Shown piece after piece: positions 1-64,000 of a stretch of 64,000 nucleotides of DNA. The notes under the pieces are model-generated. The model searched no databases and was not told where the DNA came from. It saw only the letters and a list, made by a program, of their open reading frames with translations. The stretch covers positions 62,001-126,000 of the forward strand of contig VXTM01000029.1 in assembly GCA_009837445.1 (NCBI GenBank), in the 5' to 3' direction. Within the stretch, counting starts at the first letter, position 1; every line of letters starts with the position of its first letter. The DNA comes from Acidimicrobiaceae bacterium. Lineage in GTDB: Bacteria > Actinomycetota > Acidimicrobiia > Acidimicrobiales > Aldehydirespiratoraceae. The position numbers were made by a program, and so were the translations under genes.

Positions 1-348
1 GTGCGGCGCACCACGACCACCGCTCCTGCGGCGACCGATGAGGAATGCAGCGCCCGAGCGACCGCGTTCGCGATACTGCTCCCCGAAGTCACCGACTGGT
101 TCGACACGCTGGCGCTGCAAGCCTCAATCGGTGACCTCTACGGAATGCAGGAAACCTACGACCTCCTCAAATGGGCGATGGTGGACCTGCCCGGCCTGAG
201 CCGCGAACTGCTCGATGACTGCGGACACCATTTGACCGAATCTGAGCTGCGCGATGCTCGCAGCGGTCTGCGCCAAGCCGAGTCAGGATGGCGTGAGATC
301 CAAGCCGTGTGCCGGTCTGACCTAGCCGCGCTGGGGTTCGACTGCTGA
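1..348 (+). CDS. Hypothetical protein, possibly cut by the window edge
   Basis: A 115-residue reading frame starts with GTG at the first base, so the true start may lie upstream. The predicted protein is soluble and largely helical, with acidic stretches, and has no signal peptide, membrane segment or motif I recognise. It is the first of three small same-strand genes ahead of a toxin-antitoxin pair; small unknown genes of this kind are common at plasmid, phage or island borders, but no integrase or replication gene is visible. Function unknown. Confidence 0.5.
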   Translation: MRRTTTTAPAATDEECSARATAFAILLPEVTDWFDTLALQASIGDLYGMQETYDLLKWAMVDLPGLSRELLDDCGHHLTESELRDARSGLRQAESGWREIQAVCRSDLAALGFDC

Positions 349-380
349 GCACTACCCGAGTAGCGGAGCACCGTGAGTTC

Positions 381-554
381 ATGACTGAACCGAAGCCCCC
401 GGATCGGCGGGACGGCTGGGACGACCGCGATTACACCCCCACCCGGCCGAGCTACAAGAATCCAATCACCCTCCAAGGGATCGAAGACACCATCCCCGAG
501 GACCTAACCAACGCCGTCCTTAACTACCGACCACACCGCCATGATCAATCCTGA
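381..554 (+). CDS. Small hypothetical protein (57 aa)
   Basis: A 57-residue frame from ATG 381 to TGA 552-554. The product is hydrophilic and rich in Pro, Asp and Arg (begins MTEPKPPDRRDGW), with no membrane segment. It starts 32 bases after the preceding gene, and its last 14 bases overlap the ATG of the next gene at 541, an arrangement that suggests translational coupling. There is no strong Shine-Dalgarno. I do not recognise the family; the support is position, spacing and overlap only. Confidence 0.4.
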   Translation: MTEPKPPDRRDGWDDRDYTPTRPSYKNPITLQGIEDTIPEDLTNAVLNYRPHRHDQS

Positions 555-786
555 CCCCGAGCCTTCATCACCAAGACAGTGGAGAGTCGCCATAGCCACA
601 GCGGCAATAGCCGTGCTCGGCCTATGGGCCTGCCAAAGCACCACAAGTGACGACCCAACACCACAAGCCGAGAAATGCACCGAGTATGAGGGATATGCCT
701 GGGCAGGCGACTCATGCACAGCCCGCAAACGCGCTGCCTGCCGCGACGCCGAAGCCACCCTCGGCATTAGACCGTCCCATTGCTAG
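541..786 (+). CDS. Small putative exported lipoprotein
   Basis: 81 residues. The N-terminus has a basic region (SPRQWR), a hydrophobic segment of about 14 residues (ATAAIAVLGLWA) and then a cysteine, resembling a lipoprotein signal peptide, although Trp at the -2 position of the lipobox is unusual. The rest is short, polar and has four further Cys residues, so disulfides outside the membrane are possible. The start overlaps the end of the 57-residue gene upstream. No family is recognised. Confidence 0.45.
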   Translation: MINPDPEPSSPRQWRVAIATAAIAVLGLWACQSTTSDDPTPQAEKCTEYEGYAWAGDSCTARKRAACRDAEATLGIRPSHC

Positions 787-862
787 AAGGGCTTCGACAC
801 CATCCCATCTGAGCCCCTCAAGACAGATCAATCATTTCTGCTCGACGCCTTTCGCTGCCCGG

Positions 863-1255
863 TCAGTGCTGGAGTTCGACCTCGCAACGGATGCCGGGAG
901 CCTTGGCCAGTCGCTGGTCGGAGGTCAGCAGCGTCGCTCCCGTCGCCTCGGCCAGAGCGACGTAGGCGGCGTCGTAGACAGTGAGATTGTCCCGAAGCTC
1001 CCAGCAGCGCGGCAGCAGTACCCGGTGATCACAACGGGTCACGGGCAAGACCGCGAGGTATCGCAGGGCGGACTGGGCCAGCGCTTCGGCGAGCCCCCCA
1101 CGGCGCACCAGCCCCCTCAGAGCCGAAGCGACCTCGAGGTCGAGCAGGTGCGGTGCCAGTGCCGCCTCCCGGGTGATGCGCCGCAGGGCCTCAAGATTGC
1201 GATCGCTCGATCCGCCGACGGCCTCGGTTGCCACGCTGGCATCGACAACGATCAA
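863..1255 (-). CDS. vapC: VapC-family PIN-domain toxin ribonuclease
   Basis: A 130-residue PIN domain, expected to be an Mg-dependent RNase whose activity is blocked by the antitoxin encoded just upstream. Acidic active-site candidates are D5 (motif VVDAS), E41 (LLDLEV), D95 (VYDAAYVALAE) and D113 (TSDQRL), the usual VapC pattern. The chosen start is TTG at 1255, whose last two bases overlap the TGA of the antitoxin gene (sequence TTGA on the minus strand). Longer in-frame extensions would run through the antitoxin gene and lack PIN similarity. Length and gene order (antitoxin first) are normal for VapBC/FitAB systems. Confidence 0.85.
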   Translation of the reverse strand: MIVVDASVATEAVGGSSDRNLEALRRITREAALAPHLLDLEVASALRGLVRRGGLAEALAQSALRYLAVLPVTRCDHRVLLPRCWELRDNLTVYDAAYVALAEATGATLLTSDQRLAKAPGIRCEVELQH

Positions 1256-1494
1256 TGCGACTCGCGATCGGCCCGGATGATGTCCACGATCAGCTGCGGG
1301 TCGAGATCCGACGAGCCATGGGCGAGAGCCTCCACCCGTTTGCGAGCGAGCAATTCCTCCGCGCTGGCGAGGTCCGCCTGCCGGCACACCGCGTCCAGCA
1401 TGAACTGCTGTAGCGATTGGCCCGCGGCGGCGGCGCGAACCCGGAGCTTGCGATGGACATCGTCGGGGATGTGCTTGATCTGGATGGTGGCCAT
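1252..1494 (-). CDS. vapB: VapB/FitA-type ribbon-helix-helix antitoxin
   Basis: 80 residues. The N-terminus (MATIQIKHIPDDVHRKLRVRAA) is a typical Arc/MetJ-like ribbon-helix-helix DNA-binding segment, with the beta strand IQIKHIP followed by two helices. The C-terminal part (about residues 45-80) would wrap the toxin. It is the first gene of the two-gene operon and overlaps vapC by two bases. Antitoxins of this class normally repress their own promoter, and three 9-base repeats sit directly upstream of the start. Confidence 0.85.
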   Translation of the reverse strand: MATIQIKHIPDDVHRKLRVRAAAAGQSLQQFMLDAVCRQADLASAEELLARKRVEALAHGSSDLDPQLIVDIIRADRESH

Positions 1495-1505
1495 GGGTCA
1501 ACAGT

Positions 1506-1534
1506 AGCGCCAATCTGACGCTAATAGCGCTAAT
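1506..1534 (-). promoter_or_regulatory. Three direct 9-bp repeats upstream of vapB, putative operator
   Basis: Written on the plus strand, three near-identical units lie at 1506-1514 (AGCGCCAAT), 1517-1525 (GACGCTAAT) and 1526-1534 (AGCGCTAAT), 12-40 bases upstream of the antitoxin ATG. Tandem short repeats at this place are expected for autoregulation by a ribbon-helix-helix antitoxin. Binding is inferred. Confidence 0.5.
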
Positions 1535-1605
1535 CAGAGTGGACTGAGCCGTTTTGCGATGCCTCGCAGCAGCAAGCCTTACGCAAGTGCGACAATGCGA
1601 TCTGC

Positions 1606-3357
1606 ATGAGTGCATCCAACGCAGACGAGGCGATCCGGTACGAGCCGGACGAGCCGTGCCCTCCGCTGATCGCCCTGGGCGTTGGGCTTCAGGGTGTCAT
1701 GCTGGTGCTGGCGACGATCGTGCTGATCGTGGCCATCACCGCCCGGGCAGGCGGCCAGGACAATAGCTACCTCACGTGGGCCGTTTTCGCCTCCCTGGTA
1801 ATCGCCGGAGGCCTCACCGCGCTGCAGGCAGGCCGCGTCGGGCGGTTCGGCGCGGGGCACATCCTGATCATGGGACCGACGCCCAACTATGTCGCCGTCT
1901 CGGTGCTGGCCCTGGCGGCGGGCGGGCCGGCCCTGCTGGCCAGCCTCACCGTGGCGGCCGCGCTGTTCTACCTGTTGCTGTCGGTCTGGCTCCCGCTGCT
2001 GCGCCGGATCATCACGCCGGTGGTGTCGGGCACGGTGCTCATGCTGCTGGCGGCCACGATCCTGCCGGTCGCGCTCGGCCGGGTGAGCGAGGTCCCCGAG
2101 TCCGCCCCCGGCGCGGCCGGCCCGGTCGTGGCCCTGGTGACTCTCGTCGCAGTTGTGGCCCTGGCATTGCGGGCTTCGGGGTCCTGGCGTGTCTGGTCAC
2201 CGCTCATGGGCATCGCGGCCGGCTGCGCGGTGGCTGTGATGTTCGGGGCATACGAGGTCCAACCCATTCGCGACGCCCGCTGGGTCGGCCTTCCAGAGGG
2301 CGGGTTCCCGGGGATCGACCTGACCCCGGGCGTCGAGTTCTGGGCCCTGCTGCCCGCCTTCGTCGTGATCGCCCTGGTGGGCAGCGTCAAGAACATCGGC
2401 GACTACATCGCCATCCAGCAGGTCTCCTGGCGCAGGCCGCGGGTGACCGACTACCGGCTGGTGCAGGGATCGCTCAACACCAACGGCGTCGGCATCCTGC
2501 TCTCAGGCCTAGCCGGAACGCCGCCGACGTCGGTCTATTCGTCGTCCAGTCCGCTGCTGGTCAACCTCACCGGCGTCGCCGCCCGGCGCGTCGGTTACGC
2601 CATCGGGGCCGCGATGGTCGTGCTCTCCCTTCTGCCCAAGCTGACGGCCGTGCTGCTGAGCATCCCCAGCCCGGTCATGGGCGCCTACCTGGTCACCGCC
2701 ATAGGAGTGCTCTTCGTGAGCGGCATACAGACGGTGGTGGCCGACGGGCTCGACCGGGGCAAGGCCCTCACGGTGGGAATCGCGTTCTCAGTGGGGGTGG
2801 GCCTGGACAACCAGACCATCGGCGCGGACCTGCTGGGCGAGACGTGGGGTCCGCTGATCGACAACGGGATGCTGGCCGGAGCGGTGGTCGCGGTGGTGAT
2901 GACCCGGTTCCTGGAGTTGTCCAGCCGGGGTAGGCGAGGACGTCTGAAGGTCGACCTTGACCCGTCGGCGGTGACCGAGATCGACGAGTTCCTTCGAGGG
3001 TTCGCGGCCGACATCGGATGGGACGCCACGGCCGCACGGCGCCTGCGTTCTGCTGGCGAGGAGACGCTGATGAGCCTTCTCCAGCAGGGCGACGACCGTT
3101 CGGGACCCGGCACGCCCAGCCTGATCGTGGCGGCCCGCCACAGCGGCGCGGTGGTCGAGATGGAGTTCCTGGCCGTCTTCGATGAGCAGAACCTGGAGGA
3201 CAGGCTGGCCCATCTGAGCGAGGAGTCCCAGAGCGCCGCGGGCATGGAGGAGGGCGAGGTCTCGCTCAGACTCCTGCGTCACTACGCCTCGTCGGTGCAC
3301 CATCAGAAGTTCCACGGGCTGGATGTGGTCACCGTGCAGGTCAGGGCGGCGAGCTAG
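1606..3357 (+). CDS. NCS2 xanthine/uracil-type permease with C-terminal GHKL/anti-sigma-like domain
   Basis: 583 residues. Residues about 20-440 form a polytopic membrane domain of the nucleobase-ascorbate (NCS2) family, with 12 or more hydrophobic segments, a GPTPNY-containing loop and the family-type segment NTNGVGILLSGLAGTPPTSVY. It is expected to import a purine, a pyrimidine or a related compound using an ion gradient; the substrate cannot be read from sequence. Residues about 448-583 are cytosolic and not part of normal NCS2 carriers. The pattern AVTEIDEFLRGFAADIGW, then RLRSAGEETLMSLL, then an alternating strand/helix tail resembles the HATPase fold of RsbW-type anti-sigma kinases, but a clear ATP-binding G-box is not obvious. 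The gene is monocistronic or leads into the hydrolase 43 bases downstream. Confidence 0.8.
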   Translation: MSASNADEAIRYEPDEPCPPLIALGVGLQGVMLVLATIVLIVAITARAGGQDNSYLTWAVFASLVIAGGLTALQAGRVGRFGAGHILIMGPTPNYVAVSVLALAAGGPALLASLTVAAALFYLLLSVWLPLLRRIITPVVSGTVLMLLAATILPVALGRVSEVPESAPGAAGPVVALVTLVAVVALALRASGSWRVWSPLMGIAAGCAVAVMFGAYEVQPIRDARWVGLPEGGFPGIDLTPGVEFWALLPAFVVIALVGSVKNIGDYIAIQQVSWRRPRVTDYRLVQGSLNTNGVGILLSGLAGTPPTSVYSSSSPLLVNLTGVAARRVGYAIGAAMVVLSLLPKLTAVLLSIPSPVMGAYLVTAIGVLFVSGIQTVVADGLDRGKALTVGIAFSVGVGLDNQTIGADLLGETWGPLIDNGMLAGAVVAVVMTRFLELSSRGRRGRLKVDLDPSAVTEIDEFLRGFAADIGWDATAARRLRSAGEETLMSLLQQGDDRSGPGTPSLIVAARHSGAVVEMEFLAVFDEQNLEDRLAHLSEESQSAAGMEEGEVSLRLLRHYASSVHHQKFHGLDVVTVQVRAAS

Positions 3358-3400
3358 CCCGCTCCAAGCACATGGCCCGCCACCCGTTACGATCGCTGCG

Positions 3401-4306
3401 ATGACATCAGACGCGGTCTGGACCGTCCCCGAGCCTCGGTCCACACGCGAGGTGCCGGTGGAGGGCGGCGCCGCCATCATCCTGCGCCGCCACGGCAACC
3501 CGGACGGCACAAGACTCGTCATGTCCCACGGGATCGGCCTGGCCATCGACCTCTACTACCCGTTCTGGTCGATGCTGACCGAAGAGTTCGACGTCTTCGT
3601 CTACGACCTGAGAAGCCACGGCTGGAACGCGGTCAGTCCCCTAGCGGACCACACCATCCCCACGTTCATCAATGACCATGACCGTGTGCTCGACGCAATC
3701 GACACCCACTACGGCACCAAGCCACAGGTGGGCGTATTCCATTCGGTCTCGTCGCTGGCGCCGCTGCTCTCGCCCACCGAAGGGAGCCGTTTCTCGGCCC
3801 TCGTCCTGTTCGATCCTCCGCTGCGCAAGCCGGTCGAGACCCGCAACGAGTTCGACGAGGCCATCAAGCGAGCCGCCAAGATGGCCGAGCGGCGCACGTA
3901 CCACTTCAAGACCCTGAAGGCTTACACCGACTTGCTCGCCTTCCTGCCCGCGTTCCGCCATACCGTCCCAGGTGTCATCGACCTGCTGGCGAGAACCACG
4001 CTGCGCGAGTCTGCGGACAACTCCGGCTACGAGCTCCGCTTCCCGCGGGAGCACGAGTCCCAGATCATGGCCCACGCCCGGATCTTCGCGGTGCTGGTCG
4101 ACCTGGACGGTCTGCAATGCCCCACCAAGGTAATCGGAGCCGACCCGACCCTTCCCTACTCGTACCTCCCGACGCTGGACTTCGGCGAGATGCTCACCGT
4201 GGACTACGACTTCCTGCCCGACTCCACCCATTTCCTCCAGTTGGAGAAGCCCGAGAAGTGCATCAAGGTCATGCGGGACTTCCTGGAGCCGATCGGCCTT
4301 GCCTGA
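3401..4306 (+). CDS. Alpha/beta-hydrolase fold protein
   Basis: 301 residues from ATG 3401. Expected fold features are present: an oxyanion-loop region (MSHGIGLAIDLYYPF), the strand-helix ELRSHG-type segment YDLRSHGWN, a nucleophile elbow at VGVFHSVSS (Ser in place of the second Gly of G-x-S-x-G) and a C-terminal histidine in DSTHFLQLEKPE. It is likely an esterase, thioesterase or epoxide-hydrolase-like enzyme acting in the cytosol. Its last eight bases overlap the TTG start of the giant PKS gene, so the two are probably cotranscribed, and it could be a discrete thioesterase or editing hydrolase for that pathway (inference). An earlier in-frame start at 3323 would overlap the permease gene and is not preferred. 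Confidence 0.7.
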   Translation: MTSDAVWTVPEPRSTREVPVEGGAAIILRRHGNPDGTRLVMSHGIGLAIDLYYPFWSMLTEEFDVFVYDLRSHGWNAVSPLADHTIPTFINDHDRVLDAIDTHYGTKPQVGVFHSVSSLAPLLSPTEGSRFSALVLFDPPLRKPVETRNEFDEAIKRAAKMAERRTYHFKTLKAYTDLLAFLPAFRHTVPGVIDLLARTTLRESADNSGYELRFPREHESQIMAHARIFAVLVDLDGLQCPTKVIGADPTLPYSYLPTLDFGEMLTVDYDFLPDSTHFLQLEKPEKCIKVMRDFLEPIGLA

Positions 4307-7300
4307 CCCGGCGCCGGGGTCGGATCGCTCACCCATCGCGGTGGTGGGGCTGGCGTGCCGGTTCCCGGGCGCGCCGGACGTGGGAGCCTTCTGGCGGCTG
4401 CTCGAAGCAGGCTCGAGTGCCGTAACGGAGGGCGTCCCGGGATCGGGTGTGGGCCGGGTGGGCGAGCTGTTCACCGGCGTCACCCAGAACGACGCCTGCC
4501 GGTTCGGGGCCTTCATCGACGAGATCGACCAGTTCGACGCCGCTTTCTTCCGGATATCGCCGGTGGAGGCCCAGCTGCTGGATCCCCAGCAGCGGCTGAT
4601 GCTGGAGGTGAGCTGGCATGCGCTGGAGGACGCCGGCATCGACCCGGACGGGCTCAAGGGCAGCCGCACCGGGGTGTACGCAGGAATCAGCAACAACGAG
4701 TACCGGGCCCTGGTGCTGGAAGGCAACGACACTGCCGAGCCGGCGGCCAGCCTGTACTCCGTAGCCGGAACCTCGTTCAACACCGCCATCGGCCGGGTCG
4801 CCTTCGCGCTCGGGCTGCAGGGGCCGGCTCTGGCCGTCGACACCGCGTGCTCGTCGTCGCTGGCCGCCGTGCATCAGGCGGTGGCCGGACTGCAGCGGGG
4901 CGAGGCCGACCTGGCCCTGGCCGGCGGGGTCCACGCCATACTGTCCGGCCGGCTGTTCGAGTTGCGGGGCAATGCCGGGATGCTGGCCCCCGACGGGCGC
5001 TGCAAGACCTTCGACGCGGCCGCCAACGGCTACGTGCGGGGCGAGGGATGCGGGATCCTGGTCCTGAAGCGTCTGACCGACGCCGAGGCCGACGGCGACC
5101 GGATCTGGGGCGTGATCCGGGGGACGGCCCTGAACCAGGACGGCGCCAGCCAGGGACTGACCGTCCCGAACGGCGAGGCCCAAGAGCGGGTGATCGCCGA
5201 CGCGCTGGCCTGGGCCGGCGTGCAGCCGTCGGAAGTCGACTATGTGGAGGCTCACGGCACCGGCACGCCGGTCGGCGACCCGATCGAGGCCGAAGCCACC
5301 GGAACGGCCTACAGCACCGGGCGGGATCCGGACCGGCCGCTGCTGATCGGATCGGTCAAGACCAACGTCGGCCATCTGGAGTCGGCGGCCGGCGCGGCTG
5401 CGCTGATCAAGGTGATGCTGGCCATGAATCGGGGAGTGATCCCCCAGCACCTCAACTTCCAGGACCCGAATCCGGAGATCGGTTGGGACCGGCTGCCGCT
5501 GCAGGTCACCGCGGAGCCGACTCCCTGGCCCCTCCGTAGCGACCGCCAGCCGCTCGCCGGTGTGAGCGGATTCGGCTGGTCCGGCACCAACGCCCACGTC
5601 GTGGTGGAGGGCTACGGAACGCCGCATGCGTCAACCGAAGCATCCGATCCGAGGCGATGGGTCTCCGGACCTTCCGTCCAGGTAGCGACCCCGGTCCCAG
5701 CGGCAGCCCCCGCGCCCGCAGACCGCCCCGCCCGTTTGCTCCCCCTGTCGGCCAAGACCGGCGAGTCCCTGCGAGAGATGGCCGCCGGCTATTTGGAGTG
5801 GCTCGAGGAGCGCTTCGAGGGCGGGCCCGGCGCCAAGGACGCCGCCGAACTGCTGTCGGACGCTGCCTGGACCGCGGGGGTCGGGCGAAGCCACATGGCC
5901 CATCGCGCCGGCTTGGTCTTCAAGGACACCGGATCGCTGAGGGAGTCGCTGGAGGCGCTGGCCAGCCGCGACGGGGATCTGTCGGGCCGGCCGGCGACCA
6001 GAGTCGCCTTCGCCTACACCGGCCAAGCCAGTCAATGGGAGGGCATGGGACGCGCCCTCTACGAGAGCGAGCCCGTCTTCCGGGCCGTTCTCGACCGCTG
6101 CGACGAACTGCTCCAGCAGGATCGGGGAGCTTCGCTGCTCGAGGTGATGTTCGGCTCGGAGGAGGAGTTGGACGACCCGGCCTGGACGCAGCCCTGTATC
6201 TACGCGATCGAGTGCGCCTTGACCGCGCTGTGGTCGAGCATCGGCGTGCGCCCCGATGTGGTCGTCGGCCACAGCCTGGGAGAGATCGCGGCCGCTCAGG
6301 CCGCCGGGGCGTTCAGCCTGGAGGACGGCCTGCGGTTCGCGGCCGCCCGGGGCGAGCTCATGGGCGCGCTGGGCACAAGCGGGGCCATGGCCGCGGTGTT
6401 CGCCACCCCGGAGCGGGTGGCGGCCGCGGTCGACGAGCTCAACGCCGCCACCGAGGGCGCGCCGGTGAGCGTGGCCGCCGACAACGGGATGCACCAGGTG
6501 ATCAGCGGCCCCGCGGAAAAGGTCGACAGCCTGCTGGAGCGCTTCGAGTCCGAGAAGGCGTGGGTGCGCCGGCTGCGCAAGAGCCCCGCCTACCACAGCG
6601 CGCTGGTGGAGCCGGCCCTGGACGACCTCGAGGCTGTCGTCGACGGCCTCACAACCGTGGCGCCGTCGGTGGCTTACGTGAGCAGCATGACCGGCCGGGA
6701 ACTGGAAGCCGGCACGGTGCTCGACGGCGGGTACTGGCGCGGCCAGGCCCGGGCGCCGGTGGCCTTCCGGGCCTGCGTGGAGACGTTGGCCACCACCGGC
6801 GTGGACGCGGTGATCGAGATCGGTCCCGACACCGTTCTCGGCCCCACCGTCGCCACCGTCTGGCCGCAGGGAGCCGGCCCGGCGGAGCCGGTCATCGCCT
6901 CCAGCATGCGCCGACCGTCAACCGGCAAGCCCGACCCGGCCGACGGCAGCGGATTCCTCGACGCAGTCGCGGCCGCCTACAGCGCCGGGATTGACGTGTC
7001 GTTCGAGGGACTGTTCGCGGGAGAGTCCCGGTGCCGGGTCGCTCTGCCCAGTTACCGGTTCCAGCACCACCGTCACTGGGTGGAGCAGCCACGCCGCAGA
7101 AGGCAGGCCTCGGATCATCGGCTGCTCGGCACCCGCCACGACTCTCCGAGAGGCGAGACCCTGTACGCCACCGAGGTGTTCGTGACCGATCCGTCGTGGC
7201 TCGACGACCACCGGGTGTACGGGCGGGTCATCACCCCGGGCGCGCTGTACGGCTCGATGGCCGCCGCAGCCTGCGGCCTGAGCGGCCGCGACGGGGAGCT

Positions 7301-10300
7301 TGTCGTGGAGGACTTCCAGCTCCACAGCCCGATGGTCTTCGACGAGCATGACCCCGCCGACGCCTCCGAGGTTGCGGGGCGCAGCGTGCAACTCGTGCTC
7401 GACGGCTCCGGCGCGACGAGTCCCCGCCCCTTCGAAGTGTTCAGCCGGTCAGACGCTGAGGACGGCTGGACGCTGCACGCCCAGGGCATGGTGTCGGCGA
7501 GCACCGGCACGCCTGCGGGCAGCGAGCGGGCCGATCTGGAGGAGCTCAGAGCCGACCTCGACACCGTCGACGTCGCCGGGTTCTACCGGGCCCGGGCCGG
7601 CGCGGGTGTCGACCTCGGCGCATCCTTCCGCACGCTGGCCAAGCTGTGGGCCCGCGACGGCGAGGCCCTGGGCGAGGTCGCTATGCCCGACGGCATCGAC
7701 AGCGGGGGCGCAGAGGTGCATCCGCTGCTTCTCGACGGCTGCTTCCAGGTGATGGCCGCGGCCCGTCGAGCATCCGGTGACGAGGACAGCACTCCCTACC
7801 TGCCGTTCGGATGGGAGCGGCTGGGGCTGCACGGCCCGCTGCCGGATCGGCTGGTATGCCATGCCCGCCTGCGTGAGCCGGGCGGCCCAGACGCCGACGG
7901 CGAGTCAGGCGGGCCCCGCGAGGTCATATCCGCCGACCTGCGCTTCTATGCCCGTGACGGCACAGAGCTGGGCAGGCTGGACGGCTACACGGTCAAGCGG
8001 GCCACGCGGGCCGCCCTGCTCTCGGCCACCGAGAGTCTCGACGACCTGCTGTACGAGGTGGTGTGGCGCGACCGGCCCCTGCCGCCCGGCGTCGTCGGGG
8101 CAGGGTTCCTTGCCAGCCCGGCTGAGGTGGCCGCCCGCTCGGACACGTTCGCGGCGTACCTGGAGGCCGCGGGCGTCGACAGGACCAGCCGGGCCGACCT
8201 GTTGAACGACCTCGAGCGGTTGTCATGGTCCTATGCCCTGATGACACTGGAACGCCTGGGCTGGCAGCGCACCGCCGGCGAGACGGTGGAACCCGATGGG
8301 CTGCGCGAGCGGCTCGGGGTGCTGCCCGAGCACAGGCGCCTGTTCCGCCGGCTCTTCGAGATGCTGGCCCGGGCCGGTGTGGTCGAAACCACCGGTGACG
8401 CCTTCGTCGCCGTGCCCGGCTCCACCGATCACGGTGCTCAGGCGCTGCCCGCCGACCACGAAGCACTCGGTTCGGAGATGGCGCAGCGTTACGAGCACGG
8501 CTCGACCGAGATCGGGCTGTTCCGGCGCAGCGCCGGAGCCCTGGCCGATGTGCTGGTGGGCGACGCCGACCCGTTGACGCTGCTGTTCAGCAGCGGCGAG
8601 CCCACCGCGGCGGACCTCTACCTGAAGGCACCGGTGGCGAGGGCGGCCAACCAGATGCTGGCCGACGCGGTGGCGACGCTGCTGGAACAGCTGCCCGACG
8701 GGCGGAGGCTGCGGGTGATCGAGGTCGGGGCGGGCACCGGTTCGGCCACCGCCGCGGTGCTGCCCGAACTGCCTGAGGGACGCTTCGACTACACCTACAC
8801 CGACATCTCCGCGGGCTTCTTCGCCGAGGCCGAGGACCGTTTCGGCGGGCGGGAGGCGTCGATCGAGTACCGGGTGCTCGACATTGAGCACGACCCGGGC
8901 TCGCAGGGCTTCGACTACCACGCCTACGACCTGGTCATCGCATCCAATGTGCTGCACGCCACCCGCTACCTGTCCGAGACGCTCGAGCATTGCCGGGATC
9001 TGCTGGCGCCGTCGGGCCATCTGGTGGCTCTGGAGAACCTGAGGGGGCAGGGCTGGCTGGACCTGACCTTCGGGCAGCTGGACGGCTGGTGGCGCTTCGC
9101 CGACGCCTGCCGCCCCCACCATGCCCTGGCCAGTCCCGCGGTCTGGCGGCAGGCACTCGACGACGCCGGCTTCGAGGGGGTCGAGGTCTTGGGCGCCGAT
9201 GAGACCGATCCGGACGCCGAGCCCGACCGGGGCGTGATCCTCGCCCAGGGTCCGGCCGATGTGGTCGAACGGCCGGGAGCCTGGGTCCTGGCCGCCGACC
9301 GGGGCGGGGTGGCCGCCGAACTGGCCGAGCGGCTGGCGACCCTCAACCAGACGGTTGTGCTGGCCAGCAGCGAGCCGTCTCACGATCCGGTTTCGGTGCC
9401 CGACGGAGTTGTTGCCGCGGTGATCGACATGGAGAGCCGAGCCGAGTGGCAGGCCCTGCTCGGGACGCTTCCCCCCGACCTCCCTCTGAACGGGGTCGTG
9501 CACCTCGCGGCGGCCGACAGCCACGGTGCGCAGGCCACCACACCGCAGATGGCGACCGCGGTGAAGCGGGCCGCCGCCAGCGCGCTGGCGCTGATGCAGG
9601 GCCTGGCCGACGCCGACGCCACCGCCGCCAAGGGCGTGTGGTTCGTCACCCGTGGCGGCCAGGTGCTCCAGCACGAGTCCGTCGAGGGTGTCGCCGGCGC
9701 GGTGCTGTGGGGTTTCGGGAAGGTCGCGGCCCGCGAGGCCTCCCATCTACAGCCGAGGATGATCGATCTGGACCCGGCCGCCGCCGAGCTGCCGCCGGGC
9801 ATCTCCGACGAGTTCCTGCACCCCGATTCCGAGACGCACATCGCCTACCGGGGAGGGCACCGCCAAGCGGCCCGGCTGATCCGTGCCGGTGCGGGCACGG
9901 AACGGCTGCACCTGCCCGAGCCGGCCGGCGAGTCGGCTTGGATGATCGAGCCCGACGAGGCCGGAGCGCTGGAGGAGCTGCGGGTGGAGGCCGCGCCGGC
10001 CCGAGCGCTGGAACCGGGCGAGGTCCGGGTGGCCGTCGAGGCCACCGGGCTCAACTTCTGGGACATGTTCCGATCGCTCGGCGTGATCGACGAAGGCCTG
10101 CTGGGCGGCGAGTTCTGCGGCCGGGTGCTGGAGGCCGGGCCGGGCGTGAGCACGGTTACCGAGGGCGACCGGGTGGTCGGCCTCGCCTTCGGAACGTTCT
10201 CGGCGGAGGCGGTGACTTGCGAGGAGATGGTGGCTCCGGCGCCGCCGAACATCGGTGTGACCGCACTGGCGACGATGCCCACCGCGTTCGTGTCGGCCGC

Positions 10301-13300
10301 GCTGTCGTTCGATCTGGCGGAACTGGCCGCCGGCGAGCGGGTGCTCATCCACGCGGCCGCGGGCGGCGTCGGTCTGGCCGCCGTCCAGCTGGCCCAGGCT
10401 GCCGGGGCCGAGGTGTTCGCCACCGCCAGCGCTCCGAAGCAGGCCTACCTGCGCTCGCTGGGCGTCGAGCACGTCTTCGATAGCCGATCGACGGCTTTCG
10501 GCGCGCAGATCCTCGAGGCCACCGGGGGTGAGGGCGTCGACGTAGTGCTCAACAGCCTCACCGGTCCCGGCTTCATCGACACCAGCCTGTCGTGCCTGGC
10601 CCGGGGGGGCCGGTTCGTGGAGTTGGCCAGGGTGGACATCCTGAGCCACGACGAGATGCGACAGGCCCGGCCCGATGCGGGCTACTGGATCCTGGAGCTG
10701 GATGTCCTGAAGGAGCACGACCCCGCCCAGCCGGGAGACGCCCTCAGGCGGGTGATGCAGCGCCTGGCCGCTGGGGAGCTGGCCCCGCTGGTGCACACCA
10801 GATGGTCGCTGGCAGAGGTCGGCCCGGGGATGAACTTCATGCGCGCCGCCCGCCACATCGGCAAGATCGTCTTGGCGGCCTCTCCGCTGGAGACCGGGCG
10901 GCTGCGCAGCGACCGGACCTACCTGGTGACGGGCGGCCTGGGCGGCATCGGCTGCACGGTGGCCGGATGGCTGTTCGACCGGGGCGCGGGCGCCATCGTG
11001 CTCAACGGGCGGCGCGACCCCGATCCCGAAGCCGCCGCAGCCATCGCCGAACTGCGGGAGCGGGGGGCGACGGTGAGCGTCGAGTTGGCCGACATGACCG
11101 ACGCCGGAGCGGTCGACGCCATGCTGGCCCGCATCACCGAGACGCTGCCGCCGCTCGCGGGCGTGATCCACAGCGTGGGCGTGCTGTCGGATGCGGCCCT
11201 GACCAACCAGACCTGGGAGAGCTTCGAGAGGGTGCTGTGGCCGAAGGTGCTCGGAGCCTGGCACCTGCACCGAGCCACCGAGGACCGTGATCTCGACATG
11301 TTCGTGCTGTTCTCCAGCGTGGCCGGCGTGCTCGGCAACCCGGGACAGGCCAACCACGCCGCGGCCAACGCCTTCCTCGATGTGCTCGCCGCCCACCGGC
11401 GATCGCGGGGCCTGGCCGGGCAGTCCATCGCCTGGGGAGCCTGGTCGGGGCTCGGCGAGGCCGAGGAGCAACGCGAGCGGATAGCCGCGCAGCTCGAGGC
11501 CGCCGGTACGGGCTGGATCACCCCGCAGCACGGAGTGAGGGCCTTCGACCACCTCGTTCGCCAAGACACGACCGCGCCCATGGCGGCCTCCGTGGACTGG
11601 CAGATGGTGGCCGATGATCACGAGCACCGGTCGCCCCTGCTGGAGGACCTGCTGGCTGCAGTCACCAGCCAGGCGGGGAGCCGCCAGGACTCGCAGACCG
11701 ACCTGCTGTCGGAGTTGGGCGCGTCGCCCGCGGCGGAACACGAACGGATCCTCGCCGGATTCCTGCAGCGAGAACTGCAGGCGGTGATGCGCCTGCCGGA
11801 CCTTCCGGCGCCGTCGGTCGAGTTCGCCGACCTGGGAATGGACTCCCTGATGGCGGTCGAGTTGAGGAACCGCATCAACCGCGGCTTCGCGGGCGCGTAC
11901 ACGGCCGGCAACACGGTGGTCTTCGACTACCCGAGCGTGCAGAGCCTCGCGGCCTACCTGGCGTCAGAACTCGCCGAGTCGGGCGGCATCGAAGCGCCCG
12001 AGGGCGCGGGCGAGGGACGCTTCGCCATCCAGGCGCCCGCCGGCACGGGCCGCTCCGAACCGGTCCCGGAAACCGCGGCTCGGCCGGACCAGGACCGGCC
12101 GGACCAGCAGCAAGCAGACGAGCCGGAGCGTTCGACGTCGAAGGCAGCGGCACCCGTTGTGCCGTCGAGTGCACCGGCCAACGACGGGATCGCCATCGTG
12201 GGGATGGCCTGCCGGTTCCCCGGCGCCCCGGATCTGCACAGCTTCTGGCGCCTGTTGGAGGCAGGCGAGAACGCGGTCACGGACGGACGGCGGGATCCCG
12301 GCCCGTGGAACGGAGCCTCGGGAGACCCGGCCAACCCGGATCCCGCCAGCAGGGTCGGCGCGTACGTAGAGGGCATCGACCGGTTCGACGCGGGCTTCTT
12401 CCGGATCAGGCCGATCGAGGCCCGGATGATGGACCCGCAGCAGCGCATGCTCCTGGAAACGGCCTGGCAGTCACTGGAGGACGCCACCATCGACCCCACC
12501 AGCCTCAAGGGGAGCCGCACCGGCGTGTACGCCGGCATCGGCGGCAGCAGCGAGTACCGCAGGGTCATAGCCGCGGCCGGCCGGGGCGACAGCTACTTCG
12601 GCACCACCTCCAGTGTGGCTGTCGGGCGTATCGCGTTCACGCTGGGCCTGGCCGGTCCGGCCGTGCCCTTCGACCTTGCCTGCGCATCGTCGCTGGTCGC
12701 TATCCACCATGCGGTCTCGGCGCTGCAGCAGGACGAGGTGGACCTGGCTCTGGCCGGGGGAGCCAACGCAGTCCTGTCCCCTTCGATAACGAAGTTCCTC
12801 GCCGAGACTCAGATGCTGTCGGCCAGCGGGCAGTGCCGGGCCTTCGACGCGGCCGCCGACGGCTACATCCGGGGCGAGGGCTGCGGCATGGTGGTACTCA
12901 AGCGGCTCGGGGACGCCATCGCCGACGGCGACCGCGTCTGGGCGGTGGTGCGGGGCACGGCCGTCAACCAGAACGCCACCGGCCTGGGCTTGACCCAGCC
13001 CAACGGGCCTGCACAGATGCAGGCGATGAAGCAGGCGCTGGACCGGGCGGCGCGAGTCCCGGCCGATGTCGACTATCTGGAGGCGCACGGGCCCGGCTCG
13101 CCGTTCGGCGACGCGGTCGAGATGAACGCGGCCGCCACCGTCTATGGCACCGGCCGCGATGACGACCGGCCGTTGCTGGTCGGCTCGGTGAAGACCAACA
13201 TCGCCCACCTGGAATGCGCTTCGGCGGTGGCCGGCCTCATCAAGACGGTCCTGGCCATGGACCGGGGGAGGATCCCCAAGCATCTGCACATGAGCGAGCC

Positions 13301-13970
13301 GAGCGAACAGATCGACTGGGAGCGTCTGCCCGTGCGGGTAACGACGGAAGCGACGGACTGGCCCGCGACAGGTGGTCGGCCCCGGCTGGCCGCGGTGAAC
13401 TCGTTCGCGATCTCGGGCGCCAACGCCCACCTCGTGTTGGAGGGGCATGACGCCGGGACCGGTGAAGCCGATACAGCCCGGTCGGACACCGGCTCGCAGC
13501 CGGGGCGCCGAAGCCGGATGCTGCCCCTGGCGGCGCAGTCCGACCAGGCTCTGCGCGAGCTTGCCGGGCGGTACCTCTCCTGGCTCGATGAACGGGTCCC
13601 GGATCTCTCCGAGAAGGACGGGGCCCCGGTGGCGCTGCTGGGCGACTTGGCGTGGACCGCGAGCGTGGGACGCGCCCATCTCGCCGAGCGGGCCGCGGTG
13701 GTGTTCGACGACATCGAGTCGCTCCGCGCCGGATTGCGAACGGTGGCGGACGGAAACAGGAGGCAAGCAACGCGAGCGGTCGGATCTCCCGGCCACGACG
13801 CAGCCATGAACGCCGCGGCCGACTACGAGGACGGGCTCGACGTGACCTTCGGCGCGCTGTTCAAGGGCGAGACCCCGCGCCGGATCTCGCTGCCGGGCTA
13901 CCCGTTCCAGCAACGGCGCCACTGGGTGCAACCACTGCAGCCAGAAGATCAGTTGACTAGTGATCGGTGA
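4299..13970 (+). CDS. Type I polyketide synthase, KS-AT-DH-cMT-ER-KR-ACP-KS(AT-less)
   Basis: 3,223 residues, TTG start overlapping the hydrolase stop. Domains in order (approximate residues): KS1 11-435 (C184 in DTACSSS, H319, H359); AT 570-870 (S659 in GHSLGE; AYHS specificity motif, extender not assignable); DH 940-1240 (H971 in HRVYGRVITP, D1146); C-methyltransferase 1300-1650 (VIEVGAGTGS at 1473); ER 1890-2195 (HAAAGGVGL near 2016); KR 2205-2450 (GGLGGIG at about 2211); ACP 2480-2560 (S2516 in GMDSL); KS2 2629-3050 (C2795, H2930, H2970). The KR has Ser2340 and Asn2357, but His2353 stands where the catalytic Tyr is usual. After KS2 the pre-AT and post-AT linkers are joined directly, with the AT domain missing. 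The first module should make a fully reduced, alpha-methylated unit, as in methyl-branched fatty acid synthases. A discrete ACP and PPTase follow. Confidence 0.93.
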   Translation: MPDPAPGSDRSPIAVVGLACRFPGAPDVGAFWRLLEAGSSAVTEGVPGSGVGRVGELFTGVTQNDACRFGAFIDEIDQFDAAFFRISPVEAQLLDPQQRLMLEVSWHALEDAGIDPDGLKGSRTGVYAGISNNEYRALVLEGNDTAEPAASLYSVAGTSFNTAIGRVAFALGLQGPALAVDTACSSSLAAVHQAVAGLQRGEADLALAGGVHAILSGRLFELRGNAGMLAPDGRCKTFDAAANGYVRGEGCGILVLKRLTDAEADGDRIWGVIRGTALNQDGASQGLTVPNGEAQERVIADALAWAGVQPSEVDYVEAHGTGTPVGDPIEAEATGTAYSTGRDPDRPLLIGSVKTNVGHLESAAGAAALIKVMLAMNRGVIPQHLNFQDPNPEIGWDRLPLQVTAEPTPWPLRSDRQPLAGVSGFGWSGTNAHVVVEGYGTPHASTEASDPRRWVSGPSVQVATPVPAAAPAPADRPARLLPLSAKTGESLREMAAGYLEWLEERFEGGPGAKDAAELLSDAAWTAGVGRSHMAHRAGLVFKDTGSLRESLEALASRDGDLSGRPATRVAFAYTGQASQWEGMGRALYESEPVFRAVLDRCDELLQQDRGASLLEVMFGSEEELDDPAWTQPCIYAIECALTALWSSIGVRPDVVVGHSLGEIAAAQAAGAFSLEDGLRFAAARGELMGALGTSGAMAAVFATPERVAAAVDELNAATEGAPVSVAADNGMHQVISGPAEKVDSLLERFESEKAWVRRLRKSPAYHSALVEPALDDLEAVVDGLTTVAPSVAYVSSMTGRELEAGTVLDGGYWRGQARAPVAFRACVETLATTGVDAVIEIGPDTVLGPTVATVWPQGAGPAEPVIASSMRRPSTGKPDPADGSGFLDAVAAAYSAGIDVSFEGLFAGESRCRVALPSYRFQHHRHWVEQPRRRRQASDHRLLGTRHDSPRGETLYATEVFVTDPSWLDDHRVYGRVITPGALYGSMAAAACGLSGRDGELVVEDFQLHSPMVFDEHDPADASEVAGRSVQLVLDGSGATSPRPFEVFSRSDAEDGWTLHAQGMVSASTGTPAGSERADLEELRADLDTVDVAGFYRARAGAGVDLGASFRTLAKLWARDGEALGEVAMPDGIDSGGAEVHPLLLDGCFQVMAAARRASGDEDSTPYLPFGWERLGLHGPLPDRLVCHARLREPGGPDADGESGGPREVISADLRFYARDGTELGRLDGYTVKRATRAALLSATESLDDLLYEVVWRDRPLPPGVVGAGFLASPAEVAARSDTFAAYLEAAGVDRTSRADLLNDLERLSWSYALMTLERLGWQRTAGETVEPDGLRERLGVLPEHRRLFRRLFEMLARAGVVETTGDAFVAVPGSTDHGAQALPADHEALGSEMAQRYEHGSTEIGLFRRSAGALADVLVGDADPLTLLFSSGEPTAADLYLKAPVARAANQMLADAVATLLEQLPDGRRLRVIEVGAGTGSATAAVLPELPEGRFDYTYTDISAGFFAEAEDRFGGREASIEYRVLDIEHDPGSQGFDYHAYDLVIASNVLHATRYLSETLEHCRDLLAPSGHLVALENLRGQGWLDLTFGQLDGWWRFADACRPHHALASPAVWRQALDDAGFEGVEVLGADETDPDAEPDRGVILAQGPADVVERPGAWVLAADRGGVAAELAERLATLNQTVVLASSEPSHDPVSVPDGVVAAVIDMESRAEWQALLGTLPPDLPLNGVVHLAAADSHGAQATTPQMATAVKRAAASALALMQGLADADATAAKGVWFVTRGGQVLQHESVEGVAGAVLWGFGKVAAREASHLQPRMIDLDPAAAELPPGISDEFLHPDSETHIAYRGGHRQAARLIRAGAGTERLHLPEPAGESAWMIEPDEAGALEELRVEAAPARALEPGEVRVAVEATGLNFWDMFRSLGVIDEGLLGGEFCGRVLEAGPGVSTVTEGDRVVGLAFGTFSAEAVTCEEMVAPAPPNIGVTALATMPTAFVSAALSFDLAELAAGERVLIHAAAGGVGLAAVQLAQAAGAEVFATASAPKQAYLRSLGVEHVFDSRSTAFGAQILEATGGEGVDVVLNSLTGPGFIDTSLSCLARGGRFVELARVDILSHDEMRQARPDAGYWILELDVLKEHDPAQPGDALRRVMQRLAAGELAPLVHTRWSLAEVGPGMNFMRAARHIGKIVLAASPLETGRLRSDRTYLVTGGLGGIGCTVAGWLFDRGAGAIVLNGRRDPDPEAAAAIAELRERGATVSVELADMTDAGAVDAMLARITETLPPLAGVIHSVGVLSDAALTNQTWESFERVLWPKVLGAWHLHRATEDRDLDMFVLFSSVAGVLGNPGQANHAAANAFLDVLAAHRRSRGLAGQSIAWGAWSGLGEAEEQRERIAAQLEAAGTGWITPQHGVRAFDHLVRQDTTAPMAASVDWQMVADDHEHRSPLLEDLLAAVTSQAGSRQDSQTDLLSELGASPAAEHERILAGFLQRELQAVMRLPDLPAPSVEFADLGMDSLMAVELRNRINRGFAGAYTAGNTVVFDYPSVQSLAAYLASELAESGGIEAPEGAGEGRFAIQAPAGTGRSEPVPETAARPDQDRPDQQQADEPERSTSKAAAPVVPSSAPANDGIAIVGMACRFPGAPDLHSFWRLLEAGENAVTDGRRDPGPWNGASGDPANPDPASRVGAYVEGIDRFDAGFFRIRPIEARMMDPQQRMLLETAWQSLEDATIDPTSLKGSRTGVYAGIGGSSEYRRVIAAAGRGDSYFGTTSSVAVGRIAFTLGLAGPAVPFDLACASSLVAIHHAVSALQQDEVDLALAGGANAVLSPSITKFLAETQMLSASGQCRAFDAAADGYIRGEGCGMVVLKRLGDAIADGDRVWAVVRGTAVNQNATGLGLTQPNGPAQMQAMKQALDRAARVPADVDYLEAHGPGSPFGDAVEMNAAATVYGTGRDDDRPLLVGSVKTNIAHLECASAVAGLIKTVLAMDRGRIPKHLHMSEPSEQIDWERLPVRVTTEATDWPATGGRPRLAAVNSFAISGANAHLVLEGHDAGTGEADTARSDTGSQPGRRSRMLPLAAQSDQALRELAGRYLSWLDERVPDLSEKDGAPVALLGDLAWTASVGRAHLAERAAVVFDDIESLRAGLRTVADGNRRQATRAVGSPGHDAAMNAAADYEDGLDVTFGALFKGETPRRISLPGYPFQQRRHWVQPLQPEDQLTSDR

Positions 13971-14023
13971 CTCCGTAGGCTCACGCCGTTATCAAAACCG
14001 ACCACTGAAAGGTAACCCCGCCG

Positions 14024-14269
14024 ATGGCCTCCACCGAAGAACGAATCCGGGCTCTCGTTGACGCCAATCTGAACATTGAGGGCAGGTCAGAAGGCCAGCC
14101 GCTCACGCCGGATCTCAACATCATCGACGCCGGGGTCAGCTCCACCGACGTGGTTGCGTTCTGGAGGCTGGTCTGCGAGGAGTTCGGCATAGACATCTCG
14201 GCCGAAGAGTTCGCCGAGCTGTTGACGCCGAGCGACCTGATCGCGTACCTCGACGCCCACTCCGGCTGA
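14024..14269 (+). CDS. Discrete acyl carrier protein
   Basis: 81 residues, all helical and acidic, of normal ACP size. Ser40 in DAGVSSTDVVAF aligns with the phosphopantetheine serine of the usual D-S-L motif, here S-S-T. Helix IV region is PSDLIAYLDAH. AAAGG lies about 10 bases before the ATG. It starts 53 bases after the PKS stop and is followed by the PPTase gene. The PKS protein ends with a KS that has no ACP of its own, so this protein is the obvious partner or acceptor for that KS (inference from order). Confidence 0.85.
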   Translation: MASTEERIRALVDANLNIEGRSEGQPLTPDLNIIDAGVSSTDVVAFWRLVCEEFGIDISAEEFAELLTPSDLIAYLDAHSG

Positions 14270-14294
14270 AGGAGCTCTCAGCAGCACCAACGCT

Positions 14295-15005
14295 ATGGCT
14301 CCCGCTCTAGCCACCGGCTGGTGGGGGCCGTTCACACAGCTTGACGATGTCGTGGTGACGCACGTTGACCTGGTGCCCAACGAGACCAACGAGCAGGAGG
14401 CCTGGACCTGGCTCGACGGCGAGGAGCGTCGCCGAGCCTGCCGCTTCCAGCACAACGGCGCCAAGCGCCGGTATGTCCTGTGCCGGGCGTCGCTGCGTTC
14501 GCTGCTATGCGGCGCGCTCAGCTGCCGCAACCATCAGCTTGCCCTCGGCTCTTCCGAGCACGGCAAGCCCTTCGCCGCGGTCGACAGGCTGCAGGCTCCG
14601 ATCGCTTTCAACGTCAGCCACAGCGGCCAGCACGGCCTGATCGCACTGGCGCCCCGGGGACGGGTGGGTGTTGATGTCGAGGAACGGGCCGCACAACGCA
14701 ATCTCGACGTGCTAATTGATGCGGTCCTCAGTCCTCGTGAGCGGGCCGATGTCATGGCGGCGAGTGGGCGCCAGAAGCTCGACGTGTTCCTCGATCTGTG
14801 GACTCTGAAGGAGGCGCTCAGCAAGGCCCACGGGCTGGGCCTCTCGTTGGACGTCTCGAGTTTCGAGATCCCCCCGGACATTCGCAACGGCACCCGCAGC
14901 GGCATGTTCCGGATGCCCGGCATGCCCGAGGTGGCATGGCGACTCACCAACATCGGCACGGACCGGTTCGCGGCCGCGGTCGCCCATGACGAGGAAGGGC
15001 TATGA
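14295..15005 (+). CDS. Sfp-type 4'-phosphopantetheinyl transferase
   Basis: 236 residues. The two family signatures are present: GVDVEE (Mg/CoA-binding acidic residues, near residue 122) and WTLKEALSKAHG (near residue 168), with NVSHSGQHG before them. It should transfer phosphopantetheine from CoA to the serine of the ACP domain and of the discrete ACP upstream. It begins 25 bases after the ACP gene, and its stop overlaps the next start as ATGA, so it lies inside the PKS operon. A dedicated PPTase in the operon supports this being a self-contained biosynthetic locus. Confidence 0.92.
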   Translation: MAPALATGWWGPFTQLDDVVVTHVDLVPNETNEQEAWTWLDGEERRRACRFQHNGAKRRYVLCRASLRSLLCGALSCRNHQLALGSSEHGKPFAAVDRLQAPIAFNVSHSGQHGLIALAPRGRVGVDVEERAAQRNLDVLIDAVLSPRERADVMAASGRQKLDVFLDLWTLKEALSKAHGLGLSLDVSSFEIPPDIRNGTRSGMFRMPGMPEVAWRLTNIGTDRFAAAVAHDEEGL

Positions 15006-15928
15006 CCTCGGCTGCCCCCATCCGTCCGGTGACCGATGCCGAGATCACGGCGTTCCACCGCGACGGAGCCGTGCTGCTGACCGGGGTGCTGGCACCCGAG
15101 TGGGTGAGCCTGATCTCCGACGGCCTGGAGGAGTGCTTCGCCGAACGCGACCACATGTCCAGTGAGGTGGTGGCCCAGGGCGCGACCGTGAGGGCCGACC
15201 AGCTGCTCGCGGCCCGGTCCCCGAGCCTGCGCCGTTTCGCCAACGAGTCCCCCGTCGGCGGTCTCGTGGGCTCCGTCGTGGCCGGCCCGGTGCGCTTCTA
15301 CATGGACCAGATGTTCTTCCGGAGGGCAGGCCCCATGGCTCCCACCCCGTGGCATCAGGACACCAGTTACCACAACGTGGAGGGCACCGACCTGGTGCGA
15401 GCCTGGGCATCGCCCGACCCGGTTCCCCGCCGGGCCAGCCTCGAGGTGGTTAGAGGGTCGCACCGGTGGAACGTCACGTACCGCCCGATGGTCGGCCGCG
15501 ACCCCGACATGTCGGACGAGGAGAACGCGCTGCGGATGGCGCTGGCCCGCAGGCGCGGCGTCTACGAGAAGGGGGGCGCCGGCTTCGCCTACCGCAGCGT
15601 CGTGATGGACAAGTCGCTGCCCCCCACGCCGGATGTGCCCCGCGACCGGGACTCGTTCGACATCATGGGGTGGGACTACCAGCCCGGCGACGTGATCCTG
15701 TTTCACGGAGACCTCCTTCACGGGACGGCCGAGGGCGTGACGTTGGACCGCGACCGGCGGGCGTACGCCGCCCTGTTCGCCGGTCCGAAGGCCCGCTACA
15801 TCAAGCGCGTCGGACAGATGGTCCCGGATCCGCCCGGCCTCGCCGAGCACGAACCGCAGACGGGCCAGACCCTCGACTCCTTCGGGGACGTGTTCCCCCT
15901 GGTGTGGTCGCCGGGAGACTGGAACTGA
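15002..15928 (+). CDS. Phytanoyl-CoA dioxygenase (PhyH) family oxygenase
   Basis: 308 residues. Fe(II)/2-oxoglutarate oxygenase with the facial triad visible: HQD in PTPWHQDTSYHN (about residues 118-120) and a distal His in ILFHGDLLHGTAEG, followed by the 2OG-binding Arg region RDRRAYAALF. Family members hydroxylate acyl-CoA alpha carbons or other small molecules. Its start overlaps the PPTase stop by four bases, so a role as tailoring hydroxylase on the PKS product is plausible (inference). Substrate unknown. Confidence 0.85.
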   Translation: MTSAAPIRPVTDAEITAFHRDGAVLLTGVLAPEWVSLISDGLEECFAERDHMSSEVVAQGATVRADQLLAARSPSLRRFANESPVGGLVGSVVAGPVRFYMDQMFFRRAGPMAPTPWHQDTSYHNVEGTDLVRAWASPDPVPRRASLEVVRGSHRWNVTYRPMVGRDPDMSDEENALRMALARRRGVYEKGGAGFAYRSVVMDKSLPPTPDVPRDRDSFDIMGWDYQPGDVILFHGDLLHGTAEGVTLDRDRRAYAALFAGPKARYIKRVGQMVPDPPGLAEHEPQTGQTLDSFGDVFPLVWSPGDWN

Positions 15929-15980
15929 ATCCCTCTGGTTGCCCGGAGCCCCAGGACGCGCCAGCGGCTACGTTTCGGCG

Positions 15981-17573
15981 GTGGTAGGCAACTGGACGGT
16001 CACGGACGGAACTGCCGCCATCCCTGAGGAGGTGCTGGCGGAGGCTGTCGCGGCCCAGGCCACGCTGAGCGACAAGCTCGCAGCCCTGCGCTCGCTGAGC
16101 GAGCCGTTCCACGACACCCTCGGTCCTGCGGCCGGGGATCGCTGGATCTCGGACTCCGAACCAGGCGCAGCTATAACCAGCGTCACAGAAGAGCCGGAGC
16201 CGTCGCCGGCGACGGTACCGACACGGTCCGGCGACCTGGCAGCCCTGAGCGCGGCCGCCCTGCTGGAGGGCTACCGGGCCGGAGCGTTCGACCCGGTCGA
16301 GGTGGTCGATGCCTGCCTCACCCGGATCGACGATCTCGACGGGACTGTCGGCGCAGTGGTTGCCCGCGACGACGATGCGGCCCGGCAGCAAGCCGCCCGC
16401 TCGACCGAACGGTGGCGAAGCGGCGATGCCGGGCCGCTGGAGGGCGTCCCCGTCGGCGTGAAGGACATCATCAACACCCGGGGGCTTCGCACCGAGGCAG
16501 GCTCGACCCTGTTCGCCGGCCACACGCCCTCAGCCGACGCCAGCGTCGTGGCCCGGCTCCGGGAGGCCGGGGTGGTGATCCTGGCCAAGACCGCCACCCC
16601 GGAGTTTGCCTTCGGCGACGAGTCCGGCGACGGCGTCACCAACCCCGCCGCGCCGGGCCGGTGGGCGGGCGGAAGCTCGTCGGGGTCGGCCGCGGGCCTG
16701 GCCGCCGGGCTGTTCCCGGTAGCGCTGGGCAGCGACACCGGCGGGTCCATCCGGGTCCCCGCCTCGTACTGCGGCGTGAGCGGGATCAAGCCGACGTTCG
16801 GGCGGGTGCCCCGCGACGGTGTCTTCGGCGTGTCGTGGACGCTGGACCATGTGGGACCGATGGCCCGCACCGTCGAGGACCTGGGGCTGGTGCTGGGCGT
16901 GATCGCGGGCGGGTGCGACGCTGATCCGTACGCGTCGCGGAGACCGGTCCCCGGTTACGACCGGCTGGCCCGGTCGATCCACGGCACACGCGTCGGCGTG
17001 GCCGAGGGATGGATGTCCGAAGGCTGCTCGACGGGGGTAAACGCGGCCCTGTCCGGCGCGGTGGCCCGGCTGGAGGAGCTCGGCTGCACGGTCGAGCCCG
17101 TGCCGTTCGGGTGCGCCGAGCTGGCCGGAACCATCGCTTGGGTCGTTACCGTGGTGGAGTTCGCCGCCCACCACGCCGGCAACCTGGGCCGCATCGGCGA
17201 GTTCACCGGATCCGCGGCCTGCCGGCTGGCGGCCGGAGCCCGGACCAGCGCCTCCGACTACCTCAGGGCGCTGCAGGCCCGCAGCCTGGTGCAGCGCGAC
17301 CTCGACGCCGTCTTCGACAGCGTGGACGTGCTGGTCACCGCGGCCACGCCGACCTCGGCCCCCGACCCGGCCACGTTCTTCGACGACGGCGACCGGCTCT
17401 GGCTCGACAAGGTGGCCCGGACGTTCCTGCCGTTCAACGTCGCCGGCCAGCCCGCGCTGGTGATGCCGGCCGGGCTGGACGAGGACCGGCCGGCCGCGGT
17501 GCAGATCGTCGCTCCGCCCCACGCCGACGCCCTGTGCCTGCGGGTCGGCGCAGCCCTTCAGAGAGCAGCCTGA
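15981..17573 (+). CDS. Amidase signature family hydrolase
   Basis: About 530 residues from GTG 15981; a TTG at 15939 adds 14 residues and cannot be excluded. Residues about 1-75 form a helical N-terminal extension; the rest is a full amidase-signature domain. Lys of the Ser-cisSer-Lys triad is in VPVGVKDII, the Gly/Ser-rich signature is GRWAGGSSSGSAAG, and the nucleophile region is SDTGGSIRVPA. Such enzymes hydrolyse C-N amide bonds of many small substrates. It is the last plus-strand gene of the PKS group, 52 bases after the dioxygenase, and may release or modify an amide, though it could equally be catabolic. Confidence 0.85.
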   Translation: MVGNWTVTDGTAAIPEEVLAEAVAAQATLSDKLAALRSLSEPFHDTLGPAAGDRWISDSEPGAAITSVTEEPEPSPATVPTRSGDLAALSAAALLEGYRAGAFDPVEVVDACLTRIDDLDGTVGAVVARDDDAARQQAARSTERWRSGDAGPLEGVPVGVKDIINTRGLRTEAGSTLFAGHTPSADASVVARLREAGVVILAKTATPEFAFGDESGDGVTNPAAPGRWAGGSSSGSAAGLAAGLFPVALGSDTGGSIRVPASYCGVSGIKPTFGRVPRDGVFGVSWTLDHVGPMARTVEDLGLVLGVIAGGCDADPYASRRPVPGYDRLARSIHGTRVGVAEGWMSEGCSTGVNAALSGAVARLEELGCTVEPVPFGCAELAGTIAWVVTVVEFAAHHAGNLGRIGEFTGSAACRLAAGARTSASDYLRALQARSLVQRDLDAVFDSVDVLVTAATPTSAPDPATFFDDGDRLWLDKVARTFLPFNVAGQPALVMPAGLDEDRPAAVQIVAPPHADALCLRVGAALQRAA

Positions 17574-17620
17574 TCCCCTCGCCTCCCCCCACACCGGATG
17601 TGCCCGGCGCCCGGTACGCC

Positions 17621-17626
17621 TAATAT
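17621..17626 (+). promoter_or_regulatory. Possible -10 element upstream of Rieske gene
   Basis: TAATAT in an otherwise GC-rich 136-base gap, 84 bases before the ATG of the first Rieske oxygenase gene. The region 17 bases upstream (ATGTGC) is a poor -35, so this is only a candidate promoter for the 17.7-25.4 kb gene set. Confidence 0.3.
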
Positions 17627-17709
17627 GAGGTGGCTCAAGCCGACGGACTAGGTTCAGCCCGCCGGAGCCTCCTCCCGCACGCTCCCAGACCTTGTGGAGA
17701 CACGAGCCG

Positions 17710-18879
17710 ATGACAGTGCTGACCGACGACCTCCTAGCCAGCTTCGACGACTCGGTCGGCCCGGTGGACGAGGCCCGGCTCCTGCCGCCGGTGCTGTACA
17801 CGTCACCGGAGTTCTACGAGTTCGAGCGGCGGGCCATCTTCCACCGCGAATGGCTGTGCGTGGGCCGGGTCGACCAGCTCAAGGAGCCGGGCGACTTCCG
17901 CTGCATCACCATCGCGGGCGAGCCGTTGATCGCGGCCCGCGACTCCGCGGGCGAGCTGCGGGTCATGTCGGCAGTGTGCCGGCACCGGGGCATGGTCATC
18001 GCCGAGGGCTCGGGCAACTGCCGCCGGTTCACCTGCCCCTACCACCACTGGACCTACGGGCTCGACGGCACCCTGCTGGGCACCCCGGCCATGGATCGGG
18101 CCGTCGACTTCGACCAGTCCGAGCATCCGCTCCCCCAGCTCAAGGTGGAGATCTGGCAGGGCTTCATCATGGCCAACTTCGACCACGACGCCCGCCCCTT
18201 CAGCCCGACCATGATCAAGATCGACGAGATGCTGGCCAACTACGGGCTGGAGTCGACCACCACCCGGGAGGGCGCCACGATCCCGGACCTTCCCTGGAAC
18301 TGGAAGGTCATGATGGAGAACTTCAACGACCCCTACCACGCCAGCCGGCTCCACGGGCCGCTGCAGACGTTCGCGCCCAGCCACATGAACGACTTCCTGC
18401 CCTGGGACGACAACGACGGCGCGGTCGGCCGGATCCAGCACTTCACCGAGATCGACGGCTCGTTCAACCCGACGAAGCGCTGCATCCTGCCGGTGTTCGC
18501 CAACCTCACCGAGGAGCAGCGCAAGCGGGGCGGTTTCGTGCTCATACCGCCGACCCTCTCCCTGGCCATCGTCCCCGACGAGGTGGCCTACTTCATCATC
18601 AGCCCCACCGATGCGGGCCACATCACCATCCAGATCGGCTACTGCTTCGAGTCCTCCGCGCTGGAGGACCCCATGTTCGAGTACCTGTTCGAGGCGGCTG
18701 AGGCCGGCGTCAACAACTTCAACGTCCAAGACATCTACGCCGACACCATGACCCAGAAGGGCCTCAACTCCCTGCTGGCCCCCCGCGGCCGCTACTCCTG
18801 GCAGGAGGAGACCCTCGTCCAGTTCAACCGCTGGCTGGTCAGGCGCTACCGCCGGCACTGGCCCGCCAACGGAACCTGA
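17710..18879 (+). CDS. Rieske non-heme iron oxygenase, large subunit
   Basis: 389 residues from ATG 17710 with GGAG upstream. The N-terminal Rieske domain holds C90-x-H92 (CRHRGM) and C109-x2-H112 (CPYHH). The catalytic domain has the mononuclear-iron ligands H210 and H215 in NDPYHASRLH, with D341 (NVQD) as a likely third ligand. The overall layout and the PYHHWTY motif resemble alpha subunits that demethylate or hydroxylate quaternary amines (GbcA, CntA types) as well as aromatic-ring oxygenases; I cannot choose a substrate. A flavin reductase-like gene follows 28 bases later, but a dedicated ferredoxin reductase is not adjacent. Confidence 0.88.
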   Translation: MTVLTDDLLASFDDSVGPVDEARLLPPVLYTSPEFYEFERRAIFHREWLCVGRVDQLKEPGDFRCITIAGEPLIAARDSAGELRVMSAVCRHRGMVIAEGSGNCRRFTCPYHHWTYGLDGTLLGTPAMDRAVDFDQSEHPLPQLKVEIWQGFIMANFDHDARPFSPTMIKIDEMLANYGLESTTTREGATIPDLPWNWKVMMENFNDPYHASRLHGPLQTFAPSHMNDFLPWDDNDGAVGRIQHFTEIDGSFNPTKRCILPVFANLTEEQRKRGGFVLIPPTLSLAIVPDEVAYFIISPTDAGHITIQIGYCFESSALEDPMFEYLFEAAEAGVNNFNVQDIYADTMTQKGLNSLLAPRGRYSWQEETLVQFNRWLVRRYRRHWPANGT

Positions 18880-18907
18880 GGCTCTCCGAGGAATCCGACG
18901 GAGACCC

Positions 18908-19573
18908 ATGGATCCTGAGCGCACCATCACCTTCGACCCGGCCGAGAACCAGCCCATGGACCGCCAGTTCATGCTGTCGCAGCTGGTCGTGCCACGGCCG
19001 ATCGCCATGGTCTCGACCCGCAGCCCCGACGGGATCGCCAACATCGCCCCGATGAGCTACTACCTGCCGATCACCGGCGACCCCATGCTGCTGGGCATCA
19101 CCATGGGCCTGCGCGAGGACGGGCAGCTCAAGCACACCTACCTCAACGCCATGGCCAGCGGCGACTTCGTGGTCAACGTCACCAGCGAGGCCTTCCGCGA
19201 CGACATCGAGACCGTGGCCATGGAGTCGCCCAGCGAGGTAGACGAGTTCGAACTCGCCGGGTGGACCCCGGTGCCGGCCACCAAGGTCACATCTCCGGCC
19301 ATCGCGGAGGCCCTGGCCCGCCTGGAATGCAGGATCCACAAGGTGGTGGACCTGGGGACGCCGGACCGGGTCTTCGGGGAGGTCCACCTGGTGGTCGGCG
19401 AGGTGGTGTGGGTGGCCTACGACTCGGTCATCTGCGACGAGCAGGGCCGCATCGATCCGGTGCGGCTCGGGGCCATCGCACGCCTCGGCCTGCGCACCTT
19501 CCTGCGGACCACCGGCGAGGGCGCCTACTTTCTGGCCCGCACGCCGTGGGCCGAGTTCATCGACAACAACTAG
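18908..19573 (+). CDS. Flavin reductase-like FMN-binding split-barrel protein
   Basis: 221 residues of the flavin reductase-like family (DIM6/NTAB type). The N-terminal barrel strand VVPRPIAMVST followed by DGIANIAPMSYY is typical, as is GDFVVNV with downstream conserved Glu residues. Such proteins either supply reduced FMN to a partner oxygenase or bind FMN for another reduction. It lies directly after the Rieske gene and before the E1alpha gene (spacing 8 bases) and is likely cotranscribed with both. Confidence 0.82.
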   Translation: MDPERTITFDPAENQPMDRQFMLSQLVVPRPIAMVSTRSPDGIANIAPMSYYLPITGDPMLLGITMGLREDGQLKHTYLNAMASGDFVVNVTSEAFRDDIETVAMESPSEVDEFELAGWTPVPATKVTSPAIAEALARLECRIHKVVDLGTPDRVFGEVHLVVGEVVWVAYDSVICDEQGRIDPVRLGAIARLGLRTFLRTTGEGAYFLARTPWAEFIDNN

Positions 19574-19581
19574 GAGCCGTA

Positions 19582-20555
<974 letters not shown>

Positions 20556-20559
<4 letters not shown>

Positions 20560-21599
20560 CCGCCGCCGACACCGCAACCCCCAAGCGCACGGCCCGGACT
20601 CCCCGCAAGGCTAGGGACAGGGTCCGCAAGGTCGCCTTCACCCGGGCCCTCAACGATGCGCTGGACCTGGCCATGGCCAAGCACGACGAGATGTTCGTCA
20701 TCGGCGAGGACATCGCCGAGATGGGCGGCGACTTCGGTGTGACCAAGGGCCTGCTGGCCAAGTACGGGCCCGAGCGGGTGCGGGACACTCCCCTGTCCGA
20801 GGCGGCCATCATCGGCACCTGCGCAGGGGCGGCCATGGTCGGCATGCGCCCGGTGGCCGAGATCATGTTCGCCGACTTCATTGCGGAGTGCTACGACCAG
20901 GTCGTCAACAACGTGGCCAAGATGCACTACATGTTCGACGGGCAGTTCAAGGCGCCGCTGGTGATCCGAACCGCCTGCGGGGGCGGGTTCGGCGGCGGGC
21001 CGCACCACTCCCAGAGCGTGGAGGGCTGGTTCCTCAACGTGCCCGGCATCGTGATCGTGGCGCCGTCCAACCCGATCGACGCCAAGGGCCTGCTCCTGGC
21101 CTCGATCGACAGCGACGACCCGGTCCTGTTCCTGGAGCACAAGGCGCTTTATCGAAGCCGGGCCGAGGTCCCGCCCGAGTACTACACCACGCCTCTGGGG
21201 CAGGCCACGGTGGCACGCGAGGGCAGCGATGTCACCGTGGTCGCGGCCATGCGCATGGTGCCTATGGCGCTGGAGGCCGCCGAGCAGGCTGCCGGCTCCG
21301 GCGTCTCGGTCGAGGTGGTGGACCTGCGGACGATCCGGCCCTACGACGCGGCCACGGTGCTGGCCTCCGTGGCCAAGACCGGCCGGGCGGTGGTGGCCAA
21401 CGAGGCACCCAGGATCGGCGGACTCGGCGCTGAGCTCAGCGCCCGCATCAGCGAGGAGTGCTTCGCCGACCTTAAGGGCCCGGTGGTCCGGGTCGACGGC
21501 CTCGACACCCCGATCCCCTTCTCGGTGCCGCTGGAGGACGTGGTCCTCCCCGACGCAGCCGACATCGCGGCGGCCATCACCACCGCCGCCCAGTACTGA
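20556..21599 (+). CDS. 2-oxo acid dehydrogenase E1 component, beta subunit
   Basis: 347 residues from ATG 20556, where the GGAGG upstream and the 4-base overlap with E1alpha fix the start. A basic N-terminal tail (TPKRTARTPRKARDRVRK) precedes the conserved body: IGEDIAEMGGDFGVTKGL, DTPLSEAAIIGTCAGAAM, MFADFI and GGGFGGGPHHSQSVE. The C-terminal transketolase-type domain follows (VEVVDLRTIRPYD). It forms an alpha2beta2 E1 with the upstream product. The free lipoyl protein comes 29 bases later; no E2 acyltransferase or E3 gene is in the window. Confidence 0.9.
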
Positions 21600-21628
21600 C
21601 CCGACGAGTCACTAGGAGAATCCCACCG

Positions 21629-21898
21629 ATGAGCACTGATGTGATCCTGCCCAAGTGGGGCCTGACCATGGAGGACGGCACGGTCGTGGCCTGGTATGTC
21701 GACGAGGGCGACCATGTGGTTGAGGGCGAGGTGATCGCGGAGGTCGAGACCGAGAAGGTCGAGAACGAGCTGGAAGCGCCGTGCGCCGGCGTGGTCGCCC
21801 GGATCCTGGTGGACGAGGACGAGACCGTCGACGTGGGCACGGTGCTGGCGGTGATCGCCGACAACGAGGCCGAGGCAGCGGCCATCAGTGGGGGCTAG
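21629..21898 (+). CDS. Free-standing lipoyl (biotinyl-lipoyl attachment) domain protein
   Basis: 89 residues forming just one lipoyl domain: PKWGLTMEDG at the start and the attachment Lys43 in VETEKVENE. A normal E2 carries one to three such domains ahead of a catalytic acyltransferase domain; here the protein ends after the first domain with an acidic tail. Linked to E1alpha/E1beta by order and spacing, it probably accepts the acyl group from E1. The Lys context could also allow biotin, but the E1 neighbours favour lipoate. Confidence 0.85.
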   Translation: MSTDVILPKWGLTMEDGTVVAWYVDEGDHVVEGEVIAEVETEKVENELEAPCAGVVARILVDEDETVDVGTVLAVIADNEAEAAAISGG

Positions 21899-21900
21899 CC

Positions 21901-22677
21901 ATGAGACCTGATCGCTTCGAATCAGACACCGTCATCGTCACCGGCTCGTCACGTGGAATCGGCGCGGCGACGGCCCGGGCTTTCGCCGCGGAGGGCGCCC
22001 GGGTGGCGATCAACTACCGCAGCGACGCCGACGGGGCGGCCGCCACCCGAGCGGCCATCGCCGAGGCGGGCGGGACGGCCGAGGTGTTCCAGGCCGACAT
22101 CGGCAACGAATCCGACGTGGCCCGGCTGGCTCAGCAGGTGGAGGCGTCGCTGGGACCGGTCTCGATCCTGGTCAACAACGCCGCCCTCATCGACCGGTCG
22201 TCCATGTTCGACCTCTCGCTGGAGGCCTTCGACACCGTCTGGCAGGCGAACGTCCGGGGGCTGCTGCAGCTCAGCCAGCTGGTCGCCGCCGGCATGGTCG
22301 AGCGGGGACGGGGCGCCATCGTGCACCTCAGCTCCATCCTGGCCCGGCTGGGTGTGACCAACCGCTGCGCCTACATCGCCTCCAAGGGCGCGGTCGAGGG
22401 CCTGACCCGGGCGATGGCCCTGGAACTGGGCCCCAAGGGAGTGAGGGTCAACGCGGTGGCACCGGGCCTGATCGCCACCGAGGCGCTGCTGGCCGGGATG
22501 CGAGACCCCGAGAGACAGGCCGCGGTGCAGCGCCACATCCCCGAAGGCCGTTTCGGCCGTCCGGAGGAGATCACCGCAGCCATCCTCTTCGTGGCGTCGC
22601 CCGAGGCGAGCTACATCAACGGCGCCATCATCGGAGTGGACGCCGGCCTCGGCGCCCGCGAGTCCACCCCGGCCTGA
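21901..22677 (+). CDS. Short-chain dehydrogenase/reductase
   Basis: 258 residues, classical SDR. Cofactor motif TGSSRGIG (about residues 15-22), NNAA in ILVNNAALID, catalytic Ser in HLSSILARLG, and YIASK (Tyr and Lys). The Arg in YRSDADG after strand 2 favours NADP(H). The closing segment FVASPEASYINGAIIGVDAG is standard for the FabG-like subfamily. The start lies 2 bases after the lipoyl-protein stop, so it belongs to the same transcription unit. Substrate unknown. Confidence 0.87.
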   Translation: MRPDRFESDTVIVTGSSRGIGAATARAFAAEGARVAINYRSDADGAAATRAAIAEAGGTAEVFQADIGNESDVARLAQQVEASLGPVSILVNNAALIDRSSMFDLSLEAFDTVWQANVRGLLQLSQLVAAGMVERGRGAIVHLSSILARLGVTNRCAYIASKGAVEGLTRAMALELGPKGVRVNAVAPGLIATEALLAGMRDPERQAAVQRHIPEGRFGRPEEITAAILFVASPEASYINGAIIGVDAGLGARESTPA

Positions 22678-22710
22678 CCGGGTTCCGGGCCGGCCCGTCA
22701 GGAGGCAGCC

Positions 22711-23673
22711 GTGATCAGTATCAACCGTGAGGCCATGAATACCGTTCGGCTCGTGCTGGAGGAGGCCGACGCGCTCGGCGTGACCGTCGACCGGCTTGGC
22801 AACGGCACCACCGTCATCGACATGGGCCTGGAGGCCAAGGGGGGCTGGCGGGCCGCGCAGCTCTACACCCTGGCCAGCCTGGGCGGGCTGGGCATCGTGA
22901 GCTACGAGCCCTTCGAGTTGGCGGGACGGATGCTCACCGCGGTGCGGGTGATGATCGACCACCCCATCGAGGCCTGCGTGGCGTCCCAGATCGCGGGGTG
23001 GCGCCTTCAGGCCCCCGGCACCGAGCACGCCGCCATCCTGGCCGGCCCCGGCCGGGCCCTGAACCGTGACAGCCTCGACCACTACTTCGAGTGGATCGAC
23101 TACCGCGACGACCACCACGAGGCGGTGGTGGCCATCCAGACCTCGGAGCCGATCCCGGTGGAGATGGCCGACATGATCGCGTCGTCGTGCCGGATCGATC
23201 CCGCCGACCTCTACGTGCTGTTCGCCCCCAACCGCAGCTTGGTCACCGCGGTGCAGGTGGCGGCCCGCATCGTGGAGCAGTCCCTCCACCGGCTGGCTGA
23301 GGAGGGCATGGACCTCCGCGGCCTGCGCTACGCCTACGGCCTGGGGGTGGTGCCGCCGCTGGTGGACGACGACCTGATCTCGATGGGCCGCATCAACGAC
23401 AGCCTGCTCTACGGGGGAATCTCCAACGTCACGGTGGAGTCCGGCGACGACCAGTGCGCCGAGATCGTGGACCGGGTGGTCTCGGTGGCCAGCTCGGCCT
23501 ACGGCCGCCCGTTCATCGAGATCTACGAGGACGCCGGCCGGGACTTCTACGAGATCCCCATCGAGCTGCACTCCCCGGCCGAGATCCACCTCACCAACAT
23601 GGCCAGCGGGCGCACCTTCAGCGCCGGACGCATCAACTACGACGTGCTGGCCGCCTCGTTCTTCGGCCAATAG
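22711..23673 (+). CDS. mch: Methenyltetrahydromethanopterin cyclohydrolase family protein (Mch-like)
   Basis: 320 residues from GTG 22711, preceded by a perfect AGGAGG at 22700-22705. The full-length pattern matches Mch: GTTVIDMG near the N-terminus, SLGGLG, the LFAPNRSLVTAVQVAARIVEQ-type segment, RINDSLLYGG, GRPFIEIYED...DFYEIP and SPAEIHLTNMASGRTF near the end. Mch interconverts methenyl- and formyl-tetrahydromethanopterin in methanogens and in many methylotrophs. It is unusual in an actinobacterium-like genome, and no other H4MPT genes (fae, mtdB, ftr/fhc) are in the window. It sits between two SDR genes. It could instead open a different cyclic amidine. Confidence 0.85.
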   Translation: MISINREAMNTVRLVLEEADALGVTVDRLGNGTTVIDMGLEAKGGWRAAQLYTLASLGGLGIVSYEPFELAGRMLTAVRVMIDHPIEACVASQIAGWRLQAPGTEHAAILAGPGRALNRDSLDHYFEWIDYRDDHHEAVVAIQTSEPIPVEMADMIASSCRIDPADLYVLFAPNRSLVTAVQVAARIVEQSLHRLAEEGMDLRGLRYAYGLGVVPPLVDDDLISMGRINDSLLYGGISNVTVESGDDQCAEIVDRVVSVASSAYGRPFIEIYEDAGRDFYEIPIELHSPAEIHLTNMASGRTFSAGRINYDVLAASFFGQ

Positions 23674-23690
23674 CCGGTGATGTACTCAAC

Positions 23691-24413
23691 ATGACCGCGC
23701 CATCCGCTCCGGTGGCGATCGTGACCGGCGGGGGGTCGGGAATCGGTGCGGCCTGTGCGGCCGCGCTGTCGGCTCGCGGCGCCCGATGTGTGCTCGTCGG
23801 GCGGCGGGAGGACCGGCTCCGTGACACGGCCTCGGGGCTGACTTCACCTGCCACCGCGCTGGCGGCCGACCTGAGCGGGGAGGGCGAGCCGGAGCGTGTC
23901 GTCGAGCAGACCCTCGCCGCCCACGGCCGGATCGACGTGATCGTCCACAGCGCAGGCGTGTTCGAGAAGGCGGCCGCGGGCGATGTCGCCCCGGACCACT
24001 GGCAGCGGGTTCTGGACGTCAACCTGAGCGCGGTCATGGCCCTGACCAGGGCCGGCTGGGAGGCGCTGAGCGAGTCCGGGGGCCAGATCGTGCTGATCAG
24101 CAGCATCGCAGCAGTTCAGGCCTTCGAGGGCAATGCGGCCTACGCCGCGTCGAAGGGCGGCATGAACGCGCTGGGCGAGGTGCTCCGTCTGGAGGGGCGC
24201 GACCGGGGTATCAGGGTGATCACGATCTGTCCCGCCCAGATCGACACCGAACTCTGGGACCAGAAGGCCCCCGACCACGTTCGCGCCCGTATGATGCCCG
24301 CGTCCGGAGTCGGCGAACTGGTAGCCGACCTAGTGGGCGCCGACCGCCGGATCGATATCGGCCCGGTCGTCATCAAGCCACCGCACGACCCCTGGCTGGA
24401 GCCAAGCACGTGA
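23691..24413 (+). CDS. Short-chain dehydrogenase/reductase
   Basis: 240 residues, a second SDR, distinct from the one two genes upstream. TGGGSGIG cofactor motif at the N-terminus, HSAG in place of NNAG, ISSIAA with catalytic Ser, and YAASK (Tyr/Lys). The C-terminus is short. It starts 17 bases after the Mch-like gene, and its stop overlaps the GTG of the LLM gene (GTGA), giving strong evidence of cotranscription. Substrate unknown. Confidence 0.85.
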   Translation: MTAPSAPVAIVTGGGSGIGAACAAALSARGARCVLVGRREDRLRDTASGLTSPATALAADLSGEGEPERVVEQTLAAHGRIDVIVHSAGVFEKAAAGDVAPDHWQRVLDVNLSAVMALTRAGWEALSESGGQIVLISSIAAVQAFEGNAAYAASKGGMNALGEVLRLEGRDRGIRVITICPAQIDTELWDQKAPDHVRARMMPASGVGELVADLVGADRRIDIGPVVIKPPHDPWLEPST

Positions 24414-25387
24414 GCCCCGACCCGGTCACACTCGGCCTTCAGATCGTGCCGACCATGGGCTCGGCCGAGCTGGTCGACACCATCGTGGCCGCCGAGGAAC
24501 TGGGCTACTCGTACTGCATGGTGGCCGACGAGGGCCTGATGCTCGACGTGTACGCGGTGCTGGGCGCGGCGGCCCGGGCCACCAGCACGATCCGCCTGGG
24601 GGCGGTCACCAACCCCTACACCCGCCACCCGGCCGCCACCGCGGCAGCCATAGCCACCATCGACGAGATGAGCGGGGGCCGGGCCTTCGTGACCCTGGTG
24701 GCCGGCGGCACGATGGTGCTGCATCCGATGGGCCTGGAGAGATCGGCCCCGCTGGCGACCATGGCCGACACCATCGAAGCGCTGCGGCGGCTGTGGCGGG
24801 GCGAGCCGGTCACCTGGCAGGGGCGGCGGCTGTCGCTGGAGGGAGCCGAGCTCGCCACCGGCACTCACTCCATCCCGATCTGGGTCGCCGCCCGCGGCGA
24901 GAGGATGCTGGCCCTGGCCGGCACTCACGCCGACGGTCTGGTTCTGATGGTCAAGTCCGACCTCGGCGACGCGTTCGGCATCGCTGAGAAGGCCCGAGCA
25001 GCGGCCGGTACGCCGCTCACCCGGGTCTACCTGGACCGGCTGGCCTACAAGCCCGAGATGATCGAGGAGGCCAAGCACCTCTACGGCTACGCCATCATGG
25101 ACAGCCCACCCCGGATCCTCAGGAACCTCGGCCTCAACGACGACGAGATCGCCGGACTGAAGGACGCCTTCGCCCAGGGCGGTCCCGAGGCCGTGGGTCG
25201 GCTCGTGTCCGACGAACTGGTGGCCTCCTACCAGATCGCGGGAACGCCGGCCGAGTGCCGCCACCAGCTGGAGCACCTCATCGGCGCACACCACCTGGAC
25301 GCCTTCTTCGTGAACATCATCTCGCCCGGCCCGGCCGCCAACCGCGAGTTACTGACCGAGGTGGTAGCCATCGCCACCGGCCGCTGA
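24410..25387 (+). CDS. LLM-class flavin/F420-dependent oxidoreductase
   Basis: 325 residues of the luciferase-like TIM-barrel family. LGLQIVPTMGSAELVDTI at the N-terminus, RLGAVTNPYTRHP after strand 3, and PIWVAARGERMLALAG in the middle resemble F420-dependent methylene-H4MPT reductases (Mer) and related enzymes more than bacterial luciferases. GTG start overlapping the SDR stop by four bases. Next to an Mch-like gene, a C1 role on a pterin is tempting, but in actinobacteria this family is large and acts on many substrates, so that stays inference. Confidence 0.8.
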   Translation: MSPDPVTLGLQIVPTMGSAELVDTIVAAEELGYSYCMVADEGLMLDVYAVLGAAARATSTIRLGAVTNPYTRHPAATAAAIATIDEMSGGRAFVTLVAGGTMVLHPMGLERSAPLATMADTIEALRRLWRGEPVTWQGRRLSLEGAELATGTHSIPIWVAARGERMLALAGTHADGLVLMVKSDLGDAFGIAEKARAAAGTPLTRVYLDRLAYKPEMIEEAKHLYGYAIMDSPPRILRNLGLNDDEIAGLKDAFAQGGPEAVGRLVSDELVASYQIAGTPAECRHQLEHLIGAHHLDAFFVNIISPGPAANRELLTEVVAIATGR

Positions 25388-25392
25388 TCGGA

Positions 25393-25510
25393 GAATTGGC
25401 AGCAGAATGCACGCATAGCGCTCAAAACGCTGCCAATTCCCTTGATCGGTCGACCCGGTCCGGGCACTGGCAGCAGAATGCACGCATAGCGCTCAAAACG
25501 CTGCCAATTC
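25393..25510. repeat. Pair of near-identical hairpin-forming repeats
   Basis: A 43-base unit occurs twice: 25397-25439 and 25468-25510, separated by 28 unrelated bases (period 71). Each copy has inverted ends; in copy 1 GAATTGGCAGC (25393-25403) pairs with GCTGCCAATTC (25429-25439) around a 25-base loop, and the loop is identical in copy 2. The pair lies between convergent genes. It resembles a REP/BIME-type doublet; it could also act as a bidirectional terminator, but no T-run follows either stem. Two copies and no cas genes argue against CRISPR. Confidence 0.85.
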
Positions 25511-25535
25511 GCGGATCGTAGGTATGGCTGAATAT

Positions 25536-26459
25536 TCAGCCCATCAGGAAGGCGACCAGATCGTCGAGAGCCTGATTGGCTTCGGGTAGGCGGTACTGGA
25601 GCTGCCAGCCGTGCCATAGGCCGTCCCAAACGTTGAGAACCACCTCCACGCCGGCGCGGCGAAGCGCGGCCTCGAGCCGGCAGGAGTCGGACAGCAGGAT
25701 CTCGCGACTGCCGGTCTGGATGAGCGAGGGAGGCAGGCCCGCCAAATCAGCGAACAGGGGGGACGCCTTCGGATCGGCTGTGTCCGTGCCCGCGTAAGCA
25801 GCCGCGAAGGCGGGCGGGTCGAGCGGACCCAGCACGGGATCGGCCGGTACCAGCGAGCGGTAGGTGTCACCCGAGCAGGTCATGTCGACCCATGGTGACA
25901 GCAGGCCCAGACGGGCGGGCACGGCGGCACCGCGATCACGCAGGGCGACGGCCGCGGCCAGGCTCAGGTTGGCCCCGGCCGACTCACCGAAGACCGCGAC
26001 AACCGACCGCGACGCCGACAGCTCCAGGCACACGCGCACGATGTCATCGAGTCCGGCCGGACATGGATGCTCCGGAGCCAAGCGGTAGTCGACCGACACC
26101 ACCGGCAGCCCCGTGCGCCGGGCGACGCCCACGGCCAGCGCCGCGCTGGCTATCGGCGAGCCCAGCACGAACGCCCCTCCGTGAAGGTGCACGATCACCC
26201 GATCAGCGCTCAGAGCGGGCTCGTTAACGGCAAAGGCCACCACCGGAAGGCCGGCCACCGTCGAAGGCTGGCTAACCCACGACCCCGTGAGCCCCTCGTT
26301 GTGGGCAACCCATCCAGCCAGGGACCCTTGGCGAGCCGCGGCCACCGCTTCGAGGTCTCCGAGGTCCAGCTCCGCTGCGACAACCCGGTAGTTGCCCAGG
26401 AAGTTCCGGGCCTCCGGACTCAAGTGCGAGGCCGGCTCGACACCATCCATTGAGGGCAC
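25536..26459 (-). CDS. HSL-family alpha/beta hydrolase (esterase/lipase)
   Basis: 307 residues from GTG 26459 (an ATG three codons in, at 26450, is an alternative). The hormone-sensitive-lipase signature HLHGGAFVLGS forms the oxyanion hole; the nucleophile is Ser in FGESAGAN; PEHPCPAGLDD is typical; and the C-terminal catalytic His is in LWHGWQ. Likely an intracellular esterase on short-chain esters. It is the last gene of a seven-gene minus-strand run headed by the BMP binding protein. Confidence 0.88.
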   Translation of the reverse strand: MPSMDGVEPASHLSPEARNFLGNYRVVAAELDLGDLEAVAAARQGSLAGWVAHNEGLTGSWVSQPSTVAGLPVVAFAVNEPALSADRVIVHLHGGAFVLGSPIASAALAVGVARRTGLPVVSVDYRLAPEHPCPAGLDDIVRVCLELSASRSVVAVFGESAGANLSLAAAVALRDRGAAVPARLGLLSPWVDMTCSGDTYRSLVPADPVLGPLDPPAFAAAYAGTDTADPKASPLFADLAGLPPSLIQTGSREILLSDSCRLEAALRRAGVEVVLNVWDGLWHGWQLQYRLPEANQALDDLVAFLMG

Positions 26460-26482
26460 TCTAGAGGTCGATTGCGAGTCGC

Positions 26483-27088
26483 TCAGCCTCGAAGTTCGGC
26501 CAGCGTCGCCCGGACCAGAAAGTCGTCCTCAGAGCCGAGGCGATCAGGATCGCCGGGGTGCTCGACCCGCACCAAGCCGATGAGCCGGAACGGCACCTCG
26601 TCGGGCTGGCCCCCGACGTCCACTGTGAACGTGGCCACCGATCCGTCGAGGCGACCCTGGCAGGCATCGGCCTCGACCAGCTGCCTTGGCACCGTGTTCG
26701 GGTCGAGCGCGTAGGACCGAGCCTCCGCCGCTGGCGCGCCCCCATCGGCAACATTGCTCAGACGGCAGATCACCCCGCCGTCCGTGAAGGAGTTGGCCGC
26801 CTCGACGTAGAACTCGGCCGACCATGCCAGGGCCGGACCGAGACCCGGTGCCGCCGTCAGCACTAGCTCTACCGACAGCGCGCCGTCGTCCCGCAGCCAG
26901 AGGTTGATCGATTCGATGTCGGCGCCTTGGTCGCAGCTCTCTCCCCTGTCGAGGCGAGCCTCGCGGCAGTCCTCCAGCCGGTCGGCCACCTCCAGCCCCG
27001 CAGGATCGGCGGGAGCGAACGGCCCGATGTCGAGTAGAGAGGCCGTGCCCAGTGCCAGGACCCCGAGCGCGCCCAGCGCCATGACCAC
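26483..27088 (-). CDS. Hypothetical membrane-anchored or exported protein
   Basis: 201 residues as called from GTG 27088. One N-terminal hydrophobic segment (VMALGALGVLALGTASLL) should anchor or export the protein, followed by an approximately 170-residue polar domain with Cys pairs (CREARLDRGESC, GVICRL, DACQG). The frame stays open upstream with a hydrophobic WLALLLAAV stretch but no ordinary start codon before the dioxygenase gene, so the start is uncertain. Lies between the dioxygenase and esterase genes, 24-40 bases from each. Family not recognised. Confidence 0.55.
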   Translation of the reverse strand: MVMALGALGVLALGTASLLDIGPFAPADPAGLEVADRLEDCREARLDRGESCDQGADIESINLWLRDDGALSVELVLTAAPGLGPALAWSAEFYVEAANSFTDGGVICRLSNVADGGAPAAEARSYALDPNTVPRQLVEADACQGRLDGSVATFTVDVGGQPDEVPFRLIGLVRVEHPGDPDRLGSEDDFLVRATLAELRG

Positions 27089-27125
27089 AGCGGCGAGAAG
27101 CAGCGCCAGCCAGCGACCCCGTCCT

Positions 27126-28130
27126 TCAGGAATCCCCGTCGTCCTCCAGCATGGACGCCGACTTGGCCGCGATCCACTCGCCGGACACGACCGGCTCGTA
27201 ACGGGCCGGGCGCTCCGGCGTGATGGTCGTCGGGATGGTCTCGATGACGGCCCGGTACGACGGCTGGAAGAAGAACGGCACCGACATTCGGTCCCGGCCC
27301 CGGTCGGTGCCGTCAGGGATGACCACCCGGTGCAGGGTCGAGACCCAGCGGTCGTTGGTCCAGCGAGCCATCAGGTCTCCGAGATTCACCACGAAGCCGT
27401 CCGGCACCATCGGCACGTCGGCCCAGTCACCGTTCGACCGGATCTGCAACCCAGGGATCTGTTCGGCCGCGACGACGGTGAACGCTCCGTAGTCGGTGTG
27501 AGCGCCGCGGCGCAACTGACCGGGACGGGCCTCGCCGGCCACCGGCGGGTACCAGTTGAACAGCAGCAGCGCGGTGTGATCCTGCACCTTGTCGTCGAAC
27601 CAGTCGTCGGGAAGGTCCAAGGCTCGGGCGAACAGCGGCAGCATCTGCATGCAGAGCCGCTCCAGCACGGCGTAGTAGTGCTCGAACTGCGGCCGCAGCC
27701 CCGCCGGCTCGGTGGGCCACCGATTGGGGCAGAACGTGGCCTCCGCTCCGGCGACGTGAGCCCGGGCCCGGATCTCCGGATCGTCGAAGCGGCCGACGTT
27801 GAAGGACTCGCACAGATCCGGTGGGGTCTCGTTGTCGCCCAGGGTGGCCGCCAGCGAGGTGGTGTCCAGGCCCAGGAAACCTCGGTAGTCCTCGAACGTG
27901 GGCGGAGCCACCTTCGACTTCTCCTCGAACGGGAGCCGGAAGAACCCGCGGGCGATGTCCATGGTCTCGTCCACCAGGGCGGGCGGCACGCCGTGGCCCA
28001 CCACGATGAAGAAGCCGCTCGCCACGCACGCGTCGTCGATCGCCCGAGCCGCGGCCTCCATGCCGCCGGAGTCGCCGGCCAGGGCGCCGGAGATGTCGAC
28101 GGTGGGAACCGAGGATGCGGCCGCGACCAC
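27126..28130 (-). CDS. Isopenicillin N synthase-like 2-oxoglutarate/Fe(II) dioxygenase
   Basis: 334 residues, GTG start with TGAGGA about 7 bases upstream. DIOX_N region at residues about 8-120 (VPTVDIS, GFFIVVGHGV) and the catalytic 2OG-FeII domain after about 170. Metal ligands: H and D of GAHTDYGAFTVV and H of VSTLHRVVIP, followed by RDRMSVPFF (the R-x-S that holds the co-substrate). Bacterial members oxidise small metabolites. It is encoded 9 bases downstream of an ABC permease gene, so it probably acts on the imported compound. Confidence 0.88.
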   Translation of the reverse strand: MVAAASSVPTVDISGALAGDSGGMEAAARAIDDACVASGFFIVVGHGVPPALVDETMDIARGFFRLPFEEKSKVAPPTFEDYRGFLGLDTTSLAATLGDNETPPDLCESFNVGRFDDPEIRARAHVAGAEATFCPNRWPTEPAGLRPQFEHYYAVLERLCMQMLPLFARALDLPDDWFDDKVQDHTALLLFNWYPPVAGEARPGQLRRGAHTDYGAFTVVAAEQIPGLQIRSNGDWADVPMVPDGFVVNLGDLMARWTNDRWVSTLHRVVIPDGTDRGRDRMSVPFFFQPSYRAVIETIPTTITPERPARYEPVVSGEWIAAKSASMLEDDGDS

Positions 28131-28139
28131 GTATGGTCC

Positions 28140-29075
28140 TCAGGTGAGGCCGCGGACGAAGGGCTGGGCCAGGGCCCGGGGCTCGCGGGTGCGGTGGGCG
28201 AAGAAGGTCACCGTGACGATGGTCACCACGAACGGTGCGGCCGACAGCAACTCGGAGTTGAGCTCGTGGCCCACGGTGGGCAGCGTCAGCCGGAACGAGT
28301 TGACCGTGCCGAACAGCAGGCACCCGCCGATAACGCCCCGCATGGTCCATCCGCCGAAGATCACCGCCGCGATGGCGATGAACCCCTGGCCCCCCACGAC
28401 GGCGTCCTCGAAGCGTCCGATCTGGCCCAGAACCAGGTAGCCGCCGCCCAGTCCCGAGGTGAGCCCGGCGATGTAGATGGACTGCCGGCGGCGCTTGTTC
28501 ACGTCAATGCCCGACACGTCGGCCGACTGCGGGTTCTCGCCAACGGCCCGCACTTCCAGGCCCCAGCGGGTGCGGTACAGCAGCCACCATGCGGCCGGGA
28601 TCATCGGGTACACCAGGTACAGGGGCCACGGCTGGTTGAAGAAGGCGTCGCCGATCAGCGGGAGCTCCGACAGCGGCTTGATGGCGAACCGGTGGGCGGC
28701 CTTCGACACCGGTTGGATGCTGGTGTTCAGGAAGCTGGCGATGCCGAGCACCAGCGTGTTGAGGGCCAGCCCGACCACGAACTGGTTGGCGGTGAGCCGG
28801 TGGCTCATGTTGGCCTGCACCGACGCCACCACGGTCCCGATGACGGTGGCGAAGACCAGCCCCACGCTCACCGACTCGGTCAGGTGCATTCCCAGCGCCC
28901 CCGCGAAGGCCCCGCCCAGCACCATCCCCTCCAGCGAGATGTTGAGCGTGCCCGCCTTCTCCGCAATCGTCTCGCCAATGGCCGCGAAGGCCAGCAGCGC
29001 GGCGAAGCGCATGGCCCCCGAATAGGTCACCTCGTTGGTGACCACATCGCCGATCGCGGAGAAGAAGCCGCCCAT
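28140..29075 (-). CDS. ABC transporter permease, BMP/nucleoside-type (YufQ/NupQ-like)
   Basis: 311 residues with 8 to 10 hydrophobic segments. The segment GETIAEKAGTLNISLEGMVLGGAF is the signature of the second permease of BMP-type simple-sugar/nucleoside importers, and RAVGENPQSADVSGIDV is the coupling loop that contacts the ATPase. It starts 3 bases after the first permease gene. With the other permease, the double ATPase and the lipoprotein it forms a complete importer. Confidence 0.9.
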   Translation of the reverse strand: MGGFFSAIGDVVTNEVTYSGAMRFAALLAFAAIGETIAEKAGTLNISLEGMVLGGAFAGALGMHLTESVSVGLVFATVIGTVVASVQANMSHRLTANQFVVGLALNTLVLGIASFLNTSIQPVSKAAHRFAIKPLSELPLIGDAFFNQPWPLYLVYPMIPAAWWLLYRTRWGLEVRAVGENPQSADVSGIDVNKRRRQSIYIAGLTSGLGGGYLVLGQIGRFEDAVVGGQGFIAIAAVIFGGWTMRGVIGGCLLFGTVNSFRLTLPTVGHELNSELLSAAPFVVTIVTVTFFAHRTREPRALAQPFVRGLT

Positions 29076-29078
29076 GGC

Positions 29079-30248
29079 TCAGGTCCTGTCTCTGGTGGCC
29101 GACAGCGCGCGGCGGCGCTCGCGGATGAAGAGGATGGCCGGAGGCACCAGCAGGGCCAGCACGAGCAGGGCCAGCACCACCTGGGAGATCTCGCGCTCCA
29201 CCCCGGTGGCGGCCAGGAAGCCCGAGCCGGCTCGCAACCCGGCGAAACTGAAGGCCACGACCACGATGCCGACCGGGTGGGAGCGAGCCACCAGGGCCAC
29301 CAGGAGCCCCTCCCATCCGATGTTGTTGGCGAAGCCTGGTGTGAACCGGTAGTTGCCGAAGTCTCCGCCGGAGAGCATCAGGGCTCCGGCCAGACCGGCG
29401 CACGCGCCGGAGATCAGCATGGCGGTGGTGCCGTACTTGACGGTGGACACGCCGGCGCGCTGGGCGGTGCGGGCGTTGCGGCCCAGCATCCTCATGCGGA
29501 AGCCCCAGACGCTGCGCTTGAACAGCAGGAACACGATCACAGCCATCAGCACCACCGCGAAGGCGCTGATCGGGAAGTCGTTGCCCCAGATGTCGATGAG
29601 GGGCAGCCGGGTGTCCGCTTCCAGCTGCTCGCTCACTTGGTTGCGAACCGAGCGGTCCTCCCGGAACGGGGCCAGCAGCAGCCAGTCGACCTTCAGGGCG
29701 TAGCCGGTCGCCTGCGACGCCACCGTTATGAGCAGCAACGTGGTGAGCACCTCCGGCACCCGCCGCCAGTACAGGAGCCAGCTGGCGATGCCGGCCCACA
29801 TGGCCCCGGCGAGAGCACCCACGATGAGCAGGCAGACGATCACCACCGGACCCGGGCCGCCCAGGCGCACGCCAACGTATGTGGCGAAAGCGGTGCCCAT
29901 CATCACCTGGCCCTCCTGGCCGATGTTGACCACGCCGGCCCGACCGTTGATGGCGGTTCCCAGCGCCACCACCACGAGGGGGATGGCGATGCCGATGGTC
30001 TCGCCCCAGCGGCCCGGGGCCCGCAAGCTGCCGTCGAGCAGGGCCGAGAAGACCGCCTGCCACGACCCTCCGGTGGCCCACACGATCAACGCCGACGCGA
30101 ACAGGGCGACGACGATGCACCCGAGGTACATGGCCGCGGCGACAGCCGCCTCGTGAAGCCGCGAGGGGGCAGTCGCCGATCGCCCGGAAGCGGTCGGGTC
30201 GGTGCCGGAGTCGCCGGCGGCTGCCTGCGGCGTCTGCTGGTCGCTCAT
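29079..30248 (-). CDS. ABC transporter permease, BMP/nucleoside-type (YufP/NupP-like)
   Basis: 389 residues. A cytosolic N-terminal tail of about 35 polar residues precedes about ten membrane segments. INGRAGVVNIGQEGQVMMG is the conserved membrane-domain motif of this permease class, and MLGRNARTAQRAGVSTVKYG is the ATPase-coupling loop. It lies 18 bases downstream of the ATPase gene. Partner of the shorter permease encoded next. Confidence 0.9.
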   Translation of the reverse strand: MSDQQTPQAAAGDSGTDPTASGRSATAPSRLHEAAVAAAMYLGCIVVALFASALIVWATGGSWQAVFSALLDGSLRAPGRWGETIGIAIPLVVVALGTAINGRAGVVNIGQEGQVMMGTAFATYVGVRLGGPGPVVIVCLLIVGALAGAMWAGIASWLLYWRRVPEVLTTLLLITVASQATGYALKVDWLLLAPFREDRSVRNQVSEQLEADTRLPLIDIWGNDFPISAFAVVLMAVIVFLLFKRSVWGFRMRMLGRNARTAQRAGVSTVKYGTTAMLISGACAGLAGALMLSGGDFGNYRFTPGFANNIGWEGLLVALVARSHPVGIVVVAFSFAGLRAGSGFLAATGVEREISQVVLALLVLALLVPPAILFIRERRRALSATRDRT

Positions 30249-30266
30249 CCGGCCGTCGCGTCCCGG

Positions 30267-31901
30267 CTAGGCGGCGGCCTCAGCATCAGCCTCGGCACCT
30301 GCGCCGCCCAGCAGGAGGCCCAGTTCCTCGAGGTCCACATCGGCTCGGTCCATCTCGCCGATGATGCGGCCCCGGAACAGCACCACGACACGGTCGGACA
30401 GTTGCAGGATCTCCTCCAGTTCGTTCGATATGAGCAGAACTCCCACACCGCTGTCGGCTACCTGGCGGAGACGGTTGGTCATCCATTCGATAGCACCGAC
30501 GTCGAGACCCCGGGTGGGTTGGGCCGCCACCAGCACCTTGGGCGAGTAGCTCAACTCCCGGGCCAGCACGACCCTCTGCTGGTTGCCGCCCGAGAGCGAC
30601 CAGAAGGGGGCGTCCGGACCGGCAGTGTGGATGTCGAAGTTCTCGATGAGGACGGCCGCGTCTCGCCGCATCACGGCCGGGTCGTAGATCCCGCGCTTGG
30701 CGATCCGCTCGATGTCCACCAGGAAGAGGTTCTCAGCCACCGTCATGTCGAGCACGCAGCCCGAGGCGTGGCGGTCCTCGGGGATGACGGCGACCCCCGC
30801 GGAGGACATGGCGCCCGGACTTCCCGGCTCGACCCTGACGCCGTCCACCTCTACCGAGCCCGCCTCGGCGGGAAGCAGGCTCGACAGCAGGTCGGTCAAC
30901 GCGGCCTGGCCGTTGCCCTCCACGCCGGCCACTCCGACGATCTCGGAGTCGAACACGTCGACACTGAGGCCGTCGAGGGAGACTCGTCCGTCGGGACCCC
31001 GGGCCACGACGTCTCGGAGACGGAGCGCGGGCACTCGCGGCACGGAATCGCCGCCGGTGCCCTCATGCTCCCCATCCCGGGAGCCCTCGCCGTCGTCATC
31101 GCCCGCGCCGGCCGCGACCGTCTCGATGAGGCCCAGGGCCGAAGCCTCCGACCGAAGCGACACTTCCCGGCCGACCATCGCCCTGGCCAGCATGGGCGCA
31201 TCGGCGTCGGAGGTCTCCATCCGTTGCACCACGGACCCGGCCCGCATGATCGTGACCTCGTCGGTGGCGTGGAGGATCTCATCGAGTTTGTGGCTCACCA
31301 GCGCCACCGCCCGGTTCTCCTCCCGCACCGCCTGGCGCAGAACGTCGAACAGCCGCTCGGACTCGCCCGGGGTGAGCACCGAGGTCGGCTCGTCGAAGAT
31401 CAAGATGCTCGGATCGCGGCGCAGGCACTTGATGATCTCCACCCGCTGGCGGACCCCCGCCGAGAGGTCGCCGACCTTGGCGTCTGCATCCACACCGAGG
31501 CCGTAGTGCTCGCTGATCTCGGCCACGCGGCGCCGGGCCGCGGGCGCGTCGAACCGGCCGGTGTCGCCCAGCATCACGTTCTCCCACACCGTGAGCGGCT
31601 CCACCAGGCTGAAGTGCTGATGGACCATGCCGATGCCGCGGATCGAGGCATCGTGGGGATCGCGGATCTGGCACCGTTCGCCGTCCACTTCGATGGTGCC
31701 GCCATCGGGAAGCACCAGACCGATCAGCACCTTCATGAGCGTGGACTTGCCCGCGCCGTTCTCTCCGAGGATGCCGTGGATCCGGCCGCGGTGAAGCGTC
31801 AGGTCCACACGGTCGCAGGCCACGATGGCCCCGAACGACTTGGAGATCGAGGTGAGCCGGACGGCGGGGACCTCCGTCCCCGCCGTCCGCTGATCAGCCA
31901 T
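30267..31901 (-). CDS. ABC transporter ATP-binding protein with two nucleotide-binding domains
   Basis: 544 residues. NBD1: Walker A GENGAGKST (near residue 46), signature LSAGVRQRVEI, Walker B LIFDEPTSVLTP. NBD2: signature LSGGNQQRVVLARELSY and Walker B-like VLVAAQPTRGLDV, with a Walker A position reading EGNGQAAL that lacks the Lys. A degenerate second Walker A is normal for the RbsA/YufO type. An acidic Gly/Asp/Glu-rich insert (about residues 268-290) in the linker is unusual. It powers the nucleoside-type importer. Confidence 0.92.
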   Translation of the reverse strand: MADQRTAGTEVPAVRLTSISKSFGAIVACDRVDLTLHRGRIHGILGENGAGKSTLMKVLIGLVLPDGGTIEVDGERCQIRDPHDASIRGIGMVHQHFSLVEPLTVWENVMLGDTGRFDAPAARRRVAEISEHYGLGVDADAKVGDLSAGVRQRVEIIKCLRRDPSILIFDEPTSVLTPGESERLFDVLRQAVREENRAVALVSHKLDEILHATDEVTIMRAGSVVQRMETSDADAPMLARAMVGREVSLRSEASALGLIETVAAGAGDDDGEGSRDGEHEGTGGDSVPRVPALRLRDVVARGPDGRVSLDGLSVDVFDSEIVGVAGVEGNGQAALTDLLSSLLPAEAGSVEVDGVRVEPGSPGAMSSAGVAVIPEDRHASGCVLDMTVAENLFLVDIERIAKRGIYDPAVMRRDAAVLIENFDIHTAGPDAPFWSLSGGNQQRVVLARELSYSPKVLVAAQPTRGLDVGAIEWMTNRLRQVADSGVGVLLISNELEEILQLSDRVVVLFRGRIIGEMDRADVDLEELGLLLGGAGAEADAEAAA

Positions 31902-31939
31902 ATGCCGGTCTCTCGGGTCTAGCTGCCCCTACGTAGCGC

Positions 31940-33094
31940 TCAGGCGTCCGAGCAGACCAACGGAGCCTCGAGGTCGGCGCCGCCGTAGGCGATGGCCCGG
32001 ATGGTGTCGAACTCGGCGAGGCAGTAGCCGTTCCACACGTCGGCGTGGGCCTGGTCGAGCAGGTCCTTCTGCTCCGGCGTGGGATTGCAGATCAGCGCGC
32101 CGACCTCCGGGTCGCGACCGACTGAGAACTTGTAGATGTCACCCTCGACGAAGTCTCCCGACACGATGAGGGGGAACACCGCCCGGGCGAAGTCGCCGCC
32201 GTCGAACAGCGCGGCCATCTCCCAGGTCAGATCGGTCCGTGAGCACACGTCGGAAGCGCCCGCGCTCGTCACCGGGATGCCGTGCTCGTTGGCCAGCTGG
32301 ACGAGAGGCTCGTGGGCGCCGCCCAGGTACGGGTAGAGGAGGTCCATACCCGCGTCGAGGGCGACGTTGAACGCCTCGGTCGCTCCGGCCACGTTGTCGA
32401 AGTCGAACGGGAAGTTGCCTGTCGGGGTGTAGACCACGTCGTAGCTGGGGTCCACGGCCTTCATGCCGAGCCGCATCGCCAGCTCGGTCTCGACCTCGAA
32501 GCCGAGGTCGCAGCAGCCGATCATGTACGCGGTGTCACCACCATGCTCCTGCAGGAGGAGGCCGGCAGCCACGCCGACCACGTACTCGATCTCGGCACCG
32601 TCGTTGGTGCTGAGGGCCACCCCGTCCATCTGGGGGAACCCGGTGCCGCAGTTGCAGTACCAGAAGATGTCGGGGTACTGCTCCACGAGGTCTGGCAGCG
32701 GGTCGGAGATCTCGCCCGCGCCGACCGCGATGATGTCGACGCCCTGCGCGGCCAGGTTCTCCAACTCGGTGGCTGCTACGGCGGGCTCGATGTTGTCGAT
32801 GACGATGGGCGCCTCCCAGCCCTGCGCCGCCGAGATCTCCTCGGCCGCATCCACCAGCGCTTGGTAGTAGGCGCCGTCGTCCCGGGGACCGGCGGCGGCC
32901 ACACCGACGACGACTTTGCCGTCGCCGTTGGTGTCCATCGGGTCGGCCGGCGGGGCCTCCGTAGTCGCCGGGGCCTCCGTAGTCGCCGGGGCTGCGGGCT
33001 CCGTGGCTTCCTCGTCATCGCTTCCGCAGGACGCCGCTACCAGCGAAAAGACCGCGAGCGCCGCTGCCAGCCATCTGAACGAATGTCGTCTCAT
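31940..33094 (-). CDS. BMP-family substrate-binding lipoprotein
   Basis: 384 residues from ATG 33094, chosen over a longer frame because GGAGG sits 8 bases upstream and a clean lipoprotein signal follows: RR at the N-terminus, a hydrophobic core, then VAAS before Cys (SLVAASCGSDDEE). A low-complexity linker (ATTEAPATTEAP) precedes the BMP/Med domain, which begins at KVVVGVAAAGPRDDGAYYQAL. BMP proteins bind nucleosides or related compounds outside the membrane and feed the importer. A 14-base palindrome lies 50 bases upstream. Confidence 0.9.
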   Translation of the reverse strand: MRRHSFRWLAAALAVFSLVAASCGSDDEEATEPAAPATTEAPATTEAPPADPMDTNGDGKVVVGVAAAGPRDDGAYYQALVDAAEEISAAQGWEAPIVIDNIEPAVAATELENLAAQGVDIIAVGAGEISDPLPDLVEQYPDIFWYCNCGTGFPQMDGVALSTNDGAEIEYVVGVAAGLLLQEHGGDTAYMIGCCDLGFEVETELAMRLGMKAVDPSYDVVYTPTGNFPFDFDNVAGATEAFNVALDAGMDLLYPYLGGAHEPLVQLANEHGIPVTSAGASDVCSRTDLTWEMAALFDGGDFARAVFPLIVSGDFVEGDIYKFSVGRDPEVGALICNPTPEQKDLLDQAHADVWNGYCLAEFDTIRAIAYGGADLEAPLVCSDA

Positions 33095-33143
33095 GTCCCC
33101 TCCAGTGTGGAACCGCTTGCGCCCCGGCGACGGTTGCACCGGG

Positions 33144-33157
33144 GCCTGTATACAGGC
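33144..33157 (-). promoter_or_regulatory. 14-bp perfect palindrome upstream of the ABC importer operon
   Basis: GCCTGTATACAGGC, a perfect inverted repeat about 50 bases before the BMP lipoprotein ATG and 120 bases before the divergent Rieske gene. The TGTATACA core is typical of operators read by GntR-family repressors. The regulator is not identifiable here. Confidence 0.45.
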
Positions 33158-33277
33158 GAGGACCATAGCATTGCTGTCGAGCCGATGTCCTGCCGGGCGC
33201 AGCCGCTGCCGGTCCCCTTCGGGACGGTTATGCGCAACGCGCTAACGTGGCCTCCCGCAAACCTCTAGGAGGCGCGG

Positions 33278-34516
33278 ATGGCTTCGTTACGCAGCCCGGT
33301 CCCGCTGGAGGACATCGAGCCCGCGGCCCGGCCCGTAGACGTCGCGGTCGGCCTGCCGCCGGCGTGTTACACCGACGAGGAGTTCTACCGGTTCGAGAAG
33401 GCGGCCGTCTTCGACACCGAATGGCTGTGCGTGGGCCGCTCCAGCCAGATCCCCGAACCGGGCGACTACTTCACAGCCACCCTGCTGGGTACCGAGCCGG
33501 TGATCGTGGTGCGCAACCGCGACGGCCGGATCAACGTGATGTCGTCGATCTGCCAGCACCGGGCGATGTGCGTCACCGCTCCGGCCGAGCGGCCCAAGGC
33601 GGAGTGGTTCGACCCGCCCCCGGAGTGCAGCGGCTCGACCCGCAACTTCCGCTGCCCCTACCACTGGTGGACCTACGACCTCGACGGACGCCTGATCGGC
33701 GCACCCGAGATGCATCAGCGTCCCGGTTTCGTGCGCTCGGAGATCTCCCTGCCCCAGCTCGCGGTGGAGGAATGGCAGGGTTTCGTGTTCTGCTCGCTGG
33801 CCGCTGAGGTGGCCCCGCTCGGCCCGAGGCTGGCAGCCTTCGACGAGATGCTGGCCGTCTACTGCCTGGATGAACTGGTCACCACCGAGCCGGCCCGGCT
33901 GGAGATGCCCTTCAACTGGAAGATCTTCGCCGAGAACTTCATGGACGCCTACCACTCGCTGCGACTGCACGCCTCCCTCTACGACTTCACCGAAGCCGAC
34001 ACCAGCAAAGAGACGCTGCTGGCAGGCACCTTCCCCCCGCTGGAGCCCGGCTCGGTCGGGCTCGGCGGGAAGGGGCGCACCGGCTTCAAGGACCGGGGCA
34101 TGAACCCCACCCAGTCGGCACTGTTCCCGCCCATCCCGACGCTCAGCGACGACGACCGGTGGAACGTGGTGTACCTCTACGTGGCGCCCAGCCTGCTGAT
34201 CGGCTGCCACAGCGACTCGGTCCACTGGACCGCGGTGCAGCCGGCCGGCACCGACCTGTCCATCATGACGTCCGGATTCCTGTTCCCCGAGTCCACCGCC
34301 AAGCTGAAGCTGTTCGACCAGCTCCTGGAGCAGCACGAACGGGGGCTCGACTACTTCTGGGACCAGGACATGCCGGTGGCGGTGGCCAGCCAGCGGGGCA
34401 TGGCGTCGCGCTTCGCGCCCCAGGGCCCGCTGAGCCTGCAGGACTTCTTCCGCTCGCAGCTCGCGGAGTGGCTGATGGAGCGCTACCGGGCCGCCGAGGG
34501 GGCCGCGGGGGCGTGA
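33278..34516 (+). CDS. Rieske non-heme iron oxygenase with enlarged cluster loop
   Basis: 412 residues, ATG with AGGAGG 6 bases upstream. Rieske ligands are C92-x-H94 (CQHRAM) and C126-x2-H129 (CPYHWW). The interval between the two ligand pairs is 31 residues, compared with 16 in the other Rieske protein of this window; the extra loop is AERPKAEWFDPPPECSG-like and carries one more Cys. Catalytic iron motif ENFMDAYHSLRLH. Its stop overlaps the GTG of the [2Fe-2S] molybdoenzyme subunit, so oxygenase and molybdoenzyme are cotranscribed and probably act on the same compound. Substrate not assignable. Confidence 0.85.
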   Translation: MASLRSPVPLEDIEPAARPVDVAVGLPPACYTDEEFYRFEKAAVFDTEWLCVGRSSQIPEPGDYFTATLLGTEPVIVVRNRDGRINVMSSICQHRAMCVTAPAERPKAEWFDPPPECSGSTRNFRCPYHWWTYDLDGRLIGAPEMHQRPGFVRSEISLPQLAVEEWQGFVFCSLAAEVAPLGPRLAAFDEMLAVYCLDELVTTEPARLEMPFNWKIFAENFMDAYHSLRLHASLYDFTEADTSKETLLAGTFPPLEPGSVGLGGKGRTGFKDRGMNPTQSALFPPIPTLSDDDRWNVVYLYVAPSLLIGCHSDSVHWTAVQPAGTDLSIMTSGFLFPESTAKLKLFDQLLEQHERGLDYFWDQDMPVAVASQRGMASRFAPQGPLSLQDFFRSQLAEWLMERYRAAEGAAGA

Positions 34517-35007
34517 CCGTCCGTCTCGTTGTCAACGGCGAGCGGGTGAAGCTGGAAGTACCCCCAACGACCCGGCTGATCGACGTACTGCGCGACCACC
34601 TGGGCCTGACCGGCACCAAGGAGGCCTGCGGTCGCGGCGACTGCGGCGCGTGCACAGTGCTGGTGGGCGACCGGGCCGTACCGTCCTGCCTGGTGCTCTC
34701 AGCTCGAGTGACGGAGCCGGTGCGCACCGTGGAGAGCATCGCGCCGGAGGCCTCGGCACTGCGGGAGGCACTCGCTGACCTCGGAGGCCTGCAGTGCGGG
34801 TACTGCACTCCTGGCATCGTTGTTCGGGCCCACCAGCTGATTGCCGGCATCGATCGCGGCAACCATGTGGACGTGAGGCACGCGCTCGGCGGGAACTTCT
34901 GCCGCTGCACCGGCTACAACGGCGTGGTCGCGGCCATCGATCAGGTGGTCGCGACCGTCGCGGCTCGTGACTCCACGGGCCAGCACCCGAGGGACGGCAA
35001 CCGATGA
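34513..35007 (+). CDS. Xanthine dehydrogenase/CO dehydrogenase-type [2Fe-2S] subunit
   Basis: 164 residues from GTG 34513. Plant-type cluster Cys are in ACGRGDCGACTV plus a following SC; the second, helical cluster domain has CGYCTPG and CRCTGY. This is the small electron-transfer subunit (XdhC/CoxS/HcrC type) of molybdenum hydroxylases. The start overlaps the Rieske stop (GTGA), and its own stop overlaps the next ATG (ATGA). A C-terminal tail of about 12 residues after the last helix is unremarkable. Confidence 0.92.
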   Translation: MTVRLVVNGERVKLEVPPTTRLIDVLRDHLGLTGTKEACGRGDCGACTVLVGDRAVPSCLVLSARVTEPVRTVESIAPEASALREALADLGGLQCGYCTPGIVVRAHQLIAGIDRGNHVDVRHALGGNFCRCTGYNGVVAAIDQVVATVAARDSTGQHPRDGNR

Positions 35008-38000
35008 CGGTCATCGGCCAGCGGGTAAGGCCCAACGAGTGGGAGGAGCGGACCTCGGGCGCGGCCGTCTACACCACGGACATCCGGCTGCCGGGAATGC
35101 TGGAAGCGCGCATACTGCGTAGCCCCCACCCCCACGCCGACATCAGCAGCATCGACACCAGCCGGGCCGCAGCCCTCCCCAAGGTGGTGGCTGTGATCAC
35201 TGCCGACGATCTGGGTGACCGCACCTACCTGCACCTCGGCGAGCCCTTCCGGGACCGGTCGGCGCTGGCCCGTGGACGGGTCCGTTTCGTCGGTGAGGAG
35301 GTGGCCGCGGTGGCGGCCCACACCCGAGCTGCGGCAGATGCTGCGCTCAGTCTGATCGACGTCGCCTACAAGCCGCGAGACGCGGTACTCAGCGTCCCGG
35401 TTGCCCGAGCAGCCGAAGCGCCGACCGTCCATGACGATGCCGTCGGAAACCTGGCCCTGCAGACGGTGCGCCCGTACGGCGACCCCGAAGCGGCCAGATC
35501 GGCCGCCGATGCCACCGTCAGTGGCGAGTACGTCTACCGGGCCGCGGCCCACGTCTGCCTGGAGCCGCATTCGATCGTGGCCCGGTGGGATCCGTCCCGC
35601 CAGCGGCTCGATCTGTGGGTGTCCACGCAGGCGCCCTACTTCGTGCGCAAGGAGGTCGCGCACATGCTCGACCTGCGTCCCGAGCAGATCCGCACCCACC
35701 CCGTGGCGGTGGGCGGCGGGTTCGGCGCCAAGGCCAAGGCCGGCTGCCACGAGGTAATCGCCGCCGCGCTGGCGATGAAGACGAAACATCCGGTGCGCCT
35801 CGTGCTCGACCGGGACGAGGAGTTCGCGGTCACAGCCGTGCGCCACGCCTTCAAGACCAACATTGCGACCGGTGCCCGCAGCGATGGCACGCTCACCCAC
35901 CGGGACTGCTACGTGACGGTCGACAACGGCGCCTACAACCACGCCGGACCGTCGGTGGCTGTCTACGCGACCATGCTGGCCGCGGGCCCCTACCGGCTCG
36001 AGGGCTGCGAGACCGCGGTGTCGCTCGTCTACACCAACAAACAACCCGGCGCCTCGTTCCGCGGCTACGGCAACCCGCAGATGACCTTCGCCACCGAGTC
36101 GCAGATCGACGAACTGGCCGGCAAGCTTGGCATGGACCCGCTCGAATTGCGGCTCCGCAACGCTCCGGCAAGCGGCGACACGACCCTGACCGGCTGGCGC
36201 TTGGGGTCGGCCCGCCTGACCGAATGCCTGCAACGGGCCCGTGACGAGATCGATTGGGACACCAAGCGAGCGCTGGGCGGCAGCGGGCGGGGGGTGGGTC
36301 TGGCCGCCGCCGTGCACGTGTCCGGAGCCAACGCCTTCGAGCACTCCGAGTCGAGCGAGGCCGCGGTGGAGGTCCGCGACGACGGCACCGCCCGGGTCTG
36401 CTTCGCGGGTGCCGACGCTGGCACCGGCCAGGCTGCGCTGCTGCGCCAGATCGCCGCCGACGAGTTGGGCCTCGACTTCGGCGACGTGTCCGTCACCATG
36501 ATGGACAGCCATGACGCCCCCCAGGACCTGGGTGCCTGGTCGTCAAGGGGCACCGTGTGGAGTGGCCACGCCACCGCCGATGCGGCCCGGGGAGCGGCCG
36601 ATGCCCTGAGAGGCGCCGCGGCGGCCAAGTTCGGCACCGATCCGGGCCAGGTGCAGCTGGTGGACGGCGAGGCCCGCTGCGGTGCCGACGCCGTGCCGGT
36701 GGGCGACCTGGTGGCCCTGACGGATGGCGCCGCCAGCGGGTGCCTGCGGGTCGAAGGCACCTACCTCACCGACGTCGACAAGATGGACAAGGTCCACGGC
36801 CTGAGCCACTTCTCGCCCGCGTACTCGTACTGCGTGCAGGCAGTCGAGGTGGAGGTCGACTACGCCACCGGCCAGGTCAGGGTGCTCGACGCGGTGACCG
36901 TGCATGATTCAGGCACCGCTCTCAACCCAGCCGCCGCCGAAGGCCAGGCGGTCGGCGCCATGGCCATGGGGCTGGGCGCGGCACTCAGCGAGGAACTCGT
37001 CTACGAGCAGGGCCGCCTGGTAAATCCCACCTTGCTCGAGTACCGGGCGCCCCGGGCCGGGGACCTTCCGCCCATCCGGGTAGTGCTTCTGGACGGGCAC
37101 GACCCGGCCGGCCCGTACGGCGCCAAGGGCATCGGCGAGATCGGGGTGGTGCCCACGCCCGCGGCGGTGGCCAACGCAGTGGCTCACGCCACCGGCGTGC
37201 GGGTCCGGGAGATCCCCATCACCCCCGACAAGCTTCTTAGACGCTTGGACGCCGACTCGTCGTCCGCTCGGATCGTAGGCCGCCGGCCGCTGACATCAGC
37301 CTTCTCCCTCCATCAGATGTGGACGGACCTGATTCGCAAGCTGTACGACCGCGGCCTCTTCCGGCTCCTGCACCGCGCCGGCTCCCGCCGGAGAGGACGA
37401 ACGAGCCGCATCGTCGGGTCAACGGAACCGGACGTCACCATCGAGCGACCCAGCACCGTGCACCTTGCCGTCGAGACGTCCACCGCGGGCTCGGATCCGG
37501 TTGACTACGTCGGGGGCGGCACCGACCTGCTCGTCGCCCAGCAGCAGGGACTGAGATCGCCGGTGCGCCTCATCGACACCACCTCAATCCGCGAATTGCG
37601 CCAGCTGGAAGACTCTCCTGAAGGCGACCTCCGTATCGGCGCCGCAGTCCTCCTCGAAGACCTGCGGCGCCGAATGTCGGACTCTGATAGCAGGCCGGGC
37701 GACACGATGCTGGCCGGCTTGTTGGAGGAACTCGCCACCCACCAGATCCGGGAACTGGCCACCACCGGCGGCAACCTGCTCCAGGACAAGCGCTGCAGCT
37801 TCTACCGGAACGGCTTCGACTGCTACAAGCGAGGCGGCTGGACCCGACCGTGCTACGCCCTGCTCGGCGATCACCGGTTCCACCACGCGGTGATCGGTGG
37901 CCACCGCTGCCAGGCGGTGACGCCGTCGGACCTCGCAACCGGGCTGCTGGCCCTTGACGCGGTCGCTCACAGCGTCCCACCCGGGTCCAAGCCGGGCCGC

Positions 38001-38447
38001 CGCCGGACCATCGACCAGCTCTACGCCGGTCCGGGCGAGCCCGACATGGCGGCCGGCGAACTGATCACGATGCTGGAGGTGCCCGCCGCAGCCAGGGCCA
38101 GGCCCGCCGCGTTCGAGAAGCTCAAGCTCTACGCGGGCGACTTCGCGGTGTGTTCGGCTGCGGTGTCGCTCGAGCTGGAGGACGACGGGGTCACCATCGC
38201 CGGCGCACGAGTATCGCTGGGCGCGGTAGCCCCCAAGCCGTACCGGGCCACCCGCAGCGAGAAGCGCCTGATCGGCGCCAGCCTGAGTGACGGACAAGCC
38301 TTGAAGGAGGCCTCATGGGCCTGGACCGCGGAGACAACCCCCCTGCTCGGCAACGTCTGGAAGGTACAGGCCACCTGCGGCTTACTCCTCCGGGCCTTGA
38401 ACCGCGCTGCGAGCACGGCGGCCAGCGAGCGATCAGGCAACGAATAA
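35004..38447 (+). CDS. Molybdenum hydroxylase: Mo-cofactor subunit fused to FAD-binding subunit
   Basis: 1,147 residues. Residues about 1-760 are a xanthine-dehydrogenase-type molybdopterin-binding subunit (VGGGFGAKAKAG, GASFRGYGNPQ, catalytic Glu712 in KGIGEIGVVPTP). A linker of about 70 residues, rich in Arg and Ser, follows. Residues about 830-1147 are the FAD-binding subunit (VGGGTDLL, TTGGNLLQDKRCSFYR, DCYKRGG, GGHRCQAVTPSDLA), closest in style to 4-hydroxybenzoyl-CoA reductase beta chains. These are normally separate genes, or in eukaryotes one chain in the order FeS-FAD-Mo. Fusing Mo before FAD, with FeS as a separate gene, is unusual. It should hydroxylate a heteroaromatic or aldehyde substrate. 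Confidence 0.9.
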   Translation: MTVIGQRVRPNEWEERTSGAAVYTTDIRLPGMLEARILRSPHPHADISSIDTSRAAALPKVVAVITADDLGDRTYLHLGEPFRDRSALARGRVRFVGEEVAAVAAHTRAAADAALSLIDVAYKPRDAVLSVPVARAAEAPTVHDDAVGNLALQTVRPYGDPEAARSAADATVSGEYVYRAAAHVCLEPHSIVARWDPSRQRLDLWVSTQAPYFVRKEVAHMLDLRPEQIRTHPVAVGGGFGAKAKAGCHEVIAAALAMKTKHPVRLVLDRDEEFAVTAVRHAFKTNIATGARSDGTLTHRDCYVTVDNGAYNHAGPSVAVYATMLAAGPYRLEGCETAVSLVYTNKQPGASFRGYGNPQMTFATESQIDELAGKLGMDPLELRLRNAPASGDTTLTGWRLGSARLTECLQRARDEIDWDTKRALGGSGRGVGLAAAVHVSGANAFEHSESSEAAVEVRDDGTARVCFAGADAGTGQAALLRQIAADELGLDFGDVSVTMMDSHDAPQDLGAWSSRGTVWSGHATADAARGAADALRGAAAAKFGTDPGQVQLVDGEARCGADAVPVGDLVALTDGAASGCLRVEGTYLTDVDKMDKVHGLSHFSPAYSYCVQAVEVEVDYATGQVRVLDAVTVHDSGTALNPAAAEGQAVGAMAMGLGAALSEELVYEQGRLVNPTLLEYRAPRAGDLPPIRVVLLDGHDPAGPYGAKGIGEIGVVPTPAAVANAVAHATGVRVREIPITPDKLLRRLDADSSSARIVGRRPLTSAFSLHQMWTDLIRKLYDRGLFRLLHRAGSRRRGRTSRIVGSTEPDVTIERPSTVHLAVETSTAGSDPVDYVGGGTDLLVAQQQGLRSPVRLIDTTSIRELRQLEDSPEGDLRIGAAVLLEDLRRRMSDSDSRPGDTMLAGLLEELATHQIRELATTGGNLLQDKRCSFYRNGFDCYKRGGWTRPCYALLGDHRFHHAVIGGHRCQAVTPSDLATGLLALDAVAHSVPPGSKPGRRRTIDQLYAGPGEPDMAAGELITMLEVPAAARARPAAFEKLKLYAGDFAVCSAAVSLELEDDGVTIAGARVSLGAVAPKPYRATRSEKRLIGASLSDGQALKEASWAWTAETTPLLGNVWKVQATCGLLLRALNRAASTAASERSGNE

Positions 38448-38469
38448 CAGATATTTTGATGATGTTACA

Positions 38470-38498
38470 TTGTCATAGGAGACAGCGGCCGCTACGCT
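38470..38498 (+). promoter_or_regulatory. Candidate sigma70-type promoter
   Basis: TTGTCA (38470-38475), a 17-base spacer and TACGCT (38493-38498) lie in a short AT-richer gap, 33 bases upstream of the ATG at 38531. Spacing is ideal and both hexamers are partial matches. Confidence 0.4.
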
Positions 38499-38530
38499 AA
38501 TTCGGGAGCCCAGAACAGGAGGTGAGCCCG

Positions 38531-38953
38531 ATGGCAGCAACTGGCACGACCGCAGAACAGCCTGCCGCCGGCGACGCGGCCGCTGATCGTGCCGCCGCGC
38601 TGTTCGCGGACGCCCGGGCGCTGCACGACGCCGCGCTGGCCCGCTTGGACGCGGGCGACATCCGAGACGCCGCCGAGAAGGCCTGGTGCGCCACCAAGCG
38701 CGCCGCCGACGGGCTCATCGTGGCCCGCACCGGCGAAGAACCGGCCAAGTCGCCCATCACCACGCAAGAACTGCGCCGCCTGGCCCGCCTCGACGATGGC
38801 GTCAGCCGGTTGACCGGCCACTATCACACCGCCCGGGACGTTCTGCACGGCGACTGCTTCTACCTGGGTCTCTGCGAGCGAGCCGACATCAGGACACTCC
38901 TTGGCGAGACCAGCGACTACATCCGCGAAGCCGAGCGCCTCGCCGCAACCTAG
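38531..38953 (+). CDS. Small helical HEPN/PaREP1-like protein
   Basis: 140 residues from ATG 38531; AGGAGG 8 bases upstream favours it over the GTG at 38522, which overlaps that site. An Ala-rich helical N-terminus (ADRAAALFADARALHDAAL) is followed by AEKAWCATKRAADGLI and GHYHTARDVLHGDCFY, the repeated long-helix pattern seen in HEPN/PaREP1-type proteins. No clear Rx4-6H RNase motif and no adjacent nucleotidyltransferase are seen, so a toxin role is not supported. The stop shares bases with the convergent CoA-ligase stop (CTAG). Confidence 0.5.
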   Translation: MAATGTTAEQPAAGDAAADRAAALFADARALHDAALARLDAGDIRDAAEKAWCATKRAADGLIVARTGEEPAKSPITTQELRRLARLDDGVSRLTGHYHTARDVLHGDCFYLGLCERADIRTLLGETSDYIREAERLAAT

Positions 38954-40509
38954 TCGCCCTCCAGCGGCCGTACCGCGGCTTGTTCGGCCAGGAGGAACTT
39001 GCGGATCTTGCCGACGCTGGTGCGGGGCAGCTCATCGATCAGGGTGATGTCGACCGGGCGCTTGGCCTTGGCCAGGCGGTTGGTGCACCAGGCGTTCAAA
39101 TCGTCGACAGACGGCGGGGCCGACGGATCGGCGGCGACCACGAAGGCCACCGGCACCTCGTCGCGGATCTCGTCGGGGCGGCCCACCACTGCGGCCTCCA
39201 GCACCGACGGGTGCTCGGCCAGCGTGGACTCGACCTCGACGATCGAGACGTTCTCGCCGGAGACCTTCAGCACGTCGGAGCGCCGCCCGTCGAAGTAGTG
39301 ACGGCCCGTCTCGTCGCGCACCGCCCGGTCGCCGGTCAGGAACCAGCCGTCCCGGAAGCTGGCCGTGGTGATGTCGGGCGCGTCGAGGTAGCCGGCGAAC
39401 AGGGTGATGCCGGGCTCGCCGCCCACGACAACCTCGCCCACAACGCCGGGCTCGACCGACGCTCCGGACGCGTCCTGAACATCCACCGAGCAGCCCGGCG
39501 AGACCCGGCCCATGGAGGCGTGGTGGGGGTCGGCCGCCTCGTCGGTCAGGACCGCGGGGATGGTCTCGGTCATGCCGTAGAGCTGGCGGGGCCGGCAGCC
39601 GAACCATTGCGCCACCGTGGAGTACTGGTCGGCGGAGATGTTCTGCGCGTACCAGCAGTGGCGCAGCCGCGCCCCGGCGGCGGGTCGGCCGCGGGCCAGG
39701 ATCATGCGGATCGGCGCGGCGAAGAGGCTGGCGCAAGTGGCCGAGTGGCGGGCCGCGGCCGGCAGGAAGCCCGACGCCGAGAAGGCCGGCATCAGAGCCA
39801 CGCTGGCACCGGCCCAGATGGCCGAGGCGAACGAGTAGTACTGCGCGTTGGCGTGGAACAGGGGAAGCACCACCAGCTGGCGGTCGTCACCGGTGAGCCC
39901 GGCCGCGTCAGCCATCACCTTGCCCGCAAAGGCGTAGTTAGCTTGGGTCACCTCCACGCCCTTGGGTCGGCCGGTGGTGCCGGACGTGAACATCACCGCA
40001 GCCCGATCGCGCAGGCCGGGCGCCGGCCTCTGCGATGCCGCAAGGGGTGCCGCGTCGAACAGGGCCAGCGCGGTGTCGGCCTCGTCGATCTCGATCACGG
40101 GCAAGTCCGGACGCCCCGCCTCGTCGACCGCGGCCCGGTAGGTGCCGGCCCGGGCACCGGCGCACAGACCGACCGCCGGGCCGGTGCGCTCGATGTGACC
40201 GGCCAGCTCCGGGGCGCGGCCCATCGGGTCCGACGGGACGATCCAGGCGCCGAGCCGGGTGGCGGCCAGCCACGCCGCGATGAACGTCGGCGAGTTGGTC
40301 AGGGCCAGATGGACGGCCGATCCGGGCCCGGCGCCGAGCACGGCCAGCGTCGCCGCCACCCGGTCCACCACCTGGTCGAAGTCGCCGTAGGACCACTGGG
40401 CGACGTCGGTGCCGGGGGTCTCGAAGACCAGGAACGTCTCGTCGGCCCGGCCAGCCACGGCCCGGTCCCACACCGCCGCGAACGGCACAGGTTGAGCCCA
40501 GGCAGTCAC
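38950..40509 (-). CDS. AMP-dependent acyl-CoA synthetase/ligase
   Basis: 519 residues from GTG 40509, whose GTGA overlaps the HyuB stop. Adenylate-forming motifs: MFTSGTTGRPKGVEVT (P-loop, about residue 175), YGMTETIPA, WFLTGDRAVRD, and FDGRRSDVLKVSGENVS with the hinge; the C-terminal catalytic Lys is in RTSVGKIRKFLL. It activates a carboxylic acid as CoA thioester. As last gene of the HyuA/HyuB operon it may activate the acid released by the hydantoinase-type reaction. Substrate not determinable. Confidence 0.9.
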   Translation of the reverse strand: MTAWAQPVPFAAVWDRAVAGRADETFLVFETPGTDVAQWSYGDFDQVVDRVAATLAVLGAGPGSAVHLALTNSPTFIAAWLAATRLGAWIVPSDPMGRAPELAGHIERTGPAVGLCAGARAGTYRAAVDEAGRPDLPVIEIDEADTALALFDAAPLAASQRPAPGLRDRAAVMFTSGTTGRPKGVEVTQANYAFAGKVMADAAGLTGDDRQLVVLPLFHANAQYYSFASAIWAGASVALMPAFSASGFLPAAARHSATCASLFAAPIRMILARGRPAAGARLRHCWYAQNISADQYSTVAQWFGCRPRQLYGMTETIPAVLTDEAADPHHASMGRVSPGCSVDVQDASGASVEPGVVGEVVVGGEPGITLFAGYLDAPDITTASFRDGWFLTGDRAVRDETGRHYFDGRRSDVLKVSGENVSIVEVESTLAEHPSVLEAAVVGRPDEIRDEVPVAFVVAADPSAPPSVDDLNAWCTNRLAKAKRPVDITLIDELPRTSVGKIRKFLLAEQAAVRPLEGD

Positions 40510-42152
40510 CGGGTGGCCAACAGTCCCCGATCCTCGCCGTCGCCCGGGACGCCCGGCTCGCCGTACCCGCCGCCGCCGGGCAGCTCCAGGCGCACGCTGT
40601 CGCCGGGCTGCAGCGTGATGCGGGTCTGGGTGGTGACCGGCTCGCCGTTCACCTGGAACGAACCGGAGGCGCCCGGCTCGCCCCCGAAGATGCCCTGGGG
40701 CGGCTCGGTCAGGCGGCTGGTCACCGCGTTGAGCTGCCAGGGCCGTGCCGTGTCCACCTCGAACTCGATCACCTGGCCCAGGCCGCCGGGCTGTGCGCCC
40801 GCCCCTCCCGAGCCGGGCCGCAGCGCCTTCCGCAGGAACCGCACCGGGGCGGAGGCCTCGACCACCTCGATGGGCACCGCCGACACGCCGGTGGGATAGG
40901 AGCAGGCGTCGAGTCCGGGCTTGGAGGCCCGGGCGCCCACCCCGCCCGCATAGGTGAACATGGCGGTGATGAACGGCGACCCGTCCTCGTGGTGACCGTT
41001 GATCTGCATCGTCCACACTGCGCCGGCGCCCTCGGCCATGGCCCCGTCGGGCTTCACCTGGGCCAGCGCCTTCAGCAGCGCGTTCGGCAGGAACATGCCG
41101 ACCACATGGCGGGCCGTGCCCGGCTGCGGGGGCACCGCGTGCACCACCGACCCCTCCGGAGCCCGCATCCGGATGGGCGCCAGGCTGCCGTGGTTGTTGG
41201 GAATGTCGGGATTGAGCACCGAGCGCACCGTGAACGTGGTGTAGGCGTGGGTGTAGTTGCGGACCACGTTGATGCCCCACGGGCTGGCGTCGCTGGAGCC
41301 CTCGTAGTCGACGATGATCTCCCCGGCGTCGGGATCCACCGTCATGGAGCACACGATGTCGACCGTGCTCCCGTCAGCCAGGTCAAGGACGGCCGACGCG
41401 TCGTGGGTGCCCGCATCGAGCTCGCGGATAGTGGCCCTGGTGGCCGCCTCAGACCGCTCGATGATCTCGTCGGCCAAGTCCTCGATGTCGTCGAGCCCGT
41501 GGGTGTCGCACAACGTAGCCAGCCGCTGGGCCCCCACCTCCCCCGACGCCATCTGGGCGTGCAGGTCGCCAGCCATGTGGTCGGGCTGGCGGACGTTGGA
41601 GAGGATGAACTTCCAGACGTCGCCGTTGCGCTCGGAGCCTCCGGAGCCGTCGCCCGCCATCAGCTTGCAGATCGGGATCCACAGGCCCTCCTCGAAGCAG
41701 TCCCTCCCGCCGGCGCCGATGCCGTAGCCGCCCACGTCGGTGTGATGGATGGTGGACCCGAACAGGGCGATGAGCCGGGGCTTGCTGCCGGCCGCGGGGG
41801 TGCGCCAGGCCGGCACTAGCACGGTGACGTCGAGGAGCTGGCCCGCCGTTTTGTAGGGGTCGTTGGTGATCAGCACGTCGCCGGGCACCAGGGAGTCCAC
41901 TGGATACTCCTCGAGCATGGCGGCCGCACCCAGGGCCAGGCTGTTGATGTGGCCCGGTGTGCCGGTGACGGCTTGGGCCACCATCCGGCCCCGGCGGTCG
42001 AACACGGCGTTGGCCAGGTCTCCGGCCTCCCGCACGATCGGGCTGAACGCGGCCCGCTGCAGGGCCCGGGCCTGCTCGTTCACGGTGGAGATCAGCGACT
42101 GCCACAGGATCTCCAGCTCCACGGGGTCAAAGGTGCGGGTTGCGCTGCTCAT
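40506..42152 (-). CDS. hyuB: Hydantoinase B/oxoprolinase family protein
   Basis: 548 residues from ATG 42152. Family hallmarks: DPVELEILWQSLISTVNEQARALQR at the start, FSPIVREAGDLANAVFD, GTPGHINSL, DVLITNDPYKTAGQLLD, STIHHTDVGG, and the Gly-rich C-terminal PGGGGYGEP. It forms a complex with HyuA for ATP-dependent opening of a cyclic amide (hydantoin, 5-oxoproline) or carboxylation of small ketones. ATG overlaps the HyuA stop (ATGA), and the downstream CoA ligase overlaps by GTGA. Confidence 0.92.
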   Translation of the reverse strand: MSSATRTFDPVELEILWQSLISTVNEQARALQRAAFSPIVREAGDLANAVFDRRGRMVAQAVTGTPGHINSLALGAAAMLEEYPVDSLVPGDVLITNDPYKTAGQLLDVTVLVPAWRTPAAGSKPRLIALFGSTIHHTDVGGYGIGAGGRDCFEEGLWIPICKLMAGDGSGGSERNGDVWKFILSNVRQPDHMAGDLHAQMASGEVGAQRLATLCDTHGLDDIEDLADEIIERSEAATRATIRELDAGTHDASAVLDLADGSTVDIVCSMTVDPDAGEIIVDYEGSSDASPWGINVVRNYTHAYTTFTVRSVLNPDIPNNHGSLAPIRMRAPEGSVVHAVPPQPGTARHVVGMFLPNALLKALAQVKPDGAMAEGAGAVWTMQINGHHEDGSPFITAMFTYAGGVGARASKPGLDACSYPTGVSAVPIEVVEASAPVRFLRKALRPGSGGAGAQPGGLGQVIEFEVDTARPWQLNAVTSRLTEPPQGIFGGEPGASGSFQVNGEPVTTQTRITLQPGDSVRLELPGGGGYGEPGVPGDGEDRGLLATR

Positions 42153-44233
42153 GATCGGCTCCTGGTGGCCACCAAACTGCCGTCGGGCGCCACTTCGGTC
42201 CGCCACCCGGAGCGGATGACCGTGGTGGTCTCCCGCTCCTCCACGATGGCCGGCCCCTCGAACGCCGCTCCCACACCGAGATCCTGCCTCCGGTACACCG
42301 GCACCACAAGCGGATCAGCCCCCCGCTGGAGGACCACGGGGCGGCGCGATACCGGCTCCGCCGTCCCGCCCGCGACTCCGGCCACCACTTCGGGCGTCAC
42401 CGCGGCCTCGGCCGCGTAGGCCGACAGCCGCCACGTCACCGCCTCGATCTCCACGTCGGGGATGGTCATGCCGTAGATCCGCCGGTACTCGGCCTCGAAG
42501 GCCTCCACCACCTCGGTGTCCGAGGCGGGCCACGACTCGCCGGAGCCCAGCCAGACCGTGATCTCGTTGCCCTGACCGGAGTACCGGGCGTCCAGCCCGT
42601 AGCGGAAGCGCACCTCGGCCTCGGGCACGCCGGCCGCCAGCAGCACCCTGCGCCCCTCGCCCCGGAGCTCGTCCAGCAGCCGGTCCCGCTCGGCCCCGTC
42701 GACGCTGCCCAGCAGCCGGGGCATCGAGCGAGCCAGATCGATCCGCACCGGTGACACCAGCGTCCCGAACGCCGACAGCACGCTCGCGTTCGGCGGGAAG
42801 ACGATCTTGTCGCTCTCCAGGAGGTCGGCGACACCGCAGGCATGCACCGGGCCGGCGCCGCCGAAGGCCAGGATGGTGACCCCACGCAGGTCGACGCCCT
42901 GCTCGACGCCGTGCATCCGGGCCGCGGCGGCCATGTTCTGATCCACCACCTCGGAGATGCCGGCCGCGGTGTCCATCACCGGCAGGCCGAGCCCGCCAGC
43001 GGCGGCCGCCACCGCCGCGGCAGCCGCGTCACCGTCGAGGGGCATGTCGCCGCCCAGGAAGGCATCAGGGTCGAGCAGGCCCAGCACCACGTCGGCGTCG
43101 GTCACCGCGGCCGTCCTGCCGCCTCGGCCGTAGGACGCCGGTCCCGGATCGGCGCCCGCCGACTCCGGGCCCACCTTCAGCAGGCCGAACCGGTCGAGCC
43201 GGGCCAGTGAGCCCCCGCCCGCACCGATCTCAACGAGGTCCACCGACGGCACCGATACCGGGAACCCGGACCCCTTCTTGAACCGGTAGATCCTGGCGAC
43301 CTCGAAGGTGTTGGTGAGGGCCGGCTCGCCGTCGGTGACCAGGCAGGCCTTGGCGGTGGTGCCGCCCATGTCGAAGCAGAGCAGGCGCTCCGACCCGAGC
43401 CGATCAGCATACCACTTGCCGGCCAGCGCGCCGGCCGCCGGCCCCGACTCCACCAGCCGGATCGGGCCACGTGCGGCGTCGTCGGCCGACACCACCCCGC
43501 CGTTGGACAGCATCATCAGCACCGACCCGCCGAACCCCTCGGCCGAGAGCCACTTCTGCAGTTCATCCAGGTAGGGGCCGATGACCGGCATGGTCGCCGC
43601 GTTGCAGGCCGCGGTGATCATCCGGGGGTACTCGCGGATCTGCGGTGATATCTCCGCAGAGATGCACACCGGCACACCCAGATCTTCTTGCAGGCGCGAC
43701 GCCACCGCCTGCTCGTTGGTCGGATTCACATAGGAGTTGAGGAGGCACACCGCCACCGACTCCACCCCGGCCGCCGCGAGCTCGGAGCACAGGCGGTCGA
43801 GGTCCGCCTCGGAGGGTTCGGCCAGCACCTCGCCCGTTGCCGAGGTGCGCTCGTCGATCTCGAAGGTCAGATCCCGGCCGATGGGAGGATCGGGGAACTC
43901 GATCTGCAGGTCGTACATGTCGTAGCGATGCTCGTCGCGTATCAGCAGCGTGTCGCCGAAGCCGGTGGTTGTGACCAGCCCGGCCCGTCCGGTGCGTCCG
44001 GTGATCAGCGAGTTGGTGATCAGCGTGGTGGCATGCACGATGGGCGCGGTTATGTCCGGTGGCGCCACGCCGGCCTTGGCCAGCAGCGCGGTCACCCCGG
44101 TGCGCACCCCTTCGAGCGGCGCCTCGGGGGTGGTGAGCGTCTTGTCCACCGCGACTCGACCCGACTCGGCGTCGAGCAGCACCACGTCGGTGAAGGTTCC
44201 CCCGATGTCTACAGCCAGCCGCCAGTCGGCCAT
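42149..44233 (-). CDS. hyuA: Hydantoinase A/oxoprolinase family protein
   Basis: 694 residues. N-terminal Hydant_A_N ATPase-like motif LAVDIGGTFTDVVLLD, then VHATTLITNSLI and the central domain with FDMGGTTAKACLV, GAGGGSLARLD, GPESAGADPGPASYG and FGGAGPVHACG. Partner of HyuB, with which it overlaps. The specific reaction in this family (N-methylhydantoin, oxoproline, acetone) cannot be told from sequence; the neighbouring cupin, VOC and CoA-ligase genes suggest catabolism of a small cyclic or aromatic compound. Confidence 0.92.
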   Translation of the reverse strand: MADWRLAVDIGGTFTDVVLLDAESGRVAVDKTLTTPEAPLEGVRTGVTALLAKAGVAPPDITAPIVHATTLITNSLITGRTGRAGLVTTTGFGDTLLIRDEHRYDMYDLQIEFPDPPIGRDLTFEIDERTSATGEVLAEPSEADLDRLCSELAAAGVESVAVCLLNSYVNPTNEQAVASRLQEDLGVPVCISAEISPQIREYPRMITAACNAATMPVIGPYLDELQKWLSAEGFGGSVLMMLSNGGVVSADDAARGPIRLVESGPAAGALAGKWYADRLGSERLLCFDMGGTTAKACLVTDGEPALTNTFEVARIYRFKKGSGFPVSVPSVDLVEIGAGGGSLARLDRFGLLKVGPESAGADPGPASYGRGGRTAAVTDADVVLGLLDPDAFLGGDMPLDGDAAAAAVAAAAGGLGLPVMDTAAGISEVVDQNMAAAARMHGVEQGVDLRGVTILAFGGAGPVHACGVADLLESDKIVFPPNASVLSAFGTLVSPVRIDLARSMPRLLGSVDGAERDRLLDELRGEGRRVLLAAGVPEAEVRFRYGLDARYSGQGNEITVWLGSGESWPASDTEVVEAFEAEYRRIYGMTIPDVEIEAVTWRLSAYAAEAAVTPEVVAGVAGGTAEPVSRRPVVLQRGADPLVVPVYRRQDLGVGAAFEGPAIVEERETTTVIRSGWRTEVAPDGSLVATRSRS

Positions 44234-44245
44234 GAGTAGCGGATT

Positions 44246-44641
44246 TCAGCCGGTGGTGGCCAGGTCGGTGCGGGGCGGGGCGAACACGTCGAGAATCCAG
44301 CACTCCCCGTACTTGTCGTCCCCGATGAAGACCGAGTCGCCGTGCCACACCGAGCGGGGCGCCAGGTACGAGTCGCCCTCGCCGAGCACGATGCGCTCGT
44401 CGTTGGCGCCCTCGGGCCCGATGCGGAAGTCGAGCTTGCCCTTCATGATTATGCCGAGTTGCTCGTTCTCGGTGTGGTTGTGAAGCACCGATCCCACCGC
44501 GCCCCCGGCGATGCGCCAGAAGCAGAATTGAAGGTGCTCGCCGGTGATCACCCGGTGCCTGAAGCCGGGACGGGCCGTCTCGACGAAGGCGTCGTCGTCA
44601 AGGAAGTAGCAATACGGGTTGCCGAGGCCTTCGACGTTCAT
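44246..44641 (-). CDS. Cupin-domain protein
   Basis: 131 residues from ATG 44641. One conserved beta-barrel cupin: motif 1 is GSVLHNHTENEQLGIIMKGKLDF (His, His, Glu metal ligands), motif 2 is GDSYLAPRSVWHG. C-terminal ECWILDVFAPPRTD is typical of small enzyme-like cupins. The gene lies 12 bases upstream of HyuA on the same strand and so is probably part of the operon; an isomerase or dioxygenase role is possible. Confidence 0.82.
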   Translation of the reverse strand: MNVEGLGNPYCYFLDDDAFVETARPGFRHRVITGEHLQFCFWRIAGGAVGSVLHNHTENEQLGIIMKGKLDFRIGPEGANDERIVLGEGDSYLAPRSVWHGDSVFIGDDKYGECWILDVFAPPRTDLATTG

Positions 44642-44666
44642 GGGCGTGCTGCTCCTTCGTGTGCGC

Positions 44667-45140
44667 TCAGCCGAGCGCCGCGAACCGCTCCCTGTCGGCA
44701 TCGAGGTCGAGGGGGCGGATGATGGCCTGATGCTCCTCGTCTCCCCAGTACTGCGGGGGCACCAGCCACATCACCTCGAACTCCAGGCCGTCGGGATCCT
44801 TGGCGTACAGGCTCTTGTTGGGTCCGTGGTCGCTCTGGCCTACCAGCGCCCCGGCCGCCGTCAGCCGCCGGCGCATCTCGACCAGCTCATCGAGGCTGCC
44901 GACCTCCCAGGCGATGTGGTAGAGGCCGACCGTGCTACGACCGGCCGCCGACGCACCCGCCTCCTCGCCGATCGAGAAGAAGACGATGTCGTGGTGGTTC
45001 TCCGAGAGCGGGGCCCGCATGAAGACGTAGGCGCCGGGACCGTCGATCACGGTGGTGAAGCCGAGCACGTCGGCGTAGAACTCCTGGTGACGGCGGGCGT
45101 CGCGCACGTACAGAACGGCGTGGTTCATTCCTGAGATCAT
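44667..45140 (-). CDS. VOC (glyoxalase/bleomycin-resistance/dioxygenase) family protein
   Basis: 157 residues from ATG 45140, with a purine-rich GGGGGG run about 10 bases upstream. A single chain with two beta-alpha-beta-beta-beta modules: MNHAVLYVRDARRHQEFYADVLGF and GLYHIAWEVGSLDELVEMRRRL. Metal ligands are probably His in MNHAVL, His in LYHIAW and Glu in GLEFEVMW. Extradiol-type dioxygenases, epimerases and glyoxalases share this fold. It lies 25 bases upstream of the cupin gene on the same strand. Confidence 0.85.
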   Translation of the reverse strand: MISGMNHAVLYVRDARRHQEFYADVLGFTTVIDGPGAYVFMRAPLSENHHDIVFFSIGEEAGASAAGRSTVGLYHIAWEVGSLDELVEMRRRLTAAGALVGQSDHGPNKSLYAKDPDGLEFEVMWLVPPQYWGDEEHQAIIRPLDLDADRERFAALG

Positions 45141-45231
45141 CGTTGCGCACCCCCCGGAGACGGAGCCATGGACCACCTTCGACGATACGGCCGGCCGGTC
45201 TGTACGGCAAAGCCCGGCCCGGACTGCGGGG

Positions 45232-45813
45232 CTAGCTGATGTGGCGCGCCGGGCACCAGTTGAACTCGCTGAGGACCAGCCCGTGAGCCACCGGCCTGAA
45301 GGCTGTGATGGAGGCGAGGCTCACCCGCAGACGCATGATCATCTCAGCGCCGCCGCCGAGCAGCCACACCACCGCCGACTTGATGGGGGTGGCGTGGGTC
45401 ACCACCAGGATGTTGCTCGTGGTGGCCTCCCCGGCGAGCTCGGCGACAGCCTCGCCGACTCGCTCGTGCAGACTGGTCATCGACTCGCCCCCCGGCGGCA
45501 CGTAGGACACGTCGGAGGCCCACGCCGAGGTGAGCTCAGCCATGACATCGCCGATGCGGCGATCGTCGTAGGCGCCGAAGTCGATCTCCGTCCATCGATC
45601 ATCGACCGTGGTGGGAACGTCGGCGAGACCGGCCGCCCGCGCCGTCTGCTGGGTCCGGCGACGGGACGACACAACCAGCCGGTCCACCGGCCAACGGTCC
45701 CGGAGGGCCTCCCCCACGACTGCGGACTGCTCGAACCCGACCTCGTCGAGAGGCGAGTCGGACTGGCCCTGGAGCCGGGCCTGGGCGTTGTTGGGCGTGC
45801 GGCCGTGGCGCAT
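45232..45813 (-). CDS. Histidine phosphatase family protein (phosphoglycerate mutase-like)
   Basis: 193 residues from the ATG at 45813. The RHG motif is at the very start (MRHGRTPNN), with SSRRRTQQTAR, the acidic EIDFGAYDDR and THATPIKSAV holding the second catalytic His. The first beta strand of the fold (ILIL) is encoded just upstream in frame, but without an ATG/GTG/TTG, so the protein may start slightly earlier at a non-standard codon. Role could be a sugar-phosphate or cobalamin-pathway phosphatase; unspecified. Confidence 0.82.
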   Translation of the reverse strand: MRHGRTPNNAQARLQGQSDSPLDEVGFEQSAVVGEALRDRWPVDRLVVSSRRRTQQTARAAGLADVPTTVDDRWTEIDFGAYDDRRIGDVMAELTSAWASDVSYVPPGGESMTSLHERVGEAVAELAGEATTSNILVVTHATPIKSAVVWLLGGGAEMIMRLRVSLASITAFRPVAHGLVLSEFNWCPARHIS

Positions 45814-45899
45814 GAGGATCAGGATTCGCCGATGGTAGACCTCACCGCATATAGGCCGCGGTTCGCCGCTAACTGTTCATTAGTGGCAATAATCGAAGA

Positions 45900-46577
45900 A
45901 TGGCATCCATGGCCGACGACGCCGGTGCGGGCGACGAGCCCGTCGAAGGACGCCTGAGCGAGGCTCTTGCTTCGCCCGTCACCGCCGCGGAGTTGTGCCG
46001 GGTGGTGGGAAGCCGGGTCCGGGAGCTGCGCCAGGCGATGAACATGACGATGTCGACCTTCGCGGCGGAGGCCGACATCTCCCTGGGGATGCTCTCCAAG
46101 ATCGAGCACGGCCAGAGCGCTCCGAGCCTGTCGACGCTGGTGCGGCTGGCGGCGACGGCGCGGGTGCCGGTCACCGCGCTGTTCAGAGGCCTGGACGAGG
46201 AACACGACCTGGTGATCGTGCGGGCCGGAGAGGGCCACGAGATCCACCACCAGGGGGGCGGACCGGGGCGGCTCTACCAGGACCTCGGCACGCTGCGGGG
46301 CCCCAACCGGGTCATCGAGCCGATGATCACCACCATCACCGAGCCCGGCGGTGTGTTCCCCCTCTACCAGCACCCCGGCGTCGAGTTCCTGCATGTGCTG
46401 GAGGGGTCGCTCGACTACGGCTACGGCGGCACCGCCTACCGCCTGAACGCGGGAGACACCATGCAGATCCACGGCGAGGTGGCCCACGGTCCGGTCGAGC
46501 TGGTCGAGTTGCCAATCAGGTTCATCTCCATAAAGGTGTACCCGGCCACCGAACCGCGGACCGCAACAGGAGGATGA
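45900..46577 (+). CDS. XRE-type transcriptional regulator with C-terminal cupin
   Basis: 225 residues. Helix-turn-helix at about 37-92 (VGSRVRELRQAMNMTMSTFAAEADISLGMLSKIEHGQSAPSLSTL pattern) and a cupin sensor domain at about 115-215 (HPGVEFLHVLEGSLDY, LNAGDTMQIHGEVAHGP). Members regulate amino-acid, polyamine or osmolyte catabolism and bind a small effector in the cupin. Divergent from the phosphatase gene and first gene before the Amt/TMA island, so it is the best candidate local regulator. A CTAA-7-TTAG element lies in its upstream gap (45869-45883). Confidence 0.88.
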   Translation: MASMADDAGAGDEPVEGRLSEALASPVTAAELCRVVGSRVRELRQAMNMTMSTFAAEADISLGMLSKIEHGQSAPSLSTLVRLAATARVPVTALFRGLDEEHDLVIVRAGEGHEIHHQGGGPGRLYQDLGTLRGPNRVIEPMITTITEPGGVFPLYQHPGVEFLHVLEGSLDYGYGGTAYRLNAGDTMQIHGEVAHGPVELVELPIRFISIKVYPATEPRTATGG

Positions 46578-46623
46578 ACCCCATGGGCCTGCTGACTCTG
46601 TCCGCTGACACCAGGACGCGGCA

Positions 46624-46851
46624 GTGGGTCTGCTGATCGTCGTCGGCTGGATCAGCGATAACGAAGCAGTCCGCGGCAACCTCCTGCTCTGGATACTGCT
46701 GGCCGCCGCGGTGGGGCTCACGTTCTGGGAGTGCCGTGAACGCGGCTACCGGCCGAGAGCCGTGGTGTGGTGGCTGACATTCGTGGCCATCACCCACGTC
46801 GTGGGCTACATAGTCCTGCGATTCTTCGTGCGCCCGCCCGCCAAGAGTTAA
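46624..46851 (+). CDS. Small two-helix membrane protein (possibly 5'-frameshifted)
   Basis: 75 residues from GTG 46624. Two hydrophobic segments (GNLLLWILLAAAVGLTFW and VVWWLTFVAITHVVGYIVL) with a basic loop between. No Shine-Dalgarno lies near this GTG. Instead AGGAGG at 46568-46573 lies 10 bases before an ATG at 46584 in another frame, which codes MGLLTLSADTRTRQWVC and then stops exactly where this gene begins. One extra C near 46631 would join them into an 89-residue protein reading RQWVLLIVVGW, so a -1 frameshift or sequencing error is possible. Unknown function; lies upstream of Amt. Confidence 0.55.
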   Translation: MGLLIVVGWISDNEAVRGNLLLWILLAAAVGLTFWECRERGYRPRAVVWWLTFVAITHVVGYIVLRFFVRPPAKS

Positions 46852-46879
46852 CCCCCGCCGACCGCATAGGACACCGACG

Positions 46880-47260
46880 ATGCCTGAGGACCAGCCAGCC
46901 CGTTCGTTTCGTCGACCCCACGCCACCAAGAAGCGCACCACGCTGCTGGTGGCAGTGGGGGTGGTGCTGGCGTTCATCGTCCTCACCGGGAGATGCCGGG
47001 GAACCGACATCACCGAGGAGCAGGCCATCGCCACCGCCACCAGCGCGCTGGCGGCCGATCCCGGCGCCTTCGAGCCCGACAAGGTCGAGGCCAAAGTCCT
47101 GCGCCAGGGCTTCCCGCCCAGCCCGATGTGGATCGTGGTGCTCACGGTCCCGGACCCCGAGGGCGGCCCCGAGGACTTCCTCCGCCACGCGGCGGTGTGG
47201 GTGGACGCCGGCACCGGCGAGATCCGCCAGGTCAACGTCACCGAACCCGCCGAGGGCTAG
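46880..47260 (+). CDS. Membrane-anchored small protein with PepSY-like domain (tentative)
   Basis: 126 residues. A basic N-terminal tail, one membrane segment (LLVAVGVVLAFIVLTG), then an extracytoplasmic domain whose pattern ITEEQAIATATSALAADP...VWVDAGTGEIRQV resembles a single PepSY unit. Such domains often modulate neighbouring membrane enzymes or transporters. It lies between the two-helix protein and amt, 28 bases after the former. Confidence 0.55.
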   Translation: MPEDQPARSFRRPHATKKRTTLLVAVGVVLAFIVLTGRCRGTDITEEQAIATATSALAADPGAFEPDKVEAKVLRQGFPPSPMWIVVLTVPDPEGGPEDFLRHAAVWVDAGTGEIRQVNVTEPAEG

Positions 47261-47409
47261 CCAGACGCCGCCGGGCGACGCTGAACTCTCGACGGGCCGC
47301 AGCCGGATGTCCGGGCAGGCCCGAACAGGACCGTTTGCTTGGGCTGTGCTATTGTCGCCGGGGTCCGGCCGACCGGTCGGAGCGGACAAGAAGAATTGGG
47401 GGTGAGTCA

Positions 47410-48798
47410 ATGGACACATCTATTGTGTTCACCGAGGCTTACTACTTCTTCACCGTCGCGATCATGTGGCTGCTGCACGTGGGGTTCATGACCTACGAAG
47501 CCGGCGTCAGCCGCCGCAAGAACGTGATGTCGACGGCGATGAAGAACATCCTGACGATTGCCGTGGTGACACCGACGTTCTACTACGTCGGCTGGTACGT
47601 GTACTTCTGCATGCAGGAGGGCATCAAGTTCACAGTCTCAGCCGATGGAGCCAGCCCCGCAGGACTTGAGGGGCTCTATTTCTGCGGCGACCAGTACGGT
47701 CTGCCGTGGGACGGCTCCGCGGGACCGAACCTCGGCGACAACATCACCGGCGTCTTCTGGGCGGCCTTCGTGCTGTTCTCGTGGACGACCGGATCGATTA
47801 TGTCCGGCTCGGTGATCGAGCGCATCCGGATCTCGGCCTACCTCTGGCTGACCGCCCTGATGGGCGGCATCGTCTGGGTCGTCGCGGCGGCCTGGGGATG
47901 GAGCTACGGAGGCTGGCTGACGGTGCACTTCGGCTACCACGACTTCGCGGCCTCCATGGTCGTCCACGGCGTGGCCGGCATCTTCGCCCTCGGCGTGCTG
48001 TACAACCTCGGTCCGAGGATCGGGAGGTACGACAGCAACGGCGGCACGAGAACCTTCCAGCCCCACAACCTCCATCTCACGCTGATGGGGCTGATGATCA
48101 TCTTCACCGCCTTCTACGCCTTCTACGCGGCGTGCCTGGCCATCACGGCCGACACCACTCCGGGCTGGGCCAACATCTACTTCAACCCGGCCACGCTGTC
48201 GGCCATCACCTACACCATCACGATGGGCTTCGCGGGCGGCTTCGCCGGCGGCTACATCTTCAGCCGGGGAGACCCGTTCTGGACCATCTCCGGTGGTCTG
48301 GCCGGCGTGGTGGCTGTATCGGCGGGCGCCGACATCTACAGCCCCAACCTGGTGCTGCTCCTGGCCTTCTTCTCGGCCGGGCTGTGCTACCACATCGGTG
48401 GCTGGTTGGAGACCAAGGCCCGCGTCGACGACGCAGTCGGAGCGGTATCCGTTCACGGCATCATGGGAATGTGGGGCGCGTTGGCCGTCGGCATCTTCGC
48501 CGCCGGCTACCCGACCGGTCCTGCCGGCGTGGAGACCAGCTTCCAGGGCCAGCTCGTGGGCGTGACCGCGATATTCGCGCTGTCCTTCGTGACGGGCTAC
48601 GTGGCGTCCTGGATCCTCAAGAAGCTGAACCTGCTGAGGGTCCCGCCCGAGGTGGAGGTCGAGGGCCTCGACATGGCCGAGTTCGAGACGGACTTCTATC
48701 CGGAGTTCGGTCGAGCCGACGAGCCCATCACCCACGCCGACGGCACCCGGGAGTCCGCCGACGCCACGCTGCGGGCGGCTCTCAACGCCAACCGCTAG
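47410..48798 (+). CDS. amt: Amt-family ammonium (or methylated amine) transporter
   Basis: 462 residues from ATG 47410 (GGGGGTGAG upstream). Eleven or so membrane helices. Family features: YEAGVSRRKN in place of the usual EAGLVRxKN, D178 in GYHDFAASMVVH, and the twin pore histidines H186 and H349 (SVHGIMGMWGALA). The sequence is divergent, with several WTT/YFFT aromatic changes and an insertion at about residues 70-105 containing two Cys. The C-terminal tail is acidic. Sitting between a regulator and the tdm/tmm genes, it may import trimethylamine or methylammonium, or recover released ammonium; sequence alone does not decide. Confidence 0.88.
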   Translation: MDTSIVFTEAYYFFTVAIMWLLHVGFMTYEAGVSRRKNVMSTAMKNILTIAVVTPTFYYVGWYVYFCMQEGIKFTVSADGASPAGLEGLYFCGDQYGLPWDGSAGPNLGDNITGVFWAAFVLFSWTTGSIMSGSVIERIRISAYLWLTALMGGIVWVVAAAWGWSYGGWLTVHFGYHDFAASMVVHGVAGIFALGVLYNLGPRIGRYDSNGGTRTFQPHNLHLTLMGLMIIFTAFYAFYAACLAITADTTPGWANIYFNPATLSAITYTITMGFAGGFAGGYIFSRGDPFWTISGGLAGVVAVSAGADIYSPNLVLLLAFFSAGLCYHIGGWLETKARVDDAVGAVSVHGIMGMWGALAVGIFAAGYPTGPAGVETSFQGQLVGVTAIFALSFVTGYVASWILKKLNLLRVPPEVEVEGLDMAEFETDFYPEFGRADEPITHADGTRESADATLRAALNANR

Positions 48799-48802
48799 CC
48801 GG

Positions 48803-48934
48803 GTGTCCGCCTCATGGCTGCAGCTCATCCCTGCCTTAGCCGTCATGTACCTGGTGGTCATAGCCGCCGGGTACTGGGGCAAGCGCAGGCGGGCTCAGCA
48901 GGAGGCGCAGCGACCTGGTCGACAAGACCACTGA
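48803..48934 (+). CDS. 43-residue single-helix membrane microprotein downstream of Amt
   Basis: GTG start 4 bases after the amt stop, TGA at 48932-48934. One membrane helix (LIPALAVMYLVVIAAGYW) followed directly by a basic then Gln/Arg-rich tail (GKRRRAQQEAQ), predicting a cytosolic C-terminus. The tight spacing to amt and the two following microproteins make it likely to be real and possibly an accessory subunit. Family not recognised. Confidence 0.55.
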   Translation: MSASWLQLIPALAVMYLVVIAAGYWGKRRRAQQEAQRPGRQDH

Positions 48935-48960
48935 ACGTGTTCAGTACTAAGGAGGACTGA

Positions 48961-49185
48961 ATGAACACCTTCCCCTATGACAGCTGGGAAGCCGCCATCG
49001 AGGCAGCCGACGGCACCACCGGGTACTTCACCTGGGGGCCCGGCGGCAACACCGCCTCGTACGTTCTCGCCATCCTCGGGATCGCCGTGTCGGTGATCTC
49101 GGCGATCCTGGTGACGATGCGCGAGGACAAGCTGCTCAACCACGCAGCCGACCGGCTGGCCGACAAGTACAGCTCGGAGGACTGA
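48961..49185 (+). CDS. 74-residue single-helix membrane microprotein
   Basis: ATG 48961 with a perfect AAGGAGG at 48949-48955. The N-terminal half is acidic and aromatic (YDSWEAAIEAADGTTGYFTWGPGG), then a helix (ASYVLAILGIAVSVISAILV) and a charged C-terminal tail. A 6-base inverted repeat (CTGAAC-GT-GTTCAG, 48931-48944) spans the end of the previous gene and may shape its translation. Second of three tiny membrane genes after amt. Confidence 0.65.
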   Translation: MNTFPYDSWEAAIEAADGTTGYFTWGPGGNTASYVLAILGIAVSVISAILVTMREDKLLNHAADRLADKYSSED

Positions 49186-49186
49186 C

Positions 49187-49312
49187 ATGGCTCGACGCAA
49201 GCAAATCGAGTTCCAGGGAAAGCAGGGCCACGACAAGGGCATCGAGATGGCGTTCATCGTCTTCACGATCGCCTGCATCGTCTTCACGCTCATCGCAATC
49301 CAGGCCTTCTGA
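49187..49312 (+). CDS. 41-residue single-helix membrane microprotein
   Basis: ATG 49187, one base after the TGA of the 74-residue gene, with GGAGG 9 bases upstream inside that gene. A basic cytosolic N-terminus (MARRKQIEFQGKQGHDKG) precedes one long hydrophobic helix ending at the C-terminus (MAFIVFTIACIVFTLIAIQAF pattern). A strong hairpin 24 bases downstream ends the transcription unit. Unknown function; probably works with Amt. Confidence 0.65.
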   Translation: MARRKQIEFQGKQGHDKGIEMAFIVFTIACIVFTLIAIQAF

Positions 49313-49336
49313 CGCCTGACTCACCCCATTCAAGGC

Positions 49337-49377
49337 GGGCTGGCGCCGCGTCGTATATGGCGACGCGGCGCCAGCCC
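49337..49377 (+). terminator. Perfect 17-bp hairpin at the end of the amt unit
   Basis: Left arm 49337-49353 (GGGCTGGCGCCGCGTCG) and right arm 49361-49377 pair without mismatch around a 7-base TATATGG loop. No T-run follows, which is common for high-GC intrinsic terminators. It separates the Amt microprotein genes from the next gene. Confidence 0.8.
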
Positions 49378-49410
49378 CTGCTTGGTCTCCGACTGCCGTA
49401 GCCTTTGGCT

Positions 49411-49815
49411 GTGAGGATCCCACATAAACGGATCGCCCAGGCATGCGGTGTCGTCGCAGCCCTAGTGACGTTCCTGCCGTGGCAGACAACCGCTGGCGAG
49501 AACGGTGCAGAGTCGGTGCTCGGCACCAGCACCAGCGCTGGACAGCTCGTCCTGGTTGTGTGCCTGATCACGGTCGGTCTGGTACAAGTGGGGTGGAGAC
49601 CGGCCTGGATCGGCGTCGGCTTCTCGGCCGCTATCGCCATCCGGGAACTCTTCGACAGCGAGGCAGACCCGGCGTGGGGGCTTGCAATAGCGGTCGTCGC
49701 CTGCCTGGTGGCCAGTGTCCTGCTTGTGTGGGACATGTTCGTCAACGTCGGCAAGGCGGGAGACGAACCTGGAGGACGGGGACTCTCGGGACCACTGGGC
49801 CGGCGCCGGCGCTGA
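49411..49815 (+). CDS. Small polytopic membrane protein, unknown function
   Basis: 134 residues from GTG 49411 (a TTG two codons earlier is possible). About four hydrophobic segments (CGVVAALVTFLPW, QLVLVVCLITVGLVQVG, AWIGVGFSAAIAI, LAIAVVACLVASVLLVW) with a Gly/Arg-rich tail (EPGGRGLSGPLGRRRR). Lies between the amt terminator and tdm, so it may start a new transcript leading into tdm. I do not recognise the family. Confidence 0.6.
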   Translation: MRIPHKRIAQACGVVAALVTFLPWQTTAGENGAESVLGTSTSAGQLVLVVCLITVGLVQVGWRPAWIGVGFSAAIAIRELFDSEADPAWGLAIAVVACLVASVLLVWDMFVNVGKAGDEPGGRGLSGPLGRRRR

Positions 49816-49882
49816 AACTGCTTGCAGCCGTGAAGCCGCGCCGCGAGACTGACCGGAGCGCACGTACTCTCGGGAGGCGGCC

Positions 49883-52285
49883 ATGACGACGATCGCGCCG
49901 GAGAAGCCCCGGGTCCTGGTACCCGGGTTGATGATGCTCGGTCCCGGCGTGGAGCGCTACCGGGTGACCGGAGGCGGTGCGACCGTGCTGGCACTCGATG
50001 CGGGCGACGAGCTGGAGGTGGTCGACCCCGAGGGTCGGCAGCGGTGCGAACTGGTCGCCTTCGACGCCGGCGGGCGGTCCGACCCCGGACTGCTCCGCCC
50101 TGCCGGAGCCGCCGGTGCCGGCGGGAACGGCGGGAACCTCGGATCAGCGGCCGAGCCGGCCGCCCTGGACATCCTGTCGGCCGAACTCCGGGACGCCCGG
50201 CGGGTGCGGGCCGGTCTCCAGCGGGCCGGTATCGACTTGACGGCGGTGCGGGCGGCCACCCCGTTGAGGCTGCTCGACGGCGACACGCCCCCGGGCATCC
50301 GTGCCCGCATGGTGGCTGACGCCGACATCGCCTGCGTCGTGGCCGCTCCGGGCGAGGCCATGTCGGCCCACGGCGGCGCGCCCCCCACCGACCTGATCGC
50401 GTACGTGCACCGCCGCGACCCGATCTCCGGCGGCGACAAGCCCTTGCTGCCGGCGCCGCTGGCCGATCCCAGCCAGGACTTCATCATCAAGCACAGCACC
50501 GCCGTCGCCTACCAGGTGGCCAAGGGCGACTGGTTCCAGGTGGTCGACATCGAGGGCCGGCAGTGCTCGGACTTCCAGTGCTTCGCGGTGGCTGACCTCG
50601 AAGCGGGCGCAGATCTCTGCCTCGACGCCACCATCACCCGCACGCTCATGGGCGCCACCTGTCCCTCCCCCGGCCTGTACTCGAAGTTCTACAACGCCAG
50701 GATGCAGCCCCTTGTGGAGGTGATCCAGGACACCGTGGGCCGCCACGACACCTTCAACACCGCCTGCAACGCCCGCTACTACGAGGAGATGGGCTACCCC
50801 GGCCACATCAACTGCACCGACAACATCAACAACGAGCTCAACCCCTACGGCGTGGCCCGACGCCGGGGCTGGGAGGCGATCAACTTCTTCTACAACACCC
50901 AACTGGACGACGCCAACCAGATCTTTCTCGACGAGCCGTGGTCCCGGCCCGGCGACTACGTGCTGCTGCGAGCCCTGGAGGACTTGGTGTGCGTGTCCAC
51001 GTCATGCCCGGACGACATCGACGCGGCCAACGCCTGGACCCCCACCGACATCGCGGTGCGGGTCTACGGGGCCGCCAACCGGTTCAAGAAAGCGACGGCG
51101 ATCCGAATGACCGCAGACTCCGAGGCCCAGCTCACCTCCGAGACCGGGTTCCATCCCCGGACATCGGCCTTGACCCGCAGCTTCAGCGAGTACTGCGGCT
51201 ACTGGCTGGCCGACTCCTACACCGGGCACGGTCGCATTGAGGAGTACTGGGCCTGCCGGCAGGCCGCGGTGGCCATCGACCTGTCCCCGCTGCGCAAGTA
51301 CGAGGTGACCGGGCCCGAAGCCGAACTGCTGATGCAGACCTGCGTCACCCGCAACGTCCGCAAGCTGACCGACGGCCAGGTGTCGTACACAGCCATGTGC
51401 CTTGACACCGGCGGCATGATCGACGACGGCACCGTGTTCCGGCTCGGCCAGCAGAACTTCCGCTGGATAGGCGGGCAGCTCGGCTACAGCGGCGTGTGGC
51501 TGAGGGAGCAGGCTCAACGCCTGGGTCTGAAGGTCTGGGTCCGCAGCTCCACCGAGCAGCTCCACAACCTCCAGGTCCAGGGACCCAACAGCCGCAGGAT
51601 CCTCGAGCAGGTGATCTGGACCCGGCCCGACCAGCCGACGATCGCCGAGCTGGGATGGTTCCGCTTCACGATCGCCCGGATCGGCGACTTCGACGGCATA
51701 CCGCTGGTGGTCTCCCGCACCGGCTACACCGGCGAGCTCGGCTACGAGGTGTTCTGCCATCCCTCCGACGCCCCTGCGGTGTGGGACGCCATCTTCGAGG
51801 CCGGGGCCGATCACGGCCTGATCCCCATGGGGCTGGCCGCGCTCGACATCCTGCGCATCGAGTCGGGCCTGGTGTTCGCCGGCTACGAGTTCTGCGACCA
51901 GACGGACCCCTACGAGGCAGGGATCGGCTTCACCGTGCCGCTCAAGACCAAAGAGGACGACTTCATCGGCCGCGACGCCCTCCTCAAGCGCCGTGACAAC
52001 CCTCAACGGCGGCTGGTGGGGCTGGAGGTTGCCGGCGGCGAGCCCGCCGCCCACGGCGACGGCGTGTACGCCGGTCGCAACCAGGTCGGCGTCGTCACCA
52101 GCGCCGCCATCTCACCCATCCTGCGCAAGAACATCGCGCTGTGCCGCATGGCGGTGGAGCACGCCGAGATCGGGACCGAGGTGCAGGTCGGGAAGCTCGA
52201 CGGCCACGAGAAGCGGATCGAGGCCGAAGTCGTCCGGTACCCGTTCTACGACCCGGACAAGTCCCGGGTCCGCGGCCTGGCCTGA
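49883..52285 (+). CDS. tdm: Trimethylamine N-oxide demethylase (Tdm): DUF1989 plus GcvT-type domain
   Basis: 800 residues. Residues about 170-395 are a DUF1989 domain (KGDWFQVVDIEGRQCSDFQC, ATCPSPG, NCTDNINNELNPYG) with Cys228, Cys260, Cys295 and Cys311 as candidate metal ligands. Residues about 405-800 are a GcvT/aminomethyltransferase domain (TRSFSEYCGYWLADS, VSRTGYTGELGYEVFC, LDILRIESGLVFAGYE). This architecture and length match Tdm of methylotrophs and marine bacteria, which splits TMAO into dimethylamine and formaldehyde and delivers the one-carbon unit to tetrahydrofolate. The first 150 residues contain a partial repeat of the DUF1989 strand pattern. The tmm gene 4.3 kb away supports the assignment; other DUF1989-GcvT demethylases are the alternative. 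Confidence 0.85.
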   Translation: MTTIAPEKPRVLVPGLMMLGPGVERYRVTGGGATVLALDAGDELEVVDPEGRQRCELVAFDAGGRSDPGLLRPAGAAGAGGNGGNLGSAAEPAALDILSAELRDARRVRAGLQRAGIDLTAVRAATPLRLLDGDTPPGIRARMVADADIACVVAAPGEAMSAHGGAPPTDLIAYVHRRDPISGGDKPLLPAPLADPSQDFIIKHSTAVAYQVAKGDWFQVVDIEGRQCSDFQCFAVADLEAGADLCLDATITRTLMGATCPSPGLYSKFYNARMQPLVEVIQDTVGRHDTFNTACNARYYEEMGYPGHINCTDNINNELNPYGVARRRGWEAINFFYNTQLDDANQIFLDEPWSRPGDYVLLRALEDLVCVSTSCPDDIDAANAWTPTDIAVRVYGAANRFKKATAIRMTADSEAQLTSETGFHPRTSALTRSFSEYCGYWLADSYTGHGRIEEYWACRQAAVAIDLSPLRKYEVTGPEAELLMQTCVTRNVRKLTDGQVSYTAMCLDTGGMIDDGTVFRLGQQNFRWIGGQLGYSGVWLREQAQRLGLKVWVRSSTEQLHNLQVQGPNSRRILEQVIWTRPDQPTIAELGWFRFTIARIGDFDGIPLVVSRTGYTGELGYEVFCHPSDAPAVWDAIFEAGADHGLIPMGLAALDILRIESGLVFAGYEFCDQTDPYEAGIGFTVPLKTKEDDFIGRDALLKRRDNPQRRLVGLEVAGGEPAAHGDGVYAGRNQVGVVTSAAISPILRKNIALCRMAVEHAEIGTEVQVGKLDGHEKRIEAEVVRYPFYDPDKSRVRGLA

Positions 52286-52312
52286 TAGCGGCCCCGACAC
52301 TCCGGGCAGCGT

Positions 52313-53196
<884 letters not shown>

Positions 53197-53197
<1 letters not shown>

Positions 53198-54369
53198 CAG
53201 GCCGCGCTCCGTTCGGTGGCCGCGACCGCTCTCGTGCCCGCCTCGGCCAGCGAGTCGGCGGTTATAACTCCCACCTGGGCATCAGCCAGGATGCGCCGTC
53301 CCTCCGCGACGTTGGTGCCCGACAGCCGCACCACCACCGGAACCGAGGGATCAAGCTGCTGGAGGGCCTGGACCACGCCCTCGGCCACCCAGTCGCAGCG
53401 GTTGATGCCGGCGAAGATGTTCACCAGCACGGCCTCCACGTTCTCGTCGGACAGCACCAGCCGGAACGCCTTCAGCACGCGCTCTGGGGAGGCACCCCCG
53501 CCGATGTCGAGGAAGTTGGCCGGCTCGCCTCCCGCGTGCTTGATCATGTCCATGGTCGCCATGGCAAGACCGGCACCGTTGATGATGCAGCCGATGTTCC
53601 CTTCGAGCCCCACGTAGCTGAGTCCCCGGTCGACGGCCGTGCGCTCCCGGGGGTCCTCCTGGGACTTGTCCCGAAGCTCCGACACGTCCTGATGGCGGAA
53701 CAGGGCGTTGTCGTCGAAAGTCATCTTGGCGTCCAGCGCCACCAGGCGGCCGTCGGCGGTGACCGCCAGCGGGTTGATCTCCAGCATGGTGGCGTCGAGC
53801 TCACCGAAGATCCGGTAGCAGCCGGTCATCATCTGGACCGCTTGGGGCACGAGGCTCGCATCGAGCCCCACCGCGAAGGCAATCTCGCGGGCCTCGAACG
53901 CCTGGAGCCCGACGGCCGGCTCGACGTTGACGCGCACCACGGCTGCCGGGTCGCGGGCCGCGATCTCCTCGATGGCCATTCCGCCCTCGGCCGAGGCCAC
54001 CACCATCACCCGCTCGGCCGACCGGTCGAGCACGTACCCCAGATAGATCTCACTCACGGCCGATACGGCCGCCTCCACGTAGAGCCGGTACACGCCCCTG
54101 CCCCGCTCGCCGGTCTGGTTGGTCACCAGCCGCTTGCCGAGGAGGTCGTCGGCCGCCTCCCACACCTCGCGCTCGTCGCCGCAGAGCTTGATGCCGCCGG
54201 CCTGCCCCCGGGCCCCGGAGTGGATCTGAGCCTTGACCACCCACTGCTCCCCGCCGATCTCCGAAGCCCGGTAGGTGGCCTGCTCAGGGCTGTAGGCCAG
54301 GCCTCCCTCCGGTATGGCCACGCCGTAGTCGGCCAGTATGGCTTTGGCCTGGTACTCGTGAATCTCCAT
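53197..54369 (-). CDS. mtkA: Malate-CoA ligase (malate thiokinase), beta subunit
   Basis: 390 residues. ATP-grasp domain at the N-terminus ([38 protein letters not shown]) and the CoA-ligase domain at about 245-385 ([51 protein letters not shown]). AAGGAGGGG lies 5 bases before the ATG. It pairs with MtkB encoded immediately downstream, and is preceded by the frameshifted malyl-CoA lyase gene, the order mcl-mtkA-mtkB being consistent with one serine-cycle operon. Confidence 0.87.
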
Positions 54370-54396
54370 GAACGCCCCTCCTTGCGCGCTCCCGCT

Positions 54397-55340
54397 CTAT
54401 GGACCCCGAGATGCGATGGCCTCGGCCGTCTCGACGACGTTGCGGGCCATCCGGGCCGACGCGGCGTCGATCATTCGCCCGTCGAGCTGGGCCGCGCCGC
54501 GGCCGGCCGCGGCAGCCTCCTCCAGCGCCTGAAGCACCCGGCGGGCCTGATCCACCTCCGAGGGTGGTGGAGTGAACACGTCGTTGGCCAGGTCGACCTG
54601 CGAGGGGTGGATGGCCCACTTGCCGTCGTAGCCGAGGGCCGCGGCCCGGCGAGCGCCGGCCGTGAAGGAGTCCGGATCGCCGAAGTCCCCGAACGGCCCG
54701 TCGATGGCCCGCAGCCCGTTGGCCCGCAGGCCACCAGCAGGCGCGACAGCGCCGAGTGCCACTGGTCGCCCGGATAGTCGGGGTTGAGCCCCCCGATCGT
54801 GATGGTCCGGGCCCGGCACGAGGCCGCGTAGTCGGCCACGCCGAAGTGGAGCGCCTCCAGCCGGGAGCTCGAAGCAGCCACTGCCTCGACGTTGGCCATG
54901 CCCAGCGCGGTCTCGATCAGCGCCTCCACGCCGATGCGGTGGGTCAACCCCTCTGCCGTCTCGATCTGGGTCAGCAGGGCGTCCACGGTGTAGATGTCGC
55001 CGGGCACGCCCACCTTGGGGACGAGGATCGTGTCGACGTGCGCCCCGGCCCGCTCCACCACGTCGATGAGGTCGCGGTACATGTAGTGAGTGTCGAGCCC
55101 GTTGATCCGCACCGACACTGTCTTGCCAGCCCCTCGCCAATCGATGTCGCCCAGAGCGGCGATCACGTTGTGCCGGGCGGTTTCCTTCTCGTCGGGCGAC
55201 ACCGCGTCCTCAAGATCGAGGAACACATAGTCGGCCCGGCTCGCAGCCGCCTTCTCGAACAACTCGGGACGCGACCCGGGCACGGCCAGCTCGCTGCGGT
55301 GCAACCTGCGCCTCGCTTCGGTGATCTGGAGGTGACTCAT
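54397..55340 (-). pseudogene. mcl: Malyl-CoA/citramalyl-CoA lyase (HpcH/HpaI family), frameshifted
   Basis: Two frames together code one full CoA-ester lyase of about 315 residues. The N-terminal part runs from ATG 55340 (RSELAVPGSRPELFEKAA, DYVFLDLEDAVSPDEK, ILVPKVG, EALIETALG, HFGVADYAAS, PDYPGDQWHSALSRLLVAC). Near 54727-54730 the homology jumps frame and continues as RANGLRAIDGPFGDFGDPDSF, then GYDGKWAIHPSQVDLAND, ending at 54397. One missing C (minus strand TGCGGGCC where TGCCGGGCC would keep frame) explains it. Without the tail the enzyme would be incomplete. The intact partners mtkA and mtkB, and sga next door, make a sequencing or assembly error as likely as true gene decay. Function: malyl-CoA to acetyl-CoA plus glyoxylate. 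Confidence 0.85.
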
Positions 55341-55377
55341 TGGACTTCCCGCGAACTCTCTCTTGCGCCCTTGAGGA

Positions 55378-55423
55378 CCTAACCACTACTCTGATGGAAG
55401 GTATCACTAATACTATGGAAGGT
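55378..55423 (+). promoter_or_regulatory. Putative operator between mcl-mtk and sga
   Basis: In the 93-base divergent gap, ATGGAAGGT occurs twice, at 55394-55402 and 55415-55423, exactly 21 bases (two helical turns) apart, with GTATCACTAATAC between them. Just upstream is CCTAACCAC (55378-55386), found again 16 bases before the tmm start. Direct repeats with this phasing suit an activator such as a LysR or GntR-type protein (inference). Confidence 0.4.
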
Positions 55424-55433
55424 CAAGGGCGCG

Positions 55434-56540
55434 TTGCGGACTAAGACCCAGCACACCGAGCGGATCCTCATGGGCCCGGGCCCATCGAATCCCTACCCCG
55501 AGGTCATCGAGGCCTTCACCCGTCCGGTGATGGGTCACCTCGATGGCGAGTTCCTCGCGCTGCTCGACGAGACCTGCGACCGTCTGCGGGCCGTGTTCCG
55601 GACCGGCAACGCCCTCACCTTCCCGATATCGGGTACGGGCTCGGCGGGGATGGAGGCGGCCTTCGTGAACGTGATCTCCGGCGGCGACACCGTCGTGGTG
55701 GGGGTCAACGGCGTGTTCGGTGAGCGCATGTGCGACGTCGCCGGCCGGTGCGGAGCCAACGTCGTACGGGTGGACGCCGAATGGGGCACGCCGCTCGACC
55801 CGCAGCGAATCCTGGACGCCCACCCCGCCCCGGACGTGATCGCAGTGGTCCACGCGGAGACCTCCACCGGAGTGCGCAACGACCTAGCCGAACTGGGCTC
55901 GGCCAAGGGAGACGCCCTGCTTCTCGCCGACTGCGTCACCTCGCTCGGCGGCATCGACGTGCGCGTCGATGACTGGGCCGTCGACATCGCTTACAGCGGA
56001 ACCCAGAAGTGCCTGGGAGTGCCGCCGGGACTGGCACCGATCAGCGTCTCGCCCCGGGCGGTTGAACGACTGCGTTGCCAGCCATCGTCCTGGTACTTCG
56101 ACATGGGGATGATCGCCAACTACGTCTCCGGCGCGGGGGCGAGGGCCTACCACCACACCGCGCCGATCTCGATGATCTATGCGCTCCACGCAGGACTGGG
56201 CGTGGTGCTCGACGAAGGGCTCAATGCGGCCCACGCACGGCACCGGGAGTGCGGGGAGACTCTCCAAGCCGGACTCGAGGCCCGTGGACTCACGCTGCTG
56301 GCCCCCGCCGGTGCCCGCCTGCCTCAGCTCACCTCCGTTCGAGTGCCCGAGTGGCGGCTCCCAACCAACACGAGCGAGGCCGACATCCGTCGAACGTTGC
56401 TCGATTGCTACGGCATTGAGATCGGTGGCGGGCTGGGTGTCTTGGCGGGCAAGTGCTGGCGCATCGGTTGCATGGGCCACACCGCCCGAACTCGTAACGT
56501 GACTCTGATTCTGGCCGCTCTCGACGAGGTGCTGGCCTAG
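55434..56540 (+). CDS. sga: Serine-glyoxylate aminotransferase (class V aminotransferase)
   Basis: 368 residues, TTG start with AAGGG just upstream. Begins with the family pattern RILMGPGPSNPYPEVIEAFTRPVMGHLD; PLP-binding Lys192 in DIAYSGTQKCLGVPPGL; and GGGLGVLAGKCWRIGCMGH near the end, all typical of the SGA/AGXT group. It transfers the amino group of serine (or alanine) to glyoxylate, giving glycine and hydroxypyruvate, thereby recycling the C1 acceptor of the serine cycle. Divergent from the mcl-mtkA-mtkB genes and sharing their regulatory gap. Alanine-glyoxylate transaminase activity is also possible. Confidence 0.87.
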   Translation: MRTKTQHTERILMGPGPSNPYPEVIEAFTRPVMGHLDGEFLALLDETCDRLRAVFRTGNALTFPISGTGSAGMEAAFVNVISGGDTVVVGVNGVFGERMCDVAGRCGANVVRVDAEWGTPLDPQRILDAHPAPDVIAVVHAETSTGVRNDLAELGSAKGDALLLADCVTSLGGIDVRVDDWAVDIAYSGTQKCLGVPPGLAPISVSPRAVERLRCQPSSWYFDMGMIANYVSGAGARAYHHTAPISMIYALHAGLGVVLDEGLNAAHARHRECGETLQAGLEARGLTLLAPAGARLPQLTSVRVPEWRLPTNTSEADIRRTLLDCYGIEIGGGLGVLAGKCWRIGCMGHTARTRNVTLILAALDEVLA

Positions 56541-56603
56541 CGGCTAGCTTCGCTCCGCGCGGCGTGCGAGACTGCGCTAAGTTTTACTCTCACTATCGAT
56601 ACA

Positions 56604-56612
56604 CCTAACCAC
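56604..56612 (+). promoter_or_regulatory. CCTAACCAC element upstream of tmm, shared with the sga promoter
   Basis: The 9-mer CCTAACCAC lies 16 bases before the tmm ATG, preceded by TCACTATCGATAC, which resembles TCACTAATAC in the sga/mcl gap. Shared sequence in two short AT-rich gaps of an otherwise GC-rich island hints at a common regulator. Confidence 0.3.
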
Positions 56613-56627
56613 AGGGGGGATTCGATC

Positions 56628-57974
56628 ATGTCACGAGTAGCTGTCATCGGTGCCGGGCCGTGCGGGCTGTCGCAGCTGCACGCCTTCGCCAGCGATTCGG
56701 GGGCAGGCAGCCCGTCGGCACCCGAGATCGTCTGCTATGAGAAGCAGTCCGACTGGGGCGGGCTCTGGAACTACGACTGGCGCACCGGGCTCGACGAGCA
56801 CGGCGAGCCCTGCCACGCCAGCATGTACCGATACCTCTGGTCGAACGGCCCCAAGGAGTGCCTGGAGTTCGCCGACTACGGCTTCGAGGAGCACTTCGGC
56901 AAGCCCATCGCGTCGTTCCCACCCCGCGAGGTGCTGTACGACTACATCATCGGCCGGGCTACCCGCAGCGGCTTCCGCGACCAGATCCGGTTCAGCCACG
57001 CCGTGCGCCGTGTCAGCCGCTCAGCCAGCGGCGGTGGATTCACGGTCACAGCCCACGATCAGGCCAACGACGTCGACACCAGCGAGGACTTCGACTACGT
57101 GGTGGTGTCCACCGGGCACTTCTCCATTCCCAACATGCCCCACTACCCCGGCTACGAGGCCTTCGGCGGCACCCTGCTGCACGCCCACGACTTCCGCGAC
57201 GCAGTACAGTTCGCCGACCGGAACGTGCTCGTGATCGGGTCGAGCTACTCGGCCGAGGACATCGCCTCCCAGCTCTGGAAGTACGGGGCCCGCGCGGTGG
57301 TGTGCACGTCGCGCAGCGGCCCCATGGGCTTCGACTGGCCCGACGGCATCATCGAGAAGCCCATCCTGACCCATGTTGAGGGCCGCACCGTGCACTTCGC
57401 CGACGGCTCGACTACCGAGGTGGATGCCATCGTCTCGTGCACCGGCTACCTGCACCACTTCCCGTTCATCGACGACGAGCTGCGCCTGGTGACCGCCAAC
57501 CGCCTGGCCACGTCGATGCTGTACCGGGGCGTGGTGTTCCAGCCCGAGAACCGGATCCTGTACCTGGGGATGCAGGACCAGTGGTACACGTTCAATATGT
57601 TCGACGCGCAGGCCTGGTACGCCCGTGACGTGATCCTGGGCCGTATCGAGTTGCCCGACGCGGCCGAGCAGGCCCGCTGGATAGAGGCATCCCAGGCCGA
57701 GGAGGACGCGCTGGCTGACGACTACGCGTGCATCGACTTCCAGGGGGCCTACACCCAGGACCTGGTGGACCAGACCGACTACCCGGACTTCAACACGCCG
57801 CTGGTCAACAAGATGTTCTACGACTGGAAGAAGCACAAGAAGCAGTCGATCATCGGGTACCGCGACCACGGGCACACCTCGCCGCTGACGGGCACGGTGG
57901 CGCCCACCCACCACACGTCGTGGGAGGACGCGCTGGACGACTCGCTGGAGTCCTTCCTGGCCGACTCGGCCTGA
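56628..57974 (+). CDS. tmm: Trimethylamine monooxygenase (Tmm), flavin-containing monooxygenase
   Basis: 448 residues, ATG with AGGGGGG 9 bases upstream. FAD site VIGAGPCGLSQL at the N-terminus; NADPH site VIGSSYSAEDIASQ (about residue 206); FMO-type stretch LLHAHDFRD. Extended segments MYRYLWSNGPKECLEFADY, FGKPIASFPPREVL, MQDQWYTFNMFDAQAWYARDV and TGTVAPTHHTSWEDALDDSLE match, as I recall them, bacterial Tmm of Methylocella and marine bacteria nearly word for word. It oxidises trimethylamine to TMAO using NADPH and O2, feeding Tdm encoded upstream. It can also oxidise other tertiary amines and sulfides. Confidence 0.93.
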   Translation: MSRVAVIGAGPCGLSQLHAFASDSGAGSPSAPEIVCYEKQSDWGGLWNYDWRTGLDEHGEPCHASMYRYLWSNGPKECLEFADYGFEEHFGKPIASFPPREVLYDYIIGRATRSGFRDQIRFSHAVRRVSRSASGGGFTVTAHDQANDVDTSEDFDYVVVSTGHFSIPNMPHYPGYEAFGGTLLHAHDFRDAVQFADRNVLVIGSSYSAEDIASQLWKYGARAVVCTSRSGPMGFDWPDGIIEKPILTHVEGRTVHFADGSTTEVDAIVSCTGYLHHFPFIDDELRLVTANRLATSMLYRGVVFQPENRILYLGMQDQWYTFNMFDAQAWYARDVILGRIELPDAAEQARWIEASQAEEDALADDYACIDFQGAYTQDLVDQTDYPDFNTPLVNKMFYDWKKHKKQSIIGYRDHGHTSPLTGTVAPTHHTSWEDALDDSLESFLADSA

Positions 57975-57998
57975 CCCGCCGCCAGCGCCGGGGCCGCC

Positions 57999-59255
57999 AT
58001 GGACGATGTGATCATCGTCGGGGGCGGCATCGGCGGCCTGACGCTGGCCCTCATGCTGCACGAGCGGGGCATCAGTTGCCGCGTGTACGAGGCCGCGCCG
58101 CAGATCCAACCCATCGGCGTGGGAATCAGCCTGCTGCCCCATGCCAGCAAGGAACTCGGGCTCCTGGGTCTCACCGACGCGCTGAGCGAGGTGGCCGTGA
58201 CCACCCGGGAGTCGTGCTTCTTCAACCGGTTCGGGCAGTTCGTGTACTCCGAGCCCGTGGGCCGCTACGCCGGCTACGACTGGCCCCAGTTCCAGATCCA
58301 CCGGGGCGACCTCCAGCAGGTGCTCCACCGGGCCTACCTCGACCGGGTGGTCGATGGCGCAGAGCGGGTACTGACCGGTCACCGCTGCACCGGCGCCGGC
58401 TCGGACGCCCGGGGTGCGGTGGCCCATTTCGTCGACTCCAGCACCGGCGCAGCCCTGCCGCCGGCGCGGGGAGCGGCGGTGATCGGCTGCGACGGGATCC
58501 ACTCGGCGGTGCGGCGGCAGTTCTTCGGTGACGAGGGCCCGCCCGTCTACTCGGGTGTGAACATGTGGCGGGGCACCACCGTCTGGGAGCCGTTCCTCAG
58601 CGGGTCCACCTACCTGCGGGCCGGCTGGCTGACGGTGGGCAAGATGGTGATCTACCCGATCCGGCACAACGTCGACGGCCGGGGCCGGCAGCTGGTGAAC
58701 TGGGTGGCCGAGGTGCAGACCGACTCCTACAGCGAGCAGGACTGGAACCGGGTCGGCCGCCTCGAGGACTTCCACCACGTCTTCGCCGACTGGACCTTCG
58801 ACTGGCTCGACGTGGCCGGGCTGATCCGGGGCGCGGAGCAGATTCTGGAGTACCCGATGGTGGACCGTGATCCGCTGCCGAGATGGACCCACGACCGGGT
58901 GACCCTGCTGGGCGACGCCGCCCATCCCATGTACCCTCGGGGCTCCAACGGCGCCGGCCAGGCCATCCTCGATGCCCGGGCCCTGGCCGACTGCCTGCAG
59001 TCGGCCGGATCGATACCCGAAGCCTTGGAGTGCTACGAGGACCAGCGGCTCTCGGCCACGGCGGCGGTGGTGCAGGCCAGCCGGTCGGCACCACCCGACG
59101 TGATCCTCAAGACGGTCCACGAGCGCACCGGGAACCGGCCCTTCGAGCGCATCACCGATGTGATCTCCGCGGCCGAGATGGCGGCTCTGAACGACAGCTA
59201 CAAGCGGGTGGCCGGGTACCACCGCGAGTCCCTCTCCAGCCGCACCCACCCCTGA
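57999..59255 (+). CDS. FAD-dependent monooxygenase, salicylate-hydroxylase-like
   Basis: 418 residues of the group A flavoprotein monooxygenases. FAD-binding GGGIGGLTLALML near residue 8, the DG motif VIGCDGIHSAVR near 165, and the second FAD motif GDAAHPMYPRGSNGAGQAILDA near 306. It starts 24 bases after tmm and so is likely cotranscribed. The substrate is unknown; proximity suggests oxidation of an amine or of a cosubstrate in the same pathway, though most of this family act on aromatic rings. Confidence 0.85.
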   Translation: MDDVIIVGGGIGGLTLALMLHERGISCRVYEAAPQIQPIGVGISLLPHASKELGLLGLTDALSEVAVTTRESCFFNRFGQFVYSEPVGRYAGYDWPQFQIHRGDLQQVLHRAYLDRVVDGAERVLTGHRCTGAGSDARGAVAHFVDSSTGAALPPARGAAVIGCDGIHSAVRRQFFGDEGPPVYSGVNMWRGTTVWEPFLSGSTYLRAGWLTVGKMVIYPIRHNVDGRGRQLVNWVAEVQTDSYSEQDWNRVGRLEDFHHVFADWTFDWLDVAGLIRGAEQILEYPMVDRDPLPRWTHDRVTLLGDAAHPMYPRGSNGAGQAILDARALADCLQSAGSIPEALECYEDQRLSATAAVVQASRSAPPDVILKTVHERTGNRPFERITDVISAAEMAALNDSYKRVAGYHRESLSSRTHP

Positions 59256-59311
59256 ACCCACCGGCCGATCGGGATTTGGAACCATCGACGGGGCGTGGTT
59301 GGCTAGACCGC

Positions 59312-61498
59312 ATGCGTGCCGGTTCCCTTGAGATCGATCCTGCCCTCTACGAGTTCATCGCAGTCGAGGCCCTGCCGGGAACCGGCGTGCAGATCGACGA
59401 GTTCTGGAGCGCGCTCCAGTCAATCCTGGTCGACCTCGGTCCCCGCAACGCCGCTCTGCTAGCCCGGCGCGACGATCTGCAGTCCCAGATCGACGACTGG
59501 CATCGGGCGGCCCGCACCGAGGGCCGGGGCCACGACGGTGACGCCTACGCCAACTTCCTGCGCGACATCGGGTACCTGCGTTACATGGACGGCTCGGTCA
59601 CGGCCACGACGGCCAACGTTGATCCCGAGATCGCCGAGGTGGCCGGACCGCAGCTGGTGGTGCCCCTCGACAACGCCCGATACGCGCTGAATGCGGCCAA
59701 CGCCCGCTGGGGAAGCCTCTACGACGCGCTGTACGGGACCGATGTGATCAGCGAGTCGGACGGATGCAGCCGCGGAGGCGCCTACAACCCGATCAGGGGC
59801 GACCGGGTCGTCGCTTCGGGGCGGGAGTTCCTCGACACCCATTTCACCCTCGACTCGGCGAGCCACCTGTGGGCCACCGGGTACAGCGTGCGGGATGGAA
59901 CCCTGCAGGTGCGCAGCGGCGACGGCACCGTCAGCGCGCTGCTGCGCCCGGAGCAGTTCGTCGGCTACATCGGTGCCAGCGACGCTCCCACTTCAATCCT
60001 GCTCCGCAAGAACGGCCTGCACTGCGAGTTGCGCATCGACGCCGACCATCCCGTAGGACGGCGGGACCACGCCGGCGTCTTCGACATACGGCTCGAGTCC
60101 GCGATCACCACCATCATGGACTTCGAGGACTCCGTGTCGGCGGTGGACGCCGACGACAAGGTGTCGGTCTACCGGAACTGGCTCGGGCTAATGCGAGGCA
60201 GCCTGAAGACCACGTTCGTACGCGACGGGACGGCCGTGAACCGGTCGCTGAACGGTGATCGCAGCTTCACCGGCCCGGGCGGCGAGCCGCTGAAGCTGCC
60301 GGGCCGGTCACTGATGCTGGTCCGCAACGTGGGGCCCCACCTGAGCACCGACATGGTGACGCTCGACGGCGAGCCGGTGTGCGAGACCATGGTCGACGCC
60401 ATGGTGACTGCGCTGTGCGCCCTCCATGACTTGCGGGGCATGGGGCGGGTGGACGGCCAGTCCATCCGCAACTCGGCAGCGGGGTCGGTCTACATCGTCA
60501 AGCCCAAGATGCACGGCCCCGACGAGGTCGCGCTGGCCTGCGAGCTATTCAGCCGGGTGGAGGACGCCCTCGGCCTGGTGCAGCGCACCCTCAAGATGGG
60601 GATCATGGACGAGGAGCGCCGCACGTCGCTCGGCCTCAAGGAGTGCATCTGGAGAGCCCGCGACCGGGTGGTGTTCATCAACACCGGCTTCCTGGACCGC
60701 ACCGGCGACGAGATCCACACCGACATGGAGGCCGGACCGGTGATCCCCAAGGCCGAGATGAGGGCCGCGGCCTGGCTCGGCGCCTACGAGAACTCCAACG
60801 TCGACGCCGGGCTGGCCTGCGGCCTGCGGGGGCGGGCCCAGATCGGCAAGGGGATGTGGACCATGCCGGCCGAGATGGCGGCCATGGCCAAGGCCAAGAT
60901 CCAGCACCCGATCGCGGGGGCCAGCACTGCGTGGGTGCCGTCGCCCACCGCGGCGACGCTCCACGCCATGCACTACTTCCTGGTGGACGTGGCCGACCGC
61001 CAGCGTGACCTCACCGAGCGCACCCCGGCCCGCCTCGCCAGCCTCATTGAGATCCCGGTGTTGCCACCGGGCCGCGAGCTCGGTCCGGGCGAGATCCAGC
61101 GCGAGCTGGACAACAACGTCCAGGGCATCCTCGGATACCTGGTCCGCTGGGTGGGCCAGGGCGTGGGATGCTCTACCGTGCCCGACATCGGTGACACCGG
61201 GCTCATGGAGGATCTGGCCACCCTGCGCATCTCCAGCCAGCACATCGCCAACTGGCAGCACCATGGACTCATCTCCGCCGATCAGGTACGCGAGACGATG
61301 CGACGCATGGCCAACCTCGTCGACCAGCAGAACGCGGGTGACCCCGGCTACGAGCCCATGGCTCCCGAATACGACTCCAGCATCCCGTTCCAAGCGGCAC
61401 TGGAGCTCGTCTTCTCCGCTCGGGAGGAGCCCAACGGCTACACCGAGCGCGTACTCCGCTCCCACCGGCGAGCTGCTAAGTCCCTCTCAGGGAGCTGA
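59312..61498 (+). CDS. glcB: Malate synthase G
   Basis: 728 residues from ATG 59312, the usual length of the monomeric G isoform. Family stretches: TTIMDFEDSVSAVDADDKV (Mg-binding Asp/Glu), SLMLVRNVGPHL, VYIVKPKMHGPDE, RTSLGLKECIWRARDRVVFINTGFLDRTGDE, GRAQIGKGMW and EYDSSIPFQAALELVF. It condenses glyoxylate with acetyl-CoA to malate. In this island it could drain glyoxylate from the Mcl reaction and so return it to malate. It begins 56 bases after the flavoprotein gene. Confidence 0.93.
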   Translation: MRAGSLEIDPALYEFIAVEALPGTGVQIDEFWSALQSILVDLGPRNAALLARRDDLQSQIDDWHRAARTEGRGHDGDAYANFLRDIGYLRYMDGSVTATTANVDPEIAEVAGPQLVVPLDNARYALNAANARWGSLYDALYGTDVISESDGCSRGGAYNPIRGDRVVASGREFLDTHFTLDSASHLWATGYSVRDGTLQVRSGDGTVSALLRPEQFVGYIGASDAPTSILLRKNGLHCELRIDADHPVGRRDHAGVFDIRLESAITTIMDFEDSVSAVDADDKVSVYRNWLGLMRGSLKTTFVRDGTAVNRSLNGDRSFTGPGGEPLKLPGRSLMLVRNVGPHLSTDMVTLDGEPVCETMVDAMVTALCALHDLRGMGRVDGQSIRNSAAGSVYIVKPKMHGPDEVALACELFSRVEDALGLVQRTLKMGIMDEERRTSLGLKECIWRARDRVVFINTGFLDRTGDEIHTDMEAGPVIPKAEMRAAAWLGAYENSNVDAGLACGLRGRAQIGKGMWTMPAEMAAMAKAKIQHPIAGASTAWVPSPTAATLHAMHYFLVDVADRQRDLTERTPARLASLIEIPVLPPGRELGPGEIQRELDNNVQGILGYLVRWVGQGVGCSTVPDIGDTGLMEDLATLRISSQHIANWQHHGLISADQVRETMRRMANLVDQQNAGDPGYEPMAPEYDSSIPFQAALELVFSAREEPNGYTERVLRSHRRAAKSLSGS

Positions 61499-61519
61499 AC
61501 ACCGGTACCATCCGCGGCT

Positions 61520-62731
61520 ATGCGGACGCCGCCCGCCGAGGTCGATGTCATCGTGATAGGCGCCGGTGTGTCGGGCGCCAGCATCGGTTACCAGCTCGCC
61601 CGGCATTCTGACCTCCGGGTAGCTGTGGTCGACGCCCGCTCGCCCGTCGGGGGGATCTCGGGCCGAACCTTCGGCCAGATCCGTCAGCACTACTCGAACG
61701 AGCTCCTGGTGCGCATGGCGCTTAGGGGCTTCCATTGCCTCCGGAACTGGGACGCCGAGGTGGGTTACGGCGATCCCGGGTACGTCCGGTTCGGCTACAT
61801 GCTGATCGTCACCGCCGACCAGATCGACGGCTTGCGACGAAACGTCGAGCTGGGCCAGCGCCTGGGCGTGGACACCCGGGTCGTCGGCCCCGACGAGATA
61901 GCGGCCATCGAGCCGCTGGTTAATGCCGCCGGCCTGGCGGGCGGCGCCTACGAGCCGGAGGGCGGGTACATCGACGTCACGAAGATGGTGCTGAGCTGGC
62001 TCGGCGCCGCGACCGGGCACGGCGCGCGCGTGCTGACCCCGCTCGGAGTGCAGGAGATCCTCGTCACCGACGGAGCGGTGGCGGGAGTGGCCACCGACTC
62101 GGGAGAGATCAAGGCTCCGGTGGTCGTGGTGGCCACCGGGGCATGGGCGCCCGACCTGCTCGATCCGATCGGAGTGCGGCTTCCTATCGAGCGACGGCGC
62201 CTCGACATGGTCACGCTCGAGCAGGAGCCCGGGGCCCGCGCCCTGCATACCTGCATCACCGACGGCAACTCCAACCTGGTGATCCGCCCCGACATGGGTC
62301 GCCGCATCATCGCGGTGGCCTACCCGCCGGAGATGCCCGAGGTTGACGATCCGCTGGCTGACGCCCCGCCGGAGGCTCACCGTGAGCACTGGGTGCGCCT
62401 CGAGAAGGCGCTGTCGGAGCGGCTCCCGGCGCTGACCGTCGCCGGGATCGACTCGACCATCAGCGGGGCCTACGACATCACGCCGGACTACCACCCGATC
62501 CTGGGGTGGGCCTCCGAGCTCGCCGACGTCGCCGGGCTGTACCTCGCTGTCGGGCTGTCCGGGCACGGGCTCAAGCTGTCCCCGTGCATCGGCGAGGTCG
62601 TAGCCGCCCAGGTGCTCGGCGTCGAACAGGTCGGCAGCGCGCCCCGGATCGACGCCGGAGCGCTCAGACCGAGTCGGTTCGCCGACGGCGATCTGATGCA
62701 CCTAACCTACGGTCCGAGTGCCCGGGCCTAA
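61520..62731 (+). CDS. FAD-dependent oxidoreductase (DadA/sarcosine-oxidase-beta-like)
   Basis: 403 residues of the DAO family. FAD dinucleotide fold VIVIGAGVSGASIGYQLA near residue 10, SGRTFGQIRQHYSNEL, the middle substrate cap, and the C-terminal LAVGLSGHGLKLSPCIGEVVA. Members oxidise secondary or tertiary amino acids such as sarcosine, dimethylglycine and N-methylated amino acids, releasing formaldehyde or an imine. Its position 21 bases after malate synthase in a methylamine/C1 island favours a demethylating role (inference). Confidence 0.82.
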   Translation: MRTPPAEVDVIVIGAGVSGASIGYQLARHSDLRVAVVDARSPVGGISGRTFGQIRQHYSNELLVRMALRGFHCLRNWDAEVGYGDPGYVRFGYMLIVTADQIDGLRRNVELGQRLGVDTRVVGPDEIAAIEPLVNAAGLAGGAYEPEGGYIDVTKMVLSWLGAATGHGARVLTPLGVQEILVTDGAVAGVATDSGEIKAPVVVVATGAWAPDLLDPIGVRLPIERRRLDMVTLEQEPGARALHTCITDGNSNLVIRPDMGRRIIAVAYPPEMPEVDDPLADAPPEAHREHWVRLEKALSERLPALTVAGIDSTISGAYDITPDYHPILGWASELADVAGLYLAVGLSGHGLKLSPCIGEVVAAQVLGVEQVGSAPRIDAGALRPSRFADGDLMHLTYGPSARA

Positions 62732-62939
62732 GAGGCCGAGCGAATAGGCAAGCCGATGCGGTCCATACGGCGTGAGGCCGTGGCCCGAGCGGCCCGTGAG
62801 CGAAGCGAACAAGAGCGGGAGTGACGCCGTTGCGACGCGAGGGATTCCCGCCTATCCGCGCTTGCTCTGAGGTAGATTCCGATGGTCAGGTACAGTTGAG
62901 TCGGCTACAGGCGATCTTGCTGTCAGGGAGAGTTCACGA

Positions 62940-63278
62940 ATGGGGATCAACGCGGAGCGAGCGGACGGAACCGTGATCGCGAAGGCCGACGGCCGCATCG
63001 ACAGTTCCAACTCGCGGGAGTTCCACTCCGAGTTGGAGGCCGTGGTGGCGGACTCCGACGCAGCGCTGGTTCTTGACTTCGAGGACGTCGCGTACATCAG
63101 CAGCGCCGGGATGCGAGTCATACTGCTGACAGCAAAGAGTCTCCAGAAGTCTGGAACGAAGTTCGCTCTCTGCTCGATGGACGACTCCATTCGTGAGGTC
63201 TTCAAAATCAGCGGCTTCGACAAGATCATTGAGATTCATCATTCCCAAGCCGAGGCACTCTCAGCGGTTAGTGCATAG
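62940..63278 (+). CDS. STAS-domain anti-sigma factor antagonist (RsbV/SpoIIAA-like)
   Basis: 112 residues, ATG with GGGAGA 7 bases upstream. A single STAS domain: GRIDSSNSREFHSEL near residue 18 and the phosphorylation loop DVAYISSAGMR with Ser55 at the regulatory position. Phosphorylation by an RsbW-type kinase and dephosphorylation by a PP2C phosphatase would control a sigma factor. A PP2C-type gene follows 31 bases later. Confidence 0.88.
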   Translation: MGINAERADGTVIAKADGRIDSSNSREFHSELEAVVADSDAALVLDFEDVAYISSAGMRVILLTAKSLQKSGTKFALCSMDDSIREVFKISGFDKIIEIHHSQAEALSAVSA

Positions 63279-63309
63279 GTAGAACTTCACTTCGCGAAAG
63301 AGGACCCGA

Positions 63310-64000
63310 ATGACGACGACCGAATCGCGGCAGAAGCACAAGATCCTCGTAGTCGATGACGAGCCGGATCTAGAGCCTCTGATGCTGCAGAGGATGCGGC
63401 GGTACATACGGACTGGCGTCTACGAATTCGTCTTTGCCAGGAACGGTGTCGAAGCACTAGAGGCTCTCGATATGGACGAGTCGATCGACATGGTGCTGTC
63501 GGATATCAACATGCCGAAGATGGACGGACTCACGCTCCTCGAGAGGATCCCGGACGTGGCTCCGGACATCCGCGCCGTAATCATCTCCGCGTACGGCGAC
63601 ATGAAGAACATCAGAATCGCCATGAATCGGGGCGCCTTCGATTTCGTCACCAAGCCGGTCGACTTCGACGACCTCAAGTTCACGATCGACCGGACACTGC
63701 AGCACATACGTGAGTGGCGAGAGGCTCTCAGCGCGAGAGACAAACTCGTCGTGCTTCAGAATGAACTGAACGTCGCAAGCATGATGCAGCAGTCCATTCT
63801 TCCCAACAAGTTCGCCCGGAATGACGACTACAAGCTGTTCGGCACCATGCAGCCCGCCCGCAACGTGGGCGGCGACTTCTTCGACGTGGTGGGCCTGTCC
63901 GACGGCAAGGTGGGACTGGCCATCGCCGACGTCTCCGGCAAGGGAGTCCCGGCGGCGCTGTTCATGATGTCGAGCCGCACGCTGCTGAAGGGCGCGGCCA
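63310..64000 (+). CDS. Response regulator fused to PP2C-type phosphatase (RsbU-like), cut by window end
   Basis: 230 residues are visible; the gene runs off the right edge without a stop. Residues about 8-140 are a receiver domain (ILVVDDEPDLEP, phospho-acceptor Asp65 in LSDINMPKMDG, switch Lys in VTKPVDFDD). A coiled linker follows, then the start of a SpoIIE/PP2C domain (SMMQQSILPNKF, GGDFFDVV, ADVSGKGVPAAL). It should dephosphorylate the STAS protein encoded upstream when activated by a histidine kinase. Confidence 0.88.
   Translation, partial: MTTTESRQKHKILVVDDEPDLEPLMLQRMRRYIRTGVYEFVFARNGVEALEALDMDESIDMVLSDINMPKMDGLTLLERIPDVAPDIRAVIISAYGDMKNIRIAMNRGAFDFVTKPVDFDDLKFTIDRTLQHIREWREALSARDKLVVLQNELNVASMMQQSILPNKFARNDDYKLFGTMQPARNVGGDFFDVVGLSDGKVGLAIADVSGKGVPAALFMMSSRTLLKGAA

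What the first reader, a model, noticed from the sequence alone, without database searches (positions are those of the whole stretch)
45900..62731. Trimethylamine oxidation linked to a partial serine cycle in an actinobacterium-like genome
One contiguous region encodes Tmm (TMA to TMAO), a DUF1989-GcvT protein fitting Tdm (TMAO to dimethylamine plus C1 on folate), malate-CoA ligase, malyl-CoA lyase, serine-glyoxylate aminotransferase, malate synthase, an amine-oxidising flavoprotein, an Amt transporter and an XRE-cupin regulator. The gene products match known methylotroph enzymes; grouping of C1 release and serine-cycle assimilation in a high-GC actinobacterium-like chromosome is, to my knowledge, not a described arrangement. 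Whether it supports growth or only energy gain is unknown, because SHMT, hydroxypyruvate reductase, glycerate kinase and dimethylamine genes are not in the window.
Basis: partly seen in the sequence, partly recalled or inferred. Interest (0 to 1): 0.85.

Follow-up and report, generated by a model that had tools for sequence, protein, structure and literature searches.

The report
Trimethylamine locus, candidate dimethylamine pathway beside
An actinobacterium carries genes for breaking down the fishy-smelling compound trimethylamine, and a neighbouring gene set looks like a so far undescribed way to deal with dimethylamine, a step that is unexplained in many marine bacteria.

Summary
The genes are there: Tmm and Tdm pass curated equivalog cut-offs, and the genome belongs to Acidimicrobiia (18 named loci with Tdm 81-94% identical, similar gene order). 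The 'partial serine cycle' (mtkB-mtkA-mcl-sgat) is real but optional: seen in 7 of 38 related loci (some cut short), changing about 5 times on a Tdm tree, and the GckA-type glycerate kinase was found in 0 of 21 Acidimicrobiia searched. The window's mcl is frameshifted; 7 of 7 relatives are intact. The more important result lies 8 kb past the window. The genome lacks dimethylamine monooxygenase (DmmA) but has a second GS-MgsABC-like operon ('b': GS, MgsA, MgsB, MgsC, a Pfam-less small protein, often a SoxB-like FAD enzyme), besides a GmaS-like MgsABC set. Of 71 Tdm-bearing genomes tested, 56 have only b, 12 only DmmA, 1 both, 2 neither; labels change 4 times on a Tdm tree of 59. All 38 b-GS sequences at hand keep the GmaS catalytic residues and lack the Asp and Glu of ammonia GS. 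I infer that b replaces DmmABC in dimethylamine catabolism, possibly via gamma-glutamyl-dimethylamide and N,N-dimethylglutamate. No substrate is tested.

The parts
45900..46577 (+). XRE-cupin regulator (PuuR-like)
   Evidence: NF007408 38 bits, far below its cut-off; a homologue of 60% or more lies within 29 of 80 Tdm loci, all Acidimicrobiia
47416..48798 (+). Amt-type ammonium/amine transporter
   Evidence: TIGR00836 230.7 bits, below cut-off 343.3; homologue of 60% or more within 27 of 80 loci
49883..52285 (+). Tdm, TMAO demethylase (DUF1989 + GcvT-like)
   Evidence: NF053776 1167.6 bits over cut-off; PDB 9q59; metal-ligand residues present
52313..53197 (-). MtkB-like CoA ligase alpha subunit
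   Evidence: passes succinate-CoA ligase alpha models; beside MtkA; 66% identical to the Methylopila copy
53197..54369 (-). MtkA, malate-CoA ligase beta subunit
   Evidence: NF010647 664.5 bits, cut-off 604
54397..55340 (-). malyl-CoA lyase (CitE-like), frameshifted in this assembly
   Evidence: N part in frame 54471-55340, C part in frame 54397-55140; 60-67% to the Methylopila Mcl; intact in 7 of 7 Acidimicrobiia relatives
55434..56540 (+). AGT/SGAT-type class V aminotransferase
   Evidence: PDB 1vjo 304.7 bits; no NCBIfam cut-off passed
56628..57974 (+). Tmm, trimethylamine monooxygenase
   Evidence: NF058570 728.1 bits, cut-off 675; PDB 8b2d 637 bits
57999..59255 (+). FAD-dependent monooxygenase, substrate unknown
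   Evidence: NF005720 565.9 bits, cut-off 400; homologue of 60% or more within 7 of 80 loci
59312..61498 (+). malate synthase G
   Evidence: NF002825 1099 bits, cut-off 565
61520..62731 (+). FAD-dependent amine oxidase (DAO family); in L036 and L038 it directly precedes the convergent b-operon
   Evidence: PF01266 206 bits; gene order

Best explanation
The region is the upper part of a trimethylamine catabolic locus of Acidimicrobiia. By homology, Tmm oxidises TMA to TMAO and Tdm splits TMAO into dimethylamine and formaldehyde. The optional mtkB-mtkA-mcl-sgat cassette would split malate into acetyl-CoA and glyoxylate and use glyoxylate as amino acceptor, giving glycine for C1 capture as serine: half of a serine cycle, not shown to be complete. 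Dimethylamine is then handled not by DmmABC but by the b-operon at C31:134113-140581, 8 kb past the window (minus strand: GS, MgsA, MgsB, MgsC, small protein, SoxB-like flavoenzyme). Its GS-like ligase would join dimethylamine to glutamate, the MgsABC-like complex would make N,N-dimethylglutamate, and a flavoenzyme would remove one methyl group, giving N-methylglutamate for the GmaS/MgsABC-linked pathway that the genome also seems to have. Shown: genes, order, co-occurrence with Tdm, near-exclusion of DmmA, active-site residues. Inferred: all substrates and intermediates.
For: Equivalog matches. Lineage. b-GS in 13 of 396 Actinomycetota genomes, including all 10 with Tdm over cut-off (Fisher 1.2e-17); in an Alphaproteobacteria sample 7 of 13 Tdm+ and 6 of 308 others (4e-8). 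b or DmmA, rarely both: 71 Tdm+ genomes = 56 b only, 12 DmmA only, 1 both, 2 neither (9e-11); the two evenly drawn samples alone 16, 6, 1, 1 (3.5e-4). The one Tdm-like genome without b in the Actinomycetota sample (G338, 1031 bits, under the cut-off) has DmmA (212.9 bits). On a Tdm tree of 59 genomes the labels change 4 times, at least 3 forced. Six DmmA loci looked at are 60-88% identical to the Methylopila DmmA, and the two ORFs before the Methylopila gene have homologues in all six; one weak HODM locus (L108) is 28%. 38 of 38 distinct b-GS keep Q175, D177, E179, E186, N188, R312, W300 and the pocket Lys of GmaS, with Val where ammonia GS has Asp (roles from PMC7948447). An a-type GS over the TIGR03105 cut-off in 48 of 52 Tdm+ genomes. 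MgsA-MgsB-MgsC-small in order in 16 of 16 b-operons.
Against: No substrate is tested. b occurs without Tdm in 8 genomes (6 Alphaproteobacteria, G208, G317; G226 has only a 44% paralog). G763 has both b and DmmA; G463 and G682 have neither, though MAGs are incomplete. If every HODM hit over the Pfam cut-off counted as DmmA, 7 genomes would have both (2.8e-7). The own a-type GS is only 40% identical to the Methylopila GmaS, and 12 of 15 of its group, own copy included, have Ala at Q175 where b has Gln, so b itself could be the methylamine ligase. b-GS differs from GmaS at G231 (Ala) and H237 (Asn), 38 of 38, and varies at W189 and Y191. SoxB-like lies within the stretch in only 9 of 16 b-operons (one at 41%); GS is not directly before mgsA in L197 and L202. 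The SoxB-like protein is distant from known oxidases (44 bits to dimethylglycine oxidase). The small protein has no Pfam family and a poor model (pLDDT 50). 49 of the 71 genomes were chosen for likeness to this Tdm.
Confidence: 0.55

Rival explanations
1. One reading: C1 released from TMA is assimilated through a serine cycle, of which the window holds one half.
For: mtkAB, mcl and sgat stand between tdm and tmm in the window and in L028, L030, L031, L041, L042, L056, L077; Methylopila L103 has mcl and mtkAB within about 10 kb of tmm-tdm and its genome has the GckA-type kinase.
Against: No MOFRL-type glycerate kinase in 21 of 21 Acidimicrobiia handles; cassette missing between tdm and tmm in L026, L027, L029, L032, L033, L036-L038; malate synthase beside it would run against it; own mcl frameshifted. 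Hpr, Ppc, SHMT and GlxK-type kinase were not searched.
Confidence: 0.15
2. The b-operon handles methylamine or another amine (a second N-methylglutamate-like route), and dimethylamine is excreted or oxidised by something else.
For: b-GS is GmaS-like in its pocket, more so at position 175 than the own a-type GS, and b occurs in some genomes without Tdm.
Against: An a-type GS over the TIGR03105 cut-off is present in 48 of 52 Tdm+ genomes, in the own genome beside a-type mgsABC, so b would be redundant; the near-exclusion of b and DmmA would be unexplained.
Confidence: 0.35
3. The mtk-mcl-sgat cassette serves glycine or glyoxylate metabolism in general (malate to glyoxylate to glycine), not C1 assimilation.
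For: SGAT and GlcB stand beside tdm and tmm without mtk/mcl in L046, and SGAT in L048; best structural relatives of the aminotransferase are alanine- and ureidoglycine-glyoxylate enzymes.
Against: MtkA passes the malate-CoA ligase equivalog and Mcl is 60-67% identical to a methylotroph's.
Confidence: 0.3
4. Misbinned proteobacterial contig.
For: Tdm and Tmm are best known from Proteobacteria.
Against: Many named Acidimicrobiia MAGs share sequence and order; on the tree the Tdm nests among them.
Confidence: 0.01

Closest known systems
TMA/TMAO catabolic cluster of Ruegeria pomeroyi (tmm, tdm, dmmDABC, gmaS-mgsABC, mgdABCD; PMC13390433, PMC5520151, passages)
   Same: Tmm, Tdm, a GmaS-like GS with MgsABC, a TmoX-like binding protein in G263
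   Different: No DmmA found; b-operon instead; XRE-cupin regulator; actinobacterial host; optional mtk-mcl-sgat cassette
N-methylglutamate pathway (GmaS, MgsABC, MgdABCD)
   Same: b has a GmaS-like ligase with the same catalytic residues, and MgsA, MgsB, MgsC homologues in the same order
   Different: b-GS 30% identical to GmaS and a separate clade (100/99); extra small protein; SoxB-like enzyme without SoxA in the own operon; rarely with DmmA
Serine cycle of methylotrophic Alphaproteobacteria (e.g. Methylopila)
   Same: MtkAB, Mcl, SGAT-type aminotransferase
   Different: No GckA-type kinase found; cassette optional
Arthrobacter/Mycobacterium methylamine utilisation (PMC5023230, passages)
   Same: Actinobacterial Tmm; N-methylglutamate genes
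   Different: That paper found no Tdm-like gene near the TMA monooxygenase genes

Membership tests
Trimethylamine monooxygenase (Tmm) | NCBIfam equivalog cut-off | tested here: met
   728.1 bits, cut-off 675
TMAO demethylase (Tdm) | NCBIfam equivalog cut-off and near full length | tested here: met
   1167.6 bits, cut-off 1100, residues 21-797 of 800
TMAO demethylase (Tdm) | Zn cysteines C263, C279, C343 and H276, D346 | tested here: met
   C295, C311, C375, H308, D378
Serine cycle | malate-CoA ligase and malyl-CoA lyase | tested here: inconclusive
   MtkA over cut-off; own mcl frameshifted, 7 of 7 relatives intact
Serine cycle | GckA-type glycerate 2-kinase | tested here: not met
   0 of 21 Acidimicrobiia handles, G000 included; Methylopila positive
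Serine cycle | hydroxypyruvate reductase, PEP carboxylase, other glycerate kinases, SHMT | not tested
Dimethylamine monooxygenase pathway (DmmABC) | DmmA (PF11927) | tested here: not met
   no match in G000, 93.8% complete
N-methylglutamate pathway (b-operon as a member) | ligase in the GmaS clade / over TIGR03105 cut-off | tested here: not met
   b-GS 322.9 bits, cut-off 469.6; separate clade
N-methylglutamate pathway (b-operon as a member) | GmaS catalytic residues D177, E186, R312; W300; no ammonia Asp | tested here: met
   38 of 38 b-GS at hand
N-methylglutamate pathway (a-type set, own genome) | GmaS-type GS with mgsABC | tested here: inconclusive
   G000:C15 GS 556.5 bits over cut-off beside mgsA, mgsB and a cut mgsC, but 40% to Methylopila GmaS with Ala at Q175
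Dimethylamine pathway (b-operon) | activity on dimethylamine | not testable with these tools
   needs enzymology

The most novel reading that the evidence does not exclude
The b-operon is the missing, DmmABC-independent dimethylamine pathway of many Tdm+ bacteria (Acidimicrobiia, other Actinomycetota, Thioglobus-type Gammaproteobacteria, several Alphaproteobacteria): dimethylamine is ligated to glutamate as gamma-glutamyl-dimethylamide, converted to N,N-dimethylglutamate and demethylated by a flavoenzyme to N-methylglutamate. It would remove the 'metabolic bottleneck' proposed for marine methylamine turnover in these groups.
Probability: 0.42. Interest if true: 0.88.

Novelty: new variant of a known kind. 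Interest (0 to 1): 0.7.

Why it matters
Many marine bacteria make dimethylamine from TMAO with Tdm but lack dmmDABC; Lidbury et al. 2017 called this a metabolic bottleneck that could let dimethylamine reach the atmosphere (PMC5520151, abstract and passages). A later paper on SAR11 HTCC1062 and TMAO suggests an unknown isoenzyme of DmmDABC (PMC8918994, passages). A conserved operon that is common where DmmA is missing and rare where it is present gives a concrete, clonable candidate and makes that question testable. Whether SAR11 itself has it was not tested. It also adds Acidimicrobiia to the likely TMA/TMAO users.

Tried and rejected
Misbinning: rejected. BhcA/beta-hydroxyaspartate cycle: the aminotransferase's top NCBIfam hit is BhcA but at 202 bits, cut-off 650; PDB matches point to AGT/PucG; other Bhc genes not searched. 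TIGR03105 scores alone do not separate b-GS from a third GS type in Thioglobus, so b was searched by protein identity. The 44-47% b-like GS of G208 and G226 have other residues (Glu at 175, Phe at 300) and form a sister clade: left out of the residue count. In one search the columns named K30' and A48' were wrong, because the numbering differs near the N end; they are replaced. Structure of the small protein: mean pLDDT 49.7, so no fold search was run. Paper searches for gamma-glutamyl-dimethylamide/dimethylglutamate, dimethylamine routes, homarine and Acidimicrobiia or actinobacteria with tmm/tdm, methylotrophy or sponges listed nothing that I could see describing this operon; the library holds open-licence papers only. 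Sponge origin of the nearest MAGs: bin names (APA, RHO3, COS4) fit sponge hosts named in PMC8163846 (passages), but the passages do not name the bins; a second paper was not held. So sponge origin stays an inference. SAR11 could not be tested by name. Presence of mtk/mcl elsewhere in cassette-less genomes was not searched.
Full report
Observation. NCBIfam names Tdm and Tmm over their curated cut-offs, MtkA over the malate-CoA ligase beta cut-off, and malate synthase G; PDB sequence searches agree. The metal-binding residues of the characterised Tdm (PMC12560246, passages) have counterparts here. The malyl-CoA lyase is split between two reading frames; in 7 of 7 Acidimicrobiia relatives with the cassette it is one frame, so here it is either an assembly error or a recent lesion.

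Who it is. The window is G000:C31:62001-126000 of a 3.9 Mb, 52-contig genome, 93.8% complete. A scan of named genomes with Tdm kept the best 80 of 189 confirmed loci; 18 of them are 81-94% identical and all 18 are titled as Acidimicrobiia, Acidimicrobiales, Acidimicrobiaceae or Microthrixaceae. On a tree of 90 Tdm rows the window lies inside a clade of Acidimicrobiia in which four Gammaproteobacteria are nested; a second actinomycetal clade lies elsewhere, so the gene has probably moved between phyla more than once. Sponge origin is an inference from bin names only.

The serine-cycle part. mtkB-mtkA-mcl-sgat stands between tdm and tmm in 7 of 38 Acidimicrobiia loci, some of which are cut short, and in the window; G263 (L011) shows mtkA and mtkB beside tdm. 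In others tdm and tmm are direct neighbours. On a 23-row Tdm tree the cassette needs 5 changes, at least 4 forced, and 46 of 500 shuffles are as low. The MOFRL glycerate kinase was found in 0 of 21 Acidimicrobiia handles (G263 and G402 share coordinates and look like one genome) and in the one Methylopila genome. A bypass through serine dehydratase is possible but untested. Hpr, Ppc, SHMT and other kinases were not searched.

Dimethylamine. DmmA (PF11927) was not found in the own genome. Eight kb past the window end, C31:134113-140581 on the minus strand encodes a GS-III-like protein, MgsA-, MgsB-, MgsC-like proteins, a small protein and a SoxB-like FAD enzyme. In L036 and L038 this set directly follows tdm, tmm and the FAD oxidase. 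In all, 31 of 80 Tdm loci show its GS or MgsC within the fetched flanks of at most 10 kb. In G263 a TmoX-like binding protein (PDB 4xz6, 403.6 bits; that 4xz6 is TmoX is recall) and its ABC partners stand directly before the GS.

It is distinct from the methylamine set. The own genome has a second, a-type GS (over the TIGR03105 cut-off) with mgsA, mgsB and a cut mgsC at the end of contig C15, and a SoxA-type protein with SoxB- and SoxG-like neighbours on C3; in the near relative G396 the two groups lie within about 22 kb on one contig. An over-cut-off GS occurs in 48 of 52 Tdm+ handles. The own a-type GS is 40% identical to the Methylopila GmaS, b-GS 30%. b-GS forms one clade of 38 of 38 rows (100/99).

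Co-occurrence. Among 396 Actinomycetota genomes 10 have Tdm over cut-off and all 10 have b-GS; one, G221, only at 52% and divergent, but with b-type MgsA, MgsB, MgsC and small protein beside it. b-GS also occurs in G208 and G317 without Tdm, and G226 has a 44% paralog; G208 and G317 have no DmmA, G226 a weak HODM hit. G338 has a Tdm-like protein under the cut-off (1031 bits), no b-GS, a DmmA (212.9 bits) and a DmmD-like gene near its tdm. Among 321 Alphaproteobacteria 13 have Tdm at E 1e-200 (11 over cut-off); 7 of these and 6 of the other 308 have b-GS. Of the 13, six have b only, five DmmA only, G763 both, G682 neither. Among 49 Tdm+ genomes behind loci, 42 have b-GS at 62% or more in the best piece; the 7 without are G439, G463, G464, G445, G413, G414 and G444 (only a 44% paralog). 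Strong DmmA (234 bits or more) is in exactly six of those seven, all but G463. Six genomes with b have weaker HODM hits (best piece 69-191 bits). Six strong loci examined (L106, L162-L164, L184, L185) are 60-88% identical to the Methylopila DmmA; both ORFs that precede DmmA in Methylopila have homologues beside it in 6 of 6, DmmD in 3 of 6; the one weak locus examined (L108) is 28% (the names DmmB, DmmC, DmmD for these ORFs are recall). Without overlap (G441 and G469 are in two sets): 71 genomes, 56/12/1/2, Fisher 9e-11; counting weak hits as DmmA, 50/12/7/2, 2.8e-7; the two evenly drawn samples only, 16/6/1/1, 3.5e-4. These tests ignore relatedness; on a tree of 59 of the genomes the label changes 4 times, at least 3 forced. 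DmmA was also missing in 19 of 19 further Acidimicrobiia genomes, for which b-GS was not searched by protein.

Residues. From PMC7948447 (passages): GmaS has Asp177, Glu186, Arg312 as catalytic residues, Trp300 in place of the Glu of ammonia GS, and Ala48 in place of its Asp. The 38 distinct b-GS from fetched loci have D177, E186, R312, W300, Q175, E179, N188, Y147 and the pocket Lys in 38 of 38, and Val at 48. They differ from GmaS at G231 (Ala) and H237 (Asn), 38 of 38, and vary at 189 and 191. The Acidimicrobiia a-type group has Ala at 175 in 12 of 15. So b-GS looks like an alkylamine ligase; which amine cannot be read from this, and methylamine is not excluded.

Anatomy of b. In the 16 b-operons, MgsA-MgsB-MgsC-small stand in this order in 16; GS is not directly before mgsA in L197 (divergent) and L202, and in L194 the gene caller missed it; a SoxB-like gene is within the stretch in 9 (one at 41%). 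The small protein has two subtypes that share a NWLED...FDR motif, no Pfam match for the four copies scanned, poor model.

Literature. Lidbury 2017 (PMC5520151, abstract and passages) reports dmmDABC missing from SAR11 and other abundant marine groups. PMC8918994 (passages) suggests an isoenzyme in SAR11 HTCC1062. [quoted passage not shown] None of the passages or listings that I saw describes this operon; other papers seen: PMC13390433, PMC3160333, PMC5023230, PMC4543880, PMC8163846 (passages) and PMC9699525 (no passage matched).

Verdict. Gene content and lineage are sound (about 0.9). The serine cycle reading is weak. The dimethylamine reading of the b-operon is an inference from distribution, linkage and residues (0.4-0.55) and is the part worth testing.

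Noticed in passing
window 22735-23673 (+): Methenyl-H4MPT cyclohydrolase (Mch): TIGR03120 271.9 bits, cut-off 228.8; PF02289 328 bits. An H4MPT-type C1 gene in an Acidimicrobiia genome; neighbours are two SDRs and a luciferase-like protein (24410-25387). Other H4MPT genes not searched.
   Followed up: partly
window 17710-18879 and 33278-34516; C31:53055-54368 and 55792-56973: Four Rieske-type oxygenases, weakly like glycine betaine monooxygenase (90-119 bits, cut-off 670); the third is closer to benzoate dioxygenase (261 bits, cut-off 781). A link to TMA supply is not shown.
   Followed up: partly
window 4449-13970 (+): A 3174-aa open frame whose start looks like a ketosynthase domain (recall; gene call, not searched).
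   Followed up: no
C31:52345-52983 (-), about 9 kb before the window: A second, free-standing DUF1989 protein (139.9 bits) near the benzoate-dioxygenase-like protein.
   Followed up: no
L071:8718-9329, L078:18310-18906, L086:9239-9802, L190, L202: A protein of about 190-200 aa (motif FLGWQCR) near the b-operon in Proteobacteria; no Pfam match for the L071 copy.
   Followed up: partly
L172:14437-16896 (G396): An 819-aa FAD + GcvT-like protein directly after the a-type mgsC in a close relative; might serve as N-methylglutamate dehydrogenase there.
   Followed up: no
L143:11106-16885 (G411, Gammaproteobacteria): A third GS type directly before mgsA-mgsB-mgsC and gmaS.
   Followed up: no
G263 and G402: Two handles of the genome search that share coordinates and Tdm: probably the same genome reached twice.
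   Followed up: partly
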